Assembly: GCA_022414725.1 (NCBI GenBank)
Contig: CM039462.1
Span: 99,346,579 to 99,410,578, forward strand
Reading direction: 5' to 3'
Origin: Microglena sp. YARC
Lineage: Eukaryota > Chlorophyta > Chlorophyceae > Chlamydomonadales > Chlamydomonadaceae
Length of the DNA stretch: 64,000 bases
Positions within the stretch are counted from its first letter, which is position 1. Each line of letters opens with the position of its first letter. Below the pieces are notes generated by a model. That model made no database searches. It was given only the letters and a program-made list of their open reading frames with translations, and was not told the origin of the DNA. The translations under genes and the position numbers were made by a program. This document shows positions 1 to 64,000 of the stretch, one piece after another.

Positions 1-79
1 TACAAGAAGACCCCCTTTTTGAGACCGCACCCTTGGAAGACACTACCTCCATGAAAGATTACTAGAAGACAAGCCCCTT

Positions 80-288
80 TCAGCGAATCATTTGGTCTAG
101 TGGTCCACCAAATTGCTTTGAGGATGCAGGGTCAGGGCCTCGATTCCCCCTACGGTCGCCCTGAGCGTTGCAGGTCGTTGTTAACCGCGATGGTAGCTTG
201 TCCAGTTGAGGTAGAAGACCGCGCTTTACCCGCGTACGACGGGTTCCCTTAATACCACGCCCCACCAGGCGTTATCATTATCAATACC
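80..288 (+). mobile_element. tRNA-derived SINE, copy 1
   Basis: A tRNA-like head has an RNA polymerase III box A (TGGTCTAGTGG, 93-103) and a box B-like GCCTCGATTCC (137-147). A body and a 3' tail ending in CCACCAGGCGTTATCATTA follow. The same head, body and tail recur at 20424-20620 (minus) and 54794-54988 (plus), which makes this a family and not a tRNA gene. Internal sequence has diverged. Target-site duplications were not resolved. Confidence 0.7.
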
Positions 289-385
289 AGAAGACCCCCT
301 TTTTGAGATAAAAAGAATCTCTGCTCCGCCTCAGTCTTACCTTGTATGCAAAGGTTCCCGCGAATGAGATAGGGCTGGTTGGAAC

Positions 386-581
386 CAGGGTAATTCAAAG
401 CGCGCGCTTTTGAGCTTTTGAGCGCTGACTTTTTGACCCCCTCTGCGCTTTAAGCGCAGTATTTTGCAACCCCTTGTGGGCGCTGCAAGCAATTTTTGCG
501 CTTTTTGCACTACAAAGCGCAGTTTTTTTTGTTTTCAAGTGCGCTAAAGCGCTGGCCAATTTGCCAATTTGAAGTACCCTG
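386..581. mobile_element. hAT-type MITE with perfect 8-bp TSD
   Basis: The element starts CAGGGTAATTCAAA and ends TTTGAAGTACCCTG, giving near-perfect terminal inverted repeats. It is flanked by the identical 8-bp direct repeat GTTGGAAC at 378-385 and 582-589. CAGGG ends plus an 8-bp duplication are the hAT superfamily signature. The 196-bp interior has no coding capacity and is rich in GCGCTTT-type inverted motifs, so it is non-autonomous. The perfect duplication suggests a fairly recent insertion. Confidence 0.82.
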
Positions 582-671
582 GTTGGAACGTATTCCAAGA
601 TACGGAAATTCTTCTTTTTGAATTCTTCAGCAGCCGAGTCTTCGGCACCTGCGCAATGAAGCATATAGGAG

Positions 672-735
672 ATGTTTTTTTTTTTTTTTTTTTTTGTCTG
701 TGTGTGTGTGTGCTTTGTGTGTTTGTTTATTTGTT

Positions 736-774
<39 letters not shown>

Positions 775-1105
775 GTGTGTGCGTGTGTGTGTGCGTGTGT
801 GTGTGCGTGTGTGTGTGCGTGTGTGTGTGTGGTGTGGGGGGGGGGGGGTGTTTGTGCTTTGTTTGTTTGTTTGTTTGTTTGTATGTATGTGTGTGTATGT
901 GTGCTTTGTGTGTGTGCTTTGTGTGTTTGTTTGTTTGTTTGTGTGTATGTATGTATGTATGTGTGTGTGTGTGCTTTGTGTGTTTGTTTGTATGGATGTG
1001 TGTGTGTGGTGTGTTGGGGGGGGGGGGGGGGGGGGGGGGTGTTTTTTTTTGTGTTTATTTGTTTGTATGTATGTGTGTGTGTGAATGTGTGGGGGGGGGG
1101 GGTAA
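672..1105. repeat. GT-rich microsatellite block with T and G runs
   Basis: Runs of T (from 675), (TG)n, TTTG and TATG repeats and three long G runs (near 836, 1016 and 1091) fill this stretch. Frames across it translate to Val/Cys or His/Thr low-complexity strings on both strands and are not genes. Confidence 0.9.
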
Positions 1106-1149
1106 GGAGCCACACACATGGATAGTCTTTTTAATATCCTCATGCCCTA

Positions 1150-1212
1150 GTGCAAGCAAACGAGCTGGCCCCCTCAACCTTACGCCTCGTGATAAGGCGT
1201 ACTATTTGTTTA
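1150..1212 (-). repeat. dispersed repeat shared with 53315-53375
   Basis: The stretch TGCAAGCAAACG.GCTGGCCCCCTCAA...AAGGCGTAC is shared with 53315-53375, where it runs into an (ATTT)n tail. A conserved end plus a simple-repeat tail suggests the 3' terminus of a retroposon. The family was not identified. Confidence 0.45.
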
Positions 1213-1475
1213 TTATTACTGCCAAAGATGCAGACCCACCCTCTGCTTCTCCACCCTCCTCCTCCTCCACGGCCTCCACCTTCTGTACAGTGACCATCAC
1301 ACCGCAGTCCTTGGCAGTGGCAGCTGCTAGGTAGCCCCTCAGAGCTGCACACATGCTATCCTCTCCCCACTGCTCCAGGGCAACATCGGAGGGCAGCTCC
1401 CCAACCAGCTCACACGGCTGAGTCAGCACTGAGGGGCGTGTGTGCAGGGAGTCCGCATCATAGCGCTGGAGGAGT
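1202..1475 (-). pseudogene. possible C-terminal exon of an IPK1-like inositol phosphate kinase
   Basis: On the minus strand a possible acceptor (...tttgttacag) at 1476 opens an exon that stays open to a TAG at 1202. It encodes about 90 residues including YLAAATAKDCGVMVTVQ. That string resembles, from memory of the family, the conserved C-terminal 'ATAKDCS-M' motif of inositol-pentakisphosphate 2-kinases. A glutamate-rich tail follows. No upstream exons were recognised between 1.5 and 14 kb on this strand, and a dispersed repeat (1150-1212) abuts the 3' end, so this may be a fragment or degenerate second copy. The clear IPK1 5' exons lie 56 kb away on the other strand. The assignment needs a protein search. 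Confidence 0.45.
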
Positions 1476-1835
1476 CTGTAACAAAGGGATAGGTGATACG
1501 GGCTTAGGGGTTAGGGGTAGGTGATACGGGCTTAGGGGTCAGGGATAGGGGATATGATCGCAATTAATCCTGGGTGTGTGCGGAGGGAGTCCGCATCAGA
1601 TCGCTGGAGGAGTCTGCAGCAATGGGATAGGCGATACAGGTTAGGGTTGAGGGGTGAGGGATTTTATTCAAATCAATCCTGGGTGTGTGTGGAGGGAATC
1701 CGCATCATGTTGCTAGAGGAGTCTGTTGCAATGGGAGCAGCAATGTAATAGGCGATAGGCTTCAGGGTTTAGGGGTAGGGGCTCTTATCAAAATCAAGCC
1801 TGGGTGTGTGTGGAGGGAGGCCGCCTGGAGGCCAC
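1476..1835 (-). repeat. tandem copies of the acceptor edge of the 1202-1475 exon
   Basis: About three diverged units repeat the exon's 5' edge (GGAGTCCGCATCA... GGAGGAGTCTG on the plus strand) together with upstream intron carrying GGGTTAGGGGT-like sequence. This is the same splice-junction duplication pattern seen across the formin and IPK1 introns. Confidence 0.6.
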
Positions 1836-1990
1836 GAACAGTACGTCCCGTCCAGAGATCCCTCTGGTCGCCTCTGGTCCCGTCCAGCACAGACCTGAAC
1901 GGCACATACCGCCCGGCACAAACATGCAATACCTTGTAAAAATGTCCTAAAATCAACTCGACCTCTGATTGGTCTCATTTTGTGTGCATC
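1836..1990 (-). repeat. inverted partial copy of the 2266-3450 dispersed element
   Basis: The reverse complement matches the 2640-2790 segment of the neighbouring element (AAAATGAGACCAATCAG, then GGTATTGCATGTT and an ACGTGAACGGTA-like stretch). The two form an imperfect inverted pair separated by AT-rich DNA. Confidence 0.55.
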
Positions 1991-2194
1991 AAACTCTTAA
2001 AAACAAAGCCGACATACAGATATACTTTGCACAACAGTACAGGCACGTCCAAAACTGCTTAAAAACAAGAGCCCTGCAAACTGTCCCTGTTTCGTTACTT
2101 TTTAATCAACAATGCTACAATATATACTGACCGCCATTCTACAAGCTTATAAAACCAAAAGCCAGCTGATCTGGGCATTCAATAAAGTTTCCGT

Positions 2195-2265
2195 GGGTAT
2201 CGCAAAGGGGGACTTGGAATTGGAAGACAGTGAGCGGCCCAGAGTTGGTTGGAAAAACATGTAAT
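2195..2265 (+). repeat. short repeat shared with 14085-14155
   Basis: GGGGGACTTGG.ATTGGAAGACAGTG is followed by CCAGAGTTGG.TGGAA and CATGTAA. The same order is present at 14085-14155. Nothing coding is seen. Confidence 0.5.
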
Positions 2266-3450
2266 TAAGGGCGCCTGGAGGCGCGCCCCGAATGAAATGA
2301 ATTTAATTCTGAATTCAATGTATTTTAATTAATCTTAATTTCATTGTGTTGAATGTTGTGTTATTTAAATTCGATAATATTCCTTTCAATTTAATTTAAT
2401 TAACACGATTTTAATGCATGTAATTGCTCTACATTTTATCAATTCGAATATGTTTAAATTAAATTAAATTTGATGTAATTGAATTTTATTGAATCAATGG
2501 ATGTTGCAGCTTTGTAAACTGTGAAGTGACGAAAAAGAGAGTTTTTGAAGGGTTGTTGAATTTTAAGCAGTATTGAACGTTCCTGTAATGTTAAGCAATG
2601 CATATATGAAGATTGGCTTCATTTTTAAGAATTTGATACAAGAAAAATGAGACCAATCAGGGGTCTGGTTGATTTCAAGGTATTGCATGTTCGGGCCCAG
2701 CCCAGACGTGAACGGTACATCCCCTCCAGCTCACTCCTCAACGCCAACTTAACGTACCGACGGGTGCAACCGTCGATGCCGCGACCCGTAGTTTCACGTG
2801 TATGCCTGCAGACCTCACGTCCAAACGGTCGTCCCCCTTGCGTTTGTCCGGATGAAGTACACGCGTGTTTTGGCCAATGGCAGTTGGCGTGGCTTGTCGC
2901 GCTGGCAAAATACACGCACGCGTTTTTTGGCCAGCGGCAGGTGGCTTTGCTTGCCCCTGCCCCCCCCCCCCGGCCCTGGCCCACCGGCCCTGGCCCTCGG
3001 CCCACGGCCCCGGCCCTGAGGTGGGGTCCGTGGGCTGACTAAAGCACAAGTGCCCTAGGGGAATGTTTCGTCCATTGTGATGCTTACATGTTTGGCCTAG
3101 ATTTTTTGACGACAATTCTGCTCCCAAACCTATGTCTACGCACATGTTTACGTGGTTCAAATTTGAAATTTTAGCACTATGCACCCTTAAATCAAATTGT
3201 TAACCGTTAATTATAGCTATTTGGCCCAACCTGAGCTCCTTTCTTGAATCGCGATGCTCAAATGTGCTCTGGTGAGAATTTGTCCGGGTATAAATGAGTC
3301 TTTTAATTCATCTAACATATAGAATGTTCAAGTTTGTTTATGCTTTTCATGAAACCTGAAAATGTGGTTTGTGCCGGACGGACTAAAGGACACTTTAATT
3401 GGTGTAATCCCTTATTCCAAAAATCTAGAGATTTTTTTCATTCGGGTACA
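2266..3450 (+). mobile_element. ~1.2-kb dispersed element of unknown class, copy 1
   Basis: It starts AAGGGCGCCTGGAGGCGCG. It continues with AT-rich DNA, a conserved GACGAAAAAGAGAGTTTTTGAAG block, the ATGAGACCAATCAG block and a C-rich segment, and ends at ATTTTTTTCATTCGGGTA. A second copy in the same order occupies 17710-18780. No long ORF, terminal repeat or clear target duplication was found, so the class is open. Confidence 0.65.
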
Positions 3451-3568
3451 ATCAAATCCAATATACTTGGAATGGTGCATGCACAAGCGTAGAAGCAAGG
3501 TTGTTACAGGGCTTCAGGTGAGAACGTGGGAGCTAGACCAAGTTATCCTTTACAGCCCCCTTTTTTGA

Positions 3569-3788
3569 TGTCATTGTCCGTTGCGTCGGACACTGAGTTG
3601 GCATAGTGCACGCATGGTCCTGGTGCTCCAGGACCCGGGTTGCCTGCCGCCAGGCCATAGGCTAGCTATGGCCTGCACGTGTCTTCAGAATCTTTCTGGA
3701 GACTTCCTATTCTATATAGCCGCACGAGTTGCGATGTTAAGCTATCTGCTCTTCAGTCTTCACTGTGTAACGACTCTATCCATTGAAA
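3569..3788 (+). repeat. 5' LTR
   Basis: Starts TGTCATTGTCCG and ends ATTGAAA. The boundary is set by alignment with the 3' LTR and by the TTTGA target duplication. A possible primer-binding site beginning GGTTATCGGCCC follows at 3789 but matches no tRNA end convincingly. Confidence 0.88.
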
Positions 3789-4395
3789 GGTTATCGGCCC
3801 GACCGCTGCCCACAGACAACGCCCCTGCGCCCGTGCCAAGTGGAAACTCAGCCCTGCACAAGGTGACAGTTTTCCCTCTGACTTGCTCGACGGCTTGAGT
3901 ACTGCTTTTGGCCCTGGATTGCCTAAGTTTTCACGTGAGGAATCTAACCTGCGCTGCCTCGCCTACTGCCCACACAACAGCTGTTGTCTCTACTTTCCGT
4001 CACAGACGCCCCGTAGACGCAGTCCAGAAGTCTCAGTAGATCTACGACGTGAGTTGTACACTCATCATATCACACACAATCCTCTGAGATTGCTTGTGCC
4101 ACGGAGATTCAGCCCTGCACACCCTCGTACCCCCCCCCCCCCCTCTTCCCCTACCCTCCCACCCTCTGATTCCCCTAACCCCCTTACCCCCTCTCCCTGC
4201 TACTATAACCACCATTTCAGACCAACAGGACCCATTTGGTTCCCCCTTTGTTGTCAACACTCCCTCACCACTACCTCCGAACCGCACACCCAAGACTGAT
4301 GCCCGACAAGCTTCACACCCGGATTACCCACAGGCCGGTTTATTAACCCGGTGTGAAGTCCAAGACCCCAAGACCCCAGCGCCGCAACAGACATC

Positions 4396-6248
4396 ATGGC
4401 AACACCAGCCAAGCCCCCTGCACTCATCTTCGACGGCACACCTACTATTCCCTGGCACAAGTTTGGACCCTTCCTCCTTCGTCACCTCAGATCCCACCCT
4501 GGATGTATCTCCGTCGCCATCGACGCGGCGAAGAACCTACCCCCCGACGGTGAGCCAGCAACAGCCGACGGATACCCATTGGAGGACTCTCATTACCCGA
4601 ATTTGGAACATGCTAATGCAACTATTGCAGCTCGTGCTGTTCCCCATCCAATCAATGTGGTAAGAATGATGTCGCCTTCAATGAGATCCTCAAGCACTGT
4701 TCAGAACCAATCCAGCAGGCCATAATTGCAAACACTGACGTCGCTGCCAAAGCCTACAGGTTCCTCAAGCTCACGTATGGAGAAAGGAACTCTGACCTGG
4801 AAACAGGTGCTGTGCGATCCATGTACAACCTCAGTATGACTACTACTGAACCACTGCAGGTCTACCTCTCTCGCAGCTATGAGCTGTATACCTTGCTTCC
4901 CCAAGTCAATGGAGTCAGCAACACCTCCATCCCTGCTTTCCTAAGCATCATTGTCCAGGGACTCACACCTCGCCCAGAGTACAATGGTTTCAGGTTCTCC
5001 TTCCACAACTCTGTCTGCCCTGACTTTGCCTCATTCCAGACACAGATCATCAGGTACCAGGTCTCCAACCAGATATCTGACTCCACAGTCTCTCCCGAGG
5101 AAACTGAGCATATGGCAGCTGCTGCCTTCCAAGGACGACCAAGGAAGGACCGTGTCCCATCAACCCAGATGACCTGCTGGAACTGTGATGGTTTTGGACA
5201 CAACTCCCTCACTTGCCCCAGTACCTCCACTGACCTGAAGTACAGACCTCCACCATTTTCATCTACATCTGGCAATAGGGGATCTCCATCACCCCCCAAG
5301 GATACAGCCAGGAGGTCCTCCAGCAAATCCAATTCACCTAGGAGAGACCACAGGAACTCCAACAGAGACCCCAAGAGCTACAGCCGCCATGACAAAAGTA
5401 GGCATGCCCATGTGGCAGATGATGACTGTTCTACCTCCCAGTCCAGCACAGACAATGAGGATGAGCACAACTTCATGGCATTGACTACTGATGGACCCCA
5501 GCCTCTCCAATATGCTGAGTCAACAAGAGGCAAGTCCACACCCCTGTCCCTCCCACATACCCCCCTGGATGACAGTACTTGCTTGGGACCCATGAATGAT
5601 GCCTGTCTTATAGAAAGGGAAGAGTCCATGCCAGAACTAGTCCCAAGTGATGGCACTGATGATGATGATGATGATGATGATGATGAGGGGAATTCAAATG
5701 TGGATCATGCTGTCAGTACACCCTTTGACTACCACCAGACAGCCCTCCAGACAGAATGGCTTTTAGACTGTGCAGCCCACTCCCACTGCACCGGTAACCC
5801 TTCCAACTTGCATGACATTCAGGATCTCCCTCAGCCTATTAGCCTCCACCTGGCTGACCTTGGAGCAGCCCCACTCCTCTGCCTCCAGAAAGGGAAAGCT
5901 CATATCAGGGGACACCATGGATCCCTGATCACCCTCCACGATGTGCTCCTTGCTCCACCCCTGACTACAGCCAACATCATCAGCTTGCATGCAGCACACA
6001 GGCTCTCTCCCAAGCTTCAAGTTCACATGTCCAATGCTACTGCTACTCTTTCCTTACCCACAGCCAAGGGTACAAAGACTATCCTCTTATGCCCCAAAAG
6101 GCATGGCCTCTACTTCACTAGCACCTCTAAGAACCCTACCCTTCCCCCTATCCCCAGTAACCCATCCCCTTTGATAATCATGATGGTCACCCAACCAGAA
6201 CTGATCAACCCAGCAGCCCACTACAATGACTGGGATCAGATCTGGTAG
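4396..6248 (+). pseudogene. Copia-type gag-protease polyprotein, frameshifted
   Basis: Translation starts at ATG 4396 (MATPAKPPALIFDG) and reads in one frame to about 4660. It then continues in the frame one base back, through 4662-6248, so there is a -1 shift near 4660. That may be a lesion or programmed; no classic slippery site is obvious. The second part carries a CCHC zinc knuckle (CWNCDGFGHNSLTC, about 5175-5215), a Ser/Arg-rich stretch, an aspartate run and a Copia-like protease region (WLLDCAAHSHCTG, then LHDVLLAPP). The usual protease D-S/T-G triad reads D-C-A, so activity is doubtful. The frame ends at TAG 6246. Confidence 0.75.
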
Positions 6249-6278
6249 ACTGCTGGAGCTGCTGGCAGTTTCCTGTAG

Positions 6279-7283
6279 GATGGAGCAGCTGCCAGCAAAG
6301 CCCACTACAATGATGACCTGCCTGACCTTGTCCAAGCCAGCCCACCATCCTTGCTCCAGTCAGACAATGGGGGGGAATTCTCACCACACCAAGATGATTT
6401 GTACACCACCTCTTCCCATGACTTCATCCCAGATCCTGACTACTCCACCGCCCCTATCCAGCAGCTCCCCACCGTTCCCCATGATGAGCTCTGTAAACTG
6501 ACAGAAGCACAAGCCAGAAGAGAAATGGACCTCCTGCTAGATCAAGCCAGAACCACATATGAGAATGCATTCCCTGTTGATGGACAGGGGTCCTGCACTC
6601 AGCATGAGCTCTCCCAAGCCCCTAGATTTGACCAGTGGATTCCCTCAGCTACTTCCCCTTCCCCTGATCAGCCCCTGACTCATGTCAACATGAACACCTA
6701 CCCAGTCCACTTCCTTAACAACTCTGGCCTCTCCAGAAACAGGTTTGGAATCCTGCTGACCACCCTCAACAACTCCCCTTCTTCCCTTAGAGCCTTTACC
6801 ATCAGACCTAGACAGCCTGTCCCCATCCTCATTAACCAGCTAGCCAACAAGTTCCCCACCCTACTAGTATCTGAGCAGACTAAATTTCCCAACAGACAGA
6901 TGCACAACAGCCCTTCCTCAGTCTGTGGACCCCTTCTCAAGCATGTCAACAGATTGCAGCACATGGTCCACATCTACCCCACTGTCTCTACAGCTGACAG
7001 GCCCACCCTTCAGTGGGCCATCTGCCTACAAGCAGCTATGGTTCAAGCACATGCCAGGGTCCTGGTCACCTGGCCCAAGATGCTCATGCACCCCATCAGC
7101 TGTGTGAATCCTGGAGGCAAAGTCATCTGTGTCAACAACCTAAGAATGCACTGGAACCCAATGGATTTCACATTCATCAACATGCTGGACACCCCAAGGA
7201 TATCTAGGAAATCTTTCTCCACCCTCCTGCAGAAAATCCACAGCCAGCTGGACCTTGATGGATACCCAGCATCTGGCACCTGA
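6279..7283 (+). pseudogene. downstream retroelement ORF with integrase-core remnant, otherwise unknown
   Basis: This frame is in phase with gag-protease and separated from it by two in-frame TAG codons (6246 and 6276). It has no early ATG. It opens with LLQSDNGGEF (about 6354), which matches the second catalytic-Asp motif of Copia integrases. The remaining roughly 300 residues match no integrase, reverse transcriptase or RNase H motif I can see. The likely history is a large internal deletion of integrase followed by drift or capture. The open frame extends to TGA at 7281. Confidence 0.6.
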
Positions 7284-8014
7284 ATATGCACCTATAGTAT
7301 ATTGCTCATTATTGCTTTAGCCATGAACACTCTAAGATTAATCTGGTGCTTTGTACTGCCTCATGTACTGATGCCCCTTGGTTTTAGTTTCCCTCATCAA
7401 GTTACTGCCGTCTGTCTGCAATACTCTAATTTAGGATGAACCCAAATTATGGGGGGACTAGCACAGACATCCTGTCTAAACTTAGCCTCCCATGCCAAGC
7501 CTCGTAACCAGCTTCCTGGCAGCTTCTCTGCAACCTAGTCTGCAGCTTATCTCCTATGCAGGCTATTCCTGGTACATCCCTTTGGCCCCATAGTTCCCAC
7601 TAGCATAAATCTGAAGATCCTGACTTATGATACTTTATAGATGATACTGGAAGTACCTCACCATATCCTTCCATCTGGATTGATAATCATGAGCTAGCGG
7701 GGGACGTCTACCTTATATTGTTTACCATAATGGCAATCACACAGTTTGCTATTCAGTCCTTTTATGCTTCCCCTAGCTTCCTCAAGGCAGCCTCCCTGCC
7801 ACCTGCTACCATAGCAGACTGACATTGATCTGAAGATCCCTGCTCTTAATGTGCCGTGTCCCCTTGGATCCTGTTCCAAATAATCTATAATTTACAGCAT
7901 CTCCTGCCAGCCATTAGCATATCTAAATAGCCTTGCCAGCCTTTATACTTCTATAATTTCTTTATGCCCCTCAGTTGATTCCAGGGATTCTTGTATCCAA
8001 GAATACCTTGAATT
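7284..8014 (+). other. retroelement 3' non-coding region
   Basis: About 730 bp lie between the last ORF and the polypurine tract. I see no coding signal, only CT-rich, moderately repetitive sequence. Confidence 0.6.
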
Positions 8015-8022
8015 GGGGGGGA

Positions 8023-8242
8023 TGTTATTGTCCGTTGCGTCGGACACTGAGTTGGCATAGTGCACGCATGGTCCTGGTGCTCCAGGACCCGGGTTGCCTG
8101 CCGCCAGGCCATAGGCTAGCTATGGCCTGCACGTGTCTTCAGAATCTTCCTGGAGACTTCCTATTCTATATAGCCGCACGAGTTGCGATGTTAAGCTATC
8201 TGCTCTTCAGTCTTCACTGTGTAACGACTCTATCGATTGAAA
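8023..8242 (+). repeat. 3' LTR
   Basis: 220 bp, identical to the 5' LTR except for three substitutions (LTR positions 4, one in the CAGAATCTT.CTGG stretch, and one in CTATC.ATTG). Confidence 0.88.
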
Positions 8243-8247
8243 TTTGA

Positions 8248-9430
8248 AACTTGGCTTGGGGTCGTACTAAAGAATGGTTTGAAGGCATGGAAGGCAAGCT
8301 TCCAGGAAAATTGACAAACGTACCGCATCGCTCTGACAACCAGCGTGCTATTATGTGAACCACTTAAAACTACACTTTTTATGTGACTGCACTGTGCAAT
8401 GAGGGTTGTGACATGAGGAGGATGACAAACTCAATCCCGAGGCGCAAAGATTCCCCCCAAGGTGCATACAGGCGGGCAAGAAGTGACAGGCAACAGTGTG
8501 GGGTTTCTCTACTCTCTCCAGCCCTCTGGTATCACTCAAAATAACTCATTACCTCTGTTGATGAGAGGGGAGCGACGGGAAGCACGCTTGACAAAGAAGT
8601 GGATAAAGTCATTTTTGAAGTAACCCTCACGGTTGCGTGATCTGCATGGTCCGAACCGAAACACAATCAGTTAACATCGGAGCCAGTTAGCATCGGAACA
8701 ATCAAGCGAGGCAATCGAAGGGGGAGGGAGCGATAATTGCTGCTGATAATCGGTGGGAGGTGGCCTCGTTCATCAGGGCCAGTGTGCGCTCACAGTTTGC
8801 TAACTTGTGCGTCATCGTTGGTCCCTTGCACGCTTGTATAGCTGTAAAAAAGCGCCGGAGGGGGCACTAGAGGCGCATGCGTGGCCATGGAAGGAAAAGA
8901 GATAGCGGAAATAAATCAGCGACACAACTGGGCAGGTATGACTTCGGTGCTAATGTGAGGGAGAGCAGGTATCCTGGTAGGCTGGCCTGCAATCCCTCCC
9001 CCCATTCCTGCAGTCTACCCCAAGAGTTCGACCCTAGTTGATCGAACGCGTTGACAGCTCGGCACTCGCTAGCTCGGGAAGCCTTCGACTAGGATAGAAC
9101 ACACAGACACTTGGACACAGCGTGTGACATTCTGTTCACAGTTATGCGCAATTTGTATCGCCTGTAATACCGGTATGTAATTCAAATCGTCGCCCCCATC
9201 CTAAAGATCGAATATTTGTCACCCAACAGGCCTACAGAATGGCACCCTTCGTCAAAAACTGAAAGTCAAATTTATATTTCAGCCGCGAATCATTAGCGCT
9301 GTTGTCTCGCGCACCTTTCTTACTACGGGTAACCAGTCGTCTCATTATTCCAGGGCCGACCCTCGAGTCGGCATAGACTCACGGCTGTGCCTTAGGCAGG
9401 GTGATCTACACGTCAACGTTTTCAGCGCGC
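8248..9430. other. no supported feature
   Basis: Unique-looking sequence with no convincing ORF, repeat or RNA gene. Short frames here have no recognisable domains. Confidence 0.6.
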
Positions 9431-9599
9431 TGGAAGGATGGATGGAGCACGTTCGCAGCGTTACAGGAAGGGCTCCATTCAAATGGGTAAGGTAGCAGGA
9501 ACATTGAAGACTACGGTTAACAGCTTTGGCAACAGGTTGGGCAAGCTTGTGGGCAGGGTGCCTGGAGGAGCGAAGGTTCGTTACCACTTCTTCTTTGCA

Positions 9600-9810
9600 C
9601 TGATCCATGAAGTAGCATGGATGGATCGGAAGGGTCAGTGTGTAAGGGTGCCTTGCAGCATGGATTAATGGGTGGGTTAAGGGGCTCTGATGGTTCCTTG
9701 TAGCATGCATGGATGCGTAGTGTGTGTGAGGGTGCCTTGTAGCATGGATGGATGGGTATGGGGAGGGGCTTTGATGGTGCCTTGTAGCATGGATGGATGG
9801 GTAGGGAAGA
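9600..9810. repeat. GGATGGATGGGT minisatellite
   Basis: About five units of the type GTGCCTTGTAGCATGGATGG, with 50-70 bp spacing. Reading frames on either strand reflect the repeat. Confidence 0.7.
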
Positions 9811-10303
9811 TTCCCGGTATGAAGCTCTGGCTATCAATTTACATGGAGGTGTAAGACCTTTGAAACTTAAACTAGTTAACTGGAACAAAGTGGAGAAGGT
9901 CCTATTCTCCATTCATATTTTCTTTTACTACAGCACTTAGTCATAAGATACGCGCCTTAGTGATGAAAGTTGTGGATCACGAGGAAGGAAGAATGCCGTG
10001 AACCATACTTGGACGTCCTCTTCATGGGATGAGAGTGGGAAACCCGAGATGCCTAATTATCTCATCAGAGACCTACCTCACAAGGTGGTGCGTAATATGT
10101 ATAGATTTAGAACTTCCTCCCACTACCGAAAAGTGGAAACCGATAGATGGAAACGACCCATTGTACCTTGGAAGGATCGAGTGTGTCCTCCATATTTATA
10201 CTACAGAAGATGGCGAGCAGCCAAATTGCTGGCTGGAGCCATGCAACCAAGTTTTTGTATTCCTTTATCTGGAGAGACTACCTGGACTACCGATCCTACC
10301 TAC

Positions 10304-10516
10304 CAGCTTTTACTTTCAGGTGCCAGCAGCAGCTTCTAGGAAGCTCCCCTGGCTTGCTACCCAGCCAAACTTGCAGCAACATTGTGAATCTGTAGAAAAC
10401 AAAACTGGAAGCTGACAAAATCATATGTCCAATATTGTTGGAATCTTGTGTCTGAGCCCAGTGGCTGAATCAAGGAGCTACTAAGAAGCTACTGCTCGTA
10501 GCGGAAAATAAAAGCT
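10304..10516. mobile_element. MITE of the AGCTTCTAGG family
   Basis: Imperfect terminal inverted repeats carry CAGCAGCTTCTAGG.AGCTCC on the left and the inverted GGAGCTAC..AGAAGC on the right, with TTTTA.TTTC outer ends. About 200 bp, non-coding. The family recurs at 11006, 11297, 16449 (partial), 58142, 59143 and 60475. The TSD is not clear for this copy. Confidence 0.65.
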
Positions 10517-11005
10517 ATGTGTTATCCACGCTTCTTGACGGAGTACCAGAGATTGTTAGTCTACGAGGATCTTGTAGACGAGGGAGCGGAGTGCGACCAA
10601 GGATTTGAGTAGTTACAGAAAGTAGCAGATCATATTTATACTCATGATCTGTGCAACTCAGCCTGACAAAATCTGTAATATGACAAGGCTAACTATGACA
10701 CATCTATAGTGCGTGTGAACCTATACTGTACAACAGAGACCAAGTGCTCCTAGATTATTGGGTCTGAATTCAAATAGCAGATTATGGAATACCGGTAACA
10801 TGCCGGGAAGGCAGGGGGGAAAGCCTCGCCCTAGCCTCTCTTTAGGTTTGTGCCTGGGTCTGTACCCCCAAAACGCACACTGAGGGTGAAACAAGGTGTG
10901 GGGCACCTTTCCCACACCCAGTCCCATGCACTGAATGGTGTGAATTTTGATCCCAGTCCGTATCGAAAAACGTTATAATGATGTAATAAGTCGTTGTCTG
11001 AGCAT

Positions 11006-11206
11006 AGCTTTATTTCTAGCTATGGACAACAGCTTCCAGGCTGCTCCTCTGACTGGCTATTCAGCCAAGCCTAAAATTACCTAGTGCACCTTGAAGCTGG
11101 CACAATCTGCTGTCCAGAACTGCTGATTTATTTGGGTGTAGCTCAGTGCCTGGCTGGCCCAAGAAGCTGCCTAGAATGGTACTGCTCGCAGCCGAAGAGA
11201 AAAACT
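11006..11206. mobile_element. MITE of the AGCTTCTAGG family
   Basis: Left end has CAACAGCTTCCAGGCTGCTCC and the right end has the inverted AGAAGCTGCCTAGAA motif. The same internal order (GGCTATTCAGCCAA, CAGTGCCTGGCTGG) is shared with other copies. Confidence 0.65.
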
Positions 11207-11296
11207 CGGTTTCTGAGTTTTAATTGCCACCACCTTGACCATCGTGCGCAGGTTGGTGCCAATCCTCCGTCGTGCTAATAATAGATAAGGAAAAGT

Positions 11297-11492
11297 ACTG
11301 TTTATGTTTTTAGATACTTGTAGCAGCTTCTAGGCAGCTCCTTTCCCTGTACTTGGGACAAACCTGAAGCTAGCTAATGTGAGTGAAATAACACAAAGTG
11401 CAATCGAATGCAGCTTCAAGCATTGGGACTAGCCCAATGGCTGGCTAATGGAGCTGATTGGAAGCTGCCGTGCGTTGCCCACAATAGAAACT
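11297..11492. mobile_element. MITE of the AGCTTCTAGG family
   Basis: Left end TAGCAGCTTCTAGGCAGCTCC. The right end holds a decayed inverted copy (GGAGCTGATTGGAAGCTGCC). No coding capacity. Confidence 0.6.
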
Positions 11493-11706
11493 CTAATGAA
11501 AAGTGCGTTGAATAGGTAATAGACACATGCTTGAGCTTGAAGTTGCCAGGTCTGATCCTTGAACACTCATGACTGCCTGTACAGCTGAGCTTGAAGTTGC
11601 CAGGGCTGCTCTATCTGTACACCTAGCTGCCAATACAGCATCCAATGAAGCTGCCTCGACGGCTCTGTCCTCATGCCTAGTTGTATGATTCTGCGTCTGC
11701 TCTTGC

Positions 11707-12720
11707 TTAACTTGCAGCAGCTGCCTGTACATCGGGCATTGATGCTGCATCTACAAGGGCGTGTCGTGCTTCACCTACAGCTCCCACAGAAGCCAACACG
11801 GCTGCCTTTTTCTCTTCGCGGTGAGCGGCCAGTGCAGCATCCCTCCCAGCTGCCAGTTTAGCCTCAAATAAATCTGCCTGGGCTGCCTCGTCTGCACTTG
11901 TTTCAAGTGCAGCTTTCAGTACCTCTGACCTTGAAGCTCCTGGATCACTCATGGCCCGTGCAGTAGCTGACCTTGCAGTTGCCAGGGCTGCTGCCTCTTC
12001 ACGTCTGGCTTCTTGTGCAGCATATAGCCAAGCTTCTAAGGCTGCTCTGTTTTCGGCTGCCGTGGGTTGCCTTGCTCCAGCTTCTGTTGATGCAACCACG
12101 GCGGCACTTTCTTCATGGTGAGCTGCCGATCCAGCATAAAATGAAGCTGCCTGGACTGCCTCGACTGCACTTGTCTCATTACATGCAGCTGTCGGTGCAG
12201 GTGACATTGAAGCTGCCACGGCTGCTCCTGTATCACTCATGACTGCCCGTGCAGGTGACCTTACAGTTGCTGGGGCTGCTCCCTCTTCATCGCTAGATGC
12301 TCGTGTACTTTTAACCAAAGCAACTATGTATGCTATTGCTGCTTGTGCCTCGGCGATTGATGCTTCGAATTCAGCTTTCGATGAAGCTGCCACGGCTGCT
12401 CTTGTTGCACAATCAATTGCATGTGCAGCTTCCCTCTCTTCACGCCTAGTCTTTCCAGCTGCCTGTTTGGCGGCAAGTGAAGCTGCCTTGGCTTCTCTTG
12501 CTGAAATATCAGCGTGTATTTCACATAAATCCTTACAAGTATTCCTCCAAGTTACAGAGGCTGGTTTGGGCGGCTGTTGGCAGTGTTGGGAAGGGCTTTG
12601 GGGAAAGAAACTGAACCAGCTTTTGTCTTCCTGGTCCTTTCCAGAACCAATATCTGCATGAATACGGAAGATGGGCTTTTTAATTATCTTGAACTTGAAC
12701 TTGATCTCGAACTTGGTTAG
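11707..12720 (-). CDS. alanine-rich repetitive reading frame, hypothetical
   Basis: An unbroken minus-strand frame of about 335 codons runs from about 12720 to TAA at 11707. It has no ATG near its start, so a spliced upstream exon is possible (an acceptor-like tatttcag lies near 12508). The product is dominated by Ala, Glu, Arg and Ser in helix-like repeats. Recurrent modules are MSDxGA and strings such as REEAAALATARSA. Similar repeats continue in another frame from 11493 to 11700, so either the gene is frameshifted or the 3' part has decayed. No family was recognised. Repetition at the DNA level (GAAGCTGCC.CGGCTGCT) means it could be an expanded repeat and not a gene. Confidence 0.35.
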   Translation of the reverse strand, partial: LTKFEIKFKFKIIKKPIFRIHADIGSGKDQEDKSWFSFFPQSPSQHCQQPPKPASVTWRNTCKDLCEIHADISAREAKAASLAAKQAAGKTRREEREAAHAIDCATRAAVAASSKAEFEASIAEAQAAIAYIVALVKSTRASSDEEGAAPATVRSPARAVMSDTGAAVAASMSPAPTAACNETSAVEAVQAASFYAGSAAHHEESAAVVASTEAGARQPTAAENRAALEAWLYAAQEARREEAAALATARSATARAMSDPGASRSEVLKAALETSADEAAQADLFEAKLAAGRDAALAAHREEKKAAVLASVGAVGEARHALVDAASMPDVQAAAAS

Positions 12721-12729
12721 TTACATGGC

Positions 12730-13960
12730 CCCAGCCAGCAATTTGGCTGCTTGCAATGAGCTAAGTGCAATTGGGATGGGAATAAGAGGAGCCAGGAATA
12801 TGGAGTTATGGAGCATTTCGCCAGGCTGTCGATTGGATTGGATGGTTACTTTTGTTTTCAGCCAACTCTGGGATGCTTACAGTCTTCAAATTGCAAGGCC
12901 CCCTGTACGATAATACCCCTGGAAACCAGGGGCAAAGCCACGCAAGGCGGTTGGCTAAGCTACAAGTGACCTGATGAACCAGTCCCACGATCGGGCTATA
13001 TACATGAGAGGAGGTGGCGTATCTCTGCAATAGAAGCCATGCATTCTGAAGATTCGCGCGCCAAGCCGATGCGCACAAGTTGAGAAGGAATGGGTCGTAT
13101 ATGCGATTGAGTGATCGGGTGCCAAGGTAAGAAGTTGAAGTTGTTCTTCGCTAGCATTGAATGTCTGCGGAACCCACCTTGCGGCTCCCTCGTGCTAGCG
13201 AAGCTCGGACAGAGGAGGAGGAGGAGACGAAACATACCGCCACTGCTAGTCTTAAAGAGTACGCGAAAATATAATGAGTTGCAGGGAGTAAATTACCTGC
13301 CGTGCCGGTTGAGCGAGAGTTTATATCATGATAATATGAATCCGAGATCCCGCATATCAGAAAAAATGGCTGGCGTAATTTCAGGAGTGATCAGGATCCC
13401 AGGGCAGTTGATCATGATTTCCATGTGAGTGTCAGTTGGTCACGCATCTGCGCACTGTCCAGAAGCTGAACTTCCGAGCACATGTGATGTGTACGTGGGT
13501 AAGATGTGTTCGATGGGATACGATCACTCGATCAGGCGACCTGGCTTCTTCCGAGATTAGACGCTCCATTCAATGCAGGCGAGTTACTTGCTACAAATAG
13601 ATGGTGCAAAGATATGAACGAGCTCGCGAGCGATAGCAGGAGTTCGCATTGTGTACAGCATGCTTAACTATCTTGCTATCTTGCTTCTTCGCGCCATTGC
13701 ATGTACTCGGAAATGTTCGCTTTAGTCCCCTTTGGACCTACATGGAGTTGACGGGAGCAAAACCACGGGAGCAAAAATGCGAGCTGAGTCACGCACAGGC
13801 TGGCCTGCATCAGATACGCTTGAGATACGCTCGCGGCGCGTGGCAGCAGTTGGGCTTGACAATTTGAAGCATGGCCCGGCACGGCCCTGATTTTAAGCTG
13901 CGTTTGAAATTTTGAATTCGCTGCGGACAAGCTTGGTTTCAGATCGCACGGGGAACTATA
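12730..13960. other. no supported feature
   Basis: Only short frames without domains. No repeats or RNA genes were recognised on either strand. Confidence 0.55.
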
Positions 13961-13964
13961 AGCC

Positions 13965-14045
13965 GAACCACGGGTGTGCTTAAGTTTTCGCGGTCGCTGT
14001 CAACTGCTAAGTTTGATCTCTGGAGGGTCCCCTGAACACCACGCC
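13965..14045 (+). mobile_element. 3' fragment of the tRNA-derived SINE
   Basis: It contains GCGGTCGCTGTCAACTGC and the tail AACACCACGCCC, matching the body and tail of the full copy at 54794-54988. The tRNA-like head is missing. Confidence 0.55.
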
Positions 14046-14666
14046 CGTCAAACCGTTTAGTTTTTTGCTCCCTGGGTTGCAAGGGTATCACAGTGGGGGA
14101 CTTGGCATTGGAAGACAGTGTGCAGTCCAGAGTTGGCTGGAATATCATGTAACAATAAAATGCAATCCAAGTACAAACTACAAAGCTCTCTCTCTCTCTC
14201 TCAGCTGACCATCATGGACGTTGTAGGGATTCTTACACCACATTCCTCAAATATGTCCCTATCGGTATCTTACATAAGAGATCCTGGTGTAGCCTATCTG
14301 GTGAAGTGGTTGTCCCAGGATTCCCAGCCCCAAGGATCTGAAACAAAAATGCACACCCTTACTTGCGCAGTATGATATTTATAAATAATCAAATGATAGC
14401 TACTTGGCTACTCCAGGATCAGAAACAACAATCCAATAAAACAATTCACGCAGACTCCTTTGCTGTCTACAGATTATTTTGTCACCTGACCGGGAGACTA
14501 TCCCAGCAGGATCCTGGCCTTCAATACAAAACAACAAAACAATTAATTATTCCAACGCTTTGTCCATTCCACACAATCCTACGTCAACAAGGCCCTGGTC
14601 AAGTCTTTAAACAGTCTGATCTGCTCAGTATGCCCCTTGGTTTCTGCGAGGGTTTGCCCATGGTCA

Positions 14667-14973
14667 TCAAAAGTCAAAGTCATCCCCCATTAGATGGTCG
14701 AGCGACAAATCATCAACCAACGTATTGAGCATATCTAGGATCATAGCATCCATTGCGTCGTCCTCAATCTGTTGCATGCGGGCACGGTTGGCAGCTACAA
14801 ACGCCCCATCTGGCTTCCCTACAGCTGAGGGGGGAGCCCCTCCCTCCGTTATGTTCATTGATGCGGCGGTGGACAAGCTGCCACTGTGATTGGGGCTCGT
14901 GGTGGCTTGGTGACCAGCAGAGGCCTTGCTTCCAGGATCAACCGTGTTGGGTTGTGTTGACATGTCGTTCGGA
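14667..14973 (-). CDS. formin exon t, last exon with DAD-like core
   Basis: Acceptor cttttgcag (14974), 307 nt, stop TGA-side end at 14667 preceded by GDDFDF. The first base completes the split codon of exon s. A Ser/Thr-rich linker leads to a helix, [18 protein letters not shown]. Its MDxM-IxxML spacing resembles the MDxLLxxL core of diaphanous autoregulatory domains, but acidic residues follow where a basic patch is usual. The internal ATG at 14961 is in frame, so a short separate gene cannot be excluded. TGTAA motifs, used as poly(A) signals in chlorophytes, lie about 390 and 430 nt downstream on this strand. Confidence 0.78.
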
Positions 14974-17900
14974 CTGCAAAAGTCGGGTGAAGTGATTTTA
15001 GTTGAGATTGGCCTGGCTTAGTATGACACATTTTGGGTCGGTGCGGCTCTCTGTGTGGAGTATGATTCGTATTTTGTTATTGTGTTGAGTATTGTTTTAG
15101 GCTGTACCGCCACTGTACCGCCACTGTACAACAGGAATGAAAAGGTTGCAAGCAGAACTGGGGGTTGACGCATTATACAAACAAATGCAGATCCCAAGTC
15201 AAAGGCCATTGGTTCGTTTACCACGGCGAACCACCAATAGCAAAAGCTACTGCACCCACAACCTAGACTAAAGCACCCAACCCTCTTAGAAAGATAATAG
15301 GTGGCGCACTGGTGCCCAGAGTGCTGGTGCCCAGAGCGCACCGTTCGTAACATATATACATTTAGGTTGCAAACAAGAACAGGCAGTGCAGCAGAATGCA
15401 CAAATCAGATATGCGCCAAAGGTGCTCGCATCAATGAGGCCTGGTTGTGTTGTCTGAAGGCGTAGGGTACCGGTTCACCAACAGGCAACGGCCTCAAAAC
15501 AAAATAAATAAATAACAGTCATACATACGTACACATTCCCTGACCACAACATCCCCCCTAGATACAAACCTCATGAGCACATACCTGTTTTATCAGTTAT
15601 AAAAGTAACATAGAAACGTTTGCATTTGTATCTAGTTGTATAAACGCCGAGATGCAAACTTCATGCAGCGAGCACATACCTGTTTTATCAGTGATGAAAG
15701 TAACATAGAAACGTTTGCATTTGTATCTAGTTGTATATACGCCGAGATGCAAACCTCATGGAGTGAGCACCTCCCCGTTTTTGTCAGTTATACAAGTAAC
15801 ATATAAACATTTGCATTTGTATCTAGTTGTATATACGCCGAGATGCAAACCTCATGGAGCGAGCACCTCCCCGTTTTTGTCAGTTATACAAGTAACATAT
15901 AAACATTTGCATTTGTATCTAGTTGTATATACGCCGAGATGCAAACCTCATGGAGTGAGCACATACCTGTTTTATCATCAAGGTGCATGATCCTATTTAC
16001 ATGGTAACATCTGAATTTGTTTTAGAAGATACTTTGATACACGCCTCGTGGAGTTAGCACATACCTGTGCGGCAGTTTAACAGTTGGTGGGCGGTTGAGC
16101 AGACGATCCTTCATGCTCTGATCGTTCTGATCTTCTTCTTTTTTGGATTTGGCAGCACTTGCAGCTTCCGCCTGTGGTGGGGGTGGTGTGTGTGTTTGTG
16201 GTGTGTGTGTGTGTGTGTGTGTGTGTGGTGCCGCTTGTAGTCCTTGACTTGGATTTGACAGCACATGCAGCTTCCGCATGTGCGTGGGTGGGTGTGTGGG
16301 TGGGTAAAGGTGGGTGGTGGGGTGGGGTGGCCGGGTGGGGCGGGGTGTTACGCCTGAGCAGCAAACAACAGCAGTAGAGGGAAGACTGTTCAGGTGTATG
16401 GTCTAGAGTCTTTTGAGGATGATGATTAATGAAATGGCTCCGCTACTATTTCATTTTTGGGCGACACATAGCAGCTTCCTTCCAGCTCCATGAGCCAGAC
16501 ACTGGGTGTCTGGATCAAGCCCAAAGCTTTCAGCTGCATTGGAATGCCTGCCATTTCAGCTTTCAGACACACTAGCTAGCTTCACCGAGATGGGGTCGCA
16601 ACGAGTCGCTCAATTTCCGACACGTCGCACAAAAACAATCAAATACATACATCATCCCACGATCACGTACACTGACAAATATTGAGACGCAAGGCCCATT
16701 TGAGGCAAAGCTTTCAACTGAGCTCAGCACTGGGGTCTCACACTCTCACTGCGTTGCTCAATCTGCAACGCATCGCAAAAAGAAACATGCGCTCTCCTGA
16801 CTGTGACCCTGCCATTCTGATAAGCTGATTCTGACGCTGCCATTCTGATAAGCTGCTTGTGACGCAGTCATTCTGATAAGCTGCTTGTGACGCTGCCATT
16901 CTGATAAACTGCTTGTGACGCTGCCATTCTGATAAGCTGCTTCTGATGCTCCCATTATAATAAGCTGCTTGTGATGCTGCCATTATAATAAGCTGCTTGT
17001 GACCCTGCCATTCTGATAAGCTACTTGTGAAAAAACATTTACTCACCTCCTTGGTATCTCTCACCCCCAACTGACAAACATTGAGAAACAAGGCACATTT
17101 GAGGCAAACTTTCAACTGAGCGACACACTGGGGTCTCAACGCGTTGCTCAATTTGCGACGCATAGCAAAAACAACATACACTCACCTGACTGTGGCCCTG
17201 GCATTCTGATAAGCTACTTGTGAAAGAACATACACTCACCTCCTTGGCGCCTCTCACCCTCATTCTGGATGCCTTCTCTTGATTCTTGGCTCGCTCCCTG
17301 GAATGTGACCATGGTTCAGGGTTAGGGTTTTAGTTACACAAATAGGTAGTTTGTAGTAGATGCATTATGAGATGGGATGGGAGCTACACAATTATCAGCT
17401 CCCATCCCATCCCACAATTACAGAAATAGGTCGGTTGTAGAAGTTTCAGATTAGGTGCAGGACTGTGTTTACTTTTACCCACATTCAGTTAAAGAACTCC
17501 TACTGGGACATACATTAAAGTGACAAGTTGCAGGCAAGATCAGGCAGTGCAACAAGCAGAATGCACTACTATCTTTACTGCAACCTCCAGTGAAAAAACT
17601 CACACTGGGACATACATACATACATACATCTATATATATGTAGACATACATGGATACCTGCAAACTCGCACATGCCGACGCTAGCTGGCTATCGGCTAGC
17701 TTCTTCTTATTAAGGGCGCCTGGAGGCGCGTCCCGAATGAAATGATTCCGATCCTTAATTCAATGTATTTTAATTAATTTAATTGAATTGTATTTAATGT
17801 TGTGTTATTTTAATTCGATTTATTCCTTTCTATTTAATTTAATTAACGTGATTTGAATGCATGTAATTGCTTTAAATTGTATCAATTCGAATTGGATTAA

Positions 17901-20900
17901 ATTCGAAGGGCGCCTGGAGGCTTTAAATTAATTGAATTCCAATGAATCGATTGATGATTTAGCATTGTTAACTACAAAGTGACGAAAAAGAGAGTTTTTG
18001 AAGGGTTGTTGATTTTTAAGCAGTATTGAACGTTTCTGTAATGTAATGAAATGCATGTATGCAGTTTTTTTATTTTAAGAATTTGATGCAAGAAAAATGA
18101 GGCCAATCAGGTGTCTGGTTGATTTTACGGAATTTGTTCAAGGTATTGCATGTTTCGGCCCAGCCCAGACGTGAACGGTATATCCCGTCCTGCTGAACGG
18201 GCTTTTGGCCAGCGGCAGGTGGCGTGGCTTGCCACTGCCCCCGCCCGGTGGCCCCCGCCCCCGTCCCCGTCCCTGCCCCCGGCCCCGCCCCTGCCCCCGC
18301 CCGGTGGCCACCGCCCCTGCCCCACGCACGGCCCTGAGGTGGGGTCCGTGGGCTAATTATAGGACGAGTGCCCGAGGGGAATGTTTTGTCCATTGTGATG
18401 CTTACATGTTTCGCCTCCAATTTTTGACGACAATTCTGCTCCCAAACCTATGTTTGCGCACATGTTTAAGTGGTTCAAATTTGAAATGTTAGCTCAAAAC
18501 ACCCTGAAATCAAATTGTTAACCGTTAATTGTAGCTATTTGGCCCAACCTGAGCTCCTTTTCGTGAATTACGATGCTCATATTTGCTCTGGTCAGAATTT
18601 GTCCATTATAAATAAGTCTTATAATTCATCAAAAATATACAATGTTCAGCTTTTTAAATGTTTTTCGTAAAACCTGAAAATTTGGTTTGTGACACACGGA
18701 CTAACGGACGGACATTTTAATGGGGCTAATCCCTCTCCATTCAACTTCAAAAAATCTGGAGATTTTTTTCATTCGGGTATCAGGCGCCCATTCTGAGCGC
18801 TCATTGTTCTCATCAGGCGCCCATTCTATCCTCAGCGCTCTTCCACCTGCGGGGGCGTAGCCACCATTCTTTTCACGCATGCGCCTTTCATTATGGTTGT
18901 CAGCCAATTGTTTCAAGAAATGCGACTTTCTTCAGATCTTCATGGCCATTCCATTTCTTGCGCTTTCACCGCACATCCCATCCATGCAATCTCTTTTCGT
19001 TGTATTGACGATCGTGAAATATGACGCTGCGAATTTGCTGCAGAGTTTTGACCGGATTTTCCCAACTGTGCCACGGCACGAGTAGAAGTTTGTAGCCTTG
19101 CAATCGCACAGATCCGGTGTACTCGGTATGATCGGAATCTGAGCGTTCGAAACCTGTTCGAAGGACCAATACCCAGCCTGCACTTTCAGCACGATCTCAT
19201 CCCAAAGCTGGAGTGAAGTGTACGAGGTAGGGATAGGTCATGGGGAGGGGAGCGTGGGGGGAGGGTGGAGATGGCTGGGTGGTGTGGAGATGGCTGGGGG
19301 GTAGGGGGGTATATTTGGGTGGTGTGGAGATGACTGGGGTTAGGTGGGGTGCAAGGGGGATACACAGAGTGTGTGTCAAGGGGGTGGGGATGGGGGGCAG
19401 GAGGTTTTAGGGGGAAACAGGGATCATGTAGGTCCTGGGGGCTGGGGGTGGGGGGTATATTTATATTAGGGAAAGGAAGGGGGCATGTGTTTGATATTTT
19501 GCCAAGGGGGAAATATCTTGACTGTGTGCATGTGAGTAAGGGGGGGGGAGGGTGTACGTTCAAGGGCGTTGCACGTTATGTAACCCAGGCCAGAATAGGA
19601 CCTAGGACCTGGGTGGGTGGGGTGGGGGGTGGCCTCCGGCCACACGGGCAATGTACTAGTACATAAATACATACATACATACATACACACACACACATCC
19701 ATCCATCCATCCTGGGCCAGGACTCCTCTATGGGACATACATACAACAGAGGCTGTACCATGTCAGAACCTCTGACATCTTCTTTAAGCAAATAACTCAC
19801 TATAGCCCCTCCTGGTAGTATATAATTATCTTGATTATTCGTAGTATATAATTATCTTGATTATTCGTAGTATATAATTATCTTGATTATTCGTAGTATA
19901 TAATTATCTTGATTATTCGTGGTATATAATTATCTTGATTATTTGTAGTATATAATTATCTTGATTATTCGTAGTATATAATTATCTTGATTATTCGTAG
20001 TATATAATTATCTTCATTATTCGAGGTTGGGCAAGTCTTTTCAGCCTCATGGGCTACCCCTGGGCTGTAACTGGTTTATAGGGGGGGCTTGTGAGGGGAG
20101 GCGACTTGTGAGTGATTTGAAGCAAAGACCGTAAGTGCAGTGGCTAGAGAGCCCTTGTGTTTGTTGTCACAGACCAGGGGTAGGCCAAATAGGCTAATGA
20201 GACTTGCCCAACCATGATGTCAGGAGGGGCAAAAACGAAAAGACAGTGATGAACTCAACCCCAAACAATCAACAATCATTTTACTGACAGGGGCCCTTAG
20301 TTCGTGCTGCAGTGATAGGTGTTTTTTTCCAACTGTGAGCGACTTGAAACAAAGAAAATTAGTGTATTTATATTGGAAACAAAGAAGGCAAGAGTGTGAC
20401 TAGATAGCCCTTGAACAACCAAGTAATGATAACGCCTGGTGGGGCGTGGTATTAGGGGAGCCCCATCTTACGGCAGTAGGGAACGGGCTGGTACTTGACC
20501 TGGGCAATGCTACCACTGTGGTTGACAGCGACCGCGAACACTGAAGCAAACCCGTAGGGATTCAAACCCGGCACTTTCTTCGTTCAACGAGCTCTACCAT
20601 CGAGCCATTCGTCAAACCGCGGATTGCTAAACGGTGACGTAGCTATTAAGCTGATGGTGGTGATGATGATGGTGGTTTTGGTGATGATGATGGTGATTGT
20701 GGTGATGATGATGGTGGTTTTGGTGATGATGATGGTGATTGTGGTGATGATGATGATGATGGTGATTGTGGTGATGATGATGGTGGTTTTGGTGATGATG
20801 ATGGTGATTGTGGTGATGATGATGGTGGTTTTGGTGATGATGATGGTGATTGTGGTGATGATGATGGTGGTTTTGGTGATGATGATGGTGATTGTGGTGA

Positions 20901-23900
20901 TGATGATGATGATGGTGATTGTGGTGATGATGATGGTGGTTTTGGTGATGATGATGGTGATTGTGGTGATGATGATGATGATGATGGTGATTGTGGTGAT
21001 GATGATGGTGGTTTTGGTGATGATGATGGTGATTGTGGTGATGATGATGATGATGGTGATTGTGGTGATGATGATGGTGGTTTTGGTGATGATGATGGTG
21101 ATTGTGGTGATGATGATGGTGGTTTTGGTGATGATGATGGTGATTGTGGTGATGATGATGATGATGGTGATGGTGGTGATGATGATGGTGGCTTTGGTGA
21201 TGATGATGGTGATTGTGGTGATGATGATGATGATGGTGATTGTGGTGATGATTATGGTGATTGTGGTGATGATGATGGTGATTGTGGTGATGATGATGGT
21301 GGTTTGGGTGATGATGGTGGTGATTGTGGTGATGATGATGGTGGTTTTGGTGATGATGATGGTGATTGTGGTGATGAAGATGGTGGTTATGGTGATGATG
21401 ATGGTGATAATGGTGATGACAACAACGGGAGTTGAACAACAACATACCTGAGGATCATTTTCTGGCAGCTGCTGAACTTGTCAACGAAAGTTGTGATCGC
21501 TGCCCAGAATTCGGTGTCTGCATGGAGGATTGAGACAGATGAAGTATGTGAGCGAGTCAGAGGGATATGTGCTGCATTTATAGGACAAGGGACACATAAA
21601 TTTGAGCAGGAACCACAGACCCATCGAGCACACCTCATGTCCTATGCTGGTATATACCGACTGGGGAATACACCGTGGGTTGGTATATACCAACTGGGAA
21701 TAATTTTATTTTATGTTATTGAATTACACATCTTTCATTGGGGATGCGCTTGCAGGCGCCACTGACAAGTGTTTATTGGAAAGGCAGGTAGATGACTGTG
21801 TGGGTGGGTGGGGATGGGGTGGGGCGGGGTGGGGGGAGGGGGAGTGCTAGGAGAGAAGGATTGTGGGAGGAATGGTGGGATATTGACAGGTTATGATGAG
21901 TAAGTGAGGGTGTGAGCTATGGGCATACAAGGGAAATCTGAATCTACTACCATCACCCATACCACCACAGCTACCCTCCCCGCCCACGCCCCTCCACCTT
22001 CACCCCTGATGTACATTCACACCTGAGCTTGCGCTGTTCAGGTTCTCCCCACAGTACGCCAGGAGCTGCACATACTTCTTCTGGACATCCTCCTGCATCT
22101 CGCGAACCTCTTCTAGAGAGGTCTCAAGCTTCGCCAACTCAGCTTCCATCAGCTCCTATGTACACATTGTTTGGTGTGTGTGTGTGTGTGGTGTTGTGTG
22201 TGTGTGGTGTGTGAATGGTGTGTGTGTGTGTGTGTGTGTGTTTGTGTGTGTGTTTGTGGTGTGAGTGTGTGTGGGTGTGTGGGGGGTAAAACGAGAGGGG
22301 ATGTGGTGGAGAGGAGGGAACGAGCACTACTGGAGGATGGGGGGACAAAGAGGGGATCTTGATCCAAGAGTGTGCTGAAGGGGGGCCTACCAGGTAGAGA
22401 GGGAGCTTCCATCAGCTTCCATCAGCTCCTATGGGTAAAACGATTTCCAGAGTGTCCCTGGAAAACTGATACGAAAATGCCGGCTTATAAACTGCCTGCT
22501 TACTTATAAACTGCCTGTTTACTTATGAACTTATGAACTTAAAAACTGCCTGCTTATAAACTGCCTGTCTACTTATAAACTTATGAACTGCCTGCTTATA
22601 AACTGCCTGCTTACTTATAAACTCGCGAACTGCCTGCTTATAAACTGCCTGCTTACTAATAAAATCTATAACTTATAAACTTATAAACTGCCTGCTTGCT
22701 TATAAAGTTATAAAGTGCCTGCTTATAAACTGCCTTCTTACTTATAAAGCTATAAACTGCCTACTTATAAACTGCCGGCTTACTTGTAAACTTATTAAGT
22801 GCCGGCTTATAAACTGCCAGCTTACACTGGCTATCTCCTTTTAGAGCTTTGACACACTATTTGACTAAAATCACCCGTCTACTGTCACGGCTTAATTAAA
22901 TTTTCACAATAGCACAAACTCAGGGACCCCGTGGATAAAACGATTGTTTGGGGTTCAGTTCAGCAATGCTTTTCCTCTAGCCCTTCCTGTCACGGTTGGT
23001 CTAGTCCCTTAAGCCTATTTTGCCCACCCCTGGACTGGAACATACATGGCCTGGGTGTAGCAGACGCCCACAAGATGGAATCATTCACAAAACACTGTTT
23101 TGCACAACGCGTTGGTGGTCGCTTTCGTACTTTTGTATGTTGACAGTCCAGGGGTAGCCGAATAGGCTAAAGAGACTTGCCTAACCTTCAAAGCAGGAAA
23201 GGCAGTTTAAGAAACAAGCACTGGTGAACTGAACCCCAACAGGAGGCGCACTTGCTTGGTAGGGCACCAATGCGCTCATATACCACCATCGTTGTCAACT
23301 AAACGCGTTTGGTCGTTGTCAACTAAACGCGTTTGGTCGTGGGTTGGTATCTCTCACCAACCCTAAGTGCGCCTACTTTGCACATTGTAGGAGTGGCACC
23401 ACCATTCAAACTGAATCCTCTGTGTCGCTGGTTTGTGTCGGGAGACCCACCTCCTGGGGTGAAAGTCCTTTCACAACTAACTCAAAAAATAACTATTGCC
23501 TTTGTATGAAGCATGCCGTCCAAACGCCCTTGTCAATGATATTTGCAAACTGTGCATGTAGATACAATCATGAACCACAGTTTGACGGTTTTTTCGTTGC
23601 GTAATATAGTATACGCCTCGATTTGACAGGTGCTCCAGTCAAATCAAGGCGTTCAATTTTGCTGTCAGTGCGGTACGTATACAATCACCAGCCACCCAGA
23701 AAGCACCCACCTTGTATTTGCTGTCAGTGCGGTACGAATACAATTTTGCTGTCAGTGCGGTACGTATACAATCACCAGCCACCCAGAAAGCACCCACCTT
23801 GTATTTGCTGTCAGTGCGGTACGTATACAATTTTGCTGTCAGTGCGGTACGTATACAATCACCAGCCACCCAGAAAGCACCCACCTTGTATTTGTGTACA

Positions 23901-26900
23901 CACCAACTTGCTTCATAAAACCCCAGCACTAAAACCACCACCACCAGCACACCACCACCACCACCACCACCACACTTCCTACACATCACAACTTCCTACA
24001 CCACCCACCTTGTATTTGTGCGCACACCAACTTGCTTCATACAACCCCAGCACTAAAACCACCACCACCAGCACACCACCACCACCACCACCACACTTCC
24101 TACACACCACAACTTCCTACACCACCCACCTTGTATTTGTGCACACACCAACTTGCTTCATAAAACCCCAGCACTAAAACCACCACCAGCACACAACCAC
24201 CACCACCACCACCACACTTCCTACACATCACAACTTCCTACACCACCCACCTTGTATTTGTGCACACACCAACTTGCTTCATACAACCCCAGCACTAAAA
24301 CCACCACCACACCACCACCACCACCATCACACTTCCTACACACCACAACTTCCTACACCACCCACCTTGTATTTGTGCACACACCAACTTGCTTCATACA
24401 ACCCTAGGACTAAAACCACCACCACACCACCACCACCACCATCACACTTCCTACACACCACAACTTCCTACACCACCCACCTTGTATTTGTGCACACACC
24501 AACTTGCTTCATACAACCTCAGCACTAAAACCACCACCACACCACCACCACCACCATCACACTTCCTACACACCACAACTTCCTACACCACCCACCTTGT
24601 ATTTGTGCACACACCAACTTGCTTCATACAACCCCAGCACTAAAACCACCACCACCAGCACACCACCACCACCACCACCACACTTCCTACACATCACAAC
24701 TTCCTACACCACCCACCTTGTATTTGTGCACACACCAACTTGCCTCATTCAACCCCAGCACTAAAACCACCACCACCACCACCACACCACCACCACCACA
24801 CTTCCTACACATCACAACTTCCTACACCACCCACCTTGTATTTGTGTACCCACCAACTTGCTTCATACAACCCCAGCACTAAAACCACCACCACACCACC
24901 ACCACCACCACCACCATCACACTTCCTACACACCACAACTTCCTACACCACCCACCTTATATTTGTGCACACACCAACTTGCTGCATACAACCCCAGCAC
25001 TAAAACCACCACCACCACCACACCACCACCACCACCACCATCACACTTCCTACACACCACAACTTCCTACACCACCCACCTTGTATTTGTGCACACACCA
25101 ACTTGCTGCATACAACCCTAGCACTAAAACCACCACCACACCACCACCACCACCACCACCATCACACTTCCTACACACCACAACTTCGTACACCACCCAC
25201 CTTGTATTCGTGTAAACACCAACTTCCTTACGCCACCCAGCAAGCACCCACCTTGTATTTGTGTACACACCAACTTCCTTACGCCACCCAGCAAGCACCC
25301 ACCTTGTATTTGTGTACACACCAACTTGCTTACGCCACCCAGCAAGCACCCACCTTGTATTTGTGTACACACCAACTTCCTTACGCCACCCAGCAAGCAC
25401 CCACCTTGTATTTGTGTACACACCAACTTCCTTACGCCACCCAGAAAGCACCCACCTTGTATTTGTGTACACACCAACTTCCTTACGCCACCCAGCAAGC
25501 ACCCACCTTGTATTTGTCACTACTGGAAGCTTCCTCCTTATCGTCGCCGTCACCGTCCTCAGGGGAATCAACAATGGGGTGATAGGTCTCAAGAAAAGAG
25601 CGGATCTCCTCCACTTGGACCACCGCAGCAGCTATAGTATCTGCTACGTCGGAGTGGCTAACCTGTGGTGGTGGTGTGATGGTGTTGGTGTTGGTGTTGG
25701 TGTGTTGGTGCTGTGATGGTGTTGGTGAAGGGGGGAGGGTTCGATTTGGTTCTGGGGTTGGTTGGTGGTGGTTGTAGTGGATGCTGATGTTGTCGGTGGC
25801 TAACCTGTCGTGGTGTTGTTGTTGCTGGTGTTGTTGTTGTAGGTGTTGCTGTTGGTGTGTTGGTGCTGTGATGGTGTTGGTGAGGGGGGGAGGGTCGGGT
25901 TTAGGTTTCGAGGTTGGTACCTGGTGGTGGTGGTAGTGGATGCTGATGTTGTTGGTGATTAGTCCACAGTGCAGAGCACCAGCCCGATGATCAGTTCCCA
26001 TTCCCCGCCACTACTTTTGGCAGCTAACTAAGTGTAAAGCATGAAGCATTCCAAGCCACACAAAATCAGATTCGGGGTTTCTGGTTGATAGGTATCAAGA
26101 AAGGCGCGGATCTCCTCTACTTGGACCTCTGCAACAGCTATTGGATCTGCAACGTCAGAGTGGCTAACCTGTGGGTGTTGGTGTTGGTGTTTTGCTGGTG
26201 TTGGTGGTGGTGTATTGCAGGTGGTGTGTTGATATGTTGGTGGTGTGTTGGTGCTGGTGAGGGGGGAGGATTGGGTTTTGGTTTTGGGGGTGGTACCTGC
26301 CCGACCTGCAAAGCATCAAACATTAAAAGCCAACAGAAAAGGATTTAACAACGGGTTTATAGTTGTCAAGAAATATCCGCATAACCTCCACTGGGACCCT
26401 GCAGCAGCTGCAGTATCTGCTTCCATCATCATTATCATCATCATCATCATCAGCGCTACCATCATCATTATCCTTATCATCATCACCAACATCACTATCA
26501 TCATCATCATCAACATCATCATCATCATCATCAGCACTATTATCACCATCGCCATCATCATCATCGCAATCATCATCATCAGCATTGTTATCATCATCAT
26601 CAGCAGCGGCAGCATTGCTATCATCATCATCATCAGCAGCAGCATTGCTACCATCGCCACCATCATCATCGCCCTCATCATCATATGATCATCATCATTA
26701 TTTAAGTAGCGCACCTTGAGTCTGGCATCCATGAAAAATCATCTGCCCAAATATCCCCCCCCCCCCCCCCCCCCCCCCCCCCCTTCATCGTCAAGCAGCT
26801 AGTATTCAAGCAGGGCAACTTGAGTTTTGCATCCAAAAAGCCTCCCATCTGATCTGCCAGGAGGCGTTCATCCTCTGTCATGATCTCGTCGATTTAGTTG

Positions 26901-29900
26901 TAGTTTTTGAAATTAATGTATGCTATATTTTAAATTTAGTATTTAGTGTTTTTTCATTCATCCAGCTAGATTCAGCATTTATATTAATTTGAGCTAGTAT
27001 TTAATATTTACTTAGGCAGCGCACCTTCAGTCTAGCATCCAACAGACCTCCCATCTCATCGGCCAGGAGGCGCTTATCCTCATTCATGATCTCGTTTATT
27101 TATGTAGTATTTTTTAATTGATGTGTGCAACATTTTATTTAGCTTTAGTGTCTTTCATTTATTCAGCCAGATTCAGCATTTATATTCATTTTAGCTAGTA
27201 TTTAGTATTTAATAAAGTAGCGCACCTTCAGTCTAGCATCCAACAGACCTCCCATCTGATCTGCTAGGAGGCGCTCATCCTCTGTCATGATATCGTCGAT
27301 TTATGTAGTATTGTTAAGTTATCTATGCAATAATATTTCTTAATTAGCATTTTTGTAGCATTTGGTGTTTTTCAATCATTCAGCATGTATATTTATTTTA
27401 GCTAGTATTTAGTATTGACTATAGCAGCGCACCTTCAGTCTAGGGTCCAACAGGCCCCCCATCTCATCAGCCAGGAGGCGCTCATCCTCTTTCATGATCT
27501 CGTCGGCAAGAACCTGCACAGGACAAGCACATCAAGATTCTAAGTATAATATCATATAGATATATCGATGTCTTGTATTGAACTGCAAGCTTGGGCAAGT
27601 CCCCTAGGCCTACTGGCAAGTCGGTGACATACATACACAAAGTGGTCCAGTGCTATACATGTGATATCACAGAACCTGCACAGGAAAGGAACATCAGTAT
27701 TCCAAGGGCATAGGGTTGGTATGGCTCCTGTTCCACTATTGTTAATGTGCACAGGAAAGGCACATGAAACAAGAAGGTGCTCGTAAAACAAGGAGGAGCT
27801 CAATCTCTTACTTAATCTCGTCGGCAAGAACCTGCACAGGAAGGGAACATCAGCATTCCAAGGGCGTTGGCAGGGCTATTTTTTCAAACCTGCAAGTGGT
27901 TTTTTTTCTCATAAAACAAGTAGGTGCCCATTCTCTTTCACGATCTCGTCAGCAAGAACCTGCACAGGAAGGGAACATCGGTATTCCAAGGGCATAGGGT
28001 TGGTAATGCTCCTGTTCCACTATTGTATATTATTTATATGCACAATAAAGGCACATGAAACAAGAAGGTGCTCATAAAACAAGTAGGTGCTCATTCTCTT
28101 TCGTGATATCGTCAGCAAGAACCTGCACATGAATGGAACATCAATATTTCAAGGGAATAGGCAGGGATTTTTTTCAAACCTGCAAGTGGGTTTTTTCTAG
28201 CTTTATGGTTTTAAGCCTCCTCCAGCGACAGCGTTTTAGTGCCTTAGTAGTTTTTTAAAGCTTTTATAGCCTTTTTAGCTTTTGAGGGCCATTTAGGGCA
28301 GGAATACAAAATATTTGTTTTATATTTGTATAGTAATAATTTTGCCAAAACGGGGTAAAAACTAGCGATCGTTATACATTGCGGAAAAAGCCCTTGGCAT
28401 AGGTTTGGTAATGTTCCTGTTCCAGTTTTGTAAACCTGCACAGGAAAGGCACATAAAACAAGAAGGTGCTCATAAAACAAGTGGTTGCTCATTATCTTTC
28501 ATGATCTGGTCGGCAAAAACCTGTACATGAAGGGAACACCAGTATTTCAAAGGCAGAGGGTGGGTAATGCGCCTGTTCCAGTTTTGTAAACCTGCGCAGG
28601 AAAGGCACATGAAGATTTATATAAAAACAAGTAGGTGATCAGTCTCTTTTATGATCTTGTTGTGCAGAACCTGCACAGGAAGGGCACCAGTTTTTAGTTT
28701 TTTCAGATTTCTTTCAGCCAGGTTGAGTAGCTGCTTGAGCTTCTCTTAAATAATGATTACAGGATTGCTGCGTAGCCATCGCAAGGCGGAGCAAGAAGCG
28801 GGCGGGAGGCAGTTCGGGGGGCTCATGCGTCGCCATGCGACGACAGAATGGCAACGCTGTGGCAACGCTTTGTCGGGGAAAAAGTGCTGCACAGGAAAGG
28901 CAAATCAATATTTTAACGGCATCCGCCAGGAGGCACTCATCATCTTTCATGATCTCGTTGGCAGGAACCTGCATATGGCAAGCACATCAAGATTTCAAGC
29001 ATAATATCATAAGATATATCTATGTCTTGTATTGAACTGCAAGCTTGGGCAAGTCCCCTAGGCCTACTGGCAAGTCGGTGACATACATACACAAACTGGT
29101 CCAGTGCTACACATGTGACATCACACATTCTCAGCACTTATAGAGTGGTCTTCCCATCAGTGCTCTTTACATTTACAAGATTGGGCAATTCCCTTAGGCC
29201 TACTTGCAAGGCTGTGACATACATACACAAACTGGTCCAGTGCTAAAGATATGACATCTGACCTGCAAGAGTGTGGTCTCTATAACATCTCAAGAGCAAA
29301 ATATTGGTCTTACCATCAGTGCGCTTGGCAACTGCAAGCTTGGGCAAGTCCCTCCGGCCTACTTGATTACCCCTGGACTGTAACGTACATACAAATACTG
29401 GTCCAGTGCTACACCTTCACCAGCAAGACCACTGACCCGCAAGAGCGTGGTCTTGCCACAAGTGTTTTTTGCATTTACAAGATTGGCCGAGTCCCTTATG
29501 CCTACTTGCAAGGCTGTAACATACATGCACATGCTGGTCCAGTGCTACACCTTCACCTGCAAGACCACTGACCCGCAGGAGTGTGGTCTTGCCACCAGTG
29601 ACTGTACTGTATTGTCACCAGTGCTCATGCCACCAGTGACTGTACTGTATTGTCACCAGTGCTCATGCCACCAGTGACTGTACTGTATTGTCACCAGTGC
29701 TCTTGCCACCAGTGACTGTACTGTATTGTCACCAGTGCTCTTGCCACCAGTGACTGTACTGTTTTGTCACCAGTGCTCTTGCCACCAGTGACTGTACTGT
29801 ATTGTCACCAGTGCTCTTGCCACCAGTGACTGTACTGTATTGTCACCAGTGCTCTTGCCATCTGTACTCTTTGCATCTGAAAGCTTGGGCAAGTCCCTTA

Positions 29901-30658
29901 GGCCTACTTGCAAGGCTGTAACATACATACCACATACTGGTCCAGTAATACACATGTGACATCACACATTCTCACCTGCAATAGAGTGGACTTCCCATCA
30001 GTGCTCTTTGCGTCTGTTAGCTTGGGCAAGTCTATCCGGCCTACTTGCGAGGCTGTGACATACATACAAATACTGGTCCGGTGCAACATACCGGTATATG
30101 ATATCTCACCTGCAAGAGAGTGGTCTTCCCATCAGTGCTCTTAGCATCTACCAGCTTGGGCAAGTCCCTCCGGCCTACTTGCAAGGCTGTGACATACAGA
30201 CAAATACTGGTCCAGTGCTACAGATATGATATCTCACCTGCAACAGAGTGGTCTTCCCATCAGTGCTCTTAGCATCTGCCAGCTTGGGTAAAGTCTTCAG
30301 CCGGAACCCAAGTGCCCCGCCGTTTCTCGTCCCGAAGTTGATGAAATTGCCAGCATCTAGTGCAGCACGCAGCGTGGCCTTCAACATAGCGCTCTCTCGC
30401 ATCTGTTTAAGAGCCAGTAGGTTGGTTGCCAACACCTGGAAGGACAGGTATATATGCCATCCTGAGTAAATAGGGTATAAGGCAGTCACAGCACCGGTAG
30501 GCCAGGTAAATATGGGTCACATTGAGGACAGATAGCAAGGACAGCAATAGATGCAGATTACAGCCTGGCCTTCAACATCTCTCTCTCTTTCTCACTCTGG
30601 TACACGGCGTTACACAATTTAATTGCAGTCCAGCCACTCAGTACTCAAACACACAAAA

Positions 30659-30722
<64 letters not shown>

Positions 30723-33700
30723 AAACAGTGTTGCACAATTTAATTTCGGTCAAGCCACGAAGTACTCAAAAACAAAAAATAATCTCTCTCGCGCGCGCGC
30801 GTGCGCACGTGCGCTCATCTGCTTAATAGCCAGCTGCTGTGTTGCCACCACCTGAAAATGTTTGTTGCAGAAGTCAAATTGAGAGCTGATAGCAACATCA
30901 GTTTTGTAAGCATCACAAAGCACGGCCTGCCTAAGAACCAGCTGCTTTGTTGCCAACACTCGAAAGAGTTTGGCGGGGAAGTCAAATAGAAAGCTGATAG
31001 CAAAGCCTGTAATGGAGTCTAGACAGGCACCAGACTGGTCAATTGGGACTTCCGCACTTACACTTACGCTTAGACTAAGAGTCGTCTCTCACCTCCTTGG
31101 CAGAGCTCAGCTTCTGAGGTGTTGTTTAATTGTATGAGTAGCAGCGCAGGCATACTCATGCGAATGATCCTGTAAAACAGCATGGAAGAGACCACCCCCA
31201 CGCTATATATAGAGTCGCTTCTCCCCTCCTTGGTAGAGCTTAGCTTCTGAGGTGTTGCTAACTTGTATGAGTAGCAGCACAGGCGTGCCTCTACGCATGA
31301 TCATGCAAATAGATTTGATCAGTCCAGGCTGGTCCAGGGGTAGTCAAATAGGCTCAAGGGACTTGCAAAACAACATGCAAATCAGCATGGAACAGACCAA
31401 GCCTACAGTAGACTAAGAGTCGTCTCTCACCTCCTTGGCAGAGCTCAGCTTTTGAGGTGTTGTGAACTTGTATGAGTAGCAGAACAGGCGTACCTTTACA
31501 AATGATCATGTAAATAAATCTTTACAGTCCAGGGGTAGCCAAACAGGCTTAAGGAACTTGCAAGCCAACATGCAACACCAGCATGGAACAGGTCAAGTGG
31601 TAGTCTGTCACCTCCTAGGCAGAGCTCAGCTTCTGAGGTGTTGTGAACTTATAGAAGGAGCAGCGCAGGCGTGCCTCTACGAATGAGCATGCAAATATAT
31701 CTTTACAGTCCAGGGGTAGCCAAATAGGCTTATAGCAATTCAGGGGATAAACAAGACAAAACATTTCTGCGAGAGCTCGTACTTAGTACTTCGTCGAGAA
31801 TTTTGCCCTGAATTGCTAAAGGAACTCGCAAGCCAACATGCAACACCAACATGCAACACCAGCATGGAACAGGTCAATTGGTGGTTTTTCACCTCCTTGG
31901 CAGAGCTCAGCTTCTGAGGCGTTGCAAACTTATAAGAGTAGCAGCGCAGGCATACTTCTGCGAATGATCATGTAAAACAGCATGGAAGAGACCAACCCCA
32001 CGCTATATTTAGAGTCGCTTCTCACCTCCTTGGCAGAGCTCAGCTTCTGAGGCGTTGCAAACTTATAGGAGTAGCAGCGCAGGCGTGTCTCTACGAATGA
32101 TCATGATAATGTATTTGTACAGTCCAGGAGTAGTCAAATAGGCTAAAGGGACTTGCAAAACAACATGCAAAATAGCATGGAACAGACCAAGCCTACGGTA
32201 GACTTAGAGTCGTCTCTCACCTCCTTGGCAGAGCTCAGCTTCTGAGGTGTTGTGAACTTGTGTGAGTAGCAGAACAGGCGTACCTTTACAAATGATCATG
32301 TAAATAAATCTTTACAGTCCAGGGGTAGCCAAACAGGCTTAAGGAACTTGCAAGCCAACATGCAACACCAGCATGGAACAGGTCAAGTGGTAGTCTGTCA
32401 CCTCCTTGGCAGAGATCAGCTTCTGAGGTGTTGTTGTATTGTATGAGTAGCAGCGCAGGCATACTTATGCGAATGATCATGTAAAACAGCATGGAAGAGA
32501 CCAACCCTACACTATACCTAGATTTGCTTCTCACCTCTTTGGCAGAGTTTAGCTTCTGAGGTGTTGTGAACTTATAGGAGTAGCAGCGCAGGCGTGCCTC
32601 TACACATGGCACTGACATCAGCTCCAATGCAGTCTTTTCAGCGTCGCCCAGGTCAGCTAGGGGCCTGCCACTGCGCTTGTACATCTCCAGGGCAGCTATG
32701 TCCTCGGCTGAAGGTACACACTGTAGAAGGGCCGACAGGCTTTCCTCGTTGTTCAGTTGCCCAAAACCGACGTCGATGACAGCCTGGCGGAGCTGATCAA
32801 TTGGAATTTTCACCTGGGAACAGAGGGAGTACAAAGATGGATTTAAGGCAGTACACATGTACAGATGCAGCTACATACATACATATATGATAAATCTATC
32901 TATCTATATACAAACATACATGGCGGTGGTGGGGGTGGTCCTGTCACCAGTTTTCTCCGAAACCAACGGACGCGGGCTTGCCCGACAAGTGAAATGTTTG
33001 AATTGCCAGCCACTTAAAGATAGCGAGTAACAGACAGAGATTACTCCATGGAATACCCTCTTTGACTGTCAACATACACAGGAGAAGTGCTAGAAGCAGG
33101 TGGGAAGGAGGACGTTACCTAATCAGTCTCAGTATTAGCCCCACTTTCCAGGGGAGTTGGAATTGGCATAGGAGAAGTGCTAGAAGCAGGTGGGAAGGCC
33201 AGGGGGAGGATACATGCAGAATCTCACCTTGCCTCCCAAGAGAATGGACATGTTGTACGCTCTCTTGCTGTCGATGACAGCGGTTTGCTTCTGCACTGCA
33301 GCCTTTGGTGCGGCTGCCACCTTGTGTACCTGCATACCAGCATGAGGTAAGTAGGTAGGTATGTAGGTAGGTAAATAAATAGGCATCTTGTGTACCTGCG
33401 TACGAGCATATGAGGTAGGTAGGTAAACAAATAAATAGGCATCTTGTGTACCTGCGTACGAGCATATGAGGTAGGTAGGTAAACAAATAAATAGGCATCT
33501 TGTGTACCTGCGTACGAGCATAGGAGGTAGGTAGGTAAACAAATAAATAGGCATCTTGTGTACCTGCGTACGAGCATATGAGGTAGGTAGGTAAACAAAT
33601 AAATAGGCATCTTGTGTACCTGCGTACGAGCATATGAGGTAGGTAGGTAAACAAATAAATAGGCATCTTGTGTACCTGCGTACGAGCATATGAGGTAGGT

Positions 33701-33921
33701 AGGTAAACAAATAAATAGGCATCTTGTGTACCTGCGTACGAGCATATGAGGTAGGTAGGTAAACAAATAAATAGGCAACTTGTGTACCTGCGTACGAGCA
33801 TAGGAGGTAGGTAGGTAAACAAATAAACAGGCATCTTGTGTACCTGCATACTAGCATGTGGAATGGCGTATTGGAGGCTGAGATTTTTTTGCAGTGAGGG
33901 CTTAAGAGATTTGCTGTCAGG

Positions 33922-33998
<77 letters not shown>

Positions 33999-35904
33999 CC
34001 CCCCCCCCCTCAAGTGAACGGTGTAACACAATTAAGTTGTGGTCCAGCCTCTCTCTGTCTCCGTCTCCCCCCCCCCCCCCCCCCCCCCCCCACCGACCCT
34101 CTTCGTAACGCACCTGAGCAAAGTGCTTCTCGATATTCCTTCCCCCCCCCCCCCCCCCCCCCCCCCCCCTCTCTGGAGAACGGTGTTACACAGATAAGTT
34201 TTGGTCCAGCCTCTCTCTGTTTCTGTCTCCCCCCCCCCCCCCCCCCCCCCCCCCCAATCCGCTAAGCAACGCACCTGAGCAAAGTGCTTCTCGATATTCT
34301 CTCACCCCCCCCTCTCTGGAGAATGGTGTTGCACAATTAAGTTTTGGTCCAGCCTCTCTCTGTCTCCGTCTCCCCCCCCCCCCCCCCCCCCCCCCCTCCA
34401 CACCTACCCTCTCTGTAACGCACCTGAGCAAAGTGCTTCTCGATATTCTCAAAGTCAATCTCCGGAGTGTCTTCAGAATCATCTTTGGCATCAGCAACCC
34501 AGAAGGTTGCGTTGATGCGAGCCACGGGGACAACGTCCCAGAAGATGGGTTTCATCTTTTTGCTCGGTGCGGGCACGGGCTTAGCCTGGTGTGGGAGGCA
34601 TGGGAGGGTTTAGGGTTTACAAATATAAGTGGGTGTAAAATATTGGCATGGGAGGGTTTAGGGTCCAAAAACATTAGTTGTACAGCGTTGGTGTGTGAAG
34701 CTGGTTGTGCGTCTCATCTTTTTGCTCTGCGAGGCCTCTGATAGCAAGTAAGCGCATGATTTGGATTTGGGTCTTGTAGTTAGTAGTTCGTACCTCCACT
34801 TTCTCAGTCAAAATTCCAGCAATTCGGTTGTCAGGCCAAAATGTCAGAATTCTCAGGCCAAATTCTGAAGTTCGAGGTACGGAGTAGAAACAACATAGTG
34901 TTTTGAAAACCCAAATCCAGGTAATCCGCTGAATAACAATTTGTGAATGAACTGCATACCTTACTGACCTGAAAATTTAACGGTTTGATAATTTGGCGTT
35001 TCGTCTTTGAGCAACGCGATTCGACGGTTAAGTGAATCCAGGGCCGACGAATTGGCAGGCAGCTTTCCCGCCCCCTGTTGCACTGATCGACCTGAGTTCA
35101 GTTCAGTGGACCCCCCTGCTGACCCTTCCGCTGCGAAAGCGTCAAATTATCAAACCGTTAAATTTTTGTGTCACTACCGTACACAGCACATTGATTGATT
35201 TACAGAATTGACACTTCAAAATCAGGGATGGGGAATTGCGCAGGATAAGCCAGATATGCCGTTTATAACATGATTACTAAGTACTATTAAGTGACCTTGT
35301 GTGCTGGGCCAGGTGCGGGAAGCATAGGCGGCCCAGGAGCGCCCGGCATCCTAGGGGTTGAGTGTGTGTGTGTGTGTGTGTGTTGGGGGTGGGGGTGGGC
35401 GGGGGGGGGCAGGTGCAGGTTCCCCCTAGCTAAGACTTTGAGCTCCTTCGGTAACACTTTAAGCACAAATCGAGTTACTGAACCTTGCTTGCTGGGCTAG
35501 GTGCGGGAGGGAAGGGCACCGCAGGGGTGCCTAGCATCCTAGGGGTGGTATGTGTGTGGTGTGTGTGTGTGGGGGTGTGTGTGTGTGGGGGGGTGTGTGT
35601 GTGGGGGGGGGGGGGGCGGTTCCCCCAAGTGAGACTTTGAGCCCCCCTGGTAATATTTTAAGCCGGGGCTGGGTTACTGTACCTTGCGTGCTGGGCCAGG
35701 GGCAGGAGGAATGGGCGGCGCAGGGGTACCTGTCATCCTAGATGAGGTGTGTGTTTGTGTGTGTGTATGGGTGGGTGGGGGGGAGGTGGGGGGGGGGGGG
35801 ATGCAGGTGCAGGTGCACCCTAGGTAAGATTTAAGCTCCCTGGGTGATATGTAAATGATGATGCCGACTAGGGATTGGCAGGTGTTTCGTTGATGACCCT
35901 GCCA

Positions 35905-35996
<92 letters not shown>

Positions 35997-36111
35997 CGTG
36001 GAGCCTGCGGCTTAATTTAACTTAACACGTGTTACTCAATTGGGTTACTGTACCTTGTGTGCTGGGCCAGGTGCGGGAGGAATGGGCAGCGCAGGAGCTC
36101 CCGGCATCATA

Positions 36112-36146
<35 letters not shown>

Positions 36147-38658
36147 GTGTGTGTGTGCGTGTGGTGTGTGTGTGTGTGGTGTGTGTGTGGGGGCAGGTGC
36201 AGGTTCCCCTAGGTAAGACTTTGAGCCCCCTCGGTAACACTTTGAGCCCAAACTGGGTTACTGTACATTGTGCGCTGGGCCAGGTGCGGGTGGCATGGGC
36301 AGCCCAGGAGCGCCCTGCATCCTAGGGGTGGTGGTGGTGGAGGTGGGGGGGTGGGGTGGGGTGGGGGGGGCAGGTGCAGGTTTCCTCTAGGAAAGACTTT
36401 ATGCCCCCTGGGTAACACCTTAAGCACAAACTGGGTCACTGCACCTTATGTGCTGGGCCAGGTGCGGGGGGCATGGGCGCGCAGGGGCACCTGGCATCCT
36501 AGGGGGTGGGGGTGGTGGCGGCGGTGCAGGTGCCCCTGCAGGGCCCACGAGGTTGACCATGGGCGGAGGTGGCCCTCCAGGAGGGGGTGGAGGGGGGGGC
36601 GATGTGGGATCTCCGGGGCTTTTAATGAAGTCAGGTAAGGGAGGCTTGGGGAGCGGGACTGGGGGTGCAGGCGGTGCAGGCGGCAGCACAATCTCAACGA
36701 TAGCGTTTTTGATTGACACAAGCTGCTTGTTGAGGTACAGGTTGTCGAGCATGGTGAGATCTGCCAGGAGGGACCTGCCAAGGGGCAAGATGCATGGTGA
36801 CAGGATGAGTTACTGGTGGGCGTAGCTTGACATTGGCACGTACTGCTTGTTGATGTACAGGTTGTCAAGCATGGTGGGATCTGCCAGGGGGGGCCTGCCA
36901 AGGGGGAAGATGCCAAGCGGGAAGATGCATGGTGACAGGATGAGTTACTGGTGGGCGTAGCTTGACATTGGCACGTACTGCTTGTTGATGTACAGGTTGT
37001 CAAGCATGGTGGGATCTGCCAGGGGGGGCCTGCCAAGGGGGAAGATGCCAAGCGGGAAGATGCATGGTGACAGGATGAGTTACTGGTGGGCGTAGCTTGA
37101 CATTGGCACGTACTGCTTGTTGATGTACAGGTTGTCAAGCATGGTGGGATCTGCCAGGGGGGGCCTGCCAAGGGGGAAGATGCCAAGCGGGAAGATGCAT
37201 GGTGACAGGATGAGTTACTGGTGGGCGTAGCTTGACATTGGCACGTACTGCTTGTTGAGGTACAAGTTGTCAAGCATGGTGGGACCTGCCAAGGGGGAAG
37301 ATGCCAAGGGGGAAGATGCATGGTGACAGGTTGAGTTACTGGTTGTATCATATGATATTGGATATAAATGGAAACTCTAGCCTAGTCAGACTGCCGGCAA
37401 CCTACGATATCATATGATGACATGATCAGGCTTCTTTCCGGGCTAATCAGTGCTGTGATCAATCAATTCATGCATTCCACCCACCAACAAGCAGCAGTGG
37501 CACGAATCACACTCCCACCACTCACATGAATCCCGCGTCACAAGCAGCCTCCACAAAAGACAGTCGGAGATCTATATTTTCCTTCGTTTGGCTTGCTTCC
37601 GGGCTTATCAAAGCTGTGAGAAGCATCCGGATGCCGTTGTCAGCAAGGTCCGCGTCAAAATTAGGGGCGTTGGGGTTGATGATCTCTAGGAGAGGAATCA
37701 GCTGCAGGGCGGTTGTGAGATCAGAATTAGTCACTATAAAAGCTCCAGGAAGTCAAATATATATATATAAATATTGACCTGACTTCATAAGTGGACAGCC
37801 CTTGAGCTCCTTTTTAATCCTGTCAAGTCGTTATTAAATTAGGGACGTTGGGGTTGATGATCTCTAGAAGAGGAATCAGCTGCAGGGCGGTTGTGAGATC
37901 AGAATTAGTCACTATAAAAGCTCCAGGAAGTCAAATATATATATATGCAAATATTGACCCGACTTCATAAGTGGACAGCCCTTGAGCTCCTCTTTAATCC
38001 TGCCAAGTCGTTATTAAATCAGGGGCGTTGGGGTTGATGATCTCTAGAAGAGGAATCAGCTGCAGGGTGGTTGTGAGATCAGAATCGGAAGTTCAGAAGT
38101 TGTGAAAACAACAGTCTCTGTAAAAGCTTCAGGAAGTCGAAATCAAATATAAATATTGATATCAATTTTCAGGTGGACAGCCCTTGAGCTCCTCTTCAAT
38201 CCTGCCAAGTCGGATTAATATTACCCCTGGAATGTAACATAAATGCCTACCCCTGGACTGTAACATAAATACCTACCTACCTACCTACCTACCTACATTC
38301 ATACATCCATACATACATACAGGGCAGTTGAGGGATTGTTGGAAACATTTGGAGCCCAATGCAAGACCTACATAGGTAGTGCAAGATGGCTAACAGGCTG
38401 ATGGGCAGGTTAGCAGGCAGGAGTCAGTCAGTCAGTCAGTCAGTCAGTCAGTCAGTCAGTCAGTCAGTCAGTCAGTCAGTCGGTCAGTCGGTCAGTCGAT
38501 CAGTCGGTCAGTCGGTCAGTCGGTCAGTCAATCAGACACTTACTCAGTCAGTCAGTCAGTCAGTCAGTCGGTCGGTCGGTCGGTCGGTCGGTCAGTCAGT
38601 CAGTCAGTCAGTCAGTCAGTCAGTCAGTCAGTCAGTTAGTCAGATAGACGGCCAGAAT

Positions 38659-38689
<31 letters not shown>

Positions 38690-41600
38690 ACACACACACA
38701 CCACCCCCATTCCCTCCTGTTCCCTCAATCCATGACAGGAAATGGATGGAACGCACATAAGAGGCAACAATACTTACATGTGATTCTATGTCAGCCACGC
38801 CGACCAGCCACATCGACGTCCTATTTCCCTTCTCTCCACCATCACCTAGCGCTACATTTCCGGGATTTATTTTAGCGCTAGTAGCGCTAATAGTACGAAA
38901 CCACTATACCCCCCCCGTCTAACCCTAAATACTTACATGTGATTCTATGATAACTTCCTTCTTCGGTTCGCTTTCATCTTGACTCTCTGGTGACTCATCA
39001 GGAAGAGAGGGAGCAGGGGGTGCTGGAGATGCAGCCAAGGCTGTTGGCGCCGTCACTGTCCTGGATCCCTCCCCACCAGGGGCCTTCACCACATGAGACA
39101 CTTGGTCAGGTGATGCTGGTGCAGGAGCCAACAAGCGTTGTCTCACCCGGGTATCCTCATCCTCATCATCGTCATCTTCACTAGCAGCAGCTCTAGCCTT
39201 CATAGCATCGGCCATGGACAAGCTCCCGGCTTTGACCTTTGGCGGTGGTATAGACGGGAGTTTAGGGGGGCCTGGGGGGGCTGGGGCCTTTGGAGCGCCC
39301 CCCATGGGAGCGGGGGGAGGGGCCAGGGGGAGGGGGCGGAGGAGGGCTGTTAGAAGCAGAGGCTGAGGGTGATTGAAGGGCTTGAATGCAGGGGGGGGGA
39401 GGGGCCTGGAGGAGGGGGGGCGCCTGGGGGGGCTTTGAATGCTGGTGGGGGGGGTGGCCCAGGAGGGGGGGAGGCCCAGGTGGTTTGAAAGCAGGTGGGG
39501 GTGGGCCAGGTGGGGGTGGAGGACCAGGGGTGTTAAATGCTGCTGCTGGTGGTGGGGGGCTGGGGGGGGAGGGGAGAGATCCGGCAGAGGCTTTAAAAGG
39601 CTGGAGGGGGAGGGGGCCCTGGAGGGGGGGAGGAGCAGGGGCTTTGAAAGCTGGGGGAGGGGGTGGGGCCAGGGGAGGAGGAGCTGGAGGGGGTTTGAAA
39701 GCTGGAGGAGGGGGCGGGCCAGGAGGTGGAGGAGGGGGAGGGGAAAAGGGGGGACCTCAGCCACTGGAGGTGGTGGGGGTGGAGGTGGTGGGGGTTTGGA
39801 GAATGGGGGGTGGTGGAGGTGGACCAGGTGGTGGGGGGGCTGGGGACCCTTGAAGGCAGGTGGTGGTGGTGGTCCGGGTGGAGGTGGAGGACCTGGTGGT
39901 GCAGGGCCTGTCACTTTGAATGCAGGGGGAGGGGGGGGGGCCAGGAGGGGGGGGGCGCAGGGGGGGCCTTGAAGGCTGGAGGTGGAGGGGGTCCTGGGGG
40001 GGGGGGGGGCCCTGATGGAACTGAAGCAGGTTTAGAAGCAGGTGGAGGTGGGGGACCTGGTGGGGGTGGTGCTGGGGGTGATTTGAATGCTGGAGGGGGT
40101 GGGGGGACCCGGGGGGGGGTGGTGCTCCTGGAGGCCCTCTGCCAGCAATCTTGAATGCTGGTGGGGGCGGTGGGCCAGGGGGTGGGGGTGCTGGTGGTCC
40201 CTTCAATGCTGGTGGGGGGTGGGGGGCCTGGGGGTGGTGGGGGTGGAGGTCCTCCTCCTGCTCCCTTGAACGCTGGTGGGGGTGGGGGTCCAGGGGGAGG
40301 GGGGGTGTAGGCCCTCCCCCTGATCCCTTGAAAGCTGGGGGGGGGGAGGGGGGCCTGAGGGAGGTGGGGGCCCTCCTGCGCCCCCCTTGAAAAACTGGGG
40401 AGGAGAAGGGCCTGGGGAGGTGGGGGCCCTCCTCTTGCAACATTAAATGCTAGGGGTGGGGGGGACCAGGAGGTGGTGGTGGTGGCGGCCCTCCTGCTCC
40501 CTTGTAAGCTGGGGGAGGGGGAGGAACCGGGGGGGATAGGTGCAGGAGGACCCCCTGCCGACCTCTCGCCTGCAGGCGGATGAGAGGGTCCAGGGGGAGG
40601 AGGGGGTCCCGGGGGTCCAGAAGTTGCAGGTGCGGGAGGCGATTGGGACACTGAAGCATTGTCACCTTCAATAGGCGTATCCACAACCCCAGGAGTAGGG
40701 TCTGGCAGGCCTAGGAGGGATAGCAGAGTGAGCTGGTAGCTCCGAGATGAGAACATCAGCATCTTGGTCAGCATCTCAAGCACTATACGCACGCCTTCGA
40801 TGTCGATTGAGCAGTCGAGGCGGAGCATGCGAGCCAGGTGGCGGGTGAAGGTGGGGGAGGCAAGCACTGCGTCCATGCCCTTGCCCTTGCTGAGGATGGA
40901 GTGGAGGCACTGGAGCACTTCCAGTAGCGCTTCCACTGCTTCAGCCTGGTTCTCATCTAGGGCGTCATCAATGTGCTTGTCAATAGCCTGCAGCCAGGGC
41001 GTGCATGTCCGTCCATTTATATACATACATGATTGTACATTTATATATGCACGCATACAATGAAGACAAAAATGTAAGTAATATTGTTGTCATCCAGGGC
41101 GTCATCAATGTGCTTGTCAATAGCCTGCGGCCAGGGCATGCATGATCGTACATTTATAGATACAAACAGATAACGCTTGGAGAGGCTAGTGTTGAGGGGA
41201 CCCTCCAATACGACTCACATTTATAATATATGTAACATATGTATGCATGTATGCCAGGGATTTTTATTTCCGCTTTATATAGCGATCGCTAGTTTTGACC
41301 CCGTTTTAGCCAAAATATCGCTATAAAAGAGCAACAAAAAAAGTTGTTTTTTACTATTGCCCTCAATTGCCCTAAAAAGCTACAAAAAGCTACAGACAGC
41401 ACTAAAACGCTGTCCCTGGAGGAGCCCTGAAACCATTAAGCTAGAAGAAACCAACTTTCAGATTTGAAAAAATAATCACTGATGTATGCATGATCGTACA
41501 TTTATATATACAAACAGATAACGCTTGGAGGGGTGTGGTGTTAAGGGGACCTTCCAATACGACTTACATTTATAATATATGTAACATATGTATGCATGTA

Positions 41601-44600
41601 TGCATGATCGTACATTTATACATACAATAAGATAACGCTTGGAGGGGCGTGGTGTTAAGGGGACCCTCCAATACGACTTACATTTATAATATATGTAACA
41701 TATGTATGCATGTATACATGATCGTACATTTATTTATGCAAGTATACAATGAAGACAACGACGTAACTAATATCGTCCTCATCCAGACAGTCATCGATGT
41801 GCTTGTCAATAGTCTGCAGTGATGCAGATAAATTCATACATACATCACTGTACTGCAAGATACATGCACACATACATCCAGACCGTCATCAATGAGCTTG
41901 TCAATTGCCTGCAGTCAGGGCATATATACATTGTATGTATAAACAATATTTATACAATGAAGACAATGACACAAGTAATATCGTTATCGTCATTATTATT
42001 GTGTGGTTATCATCATCGTACGATACCGTGAGCAGCTGCACCCCATCCAGCTGACAAAACACGTTGACCCAGGGGGAAAATCAGTAGCCAAGGCAGTCCC
42101 GCAACGCTGATAGATGTGCTGCTGAATTCACCACACCCTACCTCACCCCTACCCCACCCCACTCCTACCCCACCCCACCTCCATCAGCAGCTGCACCCCA
42201 TCCAGGCGACAAAACATAGTGATCCAGTGAGAGGAGCAGTAGTCAAGGCAGTCCCTCAGTGCTGCCAGCTGAGGAGCACAAGGCGAGCGCCTCACTTCGC
42301 TGAGCATGGCCTCAGGCCCTGCAAACAGATTGTCCCCCTCTTGCGTTGTGCTCCAGTCTGGACGAGTGCGAGTGACCTCAAGCACATAAAGGGCCATGCA
42401 GGCAAGCATGGCCTCCCCATCCGAAGGACTGCCACCTTCAGCAGCTTCCAACCAGCTCTACATGGGTCAAAGGAGCATAGGGTAGGGTCATTGTATTGTT
42501 TTGAGTGAGCTCAAGTATGTAGAGGGCCATGGATGCAAGCATGGCCTCCCCATTGGAAGGACTGCCACCCTCAGCAGCTTCCAACCAGCTCTACATGGGT
42601 CAAAGGATCGTAGGGTAGGGTCATTGTATTGTTTTGAGTGAGCTCAAGTATGTAGAGGGCCATGGATGCAAGCATGGCCTCCCCATTGGAAGGACTGCCA
42701 CCCTGAGCAGCTTCCAACCAGCTCTACATGGGTCAAAGGAGCATAGGGTAGGGTCATTGTATTGTTTTGAGTGAGCTCAAGTATGTAGAGGGCCATGGAT
42801 GCAAGCATGGCCTCCCCATTGGAAGGACTGCCACCCTCAGCAGCTTCCAACCAGCTCTACATGGGCCAAAGGAGCATAGGGTAGGGTCATTGTATTGTTT
42901 TGAGTGAGCTCAAGTATGTAGAGGGCCATGGATGCAAATATGGCCTCCCCATTGGAAGGACTGCCACCTTCAGCAGCTTCCAACCAGCTCTACATGGGTC
43001 AAAGGAGCATAGGGTAGGGTCACTGTATTGTTTTGAGTGAGATCAAGTATGTAGAGGGCCATGGATGCAAGCATGGCCTCCCCATTGGAAGGACTGCCAC
43101 CTTCAGCAGCCTAACCAGCTCGTGAGGGCCAGGGTCGGGGTTAGGGTCGGATCAGGGTCAGGTCCAGGGTTGGGGTTAGGGTCAGGTCAGGGCCAGGGCC
43201 AAGGTCGGGGTTAGGGTCGGGTCAGGGTCAGGGTCAGGGTTGGGTCAGGGCCAGGGTCGGCGTCGGGGTTGGGTCAGGGTCAGGGCCTGGGCCAGTGTTG
43301 GGGTCAGGGTTCAGGGTTCAGGTTCAGGTTCAGGCTCAGGGTCAAATGCTACTGCCCATAACTATACCATCACTATCCCCCTTGGCTCATACGGCTCATA
43401 AGTCACCCTTGGCTCAATCAAGCTGCAGGCACTTTTGGAGTCCAGCAGGGCACCAGGCAAAATATAATCGTCATCAATCAACTATACCTGCAAGCTCTTC
43501 CTCTGCTTCTCTGTAAACTCATCGGAATACTTTTCAACAAACTGCTTCGCCCTCTCAAACTGCTCTTTCAGCGTCCAGTAGGGCCCCAGGCAAAATGTCA
43601 TCGTCATCAATCGACTTTACCTGCAAGCTCTTCCTCTGCTTCCTTGTAAACTCATCGGAGTACTTCTCCACAAACTGCTTCGCCCTCTCAAACTGCTCTC
43701 TCAGGGATGCAGTGACCACAGCTGGGTTGAACTTATTGAGCAAGACGTCTAATGTTGTGCAGTCCTCCTCATTTCGTCCCTGGATAGTTGACAGAAGGTT
43801 GATACACGGTTCAAATTCAGGCTTGCAGCATGTCTTCTCTAGCAGAGGAAATGCTCTTCAGATGCTCCCGGCTCACACAAGCTGTTCTTAGATATTCAAT
43901 TAGATGTTCAATTTGAATTATATTTTTGATCTGAATTATACATTCAATTTGAATTAGATATTCGATTTAAATTATATATTCAAATTCAACATTTCCACCC
44001 TTGAGAGTTCACAGCAGGTTGATACAGGGTTCAGAGTTCAGGATTCAGAGTTTAAGATTTGGGATTCGGTGCTGTCCGCTCTAGCAGAGGAGAAACTATT
44101 CAGGTGCTCCCTGCGCCTACAAGCTGTACTTAGATATTCAATTAGAAATTCAATTTGAATTACATATTCAATTTGAATTATATATTCAATTCCGACATTT
44201 CCTTCCTGGAGAGTTCACAGTGGGTTGATCCAGGGTTCAGAGTTCCAGGTTTGGGATTCGGTGTTGTCCACTCTAGCAGAGGAGATGCCTGTCAGGTGCT
44301 CTCGGATCACACAAGCTGTTCTTAGATAAATTAGTACGTTAGTAAAATTTAAATTTTGACATTTCATCCCTGGAGTTTTAAATTTCCCTAAAATTTAAAA
44401 TTTAAAATTTTGACATTTCGTCCCTGGAGTTTTCAATTTCCCTGAAATTTTAAATGTTGACATTTCGTCCCTGGAGTGTTCACAGCAGGTTGATACAGGG
44501 TTCAGAGTTCAGGGTTCAGGGTTTACGGTTTGGGATTTCCGTTTGAGGGTTTCATGTATGTAGTCCAGGGGGTAGACCAAATAGGCTAAAGGGAATTGCC

Positions 44601-47439
44601 CAACTGTGACAGGAAGGGCTAAAGGAAAAGCTTTTGGGGGTAAGGGTTAGGAGAGCTCCAGCTCACGCAGGAGTGAACAAGTCATATGCAGCGTCGCAAG
44701 CGATGAGGGAAATTGGCGGAGTTTGTTGGCAACGGAACGAAAGGTGGCAACGATGGAGCTGACCGAAGCGAGGTAGTTAAACGACCGTTTGATGCCGTGT
44801 CACGCTTCAATTTTTCGGTCGCACGGACAAACGGACAAATGGGTAAACATGGGGGCTCCCGCCCCCTTGAAGAGGGGGCTCCGCCAAAAAACAGGTACTC
44901 CTATCACCCATTAGGCAGACAGAGGGTTAGGAGCATGAGCCGGCACAGCAATGCATTTACTGACACGAGATTACAGGGGGGGGGGGGGGGGGGAACTTCT
45001 AACCAAAATGACCCCATCGTCCAACTGTGTAGATATCATAGAGAGGATGAAGAATCCGCTTTTATTTCTTAATTTGACCCAGTAGAAAAAAAGGAATGGT
45101 CCTCCTAAGTTTGGGGGCGCGGGGGGGGGGGGGGGGGGTCAAGGGAAAAGACAGAAGATTATGTTAATAACGTAATTCCCGCTGAGGCTGAGGGTTCAAA
45201 GCCCGTCAGGATCATACTAACCTTAGTCCGACAATTTTGCACAGTACTTTGTCTACCCAGAACGCTGGGTAGCGCCCTTGGCGGGAAATACGCTATTTAC
45301 AACAAAACCCACCTTGGGCTTCCCCTTATCCATGCTGTAGGTCCCATGCAGCAGGGCCTGATACATGCACCATATCATGATTGTCAACCCTAAAGATAGA
45401 CGAAAGATTGGCATGCAAATCCTTTAATTGGTCGGCAACAACACCCACCTTCGGCTCCCTCTTATCCGTGCTGTGGGTCTCATGCAGCAGGGCCTGATAC
45501 ATGTACCATATCATCAATGGCAACCTTAAAGATACACAAAAAGGAGACGCAAATCCTTTCATTGGTATATAACATAACCCAACTTGGGCTTCCCCGTATC
45601 CATGCTGTGGATCTCATGCAGCAGGGCCTGATGCATTTACCATATCATCAATGGCAACCTTAAAGATACACAAAAAAGGAGACGCAAATCCTTTAATTGG
45701 TATATGACATTACCCAACTTGGGCTTCCCCGTATCCATGCTGTGGGTCTCATGCAGCAGGGCCTGATACATCTACCATATCATCAATGGCAACCTAAAGA
45801 AAGACGAAAAAAGGAGACGCAAATCCTTTAATTGGTATATAACATAACCCAACTTGGGCTTCCCCGTATTCATGCTGTGGGTCTCATGCAGCAGGGCCTG
45901 ATACATCTACCATATCATCAATGGCAACCCTAAAGAAAAATGAAAAAAGGAGACGCAAAACATTTAATTACTAGATGATAACACCCACCTTTGGCCTCCT
46001 CTTATCCGTGCTGTGGCTCCCATGCAGCAAGGCCTGGGCTTCAGCTGAGGCTGCCAGGCGCGCAGCCAGCAGGGCGGCGTCTGCTGCTGGCCCCTGCCCC
46101 GGCAAGAATGAGGTATACTGGATGGGGGCCTGAGTAGCATTGGCACCGGCGGCTCCAGTGGCATACTGATGGGGCATCAGGGTGGGGGTGCGGGCCTCTA
46201 TCTCACCATTGCCTCCCTCGCCGCCTTTGGCATCCCCAAAGATGTAGCTAAGAATGGAGCCCCCCCCTGAAGCGCCCCCTCGCCCCCCGCCCCCCTGTGG
46301 GGTCTTCAACCCACTGTGATCTGCAGCCGGGGCTGGTTTTGTCCGAGCCCCCCCCTTGGCATGCCGTGGGGAGGCTGTGGGGGGCAGGGGCCTGCCTAAG
46401 TGGCTAGGTCCACTTCTGTCTGGCGTTGCTTCTCCCTCTCTAACTGTCCTCGGTGTTTGGAAGCCGTCACTGGAAGCCAGGGGGGGCTTGCCACTAAGGG
46501 GATCTCCTCTATGTGAACTGGCTCTGGAAGCTGCGTAAAGAGCGGCTAGCCCTGTTGCGCTGGTGCTGGGGGTGAGCATGTTGCTTGATATGTACTGCAG
46601 AGGGTGGTGCTGGGGGTGTGCATGTTGCTTGATATGTACTGCAGAGGGTGGTGCTGGGGGTGAGCATGTTGCTTGATATGTACTGCAGAGGGTGGTGCTG
46701 GGGGTGAGCATGTTGCTTGATATATACTGCAGAGGGTGGTGCTGGGGGTGAGCATGTTGCTTGATATGTACTGCAGAGGGTGGTGCTGGGGGTGAGCATG
46801 TTGCTTGATATGTACTGCAGAGGGTGGTGCTGGGGTGAGCATGTTGCTTGATATGTACTGCAGAGGGTGGTGCTGGGGTGAGCATGTTGCTTGATATGTA
46901 CTGCAGAGGGTGGTGCTGGGGGTGAGCATGTTGCTTGATATGTACTGCAGAGGGTGGTGCTGGGGGTGAGCATGTTGCTTGATATGTACTGCAGAGGGTG
47001 GTGCTGGGGGTGAGCATGTTGCTTGATATGTACTGCAGAGGGCGGTGCTGGGAGTGAGCATGTTGCTTGATATGTATGCAGGCATGCCACACGTACGAAT
47101 CTCTTTCATCCATGGACACCTGCTGAGACACAGGATAAAAGGGGAGCTCGCGGAGTATGCAGAGGGTGTGCATGACTCTACAGCCCCTCCATCCCTCCCC
47201 CCCCCTCCCACCCACCCCACTCCACCAGTCCACGTCCTAGTACATCCCCATCCAGGCATGCCTCACCAACGTATCCCTTCCACCCATGAACACCTGACTT
47301 GACACAGGAAAGGACGAAGAACTTGCAGACTATGCAGAGGGGGTGCATGACCCTACAGCCCCTCCCCCCCCCCCCCCCCCCCCTCCCCCACCATACAGCC
47401 AACCTACTCCTCCCCCACCCCTCCCCACCATACAGCCAC

Positions 47440-47471
<32 letters not shown>

Positions 47472-47883
47472 CCAACTGCACCAGTCCACGGACTAGTGCA
47501 TCCCCATCCAGGCATGCCTCATCAGCGCATCCCTCCCATCCATGGGCTCCTGCCGTGACACAGGACGGGAGGGGGAGCTTGCAGACTATGCGGAGGGGGT
47601 GCATGTACCTACAGCCACTCCACCCCCACCCCTCCCCCACCCTACAGGCACTCCACTCCACTTCACCCTTCCCCACCCCCACCCTACAGCCACTCCACCC
47701 CTCTCACCCCCACCCTACGGCCACCCTACTCCCCCACCCAACTCCACCAGTCCACGTAATAGTACATCCCCATCCAGGCATGTCTCACCAACGTATCCCT
47801 CCCATCCATGGACTCCTGCCGCGACACAGGATGGGAGGGGAAGCTTGCAGACTACGCAGAGGGGGTGAATGACCCTACCCCCC

Positions 47884-47914
<31 letters not shown>

Positions 47915-50900
47915 ACACCCTACCCACCCCTACAGCCCCCCTACCCCCAACTGCACCAGTCTACGTAATAGTACATCCCCATCCAGGCATGTCTCACCAA
48001 CGTATCCCTCCCATCCATGGACTCCTGCCGAGACACAGGACGGGAGGGGGAGCCCGTAGAGTGGCAAGAGGGAGTGCACGAGCCTGATATGTTGTCTCCC
48101 CTATCACTGGCGTCGGGCGTGGACTCCCCGGCATGGGAGGAGCAGGCGCCCGCGACAGCTTGAGCGTGTACGCCGCCAGTGAGGTGAGCCAAGACTGCTT
48201 CTAGCCACAGCTTGCGATCTACTGCGTTGTTGCAAGCCAGCACCCACCTGCCATGGATCACAAAAACACAAAAACTATTATATATACATAGTTTTAATTA
48301 ATACGCGTTGTTGCAAGCCAGCACCCACCTGCCATGGATCACAAAAACACAAAAAATATTATGTATACATAGTTTTAATTAATACGCGTTGTTGCAAGCC
48401 AGCACCCACCTGCCATGGATCACAAAAACACAAAAACTATTATGTATACATAGTTTTAATTAATACGCGTTGTTGCAAGCCAGCACCCACCTGCGATAGA
48501 TAACAAAAACACTGAAATTTTGTTTGTATTATTAATACGAGTACATATCAAGTATACTTATTTGTCTGTGGGACCACACACTGACGTGAGCCAGGACTGC
48601 TTCCAGCCACAACTTGTGGTCTCCTGCGTTGTTGCAAGCCTGCACCCACCTGCGATGGATCACAAAAACACCGAACTTCTGTTTGTTATTATTAATACGA
48701 AATGAGTACATATCAAGTATACTGATACTAATTTGTCTATGGGCCCAAACGGCTAGGTGAGCCAAGACTGCTTCCAGCCACAGCTTGCGGTCTGCCACGT
48801 TGTTGCAAGCCTGCAACCACCTGCGATGGGGCACAAAAACACAGAAACTATTATACATATTAAAATTGTTTAATTAATACACATTGTTGCAAGCCTGCAT
48901 CCACCTGCCATGAAGCATAAAAACACAGAACATTATATATGTATGTAATATATTTTAATTAATACGACATGAGCATTAAATCAAGTTTAATAATTTGTTT
49001 GTTTAATAACTTTTTTTTATTTAGGCGCATTGTTGCAAGCCAGCACCCACCTGCGATGGATCACAAAAACACAGAACCTTTTTTTAATTGTATTAACTCG
49101 AAATGGGTATTATATCAAGTATGATCATTTGTCTATGGGCCCACGCAGTGAGGCTAGCCAGGACAGGTTCTAGCCACATCTTGCAGTCTGGAAAGCTGGT
49201 GCGCGCCAGCACCCACCTGTGAGGGAGCAACCAAACATATCATACAACATAAGTATAAATGTCCATTTATCCAGATTTACTCGTAAATTGAAGTCATAAA
49301 CATGTTATAAAAATTGGCCACGGGCACGTGGTAACAAGTGGCAAATTGGCCACGGGCACGTGGTAACAAGTGGAAAATTGGCCACGGGCACGTGGTAACA
49401 AGTGGAAAATCATTTTTTTGGCGGAGCCCCCAGGATCACTGAGTTGTCCGTCTGTCCGTGCGCCCATCCAACCTTACAAAGCCAAGTAACCCTGGCCCTA
49501 ACTGTCTCGTGAGCCTTGGCCCCTGTCAGCTGCACTCAACTCTGTTGCCACCTGTTGCTCCAATAACAAACACTCTCCGCAAATTTTCCATGTCGCTCGA
49601 GAGGATTTGTGTGTTTCATTATTGCGATACGCTTTAAGCATTAGCTTCTTCGTTTATCAAATAGCATGTGCTTTTATTGGGGCTTTTCCAATTCACCATA
49701 AGTATTCATAAGTATTTATAAGTATTCCAATTCCATTTTCCAATTCACCATAAGTATTCATAAGTATTCATAAGTATTCATAAGTATTCATAAGTATTCA
49801 TAAGTATTCATAAGTATTCATAAGGAAGATTACTACCAGCAACAACATTACTGGCTACACACCACACCACACCACAACATCACAACACCAACAAAACACC
49901 AACACAACAACAAACAACAACACAACCGTCACAGCTCAACATATGCTTGTCAGCTTGCGCGTCACTTTTTTCCGTTCGTCGTGTTGCAAATTGAGCAGCT
50001 TGATGCAACCCCAGTGCAATGCGCTGCCCCCAGGCATCGCGGGGTTCGGGGGGGCATTTCTGACTAGGTTAGCCAGACGCATGCGTCGCCATGCAGCGAC
50101 AGAAAGGCAACATGACGCACACAATACTTTATGAGCTTACAACACTTTACTCCAAACCAGTCTCAATTAAAGGGCACCTTTTTTTGTTAACACCAACACT
50201 AAGACAAACACTAAGACAAACACCTTTTTAACACCAACACTAAGACAAACACCTTTTTTACAACACCAACACTAAGACAAACACAGCACAAAAGTTTCAA
50301 TCAAAGCACACCTCTATGTGTCAGCAAACGGAGCGTGAATTTGAATTTGAATTTGAAAAGCGCACCTCTTCGTGTCAGCAAACAGAAGCGTGGATTTGAA
50401 TTTGAAAAGCGCACCTCTTTGACTCAGCAAGCAGAAGCGTGAATTTGAATTTGAATATGAAAAGCGCACCTCTTTTTACCAGCAAACAGAAGGGTGAATT
50501 TGAATTTCCCATTTTCCTCCAATATATCCTGTAGAAAGGTCAACAACAGGTGCAGAAAACAGTCAGATAGTAGGATAATGAGACAAATACAGCATGGGGT
50601 GGGGTGGGGGTGGGAAGTGGGTGGGTGGGTGGGTGGGTGGGTGGTAAGGGTCAACAACAAGAGCAGCATGCAGTGAGATAAGAGGAGAATGAGACAGGTA
50701 CATTTTGCTGCAGGGGTGGGGGTGGCTAAGTGCCTGGGTGTGTGTGGGGTGTGTGTGGGTGTGTGGGTGTTGGTGTGTGGGTGAGGGTGTATGTGTGTGT
50801 GTGGGTGGGTGGGTGTGCGGGTGTGAGTGTGTGTGTGTATGGGGGGGTGTTGGTGGGCGTGGCTGTGTGTGGGGGGCAATCCTCCCTTCCTATTCTACAC

Positions 50901-51910
50901 CATATTCATAATCTCCTCCAAGATATTCTGTGGTTAGGAGAGTTCAACAACAAGCGCGGCGAACAGTGAGATAGCAGGAGAATGAGACAGGTAAATTTTG
51001 CTGCACGGGGTGGGGGTGGCTGGGTGCCTGTGTATTTGAGTGTGTGGGGATGGGGGGATGGGGTGGGGGGACAACAATTGTTATTGTACAATTATATGTC
51101 GTACATAGAGTGGCTTTGTGTACCCAGGTCTGAGTCCCTTCTGTTCTCAGAGCTGACAGTCTAGTAGGGGCGACGCCCCCAGTCTGGGACGCCGCCGCCC
51201 ACCGCCCCCGAGCAGTACTCATCTGTACTGCCTAGCCTCCGCTACGACTACTCTTCTGCAACCTTCTCATGGTATCTATCGTGTCTCTTGTAAGAGCACT
51301 ACCTACGGCTCCGACCTGCAGTCCCTGCAGTCCCTGCACCGAGAACTAAAACAATACTCCCTTCCTATATTACACCATATTTGTATTCTACACCACATCC
51401 TGTGGTAAGGTGAGGTCAACAACAAGAGAAGCAGGCAGTGAGATAGCAGGAGAATGAGACAGGTACATCTTGCTGCACGGGGTGGGGGTGGCTGGGTGGC
51501 TGTGTGTGTGTGGGTGTGTGTGGGGGTGGGGGTGGGGTGGGTGGGGGTGGGTGAGTGGGGTGGTGGTGGTGTGGGGGGGCAATCCTCCCTTCCTATTCTA
51601 CACCATATTCATAATCTCTTCCACAATATTCTGCGGTAAAAGAAAAGGTCAACAACAAGCGCAGGGAACAGTGAGATAGCAGGAGAATGAGACAGGTACA
51701 TTTTGCTGCACGGGATGGGGGGGGCTGGGTGCCTGGGTACCTGGGTATTTGAGCGTGTGGGGATGGGGGGTGGGGTGGGAAGACAACAATACTCCCTTCC
51801 TGTACTACACCATAATCATATTCTACACCCCATCCTGCAGTAAGAAGAGGTCAACAACAAGGGAAGCAGGCAGTGAGATAGCAGGAGAATGAGACAGGCA
51901 CATTTTGCAG

Positions 51911-51947
<37 letters not shown>

Positions 51948-54900
51948 TAGTTGTGGTGGTGTGTGAGTGGTTGGGGGGTGGGGGGGAGACAATCCTCCCT
52001 TCCTATTCTACACCACATGTATTACTCCTTCCAGCACGAGAGCCCGCGAATGCACTTGCATATCGCAAAGCACTGACCAGGCAAATGCAGAGCCGTGTCT
52101 TCCACTCCGAACACATAGTTCAACTTGACAGATCAGGCACTAGCGTACAATCTTGATACCCCAAAGCTCCCCTGTAAACCTGATCCTCTGCACATATTCC
52201 TAAGCCTATTGTGAAGTTGATTTCGAGGCTCATGACCAATACTCCATCAGGTATAACCCCCCCAGGGCTTTTTTCCCCCGCTACCTACGGCGATCGCTAC
52301 CTAGGACCCCACTTTGGCCTAACCTTCCACTACCTGGAGACTCCGCTATCCCGATCCCAGGGCCCCACCGTTCTGATCCCCGGGCCTCGGTCATACCGAT
52401 CCCCGGGACCTGAGCATACTGATCCCAGGCCCTGATCAATCCAATCCCAGGGACCTGCTAGTCTGATCCCTGGGCCAGTGAGCCAAATCAGTATCCGGAG
52501 CCCACTCTTGACAGACACCAAATCCCTGATTGCCACCAGAAGCCCCCCTTTCTGAAACGAAAAAGACGGGGGACATCTCTGCAATCCTCCATAGACCCTG
52601 CTTCTTCCTTTATAGCTCATCCCCCAGTTAGTGGTCTATGGTAGCAGCCCATGACTAAGTTATTTTTAAGGAAATGAACCAGTGTCATTACGCATCCCCC
52701 CAAAGCTCTGGCCTAGCACAACAAAATCTCCATGGTACACAATGTAGCACTTATTAGTAACACCTTCATTAAATGCCTGCTCACGACCCCAACTCCCCAC
52801 GGCCCCCCAAATTGACCCCCAAAGCTCTAGCCTAGCACAACAAAATCTCCATGTTACACAATGTAGCACTTATTAGTAACACCTTCATTAAATGCCTGCC
52901 CACGACCCCAACTCCCCACGGCCCCCCCAAATTGACCCCCAAAGCTCTGGCCTAGCACAACAAAATCTCCATGGTACACAATGTAGCACTTATTAGTAAC
53001 ACCTTCATTAAATACCTGCCCACGACCCCAACTCCCCACGGCCCCCCCAAATTGACCCCCCAAAGCTCTGGCCTAGCACAACAAAATCTCCATGGTACAC
53101 AATGTAGCACTTATTAGTAACACCTTCATTAAATGCCTGCCCACGACCCCAAGTCCCCACGGCCCCCCCAAATTGACCCCCCAAAGCTCTGGCCTAGCAC
53201 AACAAAATCTCCATGGTACACAATGTAGCACTTGTGCTACAAGTAACACCTTAAATAAATGCCTGCCCATGACGCTAACTCTCACATGGGTATATGACTG
53301 ATTTGGTGGTTGGCTCCAGTGCAAGCAAACGGGCTGGCCCCCTCAACTTCAAGCCCCGTAATAAGGTGTACGATTTATTTATTTATTTATGTGTGCATTC
53401 ATATGTATTTCCATAGGTGCCTAAGTCAGACCCTGAGTGATACAGATGGATTGAGCCTATGCCCTTAAGTCAAAACACAAAAGTGTTTTGCCAATAAGTT
53501 GCCCAACCACATCAGTTCAACACAAAAATACTCGGATTTGGTTTTTCTCAAATGGTGGGAACCAGGTCATGTGAAACATGCTAATTTGTTACTATGGGGT
53601 TCCCTAAGTCCATACGGGTTTTACGCATGAAGTGATACGGAGCCTATCGCGACCGAAACAAGCCATTTTAAAAGAACACCAGGTAAAAATGTTGTGTAAC
53701 GTCTTTCCCTGCCAGTAGTTATTACAGAAGGTCTTGGAAGGCAGTACACAGGCAGCACAGTTGAGTACGTACCCCAAAAACACTGATTATTTACATTTCG
53801 TGGGTGTCCTAAGTCTAGGTCAGAGCTGCACAGCCTCAATTGAAACATTTTGGGCCTCAGGTTTCCTCTACCTTGAGATATAGCGTGGAGAACAACTTAT
53901 TTTTTTTATTCAAAAATTTCAAATATTTTTGAAAATAATGTCAAAGAACAAACTTGTTTTTAGTTGCCTTCAAACATCCACTTCTGAACTCAGTTTTTGT
54001 TTTGGATTAGATCATTGAAAACACACCCTAATCCTGGGCCATGGTGTGGTAGGCCACTGGGAGGTGAAATCTTGAGATGTACAGCTATTTCAGTAGATTC
54101 CTAGGACAAGGCTGAAGCGCAGCCTCCGACCTTGTAATAGAGGTTCGATAAGCCTTTCTTCCCGAGGTACCTTTCTTCGGAATAGCTCGCGCGGCCTCGT
54201 ATATGACGCTAAGTGGATTTGTATCACTAAGTATCGCACATCTGATGTACTGCCACCGACCAGATGCGAACGCGGACGAAAAGTAGCTGCGCGCATAGCT
54301 GACACCTTCGCGAACAATATGAGCCAGACAGAATTCGATTCCGAGCAGTTGAGGTCATGTACGGCTCTGTATCATGCTTGTATCGACTTAGGGCGTTTTC
54401 GGACTAAGGCACTTATGGAGATATGTATTCTATCAAATGTGATTGTGATATTATATCTTATATCTTATATATTACTATTTATTTATTTATTTATTTATGC
54501 ATTTATTCATTGATATGAGAGAGTGACTTACCAGCACTTTGCAACCAGCAAGGCGGGCCACACGATCAGGCGGCGCATCCCCCTGCTACAGGGACAAGGT
54601 TTAAGGCACAAATGTTAGCCATACAAAAAAGATAATGCCTTGAGGGGCGTGGTGTTAAGGGGACCCTCCCTTACGCCGTAGCTGGGGAAATTCACCATTA
54701 CAATGTTAGCCATGCTTCACTCAGATTTGAACAAATATGAAGATGAAACTAAATAATTGTGTAACGCACGATAATGCAGCACTAATTAACCCGTTTTGAC
54801 AAATGGCTCAATGGCACAGCTCCTTTAACGTAGAGGGTGCCAGGTTTGAATCCCCACGGATGCACTTTAGTGTTTGCGGTCGCTGTCAACTGCCATGGTA

Positions 54901-56104
54901 GCTTTGCCCAGATTAAGTAGTAGCCCGTTTCGTTCAGCCGCAAGACGGGGCTATCTTAACACCACGCCCCACCAGGCGTTATCATTACCCAAGTAGGTGC
55001 GTCAGTACCAGGAGCGAGGGTAGGGGTTGCCCTACACCTGCTTATGTCCATACTTGCAACCCCCCACACCAGGCGTTTTCATTACACTATGATGCTGCAA
55101 GATTGCAGAACTGGCGTGCAGGCAGAAGTGCAGGGTGATACTAGATGAAAAATAATTGGGTTTCAGAGTACTCCATTTGTTTAGTCAATTGATAATTTGA
55201 CCAAATGATGGGGTGGACTGAGAACATTTCCCTAAATAGTTGACTGCAGGTGGCGTGGAAATCCAGGTCAACCCTTATTCTGAATCTCCCTCACATCTTC
55301 TTTTATTTTTGTAGCCTGTGTGTGTGCTACAGTCCAGGGGTAGGCCAAATAGGCTTAAGGGACTTGCTAAATTGTGACAGGAAGAGCTCAGCAGTAAAAG
55401 CACTGATGAACTGAACCCAAACAACTGTTTTACGTAGTAGTTTGTGCTTCTGTGATCATTTAATTCTACAATGTAATTAAATCTCATCTCATCTGCGTGA
55501 GTGTGAGGCTTACTGTGATGAACTGAACCCAAACAGACGTAGTCGCCCACATACTAACGGTATATATTTGCATGGGTGGTAAGTGGTAACTGGCGTACCC
55601 TATAACACTCCTGATGTCCAGCTCTTTCACAAGTTGCAAATGGATGTACAGCTCTTTCACAAGTTGTGCAGTCAGCACACACACTTGGGAGCAATAACAC
55701 CAGATAAAACGCAGCAACTCTTAAGCAAGGTGCACAATTTAGCCTAAACCCTAACCCCACCCACCTAAAACAGAGTTTGCATCGGAGGTAACTGGCTCAC
55801 TCAGTATCACTCCTGAACAGATAAACAGCTCCTAAAAAAGTTGCACAGTCAGTACACTCACTTGGGAGCCATCACACGAGATACATCTCAGATACATCTC
55901 TTGCACTTCCACATGTTGCACATGCAGCATGTTTTGAAGGGAGTGAAAACTCGAGATACAACTCAGATACACATTGCAAACACTTTGCACAGTCAGCATG
56001 TTTTGAAGGTAGTGGACATACCAGATGCCCCTCAAATACCCCTCTAAGGTCAGCCAACCCTGGCGCAATACTTCCAAACTCGTTTTATACACTTGTCCTC
56101 TTGA
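14667..56104 (-). CDS. PH-domain formin, giant intron-rich gene (gene-level entry)
   Basis: Formins nucleate and elongate unbranched actin filaments. FH1 delivers profilin-actin and the FH2 dimer rides the barbed end. Exons joined on the minus strand give, in order, a PH domain (56.1-48.0 kb), a low-complexity linker, FH3/armadillo segments (43.8-40.7 kb), a very long proline-rich block (40.7-39.2 kb), a second FH3-like segment (37.7-36.7 kb), a compact FH1 (36.7-36.4 kb), FH2 (34.6-21.4 kb) and a tail with a DAD-like core (14.7 kb). FH2 hallmarks include [21 protein letters not shown] and [18 protein letters not shown]. Assigned exons total about 5.6 kb, roughly 1,860 codons, spread over 41 kb. 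The true start codon was not identified. The c/d and PH-exon joins are uncertain. Confidence 0.88.
15570..16064 (-). repeat. 95-bp array of the exon s donor edge
   Basis: Five units repeat GAGCACATACCTGTTTTATC, i.e. the donor edge, with GTTTGCATTTGTATCTAGTT. Two units have CACCTCCCC in place of the donor. Confidence 0.88.
16065..16171 (-). CDS. formin exon s, C-terminal tail
   Basis: Acceptor caccacag (16172), donor GTATGT (16064), 107 nt, phase 0 to 2. It encodes [20 protein letters not shown] then [15 protein letters not shown]. Phases fit both neighbours. A partial copy of its 5' edge lies at 16236-16282 beside a (TG)n run. Confidence 0.82.
16449..16585. mobile_element. degenerate MITE of the AGCTTCTAGG family
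   Basis: Has CATAGCAGCTTCCTTCCAGC, then GAGCCAGACACTGGGTG and a weak inverted end. Tentative. Confidence 0.4.
16795..17239 (-). repeat. repeats downstream of exon r
   Basis: Nine or so 29-bp units (CTGATAAGCTGCTTGTGACG) are interleaved with copies of the exon r donor edge (CTCACCTCCTTGG, 17043-17055) and of GCGACGCATAGCAAAAACAA. Confidence 0.82.
17240..17297 (-). CDS. formin exon r, charged helix after FH2
   Basis: Acceptor cattccag (17298), donor GTGAGT (17239), 58 nt, phase 2 to 0. It encodes [20 protein letters not shown], typical of the basic helix at the end of FH2. An earlier GGTGAG inside the exon is an alternative donor. Confidence 0.82.
17710..18780 (+). mobile_element. ~1.1-kb dispersed element of unknown class, copy 2
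   Basis: Same order of blocks as 2266-3450, from AAGGGCGCCTGGAGGCGCG to TTTTTTTCATTCGGGTA. An extra internal AGGGCGCCTGGAGGC is present near 17907. It lies in the exon q to r intron. Confidence 0.65.
18791..19810 (-). other. formin intron sequence, no further feature
   Basis: Contains a GGGGTGG-rich stretch (19220-19560) and short (ACAT)n/(CATC)n runs near 19665-19710. No coding or RNA gene was seen. Confidence 0.6.
19813..20022. repeat. 26-bp minisatellite, eight units
   Basis: GTAGTATATAATTATC TTGATTATTC repeats almost perfectly. AT-rich, intronic, non-coding. There are no spacers, so it is not a CRISPR array. Confidence 0.95.
20030..20345. repeat. dispersed GGGGTAG.CCAAATAGGC repeat, inverted pair
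   Basis: A minus-orientation copy (20030-20085) faces a plus-orientation copy (20168-20345). The core is AGACTTGCCCAACC with flanking ACAGTGATGAACTCAACCCC. Confidence 0.65.
20424..20620 (-). mobile_element. tRNA-derived SINE, copy 2
   Basis: On the minus strand, box A TGGCTCGATGG (20607-20597) and box B GGTTTGAATCC (20568-20558) are followed by GCGGTCGCTGTCAACC and the tail CACCAGGCGTTATCATTA. It lies in a formin intron in the same orientation as the gene. Confidence 0.82.
20654..21420. repeat. GATGATGGTGATTGTGGT array
   Basis: Trinucleotide-derived higher-order repeat of about 36-54 bp in the exon q to r intron. The 270-codon Met/Val and His frames are repeat artefacts. Confidence 0.95.
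21448..21517 (-). CDS. formin exon q, FH2 C-terminal post
   Basis: Acceptor ccatgcag (21518), donor GTATGT (21447), 70 nt, phase 1 to 2. It encodes [20 protein letters not shown] then MILR, matching the FH2 'FF..i..Fv..f..a' helix. Confidence 0.92.
22023..22155 (-). CDS. formin exon p, FH2 coiled segment
   Basis: Acceptor gtacatag (22156), donor GTGTGA (22022), 133 nt, phase 0 to 1. It encodes [20 protein letters not shown] then [19 protein letters not shown], matching the FH2 'L...l..le..l......F...m..F' region. Confidence 0.92.
22160..22440 (-). repeat. GT microsatellite and exon p acceptor-edge copy
   Basis: (TG)n with GTGTGGTGTG interruptions at 22173-22290, and a repeat of CTTCCATCAGCTCCTATG at 22405-22432. 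Confidence 0.82.
22470..22830. repeat. TATAAACTGCCTGCTTACT minisatellite
   Basis: About fifteen irregular units of TTATAAACTGCCTGCTTA within the formin intron. Confidence 0.9.
22935..23240. repeat. dispersed GGGGTAG.CCAAATAGGC repeat, inverted pair
   Basis: A minus copy (22945-23045) faces a plus copy (23145-23235) across about 100 bp. A fold-back arrangement like that at 20.03-20.35 kb. Confidence 0.6.
23655..25506 (-). repeat. large array of the exon o donor edge
   Basis: Three sub-arrays are all built on CACCCACCTTGTATTTGTG, i.e. the exon end plus donor. There are three units of about 96 bp (23655-23900), about eleven of 115-120 bp with (CCA)n runs (23905-25200), and six of about 59 bp (25205-25506). 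Confidence 0.93.
25507..25662 (-). CDS. formin exon o, FH2
   Basis: Acceptor caccacag (25663), donor GTGGGT (25506), 156 nt, phase 0. It encodes [30 protein letters not shown] and an acidic Asp/Glu loop ([19 protein letters not shown]). It sits between conserved FH2 exons in the right phase. Confidence 0.85.
25663..26430 (-). repeat. copies of the exon o acceptor edge
   Basis: Two long partial copies (26085-26172 and 26345-26425) carry GATCTCCTC.ACTTGGAC and AGCTAT.G.ATCTGC. GTTGGTGTTGGTG simple repeats fill the rest. Confidence 0.85.
26430..26695. repeat. (CAT)n microsatellite
   Basis: Interrupted CAT/ATC trinucleotide run. Ile/Ser/Met frames are artefacts. Confidence 0.93.
26700..27432 (-). 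repeat. copies of the exon n donor edge
   Basis: Three or four units of about 215 bp (starts near 26706, 26800, 27015, 27215) repeat GCGCACCTTCAGTCTAGCAT, AGGAGGCGCTCATCCTCT and AT-rich intron. Includes a run of about 27 C at 26756-26782. Confidence 0.9.
27433..27513 (-). CDS. formin exon n, FH2
   Basis: Acceptor cctgtgcag (27514), donor GTGCGC (27432), 81 nt, phase 0. It encodes [20 protein letters not shown] then LLDPRLK, in the position of the FH2 helix following 'TLLxxl'. Confidence 0.85.
27514..28990 (-). repeat. copies of the exon n acceptor edge
   Basis: Six or more units repeat ATGATCTCGTCGGCAAGAAC then CTGCACAGGAAGG.AACATC, near 27820, 27950, 28110, 28500, 28655 and 28945. Confidence 0.87.
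28765..28885 (+). repeat. dispersed repeat, GTCGCCATGC.GCGACAG family
   Basis: Shares TTCGGGGGG, ATGCGTCGCCATGC and GACAGAA.GGCAAC with 49990-50125 and 61210-61380. Class unknown. Confidence 0.55.
29110..30237 (-). repeat. copies of the exon m donor edge
   Basis: Units repeat CACCTGCAA.AGAGTGGTCT then CCCATCAGTGCTCTT and AGCTTGGGCAAGTCCCT. A 46-bp sub-array (29595-29850) of CCACCAGTGACTGTACTGTA occupies the middle. Confidence 0.88.
30238..30435 (-). CDS. formin exon m, FH2 signature
   Basis: Acceptor ccttccag (30436), donor GTGAGA (30237), 198 nt, phase 0. It contains [18 protein letters not shown], then [17 protein letters not shown], the most diagnostic FH2 block (GNxxNxGxxxGxAxGFxL...KLxDxKSxDxxxTLL). 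Confidence 0.96.
30815..30990 (-). repeat. two copies of the exon m acceptor edge
   Basis: ATCTGCTTAATAGCCAGCTG with GTTGCCACCACCTG, and AACCAGCTGCTTTGTTGCCA, duplicate the start of exon m. A (TC)n run lies at 30665-30718. Confidence 0.75.
31080..32534 (-). repeat. array of partial exon l copies
   Basis: Eight copies of the last about 70-80 nt of exon l plus donor lie near 31088, 31208, 31427, 31608, 31889, 32023, 32217 and 32398. All contain CACCTCCTTGGCAGAG.TCAG and CTTCTGAGG.GTTG. GTCCAGGGGTAG.CAAATAGG repeats are embedded in several. Confidence 0.92.
32535..32813 (-). CDS. formin exon l, FH2 core
   Basis: Acceptor gttcccag (32814), donor GTGAGA (32534), 279 nt, phase 0. It encodes [16 protein letters not shown], then [18 protein letters not shown] and [11 protein letters not shown]. 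These match FH2 helices around 'L....P..eE...l..y' and 'R...f.f'. Confidence 0.93.
33228..33329 (-). CDS. formin exon k, FH2
   Basis: Acceptor ggtatgcag (33330), donor GTGAGA (33227), 102 nt, phase 0. It ends [17 protein letters not shown], the FH2 'LDxKRaqNxxIxL' actin-contacting helix. Confidence 0.93.
33340..33850 (-). repeat. 48-bp array of the exon k acceptor edge
   Basis: About ten units repeat GCATCTTGTGTACCTGCGTA then CGAGCATATGAGGTAGGTAG. Each preserves the exon edge CTTGTGTAC and the CTGC acceptor. Confidence 0.93.
33925..33995. repeat. (CT)n microsatellite
   Basis: An almost pure CT run. The long Arg/Glu frame on the minus strand is an artefact. Confidence 0.93.
33996..34423 (-). 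repeat. copies of the exon j donor edge with C runs
   Basis: Two copies (34268-34305 and 34108-34140) repeat AACGCACCTGAGCAAAGTGC and TTCTCGATATTC. Each is accompanied by a CTCTCTCTGTCTCCGTCTCC block and 20-30 consecutive C. Confidence 0.88.
34424..34585 (-). CDS. formin exon j, FH2 start
   Basis: Acceptor cacaccag (34586), donor GTGCGT (34423), 162 nt, phase 0 to 0. It encodes [20 protein letters not shown] then NATFW, the FH2 opening motif 'lKp..W' and the conserved Trp. An acidic stretch and [10 protein letters not shown] follow, matching the FH2 lasso and linker start. Confidence 0.92.
35285..36444 (-). repeat. five FH1 exon-end copies ('exonlets') in the exon i to j intron
   Basis: Copies at 36267-36321, 36054-36107, 35683-35737, 35484-35538 and 35296-35350 each encode an 18-codon proline module ending in PAPGPAHK or close to it. 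All are followed by GT (GTACAG in three). Four keep an AG immediately before the unit. Between them lie GTGTGTG and long G runs. Confidence 0.82.
35859..36029 (+). pseudogene. ectopic fragment of nuclear 18S rRNA
   Basis: About 170 bp match the universally conserved 3'-half of small-subunit rRNA: GATGCCGACTAGGGATTGGC, then AAAGTTTTTGGGTTCCGGGG, AAACTTAAAGGAATTGACGG and GAGCCTGCGGCTTAATTT. Matching stops abruptly on both sides inside the exonlet repeats. It lies antisense to the formin transcript in an intron and is not a functional rRNA gene. A few substitutions (TTAACTTAACACG) suggest decay or divergence. Confidence 0.9.
36445..36774 (-). CDS. formin exon i, FH3 end and FH1
   Basis: Acceptor cttggcag (36775), 330 nt, phase 2 start. 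It encodes [18 protein letters not shown], then proline tracts ([33 protein letters not shown]). The end before GTGCAG (36444) is in phase 2, but exon j needs phase 0. The last 53 nt match 54-nt intronic copies with one base missing, so this copy has either a real deletion or a sequencing gap. Confidence 0.78.
36775..37330 (-). repeat. 135-bp array of the exon i acceptor edge
   Basis: Four units with exact 135-bp spacing (TACTGGTGGG at 36811, 36946, 37081, 37216) contain the acceptor and about 55 nt of exon (TTGACAACCTGTAC on the minus strand). The period is a multiple of three. Confidence 0.9.
37526..37701 (-). CDS. formin exon h, second FH3-like segment
   Basis: Acceptor ccctgcag (37702), donor GTGAGT (37525), 176 nt, phase 0 to 2. 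It encodes [19 protein letters not shown], then [18 protein letters not shown]. This resembles the late FH3 repeat ('lRxx..e....G'). It lies after the giant proline block, so the armadillo region appears split. Confidence 0.8.
37702..38215 (-). repeat. copies of the exon h acceptor edge
   Basis: Two units (about 37835-37970 and 38010-38170) repeat GGGGTTGATGATCTCTAGAA, GAATCAGCTGCAGGG.GG and the intron part GCTCCAGGAAGTCAAATATA. Confidence 0.8.
38420..38650. repeat. (CAGT)n tetranucleotide array
   Basis: CAGT/CGGT repeats with few interruptions, followed by a C run near 38660-38690. Ser/Val/Gln low-complexity frames here are artefacts. Confidence 0.92.
38750..38800 (-). repeat. copy of the exon g donor edge
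   Basis: ACTTACATGTGATTCTATG is repeated about 165 bp inside the next intron, carrying the GTAAGT donor again. Confidence 0.6.
38937..40987 (-). CDS. formin exon g, FH3 end plus giant FH1-like block
   Basis: Acceptor ctgcag (40988), donor GTAAGT (38936). The first about 100 codons are armadillo-like ([32 protein letters not shown]). About 1.4 kb of proline modules of the form [15 protein letters not shown] follows; these are profilin and SH3/WW-type ligands. The last about 110 codons turn acidic ([13 protein letters not shown]) and Ala/Pro-rich, ending KKEVIIESH. Both ends fit phase 0, but the length is 2,051 nt (2 mod 3) and the frame shifts within long G runs near 39.9-40.4 kb. Assembly indels in G tracts are the simplest cause. 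Confidence 0.78.
40988..41930 (-). repeat. copies of the exon g acceptor edge, with SINE-tail pieces
   Basis: Units near 41095, 41780 and 41880 repeat GTCATCAATGTGCTTGTCAA with the CTGC acceptor. The 41.16-41.70 kb units add GATAACGCTTGGAGG.G and TGGTGTTAAGGGGACC, which matches the SINE 3' tail. Confidence 0.72.
42020..42070 (-). repeat. copy of the exon f donor edge
   Basis: GAGCAGCTGCACCCCATCCA plus GACAAAACA duplicates the last part of exon f just inside the following intron. Confidence 0.65.
42179..42457 (-). CDS. formin exon f, FH3 armadillo
   Basis: Acceptor catgtag (42458), donor GTGGGG (42178), 279 nt, phase 0 to 0. It starts [18 protein letters not shown] and ends [16 protein letters not shown]. 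The 'F-x-x-x-x-G-x-x-x-L' helix is typical of the FH3 armadillo region of formins. Confidence 0.82.
42458..43115 (-). repeat. 133-bp array of the exon f acceptor edge
   Basis: Five units with exact 133-bp spacing (CTACATGGG at 42458, 42591, 42724, 42857, 42990) each contain the acceptor, about 78 nt of exon f and 55 nt of intron. The exon part stays open in each unit. Confidence 0.9.
43120..43345. repeat. GGGTCAGGGTT minisatellite
   Basis: Short GGGTTAGGGTCGG / GGTCAGGG units, interspersed and irregular, in the exon e to f intron. Resembles but is not telomeric. Confidence 0.8.
43480..43600 (-). repeat. partial duplicate of exon e with donor
   Basis: A copy of the last about 75 nt of exon e ([25 protein letters not shown]), with its own GTATAG donor-like end, lies just downstream of the real exon. 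Confidence 0.75.
43621..43779 (-). CDS. formin exon e, FH3/GBD region start
   Basis: Acceptor ctatccag (43780), donor GTAAAG (43620), 159 nt, phase 0 to 0. It encodes [19 protein letters not shown] followed by a charged helix ([19 protein letters not shown]). This is consistent with the helical N-terminal regulatory region that, in diaphanous-type formins, binds small GTPases. Assignment to that region rests on position and helical character. Confidence 0.78.
43780..44530 (-). repeat. copies of the exon e acceptor edge with AT-rich spacers
   Basis: Units near 43995, 44210, 44365, 44425 and 44470 repeat GACATTTCGTCCCTGGAG and TTCACAGCAGGTTGATACAG. AATTGAAT-type AT-rich spacers and GGGTTCAGAGTT runs lie between them. 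Confidence 0.72.
45300..45988 (-). repeat. tandem copies of the exon d donor edge
   Basis: Five units of about 130 bp contain GGCCCTGCTGCATGAGA and the exon-like ACGGATAAG.GGAAGCCCAAG followed by GT. The intron part is CGCAAATCCTTTAATTGG. Confidence 0.8.
45989..46559 (-). CDS. formin exon d, low-complexity linker
   Basis: Donor GTGGGT at 45988 after ...KRRPK, phase 0. The reading frame is open for 571 nt back to a CAG at 46560. The product is Gly/Ala/Pro/Ser-rich, with a [12 protein letters not shown] stretch and an Ala-rich helix ([21 protein letters not shown]). The acceptor at 46560 is out of phase with exon c, so a further small exon or another acceptor is likely. Confidence 0.62.
46560..47075 (-). 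repeat. 44-bp array upstream of exon d
   Basis: About twelve units of ATATGTACTGCAGAGGGTGG then TGCTGGGGGTGAGCATGTTG occur. The long minus-strand frame through them (His/Gln/Pro repeats) is the repeat, not protein. Confidence 0.88.
47080..47997 (-). repeat. tandem copies of the exon c donor edge
   Basis: About five units of 200-270 bp repeat the exon end (CAGGAGTCCATGGATGGGAGG), the donor region GGTGAGACATGCCTGGATGG and C-rich tracts. Copies begin near 47100, 47270, 47520, 47800 and 47990. Confidence 0.75.
47998..48247 (-). CDS. formin exon c, PH C-terminal helix and linker
   Basis: Acceptor ccatggcag (48248), donor GTGAGA (47997), 250 nt, phase 2 to 0. It begins WVLACNN and includes [11 protein letters not shown], the conserved-Trp C-terminal helix of a PH domain. 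A Ser/Pro/Gly-rich linker follows. Several diverged copies of the same exon start lie upstream at 48.3-49.2 kb. Confidence 0.78.
48248..49225 (-). repeat. tandem duplicated copies of exon c
   Basis: At least seven copies of the acceptor edge are present. Three are long and still open through WLE.VLA: 48565-48655, 48750-48828 and 49140-49218. Each keeps an AG acceptor before GTGG. Shorter copies lie near 48300, 48400, 48480, 48890 and 49030. Confidence 0.8.
49335..49410. repeat. 29-bp GGCCACGGGCACGTGGTAAC repeats
   Basis: Three near-perfect units. Each contains the palindrome CACGTG. In the PH exon b to c intron. Confidence 0.88.
49690..49830. repeat. CATAAGTATT decamer array
   Basis: About ten units of ATAAGTATTC. 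AT-rich, non-coding. Confidence 0.9.
49990..50125 (+). repeat. dispersed repeat, GTCGCCATGCAGCGACAG family
   Basis: Matches 61210-61380 over GGGGCATTTCTGACTAGGTT-like and CGTCGCCATGCAGCGACAG stretches, and 28765-28885 in part. Confidence 0.6.
50310..50469 (-). repeat. tandem copies of the exon b donor edge
   Basis: Three or four units repeat TTTGCTG...AAGAG followed by the donor GTGCGCTTTTCAAATTC. Each keeps the GT and 20-30 nt of exon-like sequence. Confidence 0.75.
50470..50528 (-). CDS. formin exon b, PH-domain strands
   Basis: Acceptor ttctacag at 50529, donor GTGCGC at 50469, 59 nt, phase 0 to 2. It encodes [19 protein letters not shown] plus two bases of Arg. That fits the FxFxLxFxxKKR beta-strand pair preceding the PH C-terminal helix. 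The phase matches exon c exactly. Confidence 0.7.
50529..51880 (-). repeat. tandem array of the exon b acceptor edge
   Basis: Copies near 50535, 50935, 51400, 51630 and 51840 (230-460 bp spacing) carry CCTGTCTCATTCTCCTGCTA, then TTGTTGTTGA and a CAG acceptor followed by exon-like ATATCTTGGAGGA. Between them lie GGGTGTGTG-rich blocks. Confidence 0.7.
52480..52551 (-). CDS. formin PH-domain exon candidate
   Basis: A strong acceptor (polypyrimidine then cgtttcag at 52552) precedes [17 protein letters not shown], which fits a PH-domain middle strand. The downstream donor was not resolved. Below 52480 the sequence turns into about 30-bp GGGATCAG-type tandem repeats (52330-52500). Confidence 0.4.
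52690..53300 (-). repeat. 122-bp tandem array containing the CYIVYHGDF exon stretch
   Basis: Five units share AAAGCTCTGGCCTAGCACAA, CATGGTACACAATGTAGCAC and CCACGACCCCAACTCCC. The coding-like part is intact in most units. Confidence 0.8.
53160..53240 (-). CDS. formin PH-domain exon candidate (tentative boundaries)
   Basis: The minus strand reads [19 protein letters not shown] after an acceptor-like ttacttgtag. The string resembles the second and third PH strands (K-CY-VL-GD-L). Five copies of this stretch stand in a 122-bp tandem array (52690-53240), so which copy is used, and its donor, cannot be decided from sequence. Confidence 0.35.
53315..53390 (+). repeat. dispersed repeat with (ATTT)n tail
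   Basis: Shared with 1150-1212 (opposite strand context). Ends AAGGTGTACG then ATTTATTTATTTATG. Confidence 0.5.
53400..54630. other. no supported feature
   Basis: Probable formin intron. Only short frames without domains and a TTTA run near 54478-54510 are seen. Confidence 0.5.
54632..54690 (-). mobile_element. SINE 3' tail fragment
   Basis: GATAATGCCTTGAGGGGCGT then GGTGTTAAGGGGACC is the reverse complement of the SINE tail. The same fragment recurs in the 41.2-41.7 kb array. Confidence 0.55.
54794..54988 (+). mobile_element. tRNA-derived SINE, copy 3 (best preserved)
   Basis: Box A TGGCTCAATGG (54804-54814) and box B GGTTTGAATCC (54843-54853), then GCGGTCGCTGTCAACTGCCA and the tail CACCAGGCGTTATCATTA. 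A second tail-like piece (CACACCAGGCGTTTTCATTA) lies at 55065-55087. Confidence 0.85.
55320..55540 (+). repeat. dispersed GGGGTAGGCCAAATAGGC repeat
   Basis: ACAGTCCAGGGGTAGGCCAA, then TTAAGGGACTTGC, GACAGGAAG and GATGAACTGAACCCAAACA. Partial copies occur throughout the window (20.0, 22.9, 23.1, 31.3, 31.5, 32.1, 44.6, 60.3 and 60.8 kb). Confidence 0.7.
55600..56021 (-). repeat. tandem copies of the exon a donor edge
   Basis: Four or five units of 50-115 bp contain the GAG.TGTATCT.GAG exon edge, then CTTCAAAACATGCTG and TGACTGTGCAA intron sequence. Some units carry the donor-like CCCAAGTGAGTG. Confidence 0.55.
56022..56104 (-). CDS. formin exon a, PH domain start (tentative)
   Basis: An open stretch reading [20 protein letters not shown] resembles the GWLxxxG opening strand of PH domains. 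It ends at a good donor (GTATGT, 56021-56016). Immediately downstream there are tandem copies of the YLRG edge with further donors (GTGAGT). The acceptor (ctgtag, 56105) is a guess. The exon ends in phase 2, which does not match the next candidate exon directly. Confidence 0.45.
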
Positions 56105-57104
56105 CTACAGCCTTGCCTAAATCATATCTACCCAATAAAAAAGTCTTGGAACAAACCATGGAGGCATGGTGACACTCTCATCCGAAATTCAAACACGTTT
56201 CACGTTCTGCATGCTCACCCTTTGTTGGGAGTAGTATCCGATAGCCGGATCTGAGCCAGCACAAACAACGAAGTAGTGCAGAGTCCATGCGTACCAATCC
56301 CCTGCATCGCATCAAGAGCATGTCAGATGTGTGTATGGATGTCAGTTGTACTTTGTGTAGAGCACATTCATAAAGTTATTTTTTTAGACATGGCCCTCCA
56401 CTGGTCCACCAGGAGTGTAAGGGCAGGACATCTGGGTGGTCTTGTACTGAGCTGGCCTAGTACATCTGATAGCTTTTCACCTTGGCGGTAGATGGACCCG
56501 ACTCGAGTTATGCAGCTCGGGGCGATAGCCGGTTTAGTCATTGCTATTCATGCCAAGGAAGCATCGTCGCAGGCGCGAGCAGCGCGAAATTTGAGTGAAG
56601 GTGATCACAGCCCTAGCAAATCCGGATAGCTTCGGATGATTTGGATTGGCTAATCAAACGCACAGGTAGCTGATAAGATGAAACGAGGAGCCACTTATCG
56701 CATGTTTGCAAATTACAATTCGAACTTGGACGGAACTTGGAGGATTCTGGCTTTTATTGTAATCTCTATGTTGTGCATCAGTATCAGTCTTGGCAATAGA
56801 AAGGGATTGAGAAGCAGTCGCTAGACGAACAAGCAGGTCCAAAATGCAGCTCCAAGCAGCTGCTAGGTGGCAACAGACTGGGCGAGCGGAAGTCCTGACT
56901 GGCGGGGTGCGGGGCCCGGGTGCGGGTGCGGGGCCTGGGTGCGGGCGGGTGCGGGGTAGGCGATCAATGGGGGGGGGGGTCCTAACGATCCGTTCAAAAT
57001 CTTTCGCAGCAATCTACTGGATTGGACACGCTGGCGCGGCGCGCCTGCCTTCCTTCCGTCTCGACAGCATGTATAGACGCGCGAGGAAATGATTTCTGAT
57101 GATC

Positions 57105-57236
57105 GAATCTCGATATTATATATCTGTGTTACATTGAGGGCGGTAACTATCCTCCTCCGCTGACCAAACTTCCCCCCAGTGTCAATAGCATTCCATTACT
57201 CGTTAAAATCTGTATAATCTGCAAGCAGGTCCTCTA
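57105..57236 (+). promoter_or_regulatory. possible IPK1 core promoter and 5' UTR
   Basis: A TATA-like ATATTATATATC (about 57111-57122) lies about 115 nt upstream of the IPK1 ATG. The formin's nearest assigned exon is about 1.1 kb away on the other strand, so 56.1-57.2 kb may serve both genes. Confidence 0.3.
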
Positions 57237-57371
57237 ATGGGCAGCAAGACCGCGCAGGATTGTCTTGGAATGGATCTTCTCGCCAAATCGACGGAAGCAA
57301 GCGACTGGAAGTTGAAAGGAGAAGGGAATGCCAACATTATCCTCTCCTACGTTGGTGTCGAAAGCGGACTC
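57237..57371 (+). CDS. IPK1: IPK1 exon 1
   Basis: ATG at 57237, donor GTAAGT at 57372, 135 nt (45 codons), phase 0 end. It encodes ...DWKLKGEGNANIILSYVG, the glycine-containing nucleotide-binding start of the kinase N-lobe ('W.y.GEG.aN.vl.y.g'). The start was chosen because it is the ATG that opens this frame near the exon. Confidence 0.88.
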
Positions 57372-60300
57372 GTAAGTTTGAACGGTTGCTGACTATGACT
57401 GCGCGATGCGCGGGGGGAGGAACCCAAGCTTGCGCGCCTCGCAATGCGATCCAGAATCGTGCCTGCCATAATTATCGATTGAAACATCCAATGCCTGGAG
57501 ACAGATGATTGGATTGGACTTGGTTGTTCCATGGTTATCCGCCAACTCTCGGCTGTTCACCTTCTCCCGATTCCAAGTCCCCCCCATGCGATATTATCCC
57601 CATTATTATCACAGTAAACTGGGAGCATACAAAGTGGATTAGACAGTTTAAAAGCTTGTTCAGGTCTGGGGACTGATGGGGGGGGGGCCCTAGGAGATGT
57701 GGGGGCATTTGGGGAACCTGTCATCAACCTATTTTGAACCCAAGATTGTGCACAAACACAGTTTTTAACAATGCATCAGAGAAATCACAGAGCTTCACGA
57801 TTGGCTCAACCACCAAGTTGTTCGGGGAACAACTGACCAAACTACATGCTCTCAGGTTGCCATGCAGCAAGGCTATGTACATTTCCGGCAAATATTTTGG
57901 AAATGCCTCAGAGGTTGGTGACTGGCTCTACCACCATATTGATCGGGGAACGCTTGACTGCACCTTTCTCCTGGTGGCCATGCAGCAAAACTATATCTTG
58001 CCAGATACTTCACCAAATACTTAAGATATGTCACCGAGCTTCATGATTGGCTCTACCAATATCTTAGTCGCTGGACTTTGACAAAACAACTTGTTGCCTG
58101 GTGGCCTTGCAGATAGGCTATGTCTTGTCAAATACTTTAGACATATTTATTTTCAGGCTACAAGCACCAGCTTCTAGGTAGCTCCTCTTCCTGGCTATTC
58201 AGCCTAACCCAAGGCGGGCTAGTGGACCTAGAAGCCAGCATAATCGCTTTTCTAGCTCTGCTGACATGTGTGGGGTTTGCCCGATGGCTGGCTCAGGGAG
58301 CTACCTAGAAGCTGCTGATCATAGCTGAAAATAAAAACACTGACTTCAGATGTGTCTCAAATGTTATGGCTGGCTCAACCACCATATTGGTCGCTGGAAA
58401 TTTGACAACGCAACTTGCTGCCCGGTGACCATGCAGGTAGGCTATCCCTTGCCAAATACTTTAGATATGTCTCAAAAGGTTCACGACTGGCTCAACCACC
58501 ATCTTGGTTGATTAAAATTGACAACACTACATACATTACATTGTCATCAACAGGCCATTGTTGACCCAAGATAAGCCCGCTCCACAACATCTGGGGGGGG
58601 GGGTCTTCCAACTAATCCTCAAAATTAGATCATTATGCAGTCTTCCAGCAAGCAAACAAACACAACTTGCTGCCCCGTGACCATGCAGGTAGGCTATGTT
58701 GTGCGAGTGAGGAAGCTTTGGTGTGAGAAGGAGATGAAGGAGCAAACTGCTGAACGACGTACAAAGAAATTAGTGGAGGAAGCTGTATGGAAGGGAGTGC
58801 TTAAAAGTGCAGGTAAGCAAGCACGGAGCAACCAATGAGGTCAATAGTGACTGTTGATATAGCTTACTCATCCCAGATTGTCTCTTGTGATAACTTTACC
58901 ATGCCAAACAAACAAGCAAGCAAACACACTTGCAAACATATAAACAGACAGATAGACAGACAGATAGATGGACAGACAGATACACAAACAAACATACATA
59001 TAAACAAACATACAGGATGACAGATGGATGGGCAGGCATACAAACAAACAAGATAACAAACTAACGTACTTAAAATGTTTAAACAAACAGACAGACAGGG
59101 AGATGGGCAGACAAACAAATGGGACAATGTCAGGCCATGGGACACTGTTTCTCTTTTCTGCTACTAGCAGCAGCTTCTAAGCAGCTCCCTGAGCCAGCCA
59201 CTGGGCTAAGCCTCAAAAATTAAGCAGCGCTAGAAACTGATTATGTCAGCTTCAAGGTACACTAGGTTGCTTTAGGTTTGTCTGATTTGCCAGCTAGGGG
59301 AGCTGCCTAGAAGCAGCTGATCGTAGCTGAAAAGAAAACAATGCCATGTGCATGCAGACTATCTTCCACATTTACAAACCAAAGAAACCAACCAGCCAGC
59401 CAACCAACCGCTTTGCTGATTATACAGGAGACGCATCTGACAAGGATTTGGAATTCGTGACCGACTACCTCGCACCCTTGCTGGGACCACAGGCTGTCCA
59501 TCCTGGGGTAAGACGATGAGCAGGCTCCTGCTGGGGGTGGGCAAGGAAAGAGGTTAGATAGGTGCAAGAGTGAGCGTCTGGTGCTGGGAGTTGGGTGGGG
59601 TGGGGTTGGTGGTGGTGGTGGTGGTGGTGGGGGGGGGGGGGGGGTAGTTGTGCTGGGCGTGGTGGGCTGTATTGTGGGATGGAGGTGAGGGGGTGGCAGG
59701 ACACCTTTGTTGGATCACAGGCCGTCCACCGCCCAGGGCTAAGCAGAAGAGCAGGCTCCTGCTCGGGGTGGGCAAGGAAAGAGGGTGTCGAGGGCGCACG
59801 AGTGAGCGTCTGGTGCTGGGGGGGAGGGGGGGGGGGGGGGGGTAGTTGGTGCTGGGGCGTGGTGGGCTGTGTTTGTGGGATGGAGGGGAGGGGATGGCAG
59901 AACACCTTTGTTGGATCACAGGCCGTCCACTGCCCAGGGTAAGCAGAAGAGCAGGCTCCTGCTGGGGATGGGCAAGGAAAGAGGGTTTAGATAGGTGCAA
60001 GAGTGAGATTCTGGTGCTGGGGGGGTGGGGGGGGAATGTATTTGGTGCTGGGGCGTGGTGGGCTGTGTTGTGAGATGGAGGGGCGGGGGGGCAGGACACC
60101 TTGGCTGGGATCACAGGCCGTCCACTGCCCAGGGGTAAGCAGAAGAACAGGCTCTTGCTGGGGTGAGCAAGGAAAGAGGGGCGCACGAGTCAGGGTCTGG
60201 TGTGTGGGGTGTGAGGGGGGGGGGCGTTACAGGCAAAATTGAGATAGCTTGTAAAGATAACTTTCCCTAACCTTATCCCATGACCATTCCGTCTGCATAG

Positions 60301-61897
60301 CCTCTAAGCTCTGTATGTATGCATGTATGATACAGCCCAGGGGTAGCCTACTAGGCAAAAGGGACTTGCCCAAACTCAAATAATCAATAACATGTATGGA
60401 TTAACATGAGAGGCAGAGCTCTACTCAACACTGTCCCTCTGTTGCAAGTGGTGGCTTCTGAATGGGCCTTCAAGCACTGTTTTTCTTTTGGGCTACGAGC
60501 AGCAGCTTCTAGGCAGCTTCCCTGACTGGCTACTCGGCCAAATCTGGCACAACCTCGAGCACCTTGATGCTGTCATAACCAGCTGTCCAGAAGTGCTGAA
60601 GTGCTAGTTCAGTGCAGCCCAGTGGCCGCCTCAGGGAGCTGTCTAGATGCTGCGATGAAAAGCCGGACAGAAAAACCCTACCATCAAGTTATGGGGTTAG
60701 AGACCTCCGGGTTCCTTCGTTTAGGATTTGATTGTGGTTCAGTTCACCAGTGCTTGTTTCTTAAACTGCCTTTGCTGTTTTAAAAGTTGGGCAAGTCCCT
60801 TAAGCCTATTTGGCTACCCTTGGGCTGTACAAATACATACATGCATATGGGGTGAATCAAATTAGCTAGGGGAGATATCTATCCATAGCCTCCCTCTACT
60901 TGCTAAGACCCCCCCCCCCCCCCCCCCCCAAAAAAAAGGCACCCTAATACAAAAAAAAGGCCCTAAAAACAAAAATCCCTGAGTGGAGGTATCAACCCTA
61001 ACCTAGCTCCTCTCGTCACTGCCTCCCAGGTGCAAGTGGTAGCTCCTGAAGGGGCCGTCAAATTTCTTGAGAACATGGGTGTGATCAGCCGGGGCAAGGA
61101 TGATCCAGCTGTTGATTACCCAGCCTTGCTGCTCCCAGACCACACGGTCTTCAGTCCTACAGGTGTGTCCTCACTCCAAACGCAATCATTTCTGATGAGT
61201 AGGCACTGTTTGTTTCAGTGTAATGCGGCTCAATTTGCGATGCTCTGCCCCCCGAACCCTGCGAGTGTGAAGCGCCGAGCCCGGGGGGTTCCAGGGTGCA
61301 TTTCTGACTTGTTAAGCCGAACCCATGGGTTGCCATGCAGCGACGGAATGGCGACATGTCGCACAAAACAAATAGTGTGAGTAGGGCGCCTTTTGGGGGC
61401 CCTGATGAGTATTGTATTGTTGTGTTGTTCACTATAAAATACATATATGCTCATGCTATCTGATACAATTCATATTGTTGCATGCCTATGAGTAAAAAAC
61501 CCTGAACTTCAACACATAGTGTAGTACATTGTGGTATACCGCTGCATTAGCCCTTTGTACAATTTGATGTTGTCCACCTTTCCCCAAGAAATGTCAGCTT
61601 TCTGGTGGTGGTGTGTGTGTGTTGGGGTGGGGGGGGTGTAGGGGGGGTGGGGGGAATAAATTTCTTTGACCGCATCATAGGAAGTTTGTTGTTTTCACCC
61701 CTGAGACCCCCCCCCCCCCCCTGCTCCCCTGTCCAGCTTTCCCCAAGGGATGGAAGCCTTCTGGGGCCACTATATGCGTCGAGCTGAAGCCCAAGTGTGG
61801 CTTCATGCCCTCTGACTGCCCTTACCTGGCCCCCGAGTCAGAGATCAAGAGGACAGTGCCCCGATTTGCGATGCATCAGGTCCTGAAGAAATCCGAG
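57237..61897 (+). CDS. IPK1: inositol-pentakisphosphate 2-kinase, 5' half (gene-level entry, continues past the window)
   Basis: IPK1 phosphorylates the 2-position of inositol pentakisphosphate to make phytate (InsP6). Five exons in perfect phase give about 211 residues: the N-lobe (WKLKGEGNANIILSYVG, VGYVVRVRK), the 'LAPLLGPQAVHPG' segment, and the diagnostic CVELKPKCGFMPSD with RFAMHQVLK. Family members are typically about 450 residues, so the C-terminal half should lie beyond 64 kb. Introns hold junction-derived tandem arrays and three MITEs. Confidence 0.9.
57770..58688 (+). repeat. tandem array of the IPK1 exon 2 acceptor edge
   Basis: About six units of 100-130 bp repeat GATTGGCTC.ACCACCAT, GGTGGCCATGCAG and TAGGCTATGTCTTG.CAAATAC. 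The last two blocks are the exon 2 acceptor and first exon bases. A MITE interrupts the array at 58142. Confidence 0.88.
58142..58342. mobile_element. hAT-type MITE of the AGCTTCTAGG family, with TSD
   Basis: Outer ends CATATTTATTTTCAG and the inverse of CAGTGTTTTTATTTTCAG. Flanked by ACTTTAGA and ACTTCAGA (8 bp, 7 matches), where uninterrupted repeat units read ACTTTAGATATGTCTC, so the insertion site is visible. Confidence 0.82.
58689..58812 (+). CDS. IPK1: IPK1 exon 2
   Basis: Acceptor ccatgcag, donor GTAAGC (58813), 124 nt, phase 0 to 1. It encodes VGYVVRVRKLWCEKE, the beta-strand with the likely ATP-site lysine or arginine pair, then a charged helix (EQTAERRTKKLVEEAVWKG). Confidence 0.9.
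58920..59100. repeat. (ACAG)/(ACAA) tetranucleotide block
   Basis: AACAAACA and ACAGACAGATAG repeats. Frames across it are artefacts. Confidence 0.85.
59143..59343. mobile_element. hAT-type MITE of the AGCTTCTAGG family
   Basis: CACTGTTT.TCTTTTC.GCTAC ends in inverted orientation. Flanks CCATGGGA and CCATGTGC are compatible with a decayed 8-bp duplication. Confidence 0.75.
59428..59507 (+). CDS. IPK1: IPK1 exon 3
   Basis: Acceptor tatacag, donor GTAAGA (59508), 80 nt, phase 1 to 0. It encodes GDASDKDLEFVTDYLAPLLG then PQAVHPG. The 'V...L.PLLG...v..g' pattern is typical of IPK1. Confidence 0.9.
59508..60190 (+). repeat. tandem array of the IPK1 exon 3 donor edge
   Basis: Three further copies (about 59697, 59895, 60100; spacing about 200 bp) repeat GGATCACAGGCCGTCCACTG then CCCAGGGGTAAGCAGAAGAG, i.e. 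exon end plus donor, with G-rich spacers. Confidence 0.9.
60325..60840. repeat. dispersed GGGGTAGCC.A.TAGGC repeat pieces around a MITE
   Basis: A plus copy at 60330-60380 and a minus copy at 60725-60830 flank the MITE at 60475-60680. Confidence 0.6.
60475..60680. mobile_element. hAT-type MITE of the AGCTTCTAGG family, with TSD
   Basis: CACTGTTTTTCTTTTGGGCTAC left end. Flanked by CCTTCAAG (60467-60474) and CCATCAAG (60681-60688), 7 of 8 matching. Confidence 0.75.
61030..61162 (+). CDS. IPK1: IPK1 exon 4
   Basis: Acceptor cctcccag, donor GTGTGT (61163), 133 nt, phase 0 to 1. It encodes VQVVAPEGAVKFLENMGVIS then DYPALLLPDHTVFSPT, corresponding to the IPK1 'vd...aLLl.DhtlF' strand. Confidence 0.9.
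61210..61380 (+). repeat. dispersed repeat, GTTGCCATGCAGCGACGG family
   Basis: GTGCATTTCTGACTTGTTAA and GTTGCCATGCAGCGACGG match the copy at 49990-50125. In IPK1 intron 4. Confidence 0.6.
61737..61897 (+). CDS. IPK1: IPK1 exon 5 (signature exon)
   Basis: Acceptor gtccag, weak donor GTTTGT (61898), 161 nt, phase 1 to 0. It encodes TICVELKPKCGFMPSD, then RTVPRFAMHQVLKKSE. EIKPKxGF and the RF.MHQ.LK motif are the family hallmarks, forming part of the inositol phosphate and nucleotide site. Confidence 0.94.
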
Positions 61898-61938
61898 GTT
61901 TGTGATTCGCGCCTTACATTATTTTTAATTATTTTGCT

Positions 61939-62340
61939 CAAACCCAAGTGTGGCTTCATGGCTTCTGACTGCCCGAACCTGGCCCCAAGTCAGAGATCAA
62001 GAGGACAGTGCCCCGGTTTGCGATGCATCAGGTCCTGAAGGAAACCGAGGTGTGTGATTTGTGTCATACTTTTTTTGCTCAAGCCCAAGTTTGGCGCCAT
62101 GCCATCTGACTGCCCTAACCTGGCCCCAAGTCAGAGATCAAGAGGACAGTGCCCCGATTTGCAATGCATCGGGTCCTGAGGGGAACCAAGGTATGTGATT
62201 AGCGCCTTACATTATTTTTATTTTATTTTGCTGAAGCCCAAGTTTGGCTTCATGCCTTCTGACTGCCCTGCCCTGGCCCCAAGTCAGAGATCAAGAGGAT
62301 ATTTGCGATGCATCAGATCATGAAGAAAAACGAGGTGTGT
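61939..62340 (+). pseudogene. three decayed tandem copies of IPK1 exon 5
   Basis: Copies at about 61939-62049, 62082-62191 and 62236-62333 repeat CCCAAGTGTGGCTTCATG through ATGCATCAGGTCCTGAAG. All lack one base in the GGCCCCCGAGTCAGAG stretch (they read GGCCCCAAGTCAGAG), which shifts the frame. The third also lost part of the middle. Each is preceded by a T-rich run ending near AAG/CAAG and followed by GTGTGTGAT or GTATGTGAT. Confidence 0.92.
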
Positions 62341-62344
62341 GATT

Positions 62345-62900
62345 AGCAACTGCTTCTCACGTCTGCCAATGCCCTGGCGTGGCTTAAGCTGACCTTACAT
62401 GGCTTGACATGACATGGAATGGCATGACCTGATGTGTCAAGGTATTCTCTGATTTGCCATGGCATGACCTAGTAGGGCGTGCTATGATCTGATATGCCAT
62501 GCCATGGCATGACCTAATAGGGCATGCTATGATCTGATATGCCATGGCATGACCTAGTAGGGCATGCTATGATCTGATATGCCATGGCATGACCTAGTAG
62601 GGCATGCTATGATCTGATATGCCGTGGCATGACCTAGTAGGGCATGCTATGATCTGATATGCCGTGGCATGACCTAGTAGGGCATGCTATGATCTGATAT
62701 GCCATGGCATGACCTAATAGGGCAAGCTATGATCTGATATGCCATGGCATGACCTCATAGGGCATGACCTCATATGGCAAGGTATTATCTAGTGGCATGG
62801 CATGATCTAATATGGGATGGTATTATCTGTTGCCATGGCATGACCTTATATGGTATGGCATGACCTAATGTGGCAAGCCATTATCTGGTGGCATGGCATG
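62345..62900. repeat. CATGACCTAGTAGGGCATGC 40-bp satellite
   Basis: 40-bp units (for example at 62591 and 62631), grading into the longer array. Built from ATGGCATG-type palindromic words. Confidence 0.9.
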
Positions 62901-64000
62901 ACCTAAAATGGGATGGAATGATCTAATATGGCAAGATATAAACTGATATGGCAAGGCATTATCTGGTGGCATGGCATGACCTAAAATGGGATGGCATGAT
63001 CTAATATGGCAAGATATAATGTGCTATGGCATGGCATGACCTAATGTGGCAAGGCATTATCTGGTGGCATGGCATGACCTAACATGGGATGGAATGATCT
63101 AATATGGCAAGATATAAACTGATATGGCAAGGCATTATCTGGTGGCATGGCATGACCTAAAATGGGATGGCATGATCTAATATGGCAAGATATAATGTGC
63201 TATGGCATGGCATGACCTAATGTGGCAAGGCATTATCTGGTGGCATGGCATGACCTAACATGGGATGGAATGATCTAATATGGCAAGATATAAACTGATA
63301 TGGCAAGGCATTATCTGGTGGCATGGCATGACCTAAAATGGGATGGCATGATCTAATATGGCAAGATATAATGTGCTATGGCATGGCATGACCTAATGTG
63401 GCAAGGCATTATCTGGTGGCATGGCATGACCTAACATGGGATGGAATGATCTAATATGGCAAGATATAAACTGATATGGCAAGGCATTATCTGGTGGCAT
63501 GGCATGACCTAACATGGGATGGCATGATCTAATATGGCAAGATATAATGTGATATGGCATGGCATGACCTAATGTAGCAAGGCATTATCTGGTGGCATGG
63601 CATGGCCTAACATGGGATGGAATGATCTAATATGGCAAGATATAAACTGATATGGCAAGGCATTATCTGGTGGCATGGCATGACCTAACATGGGATGGCA
63701 TGATCTAATATGGCAAGATATAATGCGATATGGCATGGCATGACCTAATGTGGCAAGGCATTATCTGGTGGCATGGCATGACCTAACATGGGATGGAATG
63801 ATCTAATATGGCAAGATATAAACTGATATGGCATGGCATTATCTGGTCGCCTGGCATGACCTAACATGGGATGGCATGATCTAATATGGCAAGATATAAT
63901 GTGCTATGGCATGGCATGACCTAATGTGGCAAGGCATTATCTGGTGGCATGGCATGACCTAACATGGGATGGCATGATCTAATATGGCAAGATATAATCT
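62900..64000. repeat. satellite with exact 176-bp higher-order period
   Basis: GGGATGGAATG recurs at 62910, 63086, 63262, 63438, 63614 and 63790, exactly 176 bp apart. Each unit is two related halves (GATATAAACTG and GATATAATGTG versions). It runs off the right edge, presumably inside IPK1 intron 5. Confidence 0.95.

Follow-up and report, generated by a model that had tools for sequence, protein, structure and literature searches.

How introns grow is usually told through transposons. The locus described here raises the question of why the introns of two adjacent genes are instead occupied by tandem arrays whose units contain the edge of the neighbouring exon, and whether these arrays lie at exon edges for a reason other than chance. 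The window, that is, the whole stretch of 64,000 nucleotides of Microglena sp. YARC DNA that was analysed, holds a formin gene on the minus strand (50.5 to 16 kb) and an IPK1 gene on the plus strand (57.2 to 61.9 kb). An earlier interpretation made from the letters alone (hereafter the sequence-only reading) had proposed that a process duplicating exon-intron junctions fills almost every intron of both genes and thereby lengthens them.

The junctions were defined on gene models, the formin being modelled as exons E1–E17 (with its FH1 part, E6–E7, as one block) and IPK1 as I1–I5, which together give 41 splice junctions and 19 introns. A Pfam FH2 match runs across the spliced formin exons E10–E16 (E 8e-55; positions 2–353 of 372; 0 stops), and a match to PF06090, the IPK1 family, runs across spliced I1–I5 (E 1.1e-24; 0 stops). 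The closest solved-structure relatives of the latter include 4axc and 2xal, which we take to be Arabidopsis entries. Stop-free spliced translations were obtained for E1–E5, E8–E9, E10–E16 and I1–I5, and these enclose 15 of the 19 introns. The phases of the E9 donor and the E10 acceptor disagree, the position of the E9 donor is uncertain, and one exon is probably missing from the model between the E16 donor and the E17 acceptor. The domain order of the formin is unusual (36444–41000, minus strand), with a weak PH-domain end and a GBD-like N-terminal region at its start. This region is followed by a long proline-rich block that carries coding tandem repeats of its own, E8 includes sequence similar to further armadillo-type repeats, and E9 includes a second proline-rich block ahead of FH2. 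Six FH2-protein peptide patterns scanned against viral contigs gave no match.

Copies of each junction were searched with an ungapped 32-nt sequence spanning it (16 + 16 nt), within 6 kb on either side and at a threshold of at least 23/32. By this measure 26 of the 41 junctions have a copy, which lies on the intron side in every case. When two lopsided windows were added, a copy was found by any of the three for 32 of 41 junctions; 31 of these are counted, the E10 acceptor being left out because its single copy lies just beyond its own intron. At a threshold of at least 24/32, with all three windows run over the entire 64 kb and both strands, 30 of 41 junctions have a copy. The adjacent introns contain 113 copies in direct orientation, the opposite strand has two, which both belong to the low-complexity E5 donor junction, and for none of the 41 junction windows was a same-strand copy found at this threshold outside the adjacent intron in the 64 kb (where the model gives no far intron end, as at the I5 donor, adjacency was defined as the first 1,500 nt towards the intron). 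The repeats are therefore tandem arrays, arranged head-to-tail in one orientation at one locus according to TRF and to the 113 direct copies among 115. They are also exon-intron-boundary repeats, since their units cross the boundary at 26 of 41 junctions by the 16 + 16 window and at 30 of 41 by the stricter threshold. Insertion in trans or from RNA fragments is disfavoured, since at this threshold no same-strand copies occur outside the own intron in the 64 kb.

At least one junction copy is present in 17 of the 19 introns and a TRF-detected junction array in 13, four introns being nearly filled; the assertion that such arrays fill almost every intron is thus too broad. The 51 intronic arrays consist of head-to-tail units of 17–284 bp in 1.8–20.6 copies with 57–100 percent matches, and 27 of them include a junction, representing 14.3 of 19.6 kb of summed length (permissive TRF, overlaps counted twice).

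In the formin, where all junction copies and arrays are on the minus strand, the E1 donor carries an array at 50303–50507 (about 53-bp spacing, 38/59 exon nt, 3 copies). Eight copies of the E2 acceptor lie at 48220–49216, and the E2 donor array (47082–48085; unit of about 256 bp, 88 exon nt, 4 copies) abuts the E3 acceptor array (46561–47081; 44-bp unit, 34 exon nt, 11 copies). The E3 donor array occupies 45298–46036 (135-bp unit, 48 exon nt, 5 copies), and E4 is accompanied by three acceptor copies with 10 exon nt (43934–44480) and by a donor duplication (43429–43713; 133-bp unit, 93 exon nt). The acceptor array of E5, or exon f, spans 42370–43121 (133-bp unit, 88 exon nt) and bears, at its distal end within these bounds, an additional exon edge without an acceptor. 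Three acceptor copies of E6 (41124–41910) are followed by the acceptor arrays of E8 (37658–38085; unit of about 178 bp, 44 exon nt) and E9 (36761–37343; 135-bp unit), and by the E9 donor array (35294–36517; unit of about 190 bp, donor position uncertain). A 77-nt match to eukaryotic 18S rRNA (Rfam RF01960, model 1036–1112) lies at 35858–35934 on the plus strand, inside the E9/E10 intron in the region of the E9 donor array.

Further along the same gene, the E10 donor array is found at 33997–34451 (unit of about 155 bp, about 26 exon nt) and the acceptor array of E11, or exon k, at 33318–33860 (56-bp unit, 9 copies, 12 exon nt). The donor of E12, or exon l, has eight copies besides the functional one, mostly with about 74 exon nt (31092–32534). 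The E13 donor array (29848–30295; unit of about 130 bp, 58 exon nt) is accompanied by more copies at 29134–29293. E14 has eight acceptor copies by the three windows (27671–28970) and a donor array with a 201-bp unit and 73/81 exon nt in the unit (26803–27505). Acceptor copies of E15, or exon o, lie at 25666–26170, one of them with 86 exon nt at 26168, and its donor arrays cover 23654–25517 with units of 87, about 121 and 51 bp. A 17-nt core of this donor occurs 20 times at no more than two mismatches, the functional site included, where 0.05 occurrences are expected. The E17 donor array, at 15574–16068, has a 96-bp unit with about 4 exon nt.

In IPK1, on the plus strand, three copies of the I2 acceptor with 9–11 exon nt lie at 57867–58699, a donor array of I3 at 59472–60227 (unit of about 195 bp, 35 exon nt) and a donor array of I5 at 61783–62347 (unit of about 145 bp, with 115/161 exon nt in two of three copies). 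Most of the examples on which the sequence-only reading had relied, namely the eight exon l ends, the 133-bp exon f array, the roughly twenty exon o donor copies and the IPK1 exon 2, 3 and 5 arrays, were recovered; the exon k array was recovered too, but its unit is 56 bp and not the 48 bp given. Directly past the I5 array, a large higher-order array with 40-, 78- and 176-bp periods covers 62390–63998; it shows no known exon edge, but the window did not yield the next IPK1 exon. A young 121-bp array with 95 percent matches, at 52696–53281, lies upstream of both gene models, possibly as the array of a 5' exon absent from them.

Longer introns hold more junction copies (Spearman 0.65, P 0.004, for 18 introns with the 5.85-kb one omitted; 0.47, P 0.04, for all 19), and the shortest introns, of 414, 574 and 615 nt, have 0, 1 and 0 copies. 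Four introns consist almost entirely of arrays, with 86–182 nt of non-array sequence (permissive TRF), and, with each array reduced to a single unit, collapse to 206–345 nt under permissive or 223–358 nt under default TRF settings; the median after collapse is about 1 kb. The collapsed lengths of these four are near the median intron lengths of 198–343 nt given for six core-Reinhardtinia algae in the available part of the source, values that may not fit this organism (PMC8226300).

We consider it reasonably probable that these introns grew by local duplication across exon edges and unequal exchange, both tolerated by the genes, with the rate near the edges raised as well. Strictly local, same-orientation duplication of edge-straddling segments, with units mostly of 44–284 bp, would have enlarged the introns of both genes, and unequal exchange or slippage would then have turned the duplicates into arrays. 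The exon-contiguous splice site would remain the functional one because the rest of the exon is present only there, so that a junction-spanning duplicate would cost nothing, and duplications inside the exon would be removed by selection. Ancestral introns were probably short relative to the units, so that many of the latter would have had to cross a junction; short ancestral introns are an assumption within this account. The duplication rate near the exon edges of these transcribed genes was probably raised too, by an effect of unsettled size. The copies, their orientation, their locality and the unit sizes behind the duplication account are direct observations.

The density of arrays differs along the window, with coverage of 44–50 percent in the formin, 23–26 percent in IPK1, 12–19 percent at 50.6–57.2 kb and 4–8 percent at 1–15 kb (ranges reflect TRF settings). 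The two latter stretches count as non-genic solely in the sense that no gene model was built in them. The 50.6–57.2 kb stretch may hold 5' formin exons, and the first 15 kb, probably intergenic and small as a control, contains a Copia-like element and otherwise few arrays. The remains of this retroelement (4617–7283, plus strand) comprise a Pol beta-barrel match and a below-cut-off zinc knuckle in one open frame (Pfam), and a Pfam search of the frame next to it gave no match. The difference between the first 15 kb and the formin counts against the duplication account, as a uniform neutral rate predicts otherwise.

Within the genes, array coverage at no more than 16 nt from a junction is 0.62, and coverage of intron positions is 0.63 in the formin (0.59 complexity-filtered) and 0.41 in IPK1 (0.37). 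It stays at 0.58–0.64 out to 800 nt from the junction and then falls to 0.16 past 1,600 nt. At present-day lengths, with complexity filtering, 22 of 31 formin junctions are array-covered compared with 0.58 of intron positions (P 0.10), under a null that is length-biased in that each copy counts. Weighting by inverse copy number lowers the formin expectation to 0.26 (P 1.5e-7); IPK1 alone gives 3 of 9 (P 0.14). At present-day lengths, junctions therefore do not stand out.

Pure geometry offers a possible, though less probable, alternative. Random tandem duplications would have struck transcribed genes with introns of about 100–200 nt, and most units longer than 80 nt would therefore have had to include a junction, exon edges being in no way special. 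To gauge this, arrays with units of at least 40 bp were thrown randomly on introns of a set earlier length and junction crossings were counted; a second array at the same junction in one intron was counted once, the E17 and I5 donor arrays were excluded as lying outside the listed introns, and the E16/E17 intron was omitted. The observed crossings, 20 of 23 arrays with default and 20 of 22 with permissive TRF settings, are matched at an intron length of 150 nt, where 18.5 of 23 (P 0.27) or 18.8 of 22 (P 0.32) are expected. The claim that chance landing is impossible was therefore too strong, even if an excess does appear under most placement models. Two further observations agree with geometry: the exon share of the unit is uniform, and arrays confined to introns have small units, as predicted (median 27.5 compared with 135 bp). 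Against it, agreement is lost as the assumed introns lengthen, with 16.5–16.8 crossings expected at 198 nt (P 0.04–0.05), P 0.011–0.013 at 229 nt, and 11.7–12.0 expected at 343 nt (P 5.5e-5 to 8.5e-5). Array-poor introns of this locus measure 414–615 nt, and the median collapsed intron of about 1 kb is longer still. With introns collapsed to one unit per array, 6.6–7.0 crossings are expected where 20 of 23 and 19 of 21 are observed; with the E16/E17 intron included, the 20 of 24 observed compare with 6.1 expected (non-array sequence plus one unit each) or 9.4 (non-array sequence only). The same figures weigh on the duplication account as well, since non-array intron lengths lead to only 6–9 of 21–24 junction arrays expected against 19–20 observed. 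Random placement is enough only if introns were about 150–200 nt when the units formed, and a moderate excess of arrays at exon edges is likely. The sequence-only reading of a junction-duplicating process that lengthens introns retains some force, in that units straddle edges beyond most placement models and introns with more copies are longer.

The anatomy of the units bears on a further alternative, in which the process is delimited by the splice site itself. An exon stretch of variable length, the splice site and a few intron nucleotides (mostly fewer than 30) would be copied to the neighbouring intron while the gene is transcribed or its RNA spliced, for example through an R-loop or a spliceosome-stalled fork, after which exchange would make arrays. 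We regard this as doubtful. The exon part of the unit, measured by anchored extension from the junction, is 4–115 nt (best copy per family, 32 families) and is constant within the simple arrays at the E3 acceptor, E3 donor and E5 acceptor. The exon fraction of the unit is uniformly distributed (KS P 0.48, 15 arrays); the splice site therefore does not define where the unit breaks on the exon side, and the notion that arrays start at exon borders has to be given up. These random exon-side breaks, together with the lack of a printing direction, speak against delimitation by the splice site.

The distal ends of the arrays speak for it. Among the 15 arrays that could be measured, 12 have an outermost copy that includes exon edge and splice site but lacks a full spacer behind them. 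Plain duplication of a junction unit should end after a full spacer, and the pattern is a point against the favoured duplication account. The distance past the last splice-site copy is 5–90 nt in those 12 and no more than 26 nt in nine of them. Over all 15 arrays its median is 18 nt, and relative to unit length it departs from uniformity with KS P 0.004, a post hoc value for a pattern noticed after looking. In the E2/E3 intron the outermost donor and acceptor copies are separated by 16 nt (47060–47110, minus strand). By eye, the outermost exon edge of the E5 acceptor array ends about 2 nt or less from the expected acceptor; anchored extension, however, runs 32 nt past that position, and the arrays at the E4, E10 and E13 donors end as plain duplication predicts. 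If ancestral introns exceeded about 200 nt, junctions are crossed more often than random placement predicts, which also favours a splice-site-delimited process. The end pattern comes from hand-entered values for 15 of 32 families, the other 17 having been omitted for an incomplete similarity chain or a single short copy; the E5 acceptor distance was set to 16 (the middle of 0–32), and the distal copies at the E13 and E14 donors were picked by the TRF array end. Moreover, interior deletion could trim distal spacers, as could later exchange. As a separate observation, the copies of the E2 exon end and E3 exon start in mid-intron give the impression of a deletion that removed the intron interior up to the splice sites. 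It is likewise improbable that a process tied to splicing or transcription, with one breakpoint within a few tens of nucleotides of the splice site, is the main lengthener of introns in this genome.

Returning to local duplication with unequal exchange, the divergence among copies indicates how the arrays behaved after they formed. Divergence shows no consistent trend as copies lie farther from the exon, rho being positive in 7 of 14 families, and printing from the functional junction was rejected because the rank gradient is inconsistent. Copies at the E5, E9 and E11 acceptors are 0.00–0.02 apart from each other yet about 0.1–0.29 from the functional edge; amplification therefore continued inside the arrays.

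Selection could also have kept the copies as functional ladders of splice sites, serving alternative, decoy or recursive splicing or U1 binding along long introns, an explanation we hold to be very unlikely. On first inspection, GT or AG is kept in 45 of 54 donor and 58 of 70 acceptor copies, where 32 and 48 are expected from the flank mismatch, and, with gaps counted, 14 of 15 arrays show higher pairwise identity in the splice core than in the spacer. Both signals were weakened, and the candidate of a conserved splice core or retained GT-AG dropped, when copies were found by exon sequence only or gap columns were removed. In copies found by exon sequence, the splice dinucleotide matches at 0.74–0.77, between the exon window (0.85–0.88) and the intron flank (0.59–0.67). 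Between adjacent non-functional copies, with gap columns excluded, pooled substitutions per site are 0.108 in the exon-derived part and 0.115 in the spacer; the exon part is the less diverged in 10 of 15 usable families (P 0.11), out of 17, the E3 acceptor and E1 donor having no usable pairs. After both corrections, the splice signals of copies in the arrays of this window are not conserved above neutral, and in the E3 donor array GT has been lost in 3 of 5 copies. The divergence supports the view that the extra splice-site copies are probably neutral by-products that drift at the spacer rate, and the decoy or alternative splice sites seen in them by the first interpretation find no support. 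The reading frame stays open for more than 100 codons through the arrays at 3 of 18 acceptors (E3, E11 and E15) and at 0 of 18 donors. At the E3 (46595–47236, minus strand) and E11 (33330–34031, minus strand) acceptor arrays it is open for 214 and 234 codons upstream; therefore an upstream acceptor, if used, would not in every case lead straight to a stop.

An assembly artefact, in which repeats were expanded or mis-joined by the assembler, is scarcely credible: young arrays such as that at the E3 acceptor (98 percent matches) are hard to size, but the flank mismatch to the functional junction is at least 0.10 in 28 of 32 families across both genes, and assembly error makes no diverged copies.

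These results matter for several reasons. Most TRF-detected intronic array DNA of both genes derives from the introns' own junctions, and intron growth becomes directly readable and testable in one genome. In addition, with its dozens of near-identical splice sites competing in each gene, the locus amounts to a natural experiment; such arrays would also trouble splice-aware gene annotation in like genomes. In the titles and abstract beginnings of a part of the matching open-licence papers, arrays of junctions across the majority of a gene's introns were not described.

Minisatellites and satellite DNA in introns form a general class, with which the present arrays share head-to-tail units of similar build (17–284 bp, 1.8–20.6 copies) and from which they differ in that 27 of 51 hold the neighbouring exon's coding sequence and splice site. 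Introner elements, which have been reported in algae, likewise cause bulk growth of intron DNA; here, in contrast, no shared mobile family was seen in the 64 kb when junction windows were compared at a threshold of at least 24/32. In intron gain by tandem duplication, as set out in the accessible portion of the source, a segment with splice signals is also duplicated and the protein is unchanged, but there a new intron arises between the copies, whereas here existing introns apparently lengthen (Rogers; PMC4974935). That mechanism presupposes an intron missing in the ancestor and formed from a duplicated exon segment with AGGT. In the E2/E3 intron, by comparison, donor copies precede acceptor copies. 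A close parallel comes from human duplicated genes, for which the available part of the study describes internal tandem repeats at exon-intron boundaries, with 27 intron modifications among genes in segmental duplications, and names unequal crossing-over and slippage as their source (De Grassi and Ciccarelli, 2009; PMC2812944). As in those repeats, to the extent that the source describes them, tandem units at exon-intron boundaries change the extent of introns; unlike them, the arrays reported here affect 26–31 of the 41 junctions in a pair of adjacent genes and make up most of their intronic array DNA. The finding is a striking form of a known change, boundary tandem repeats, and its extent is unusual.
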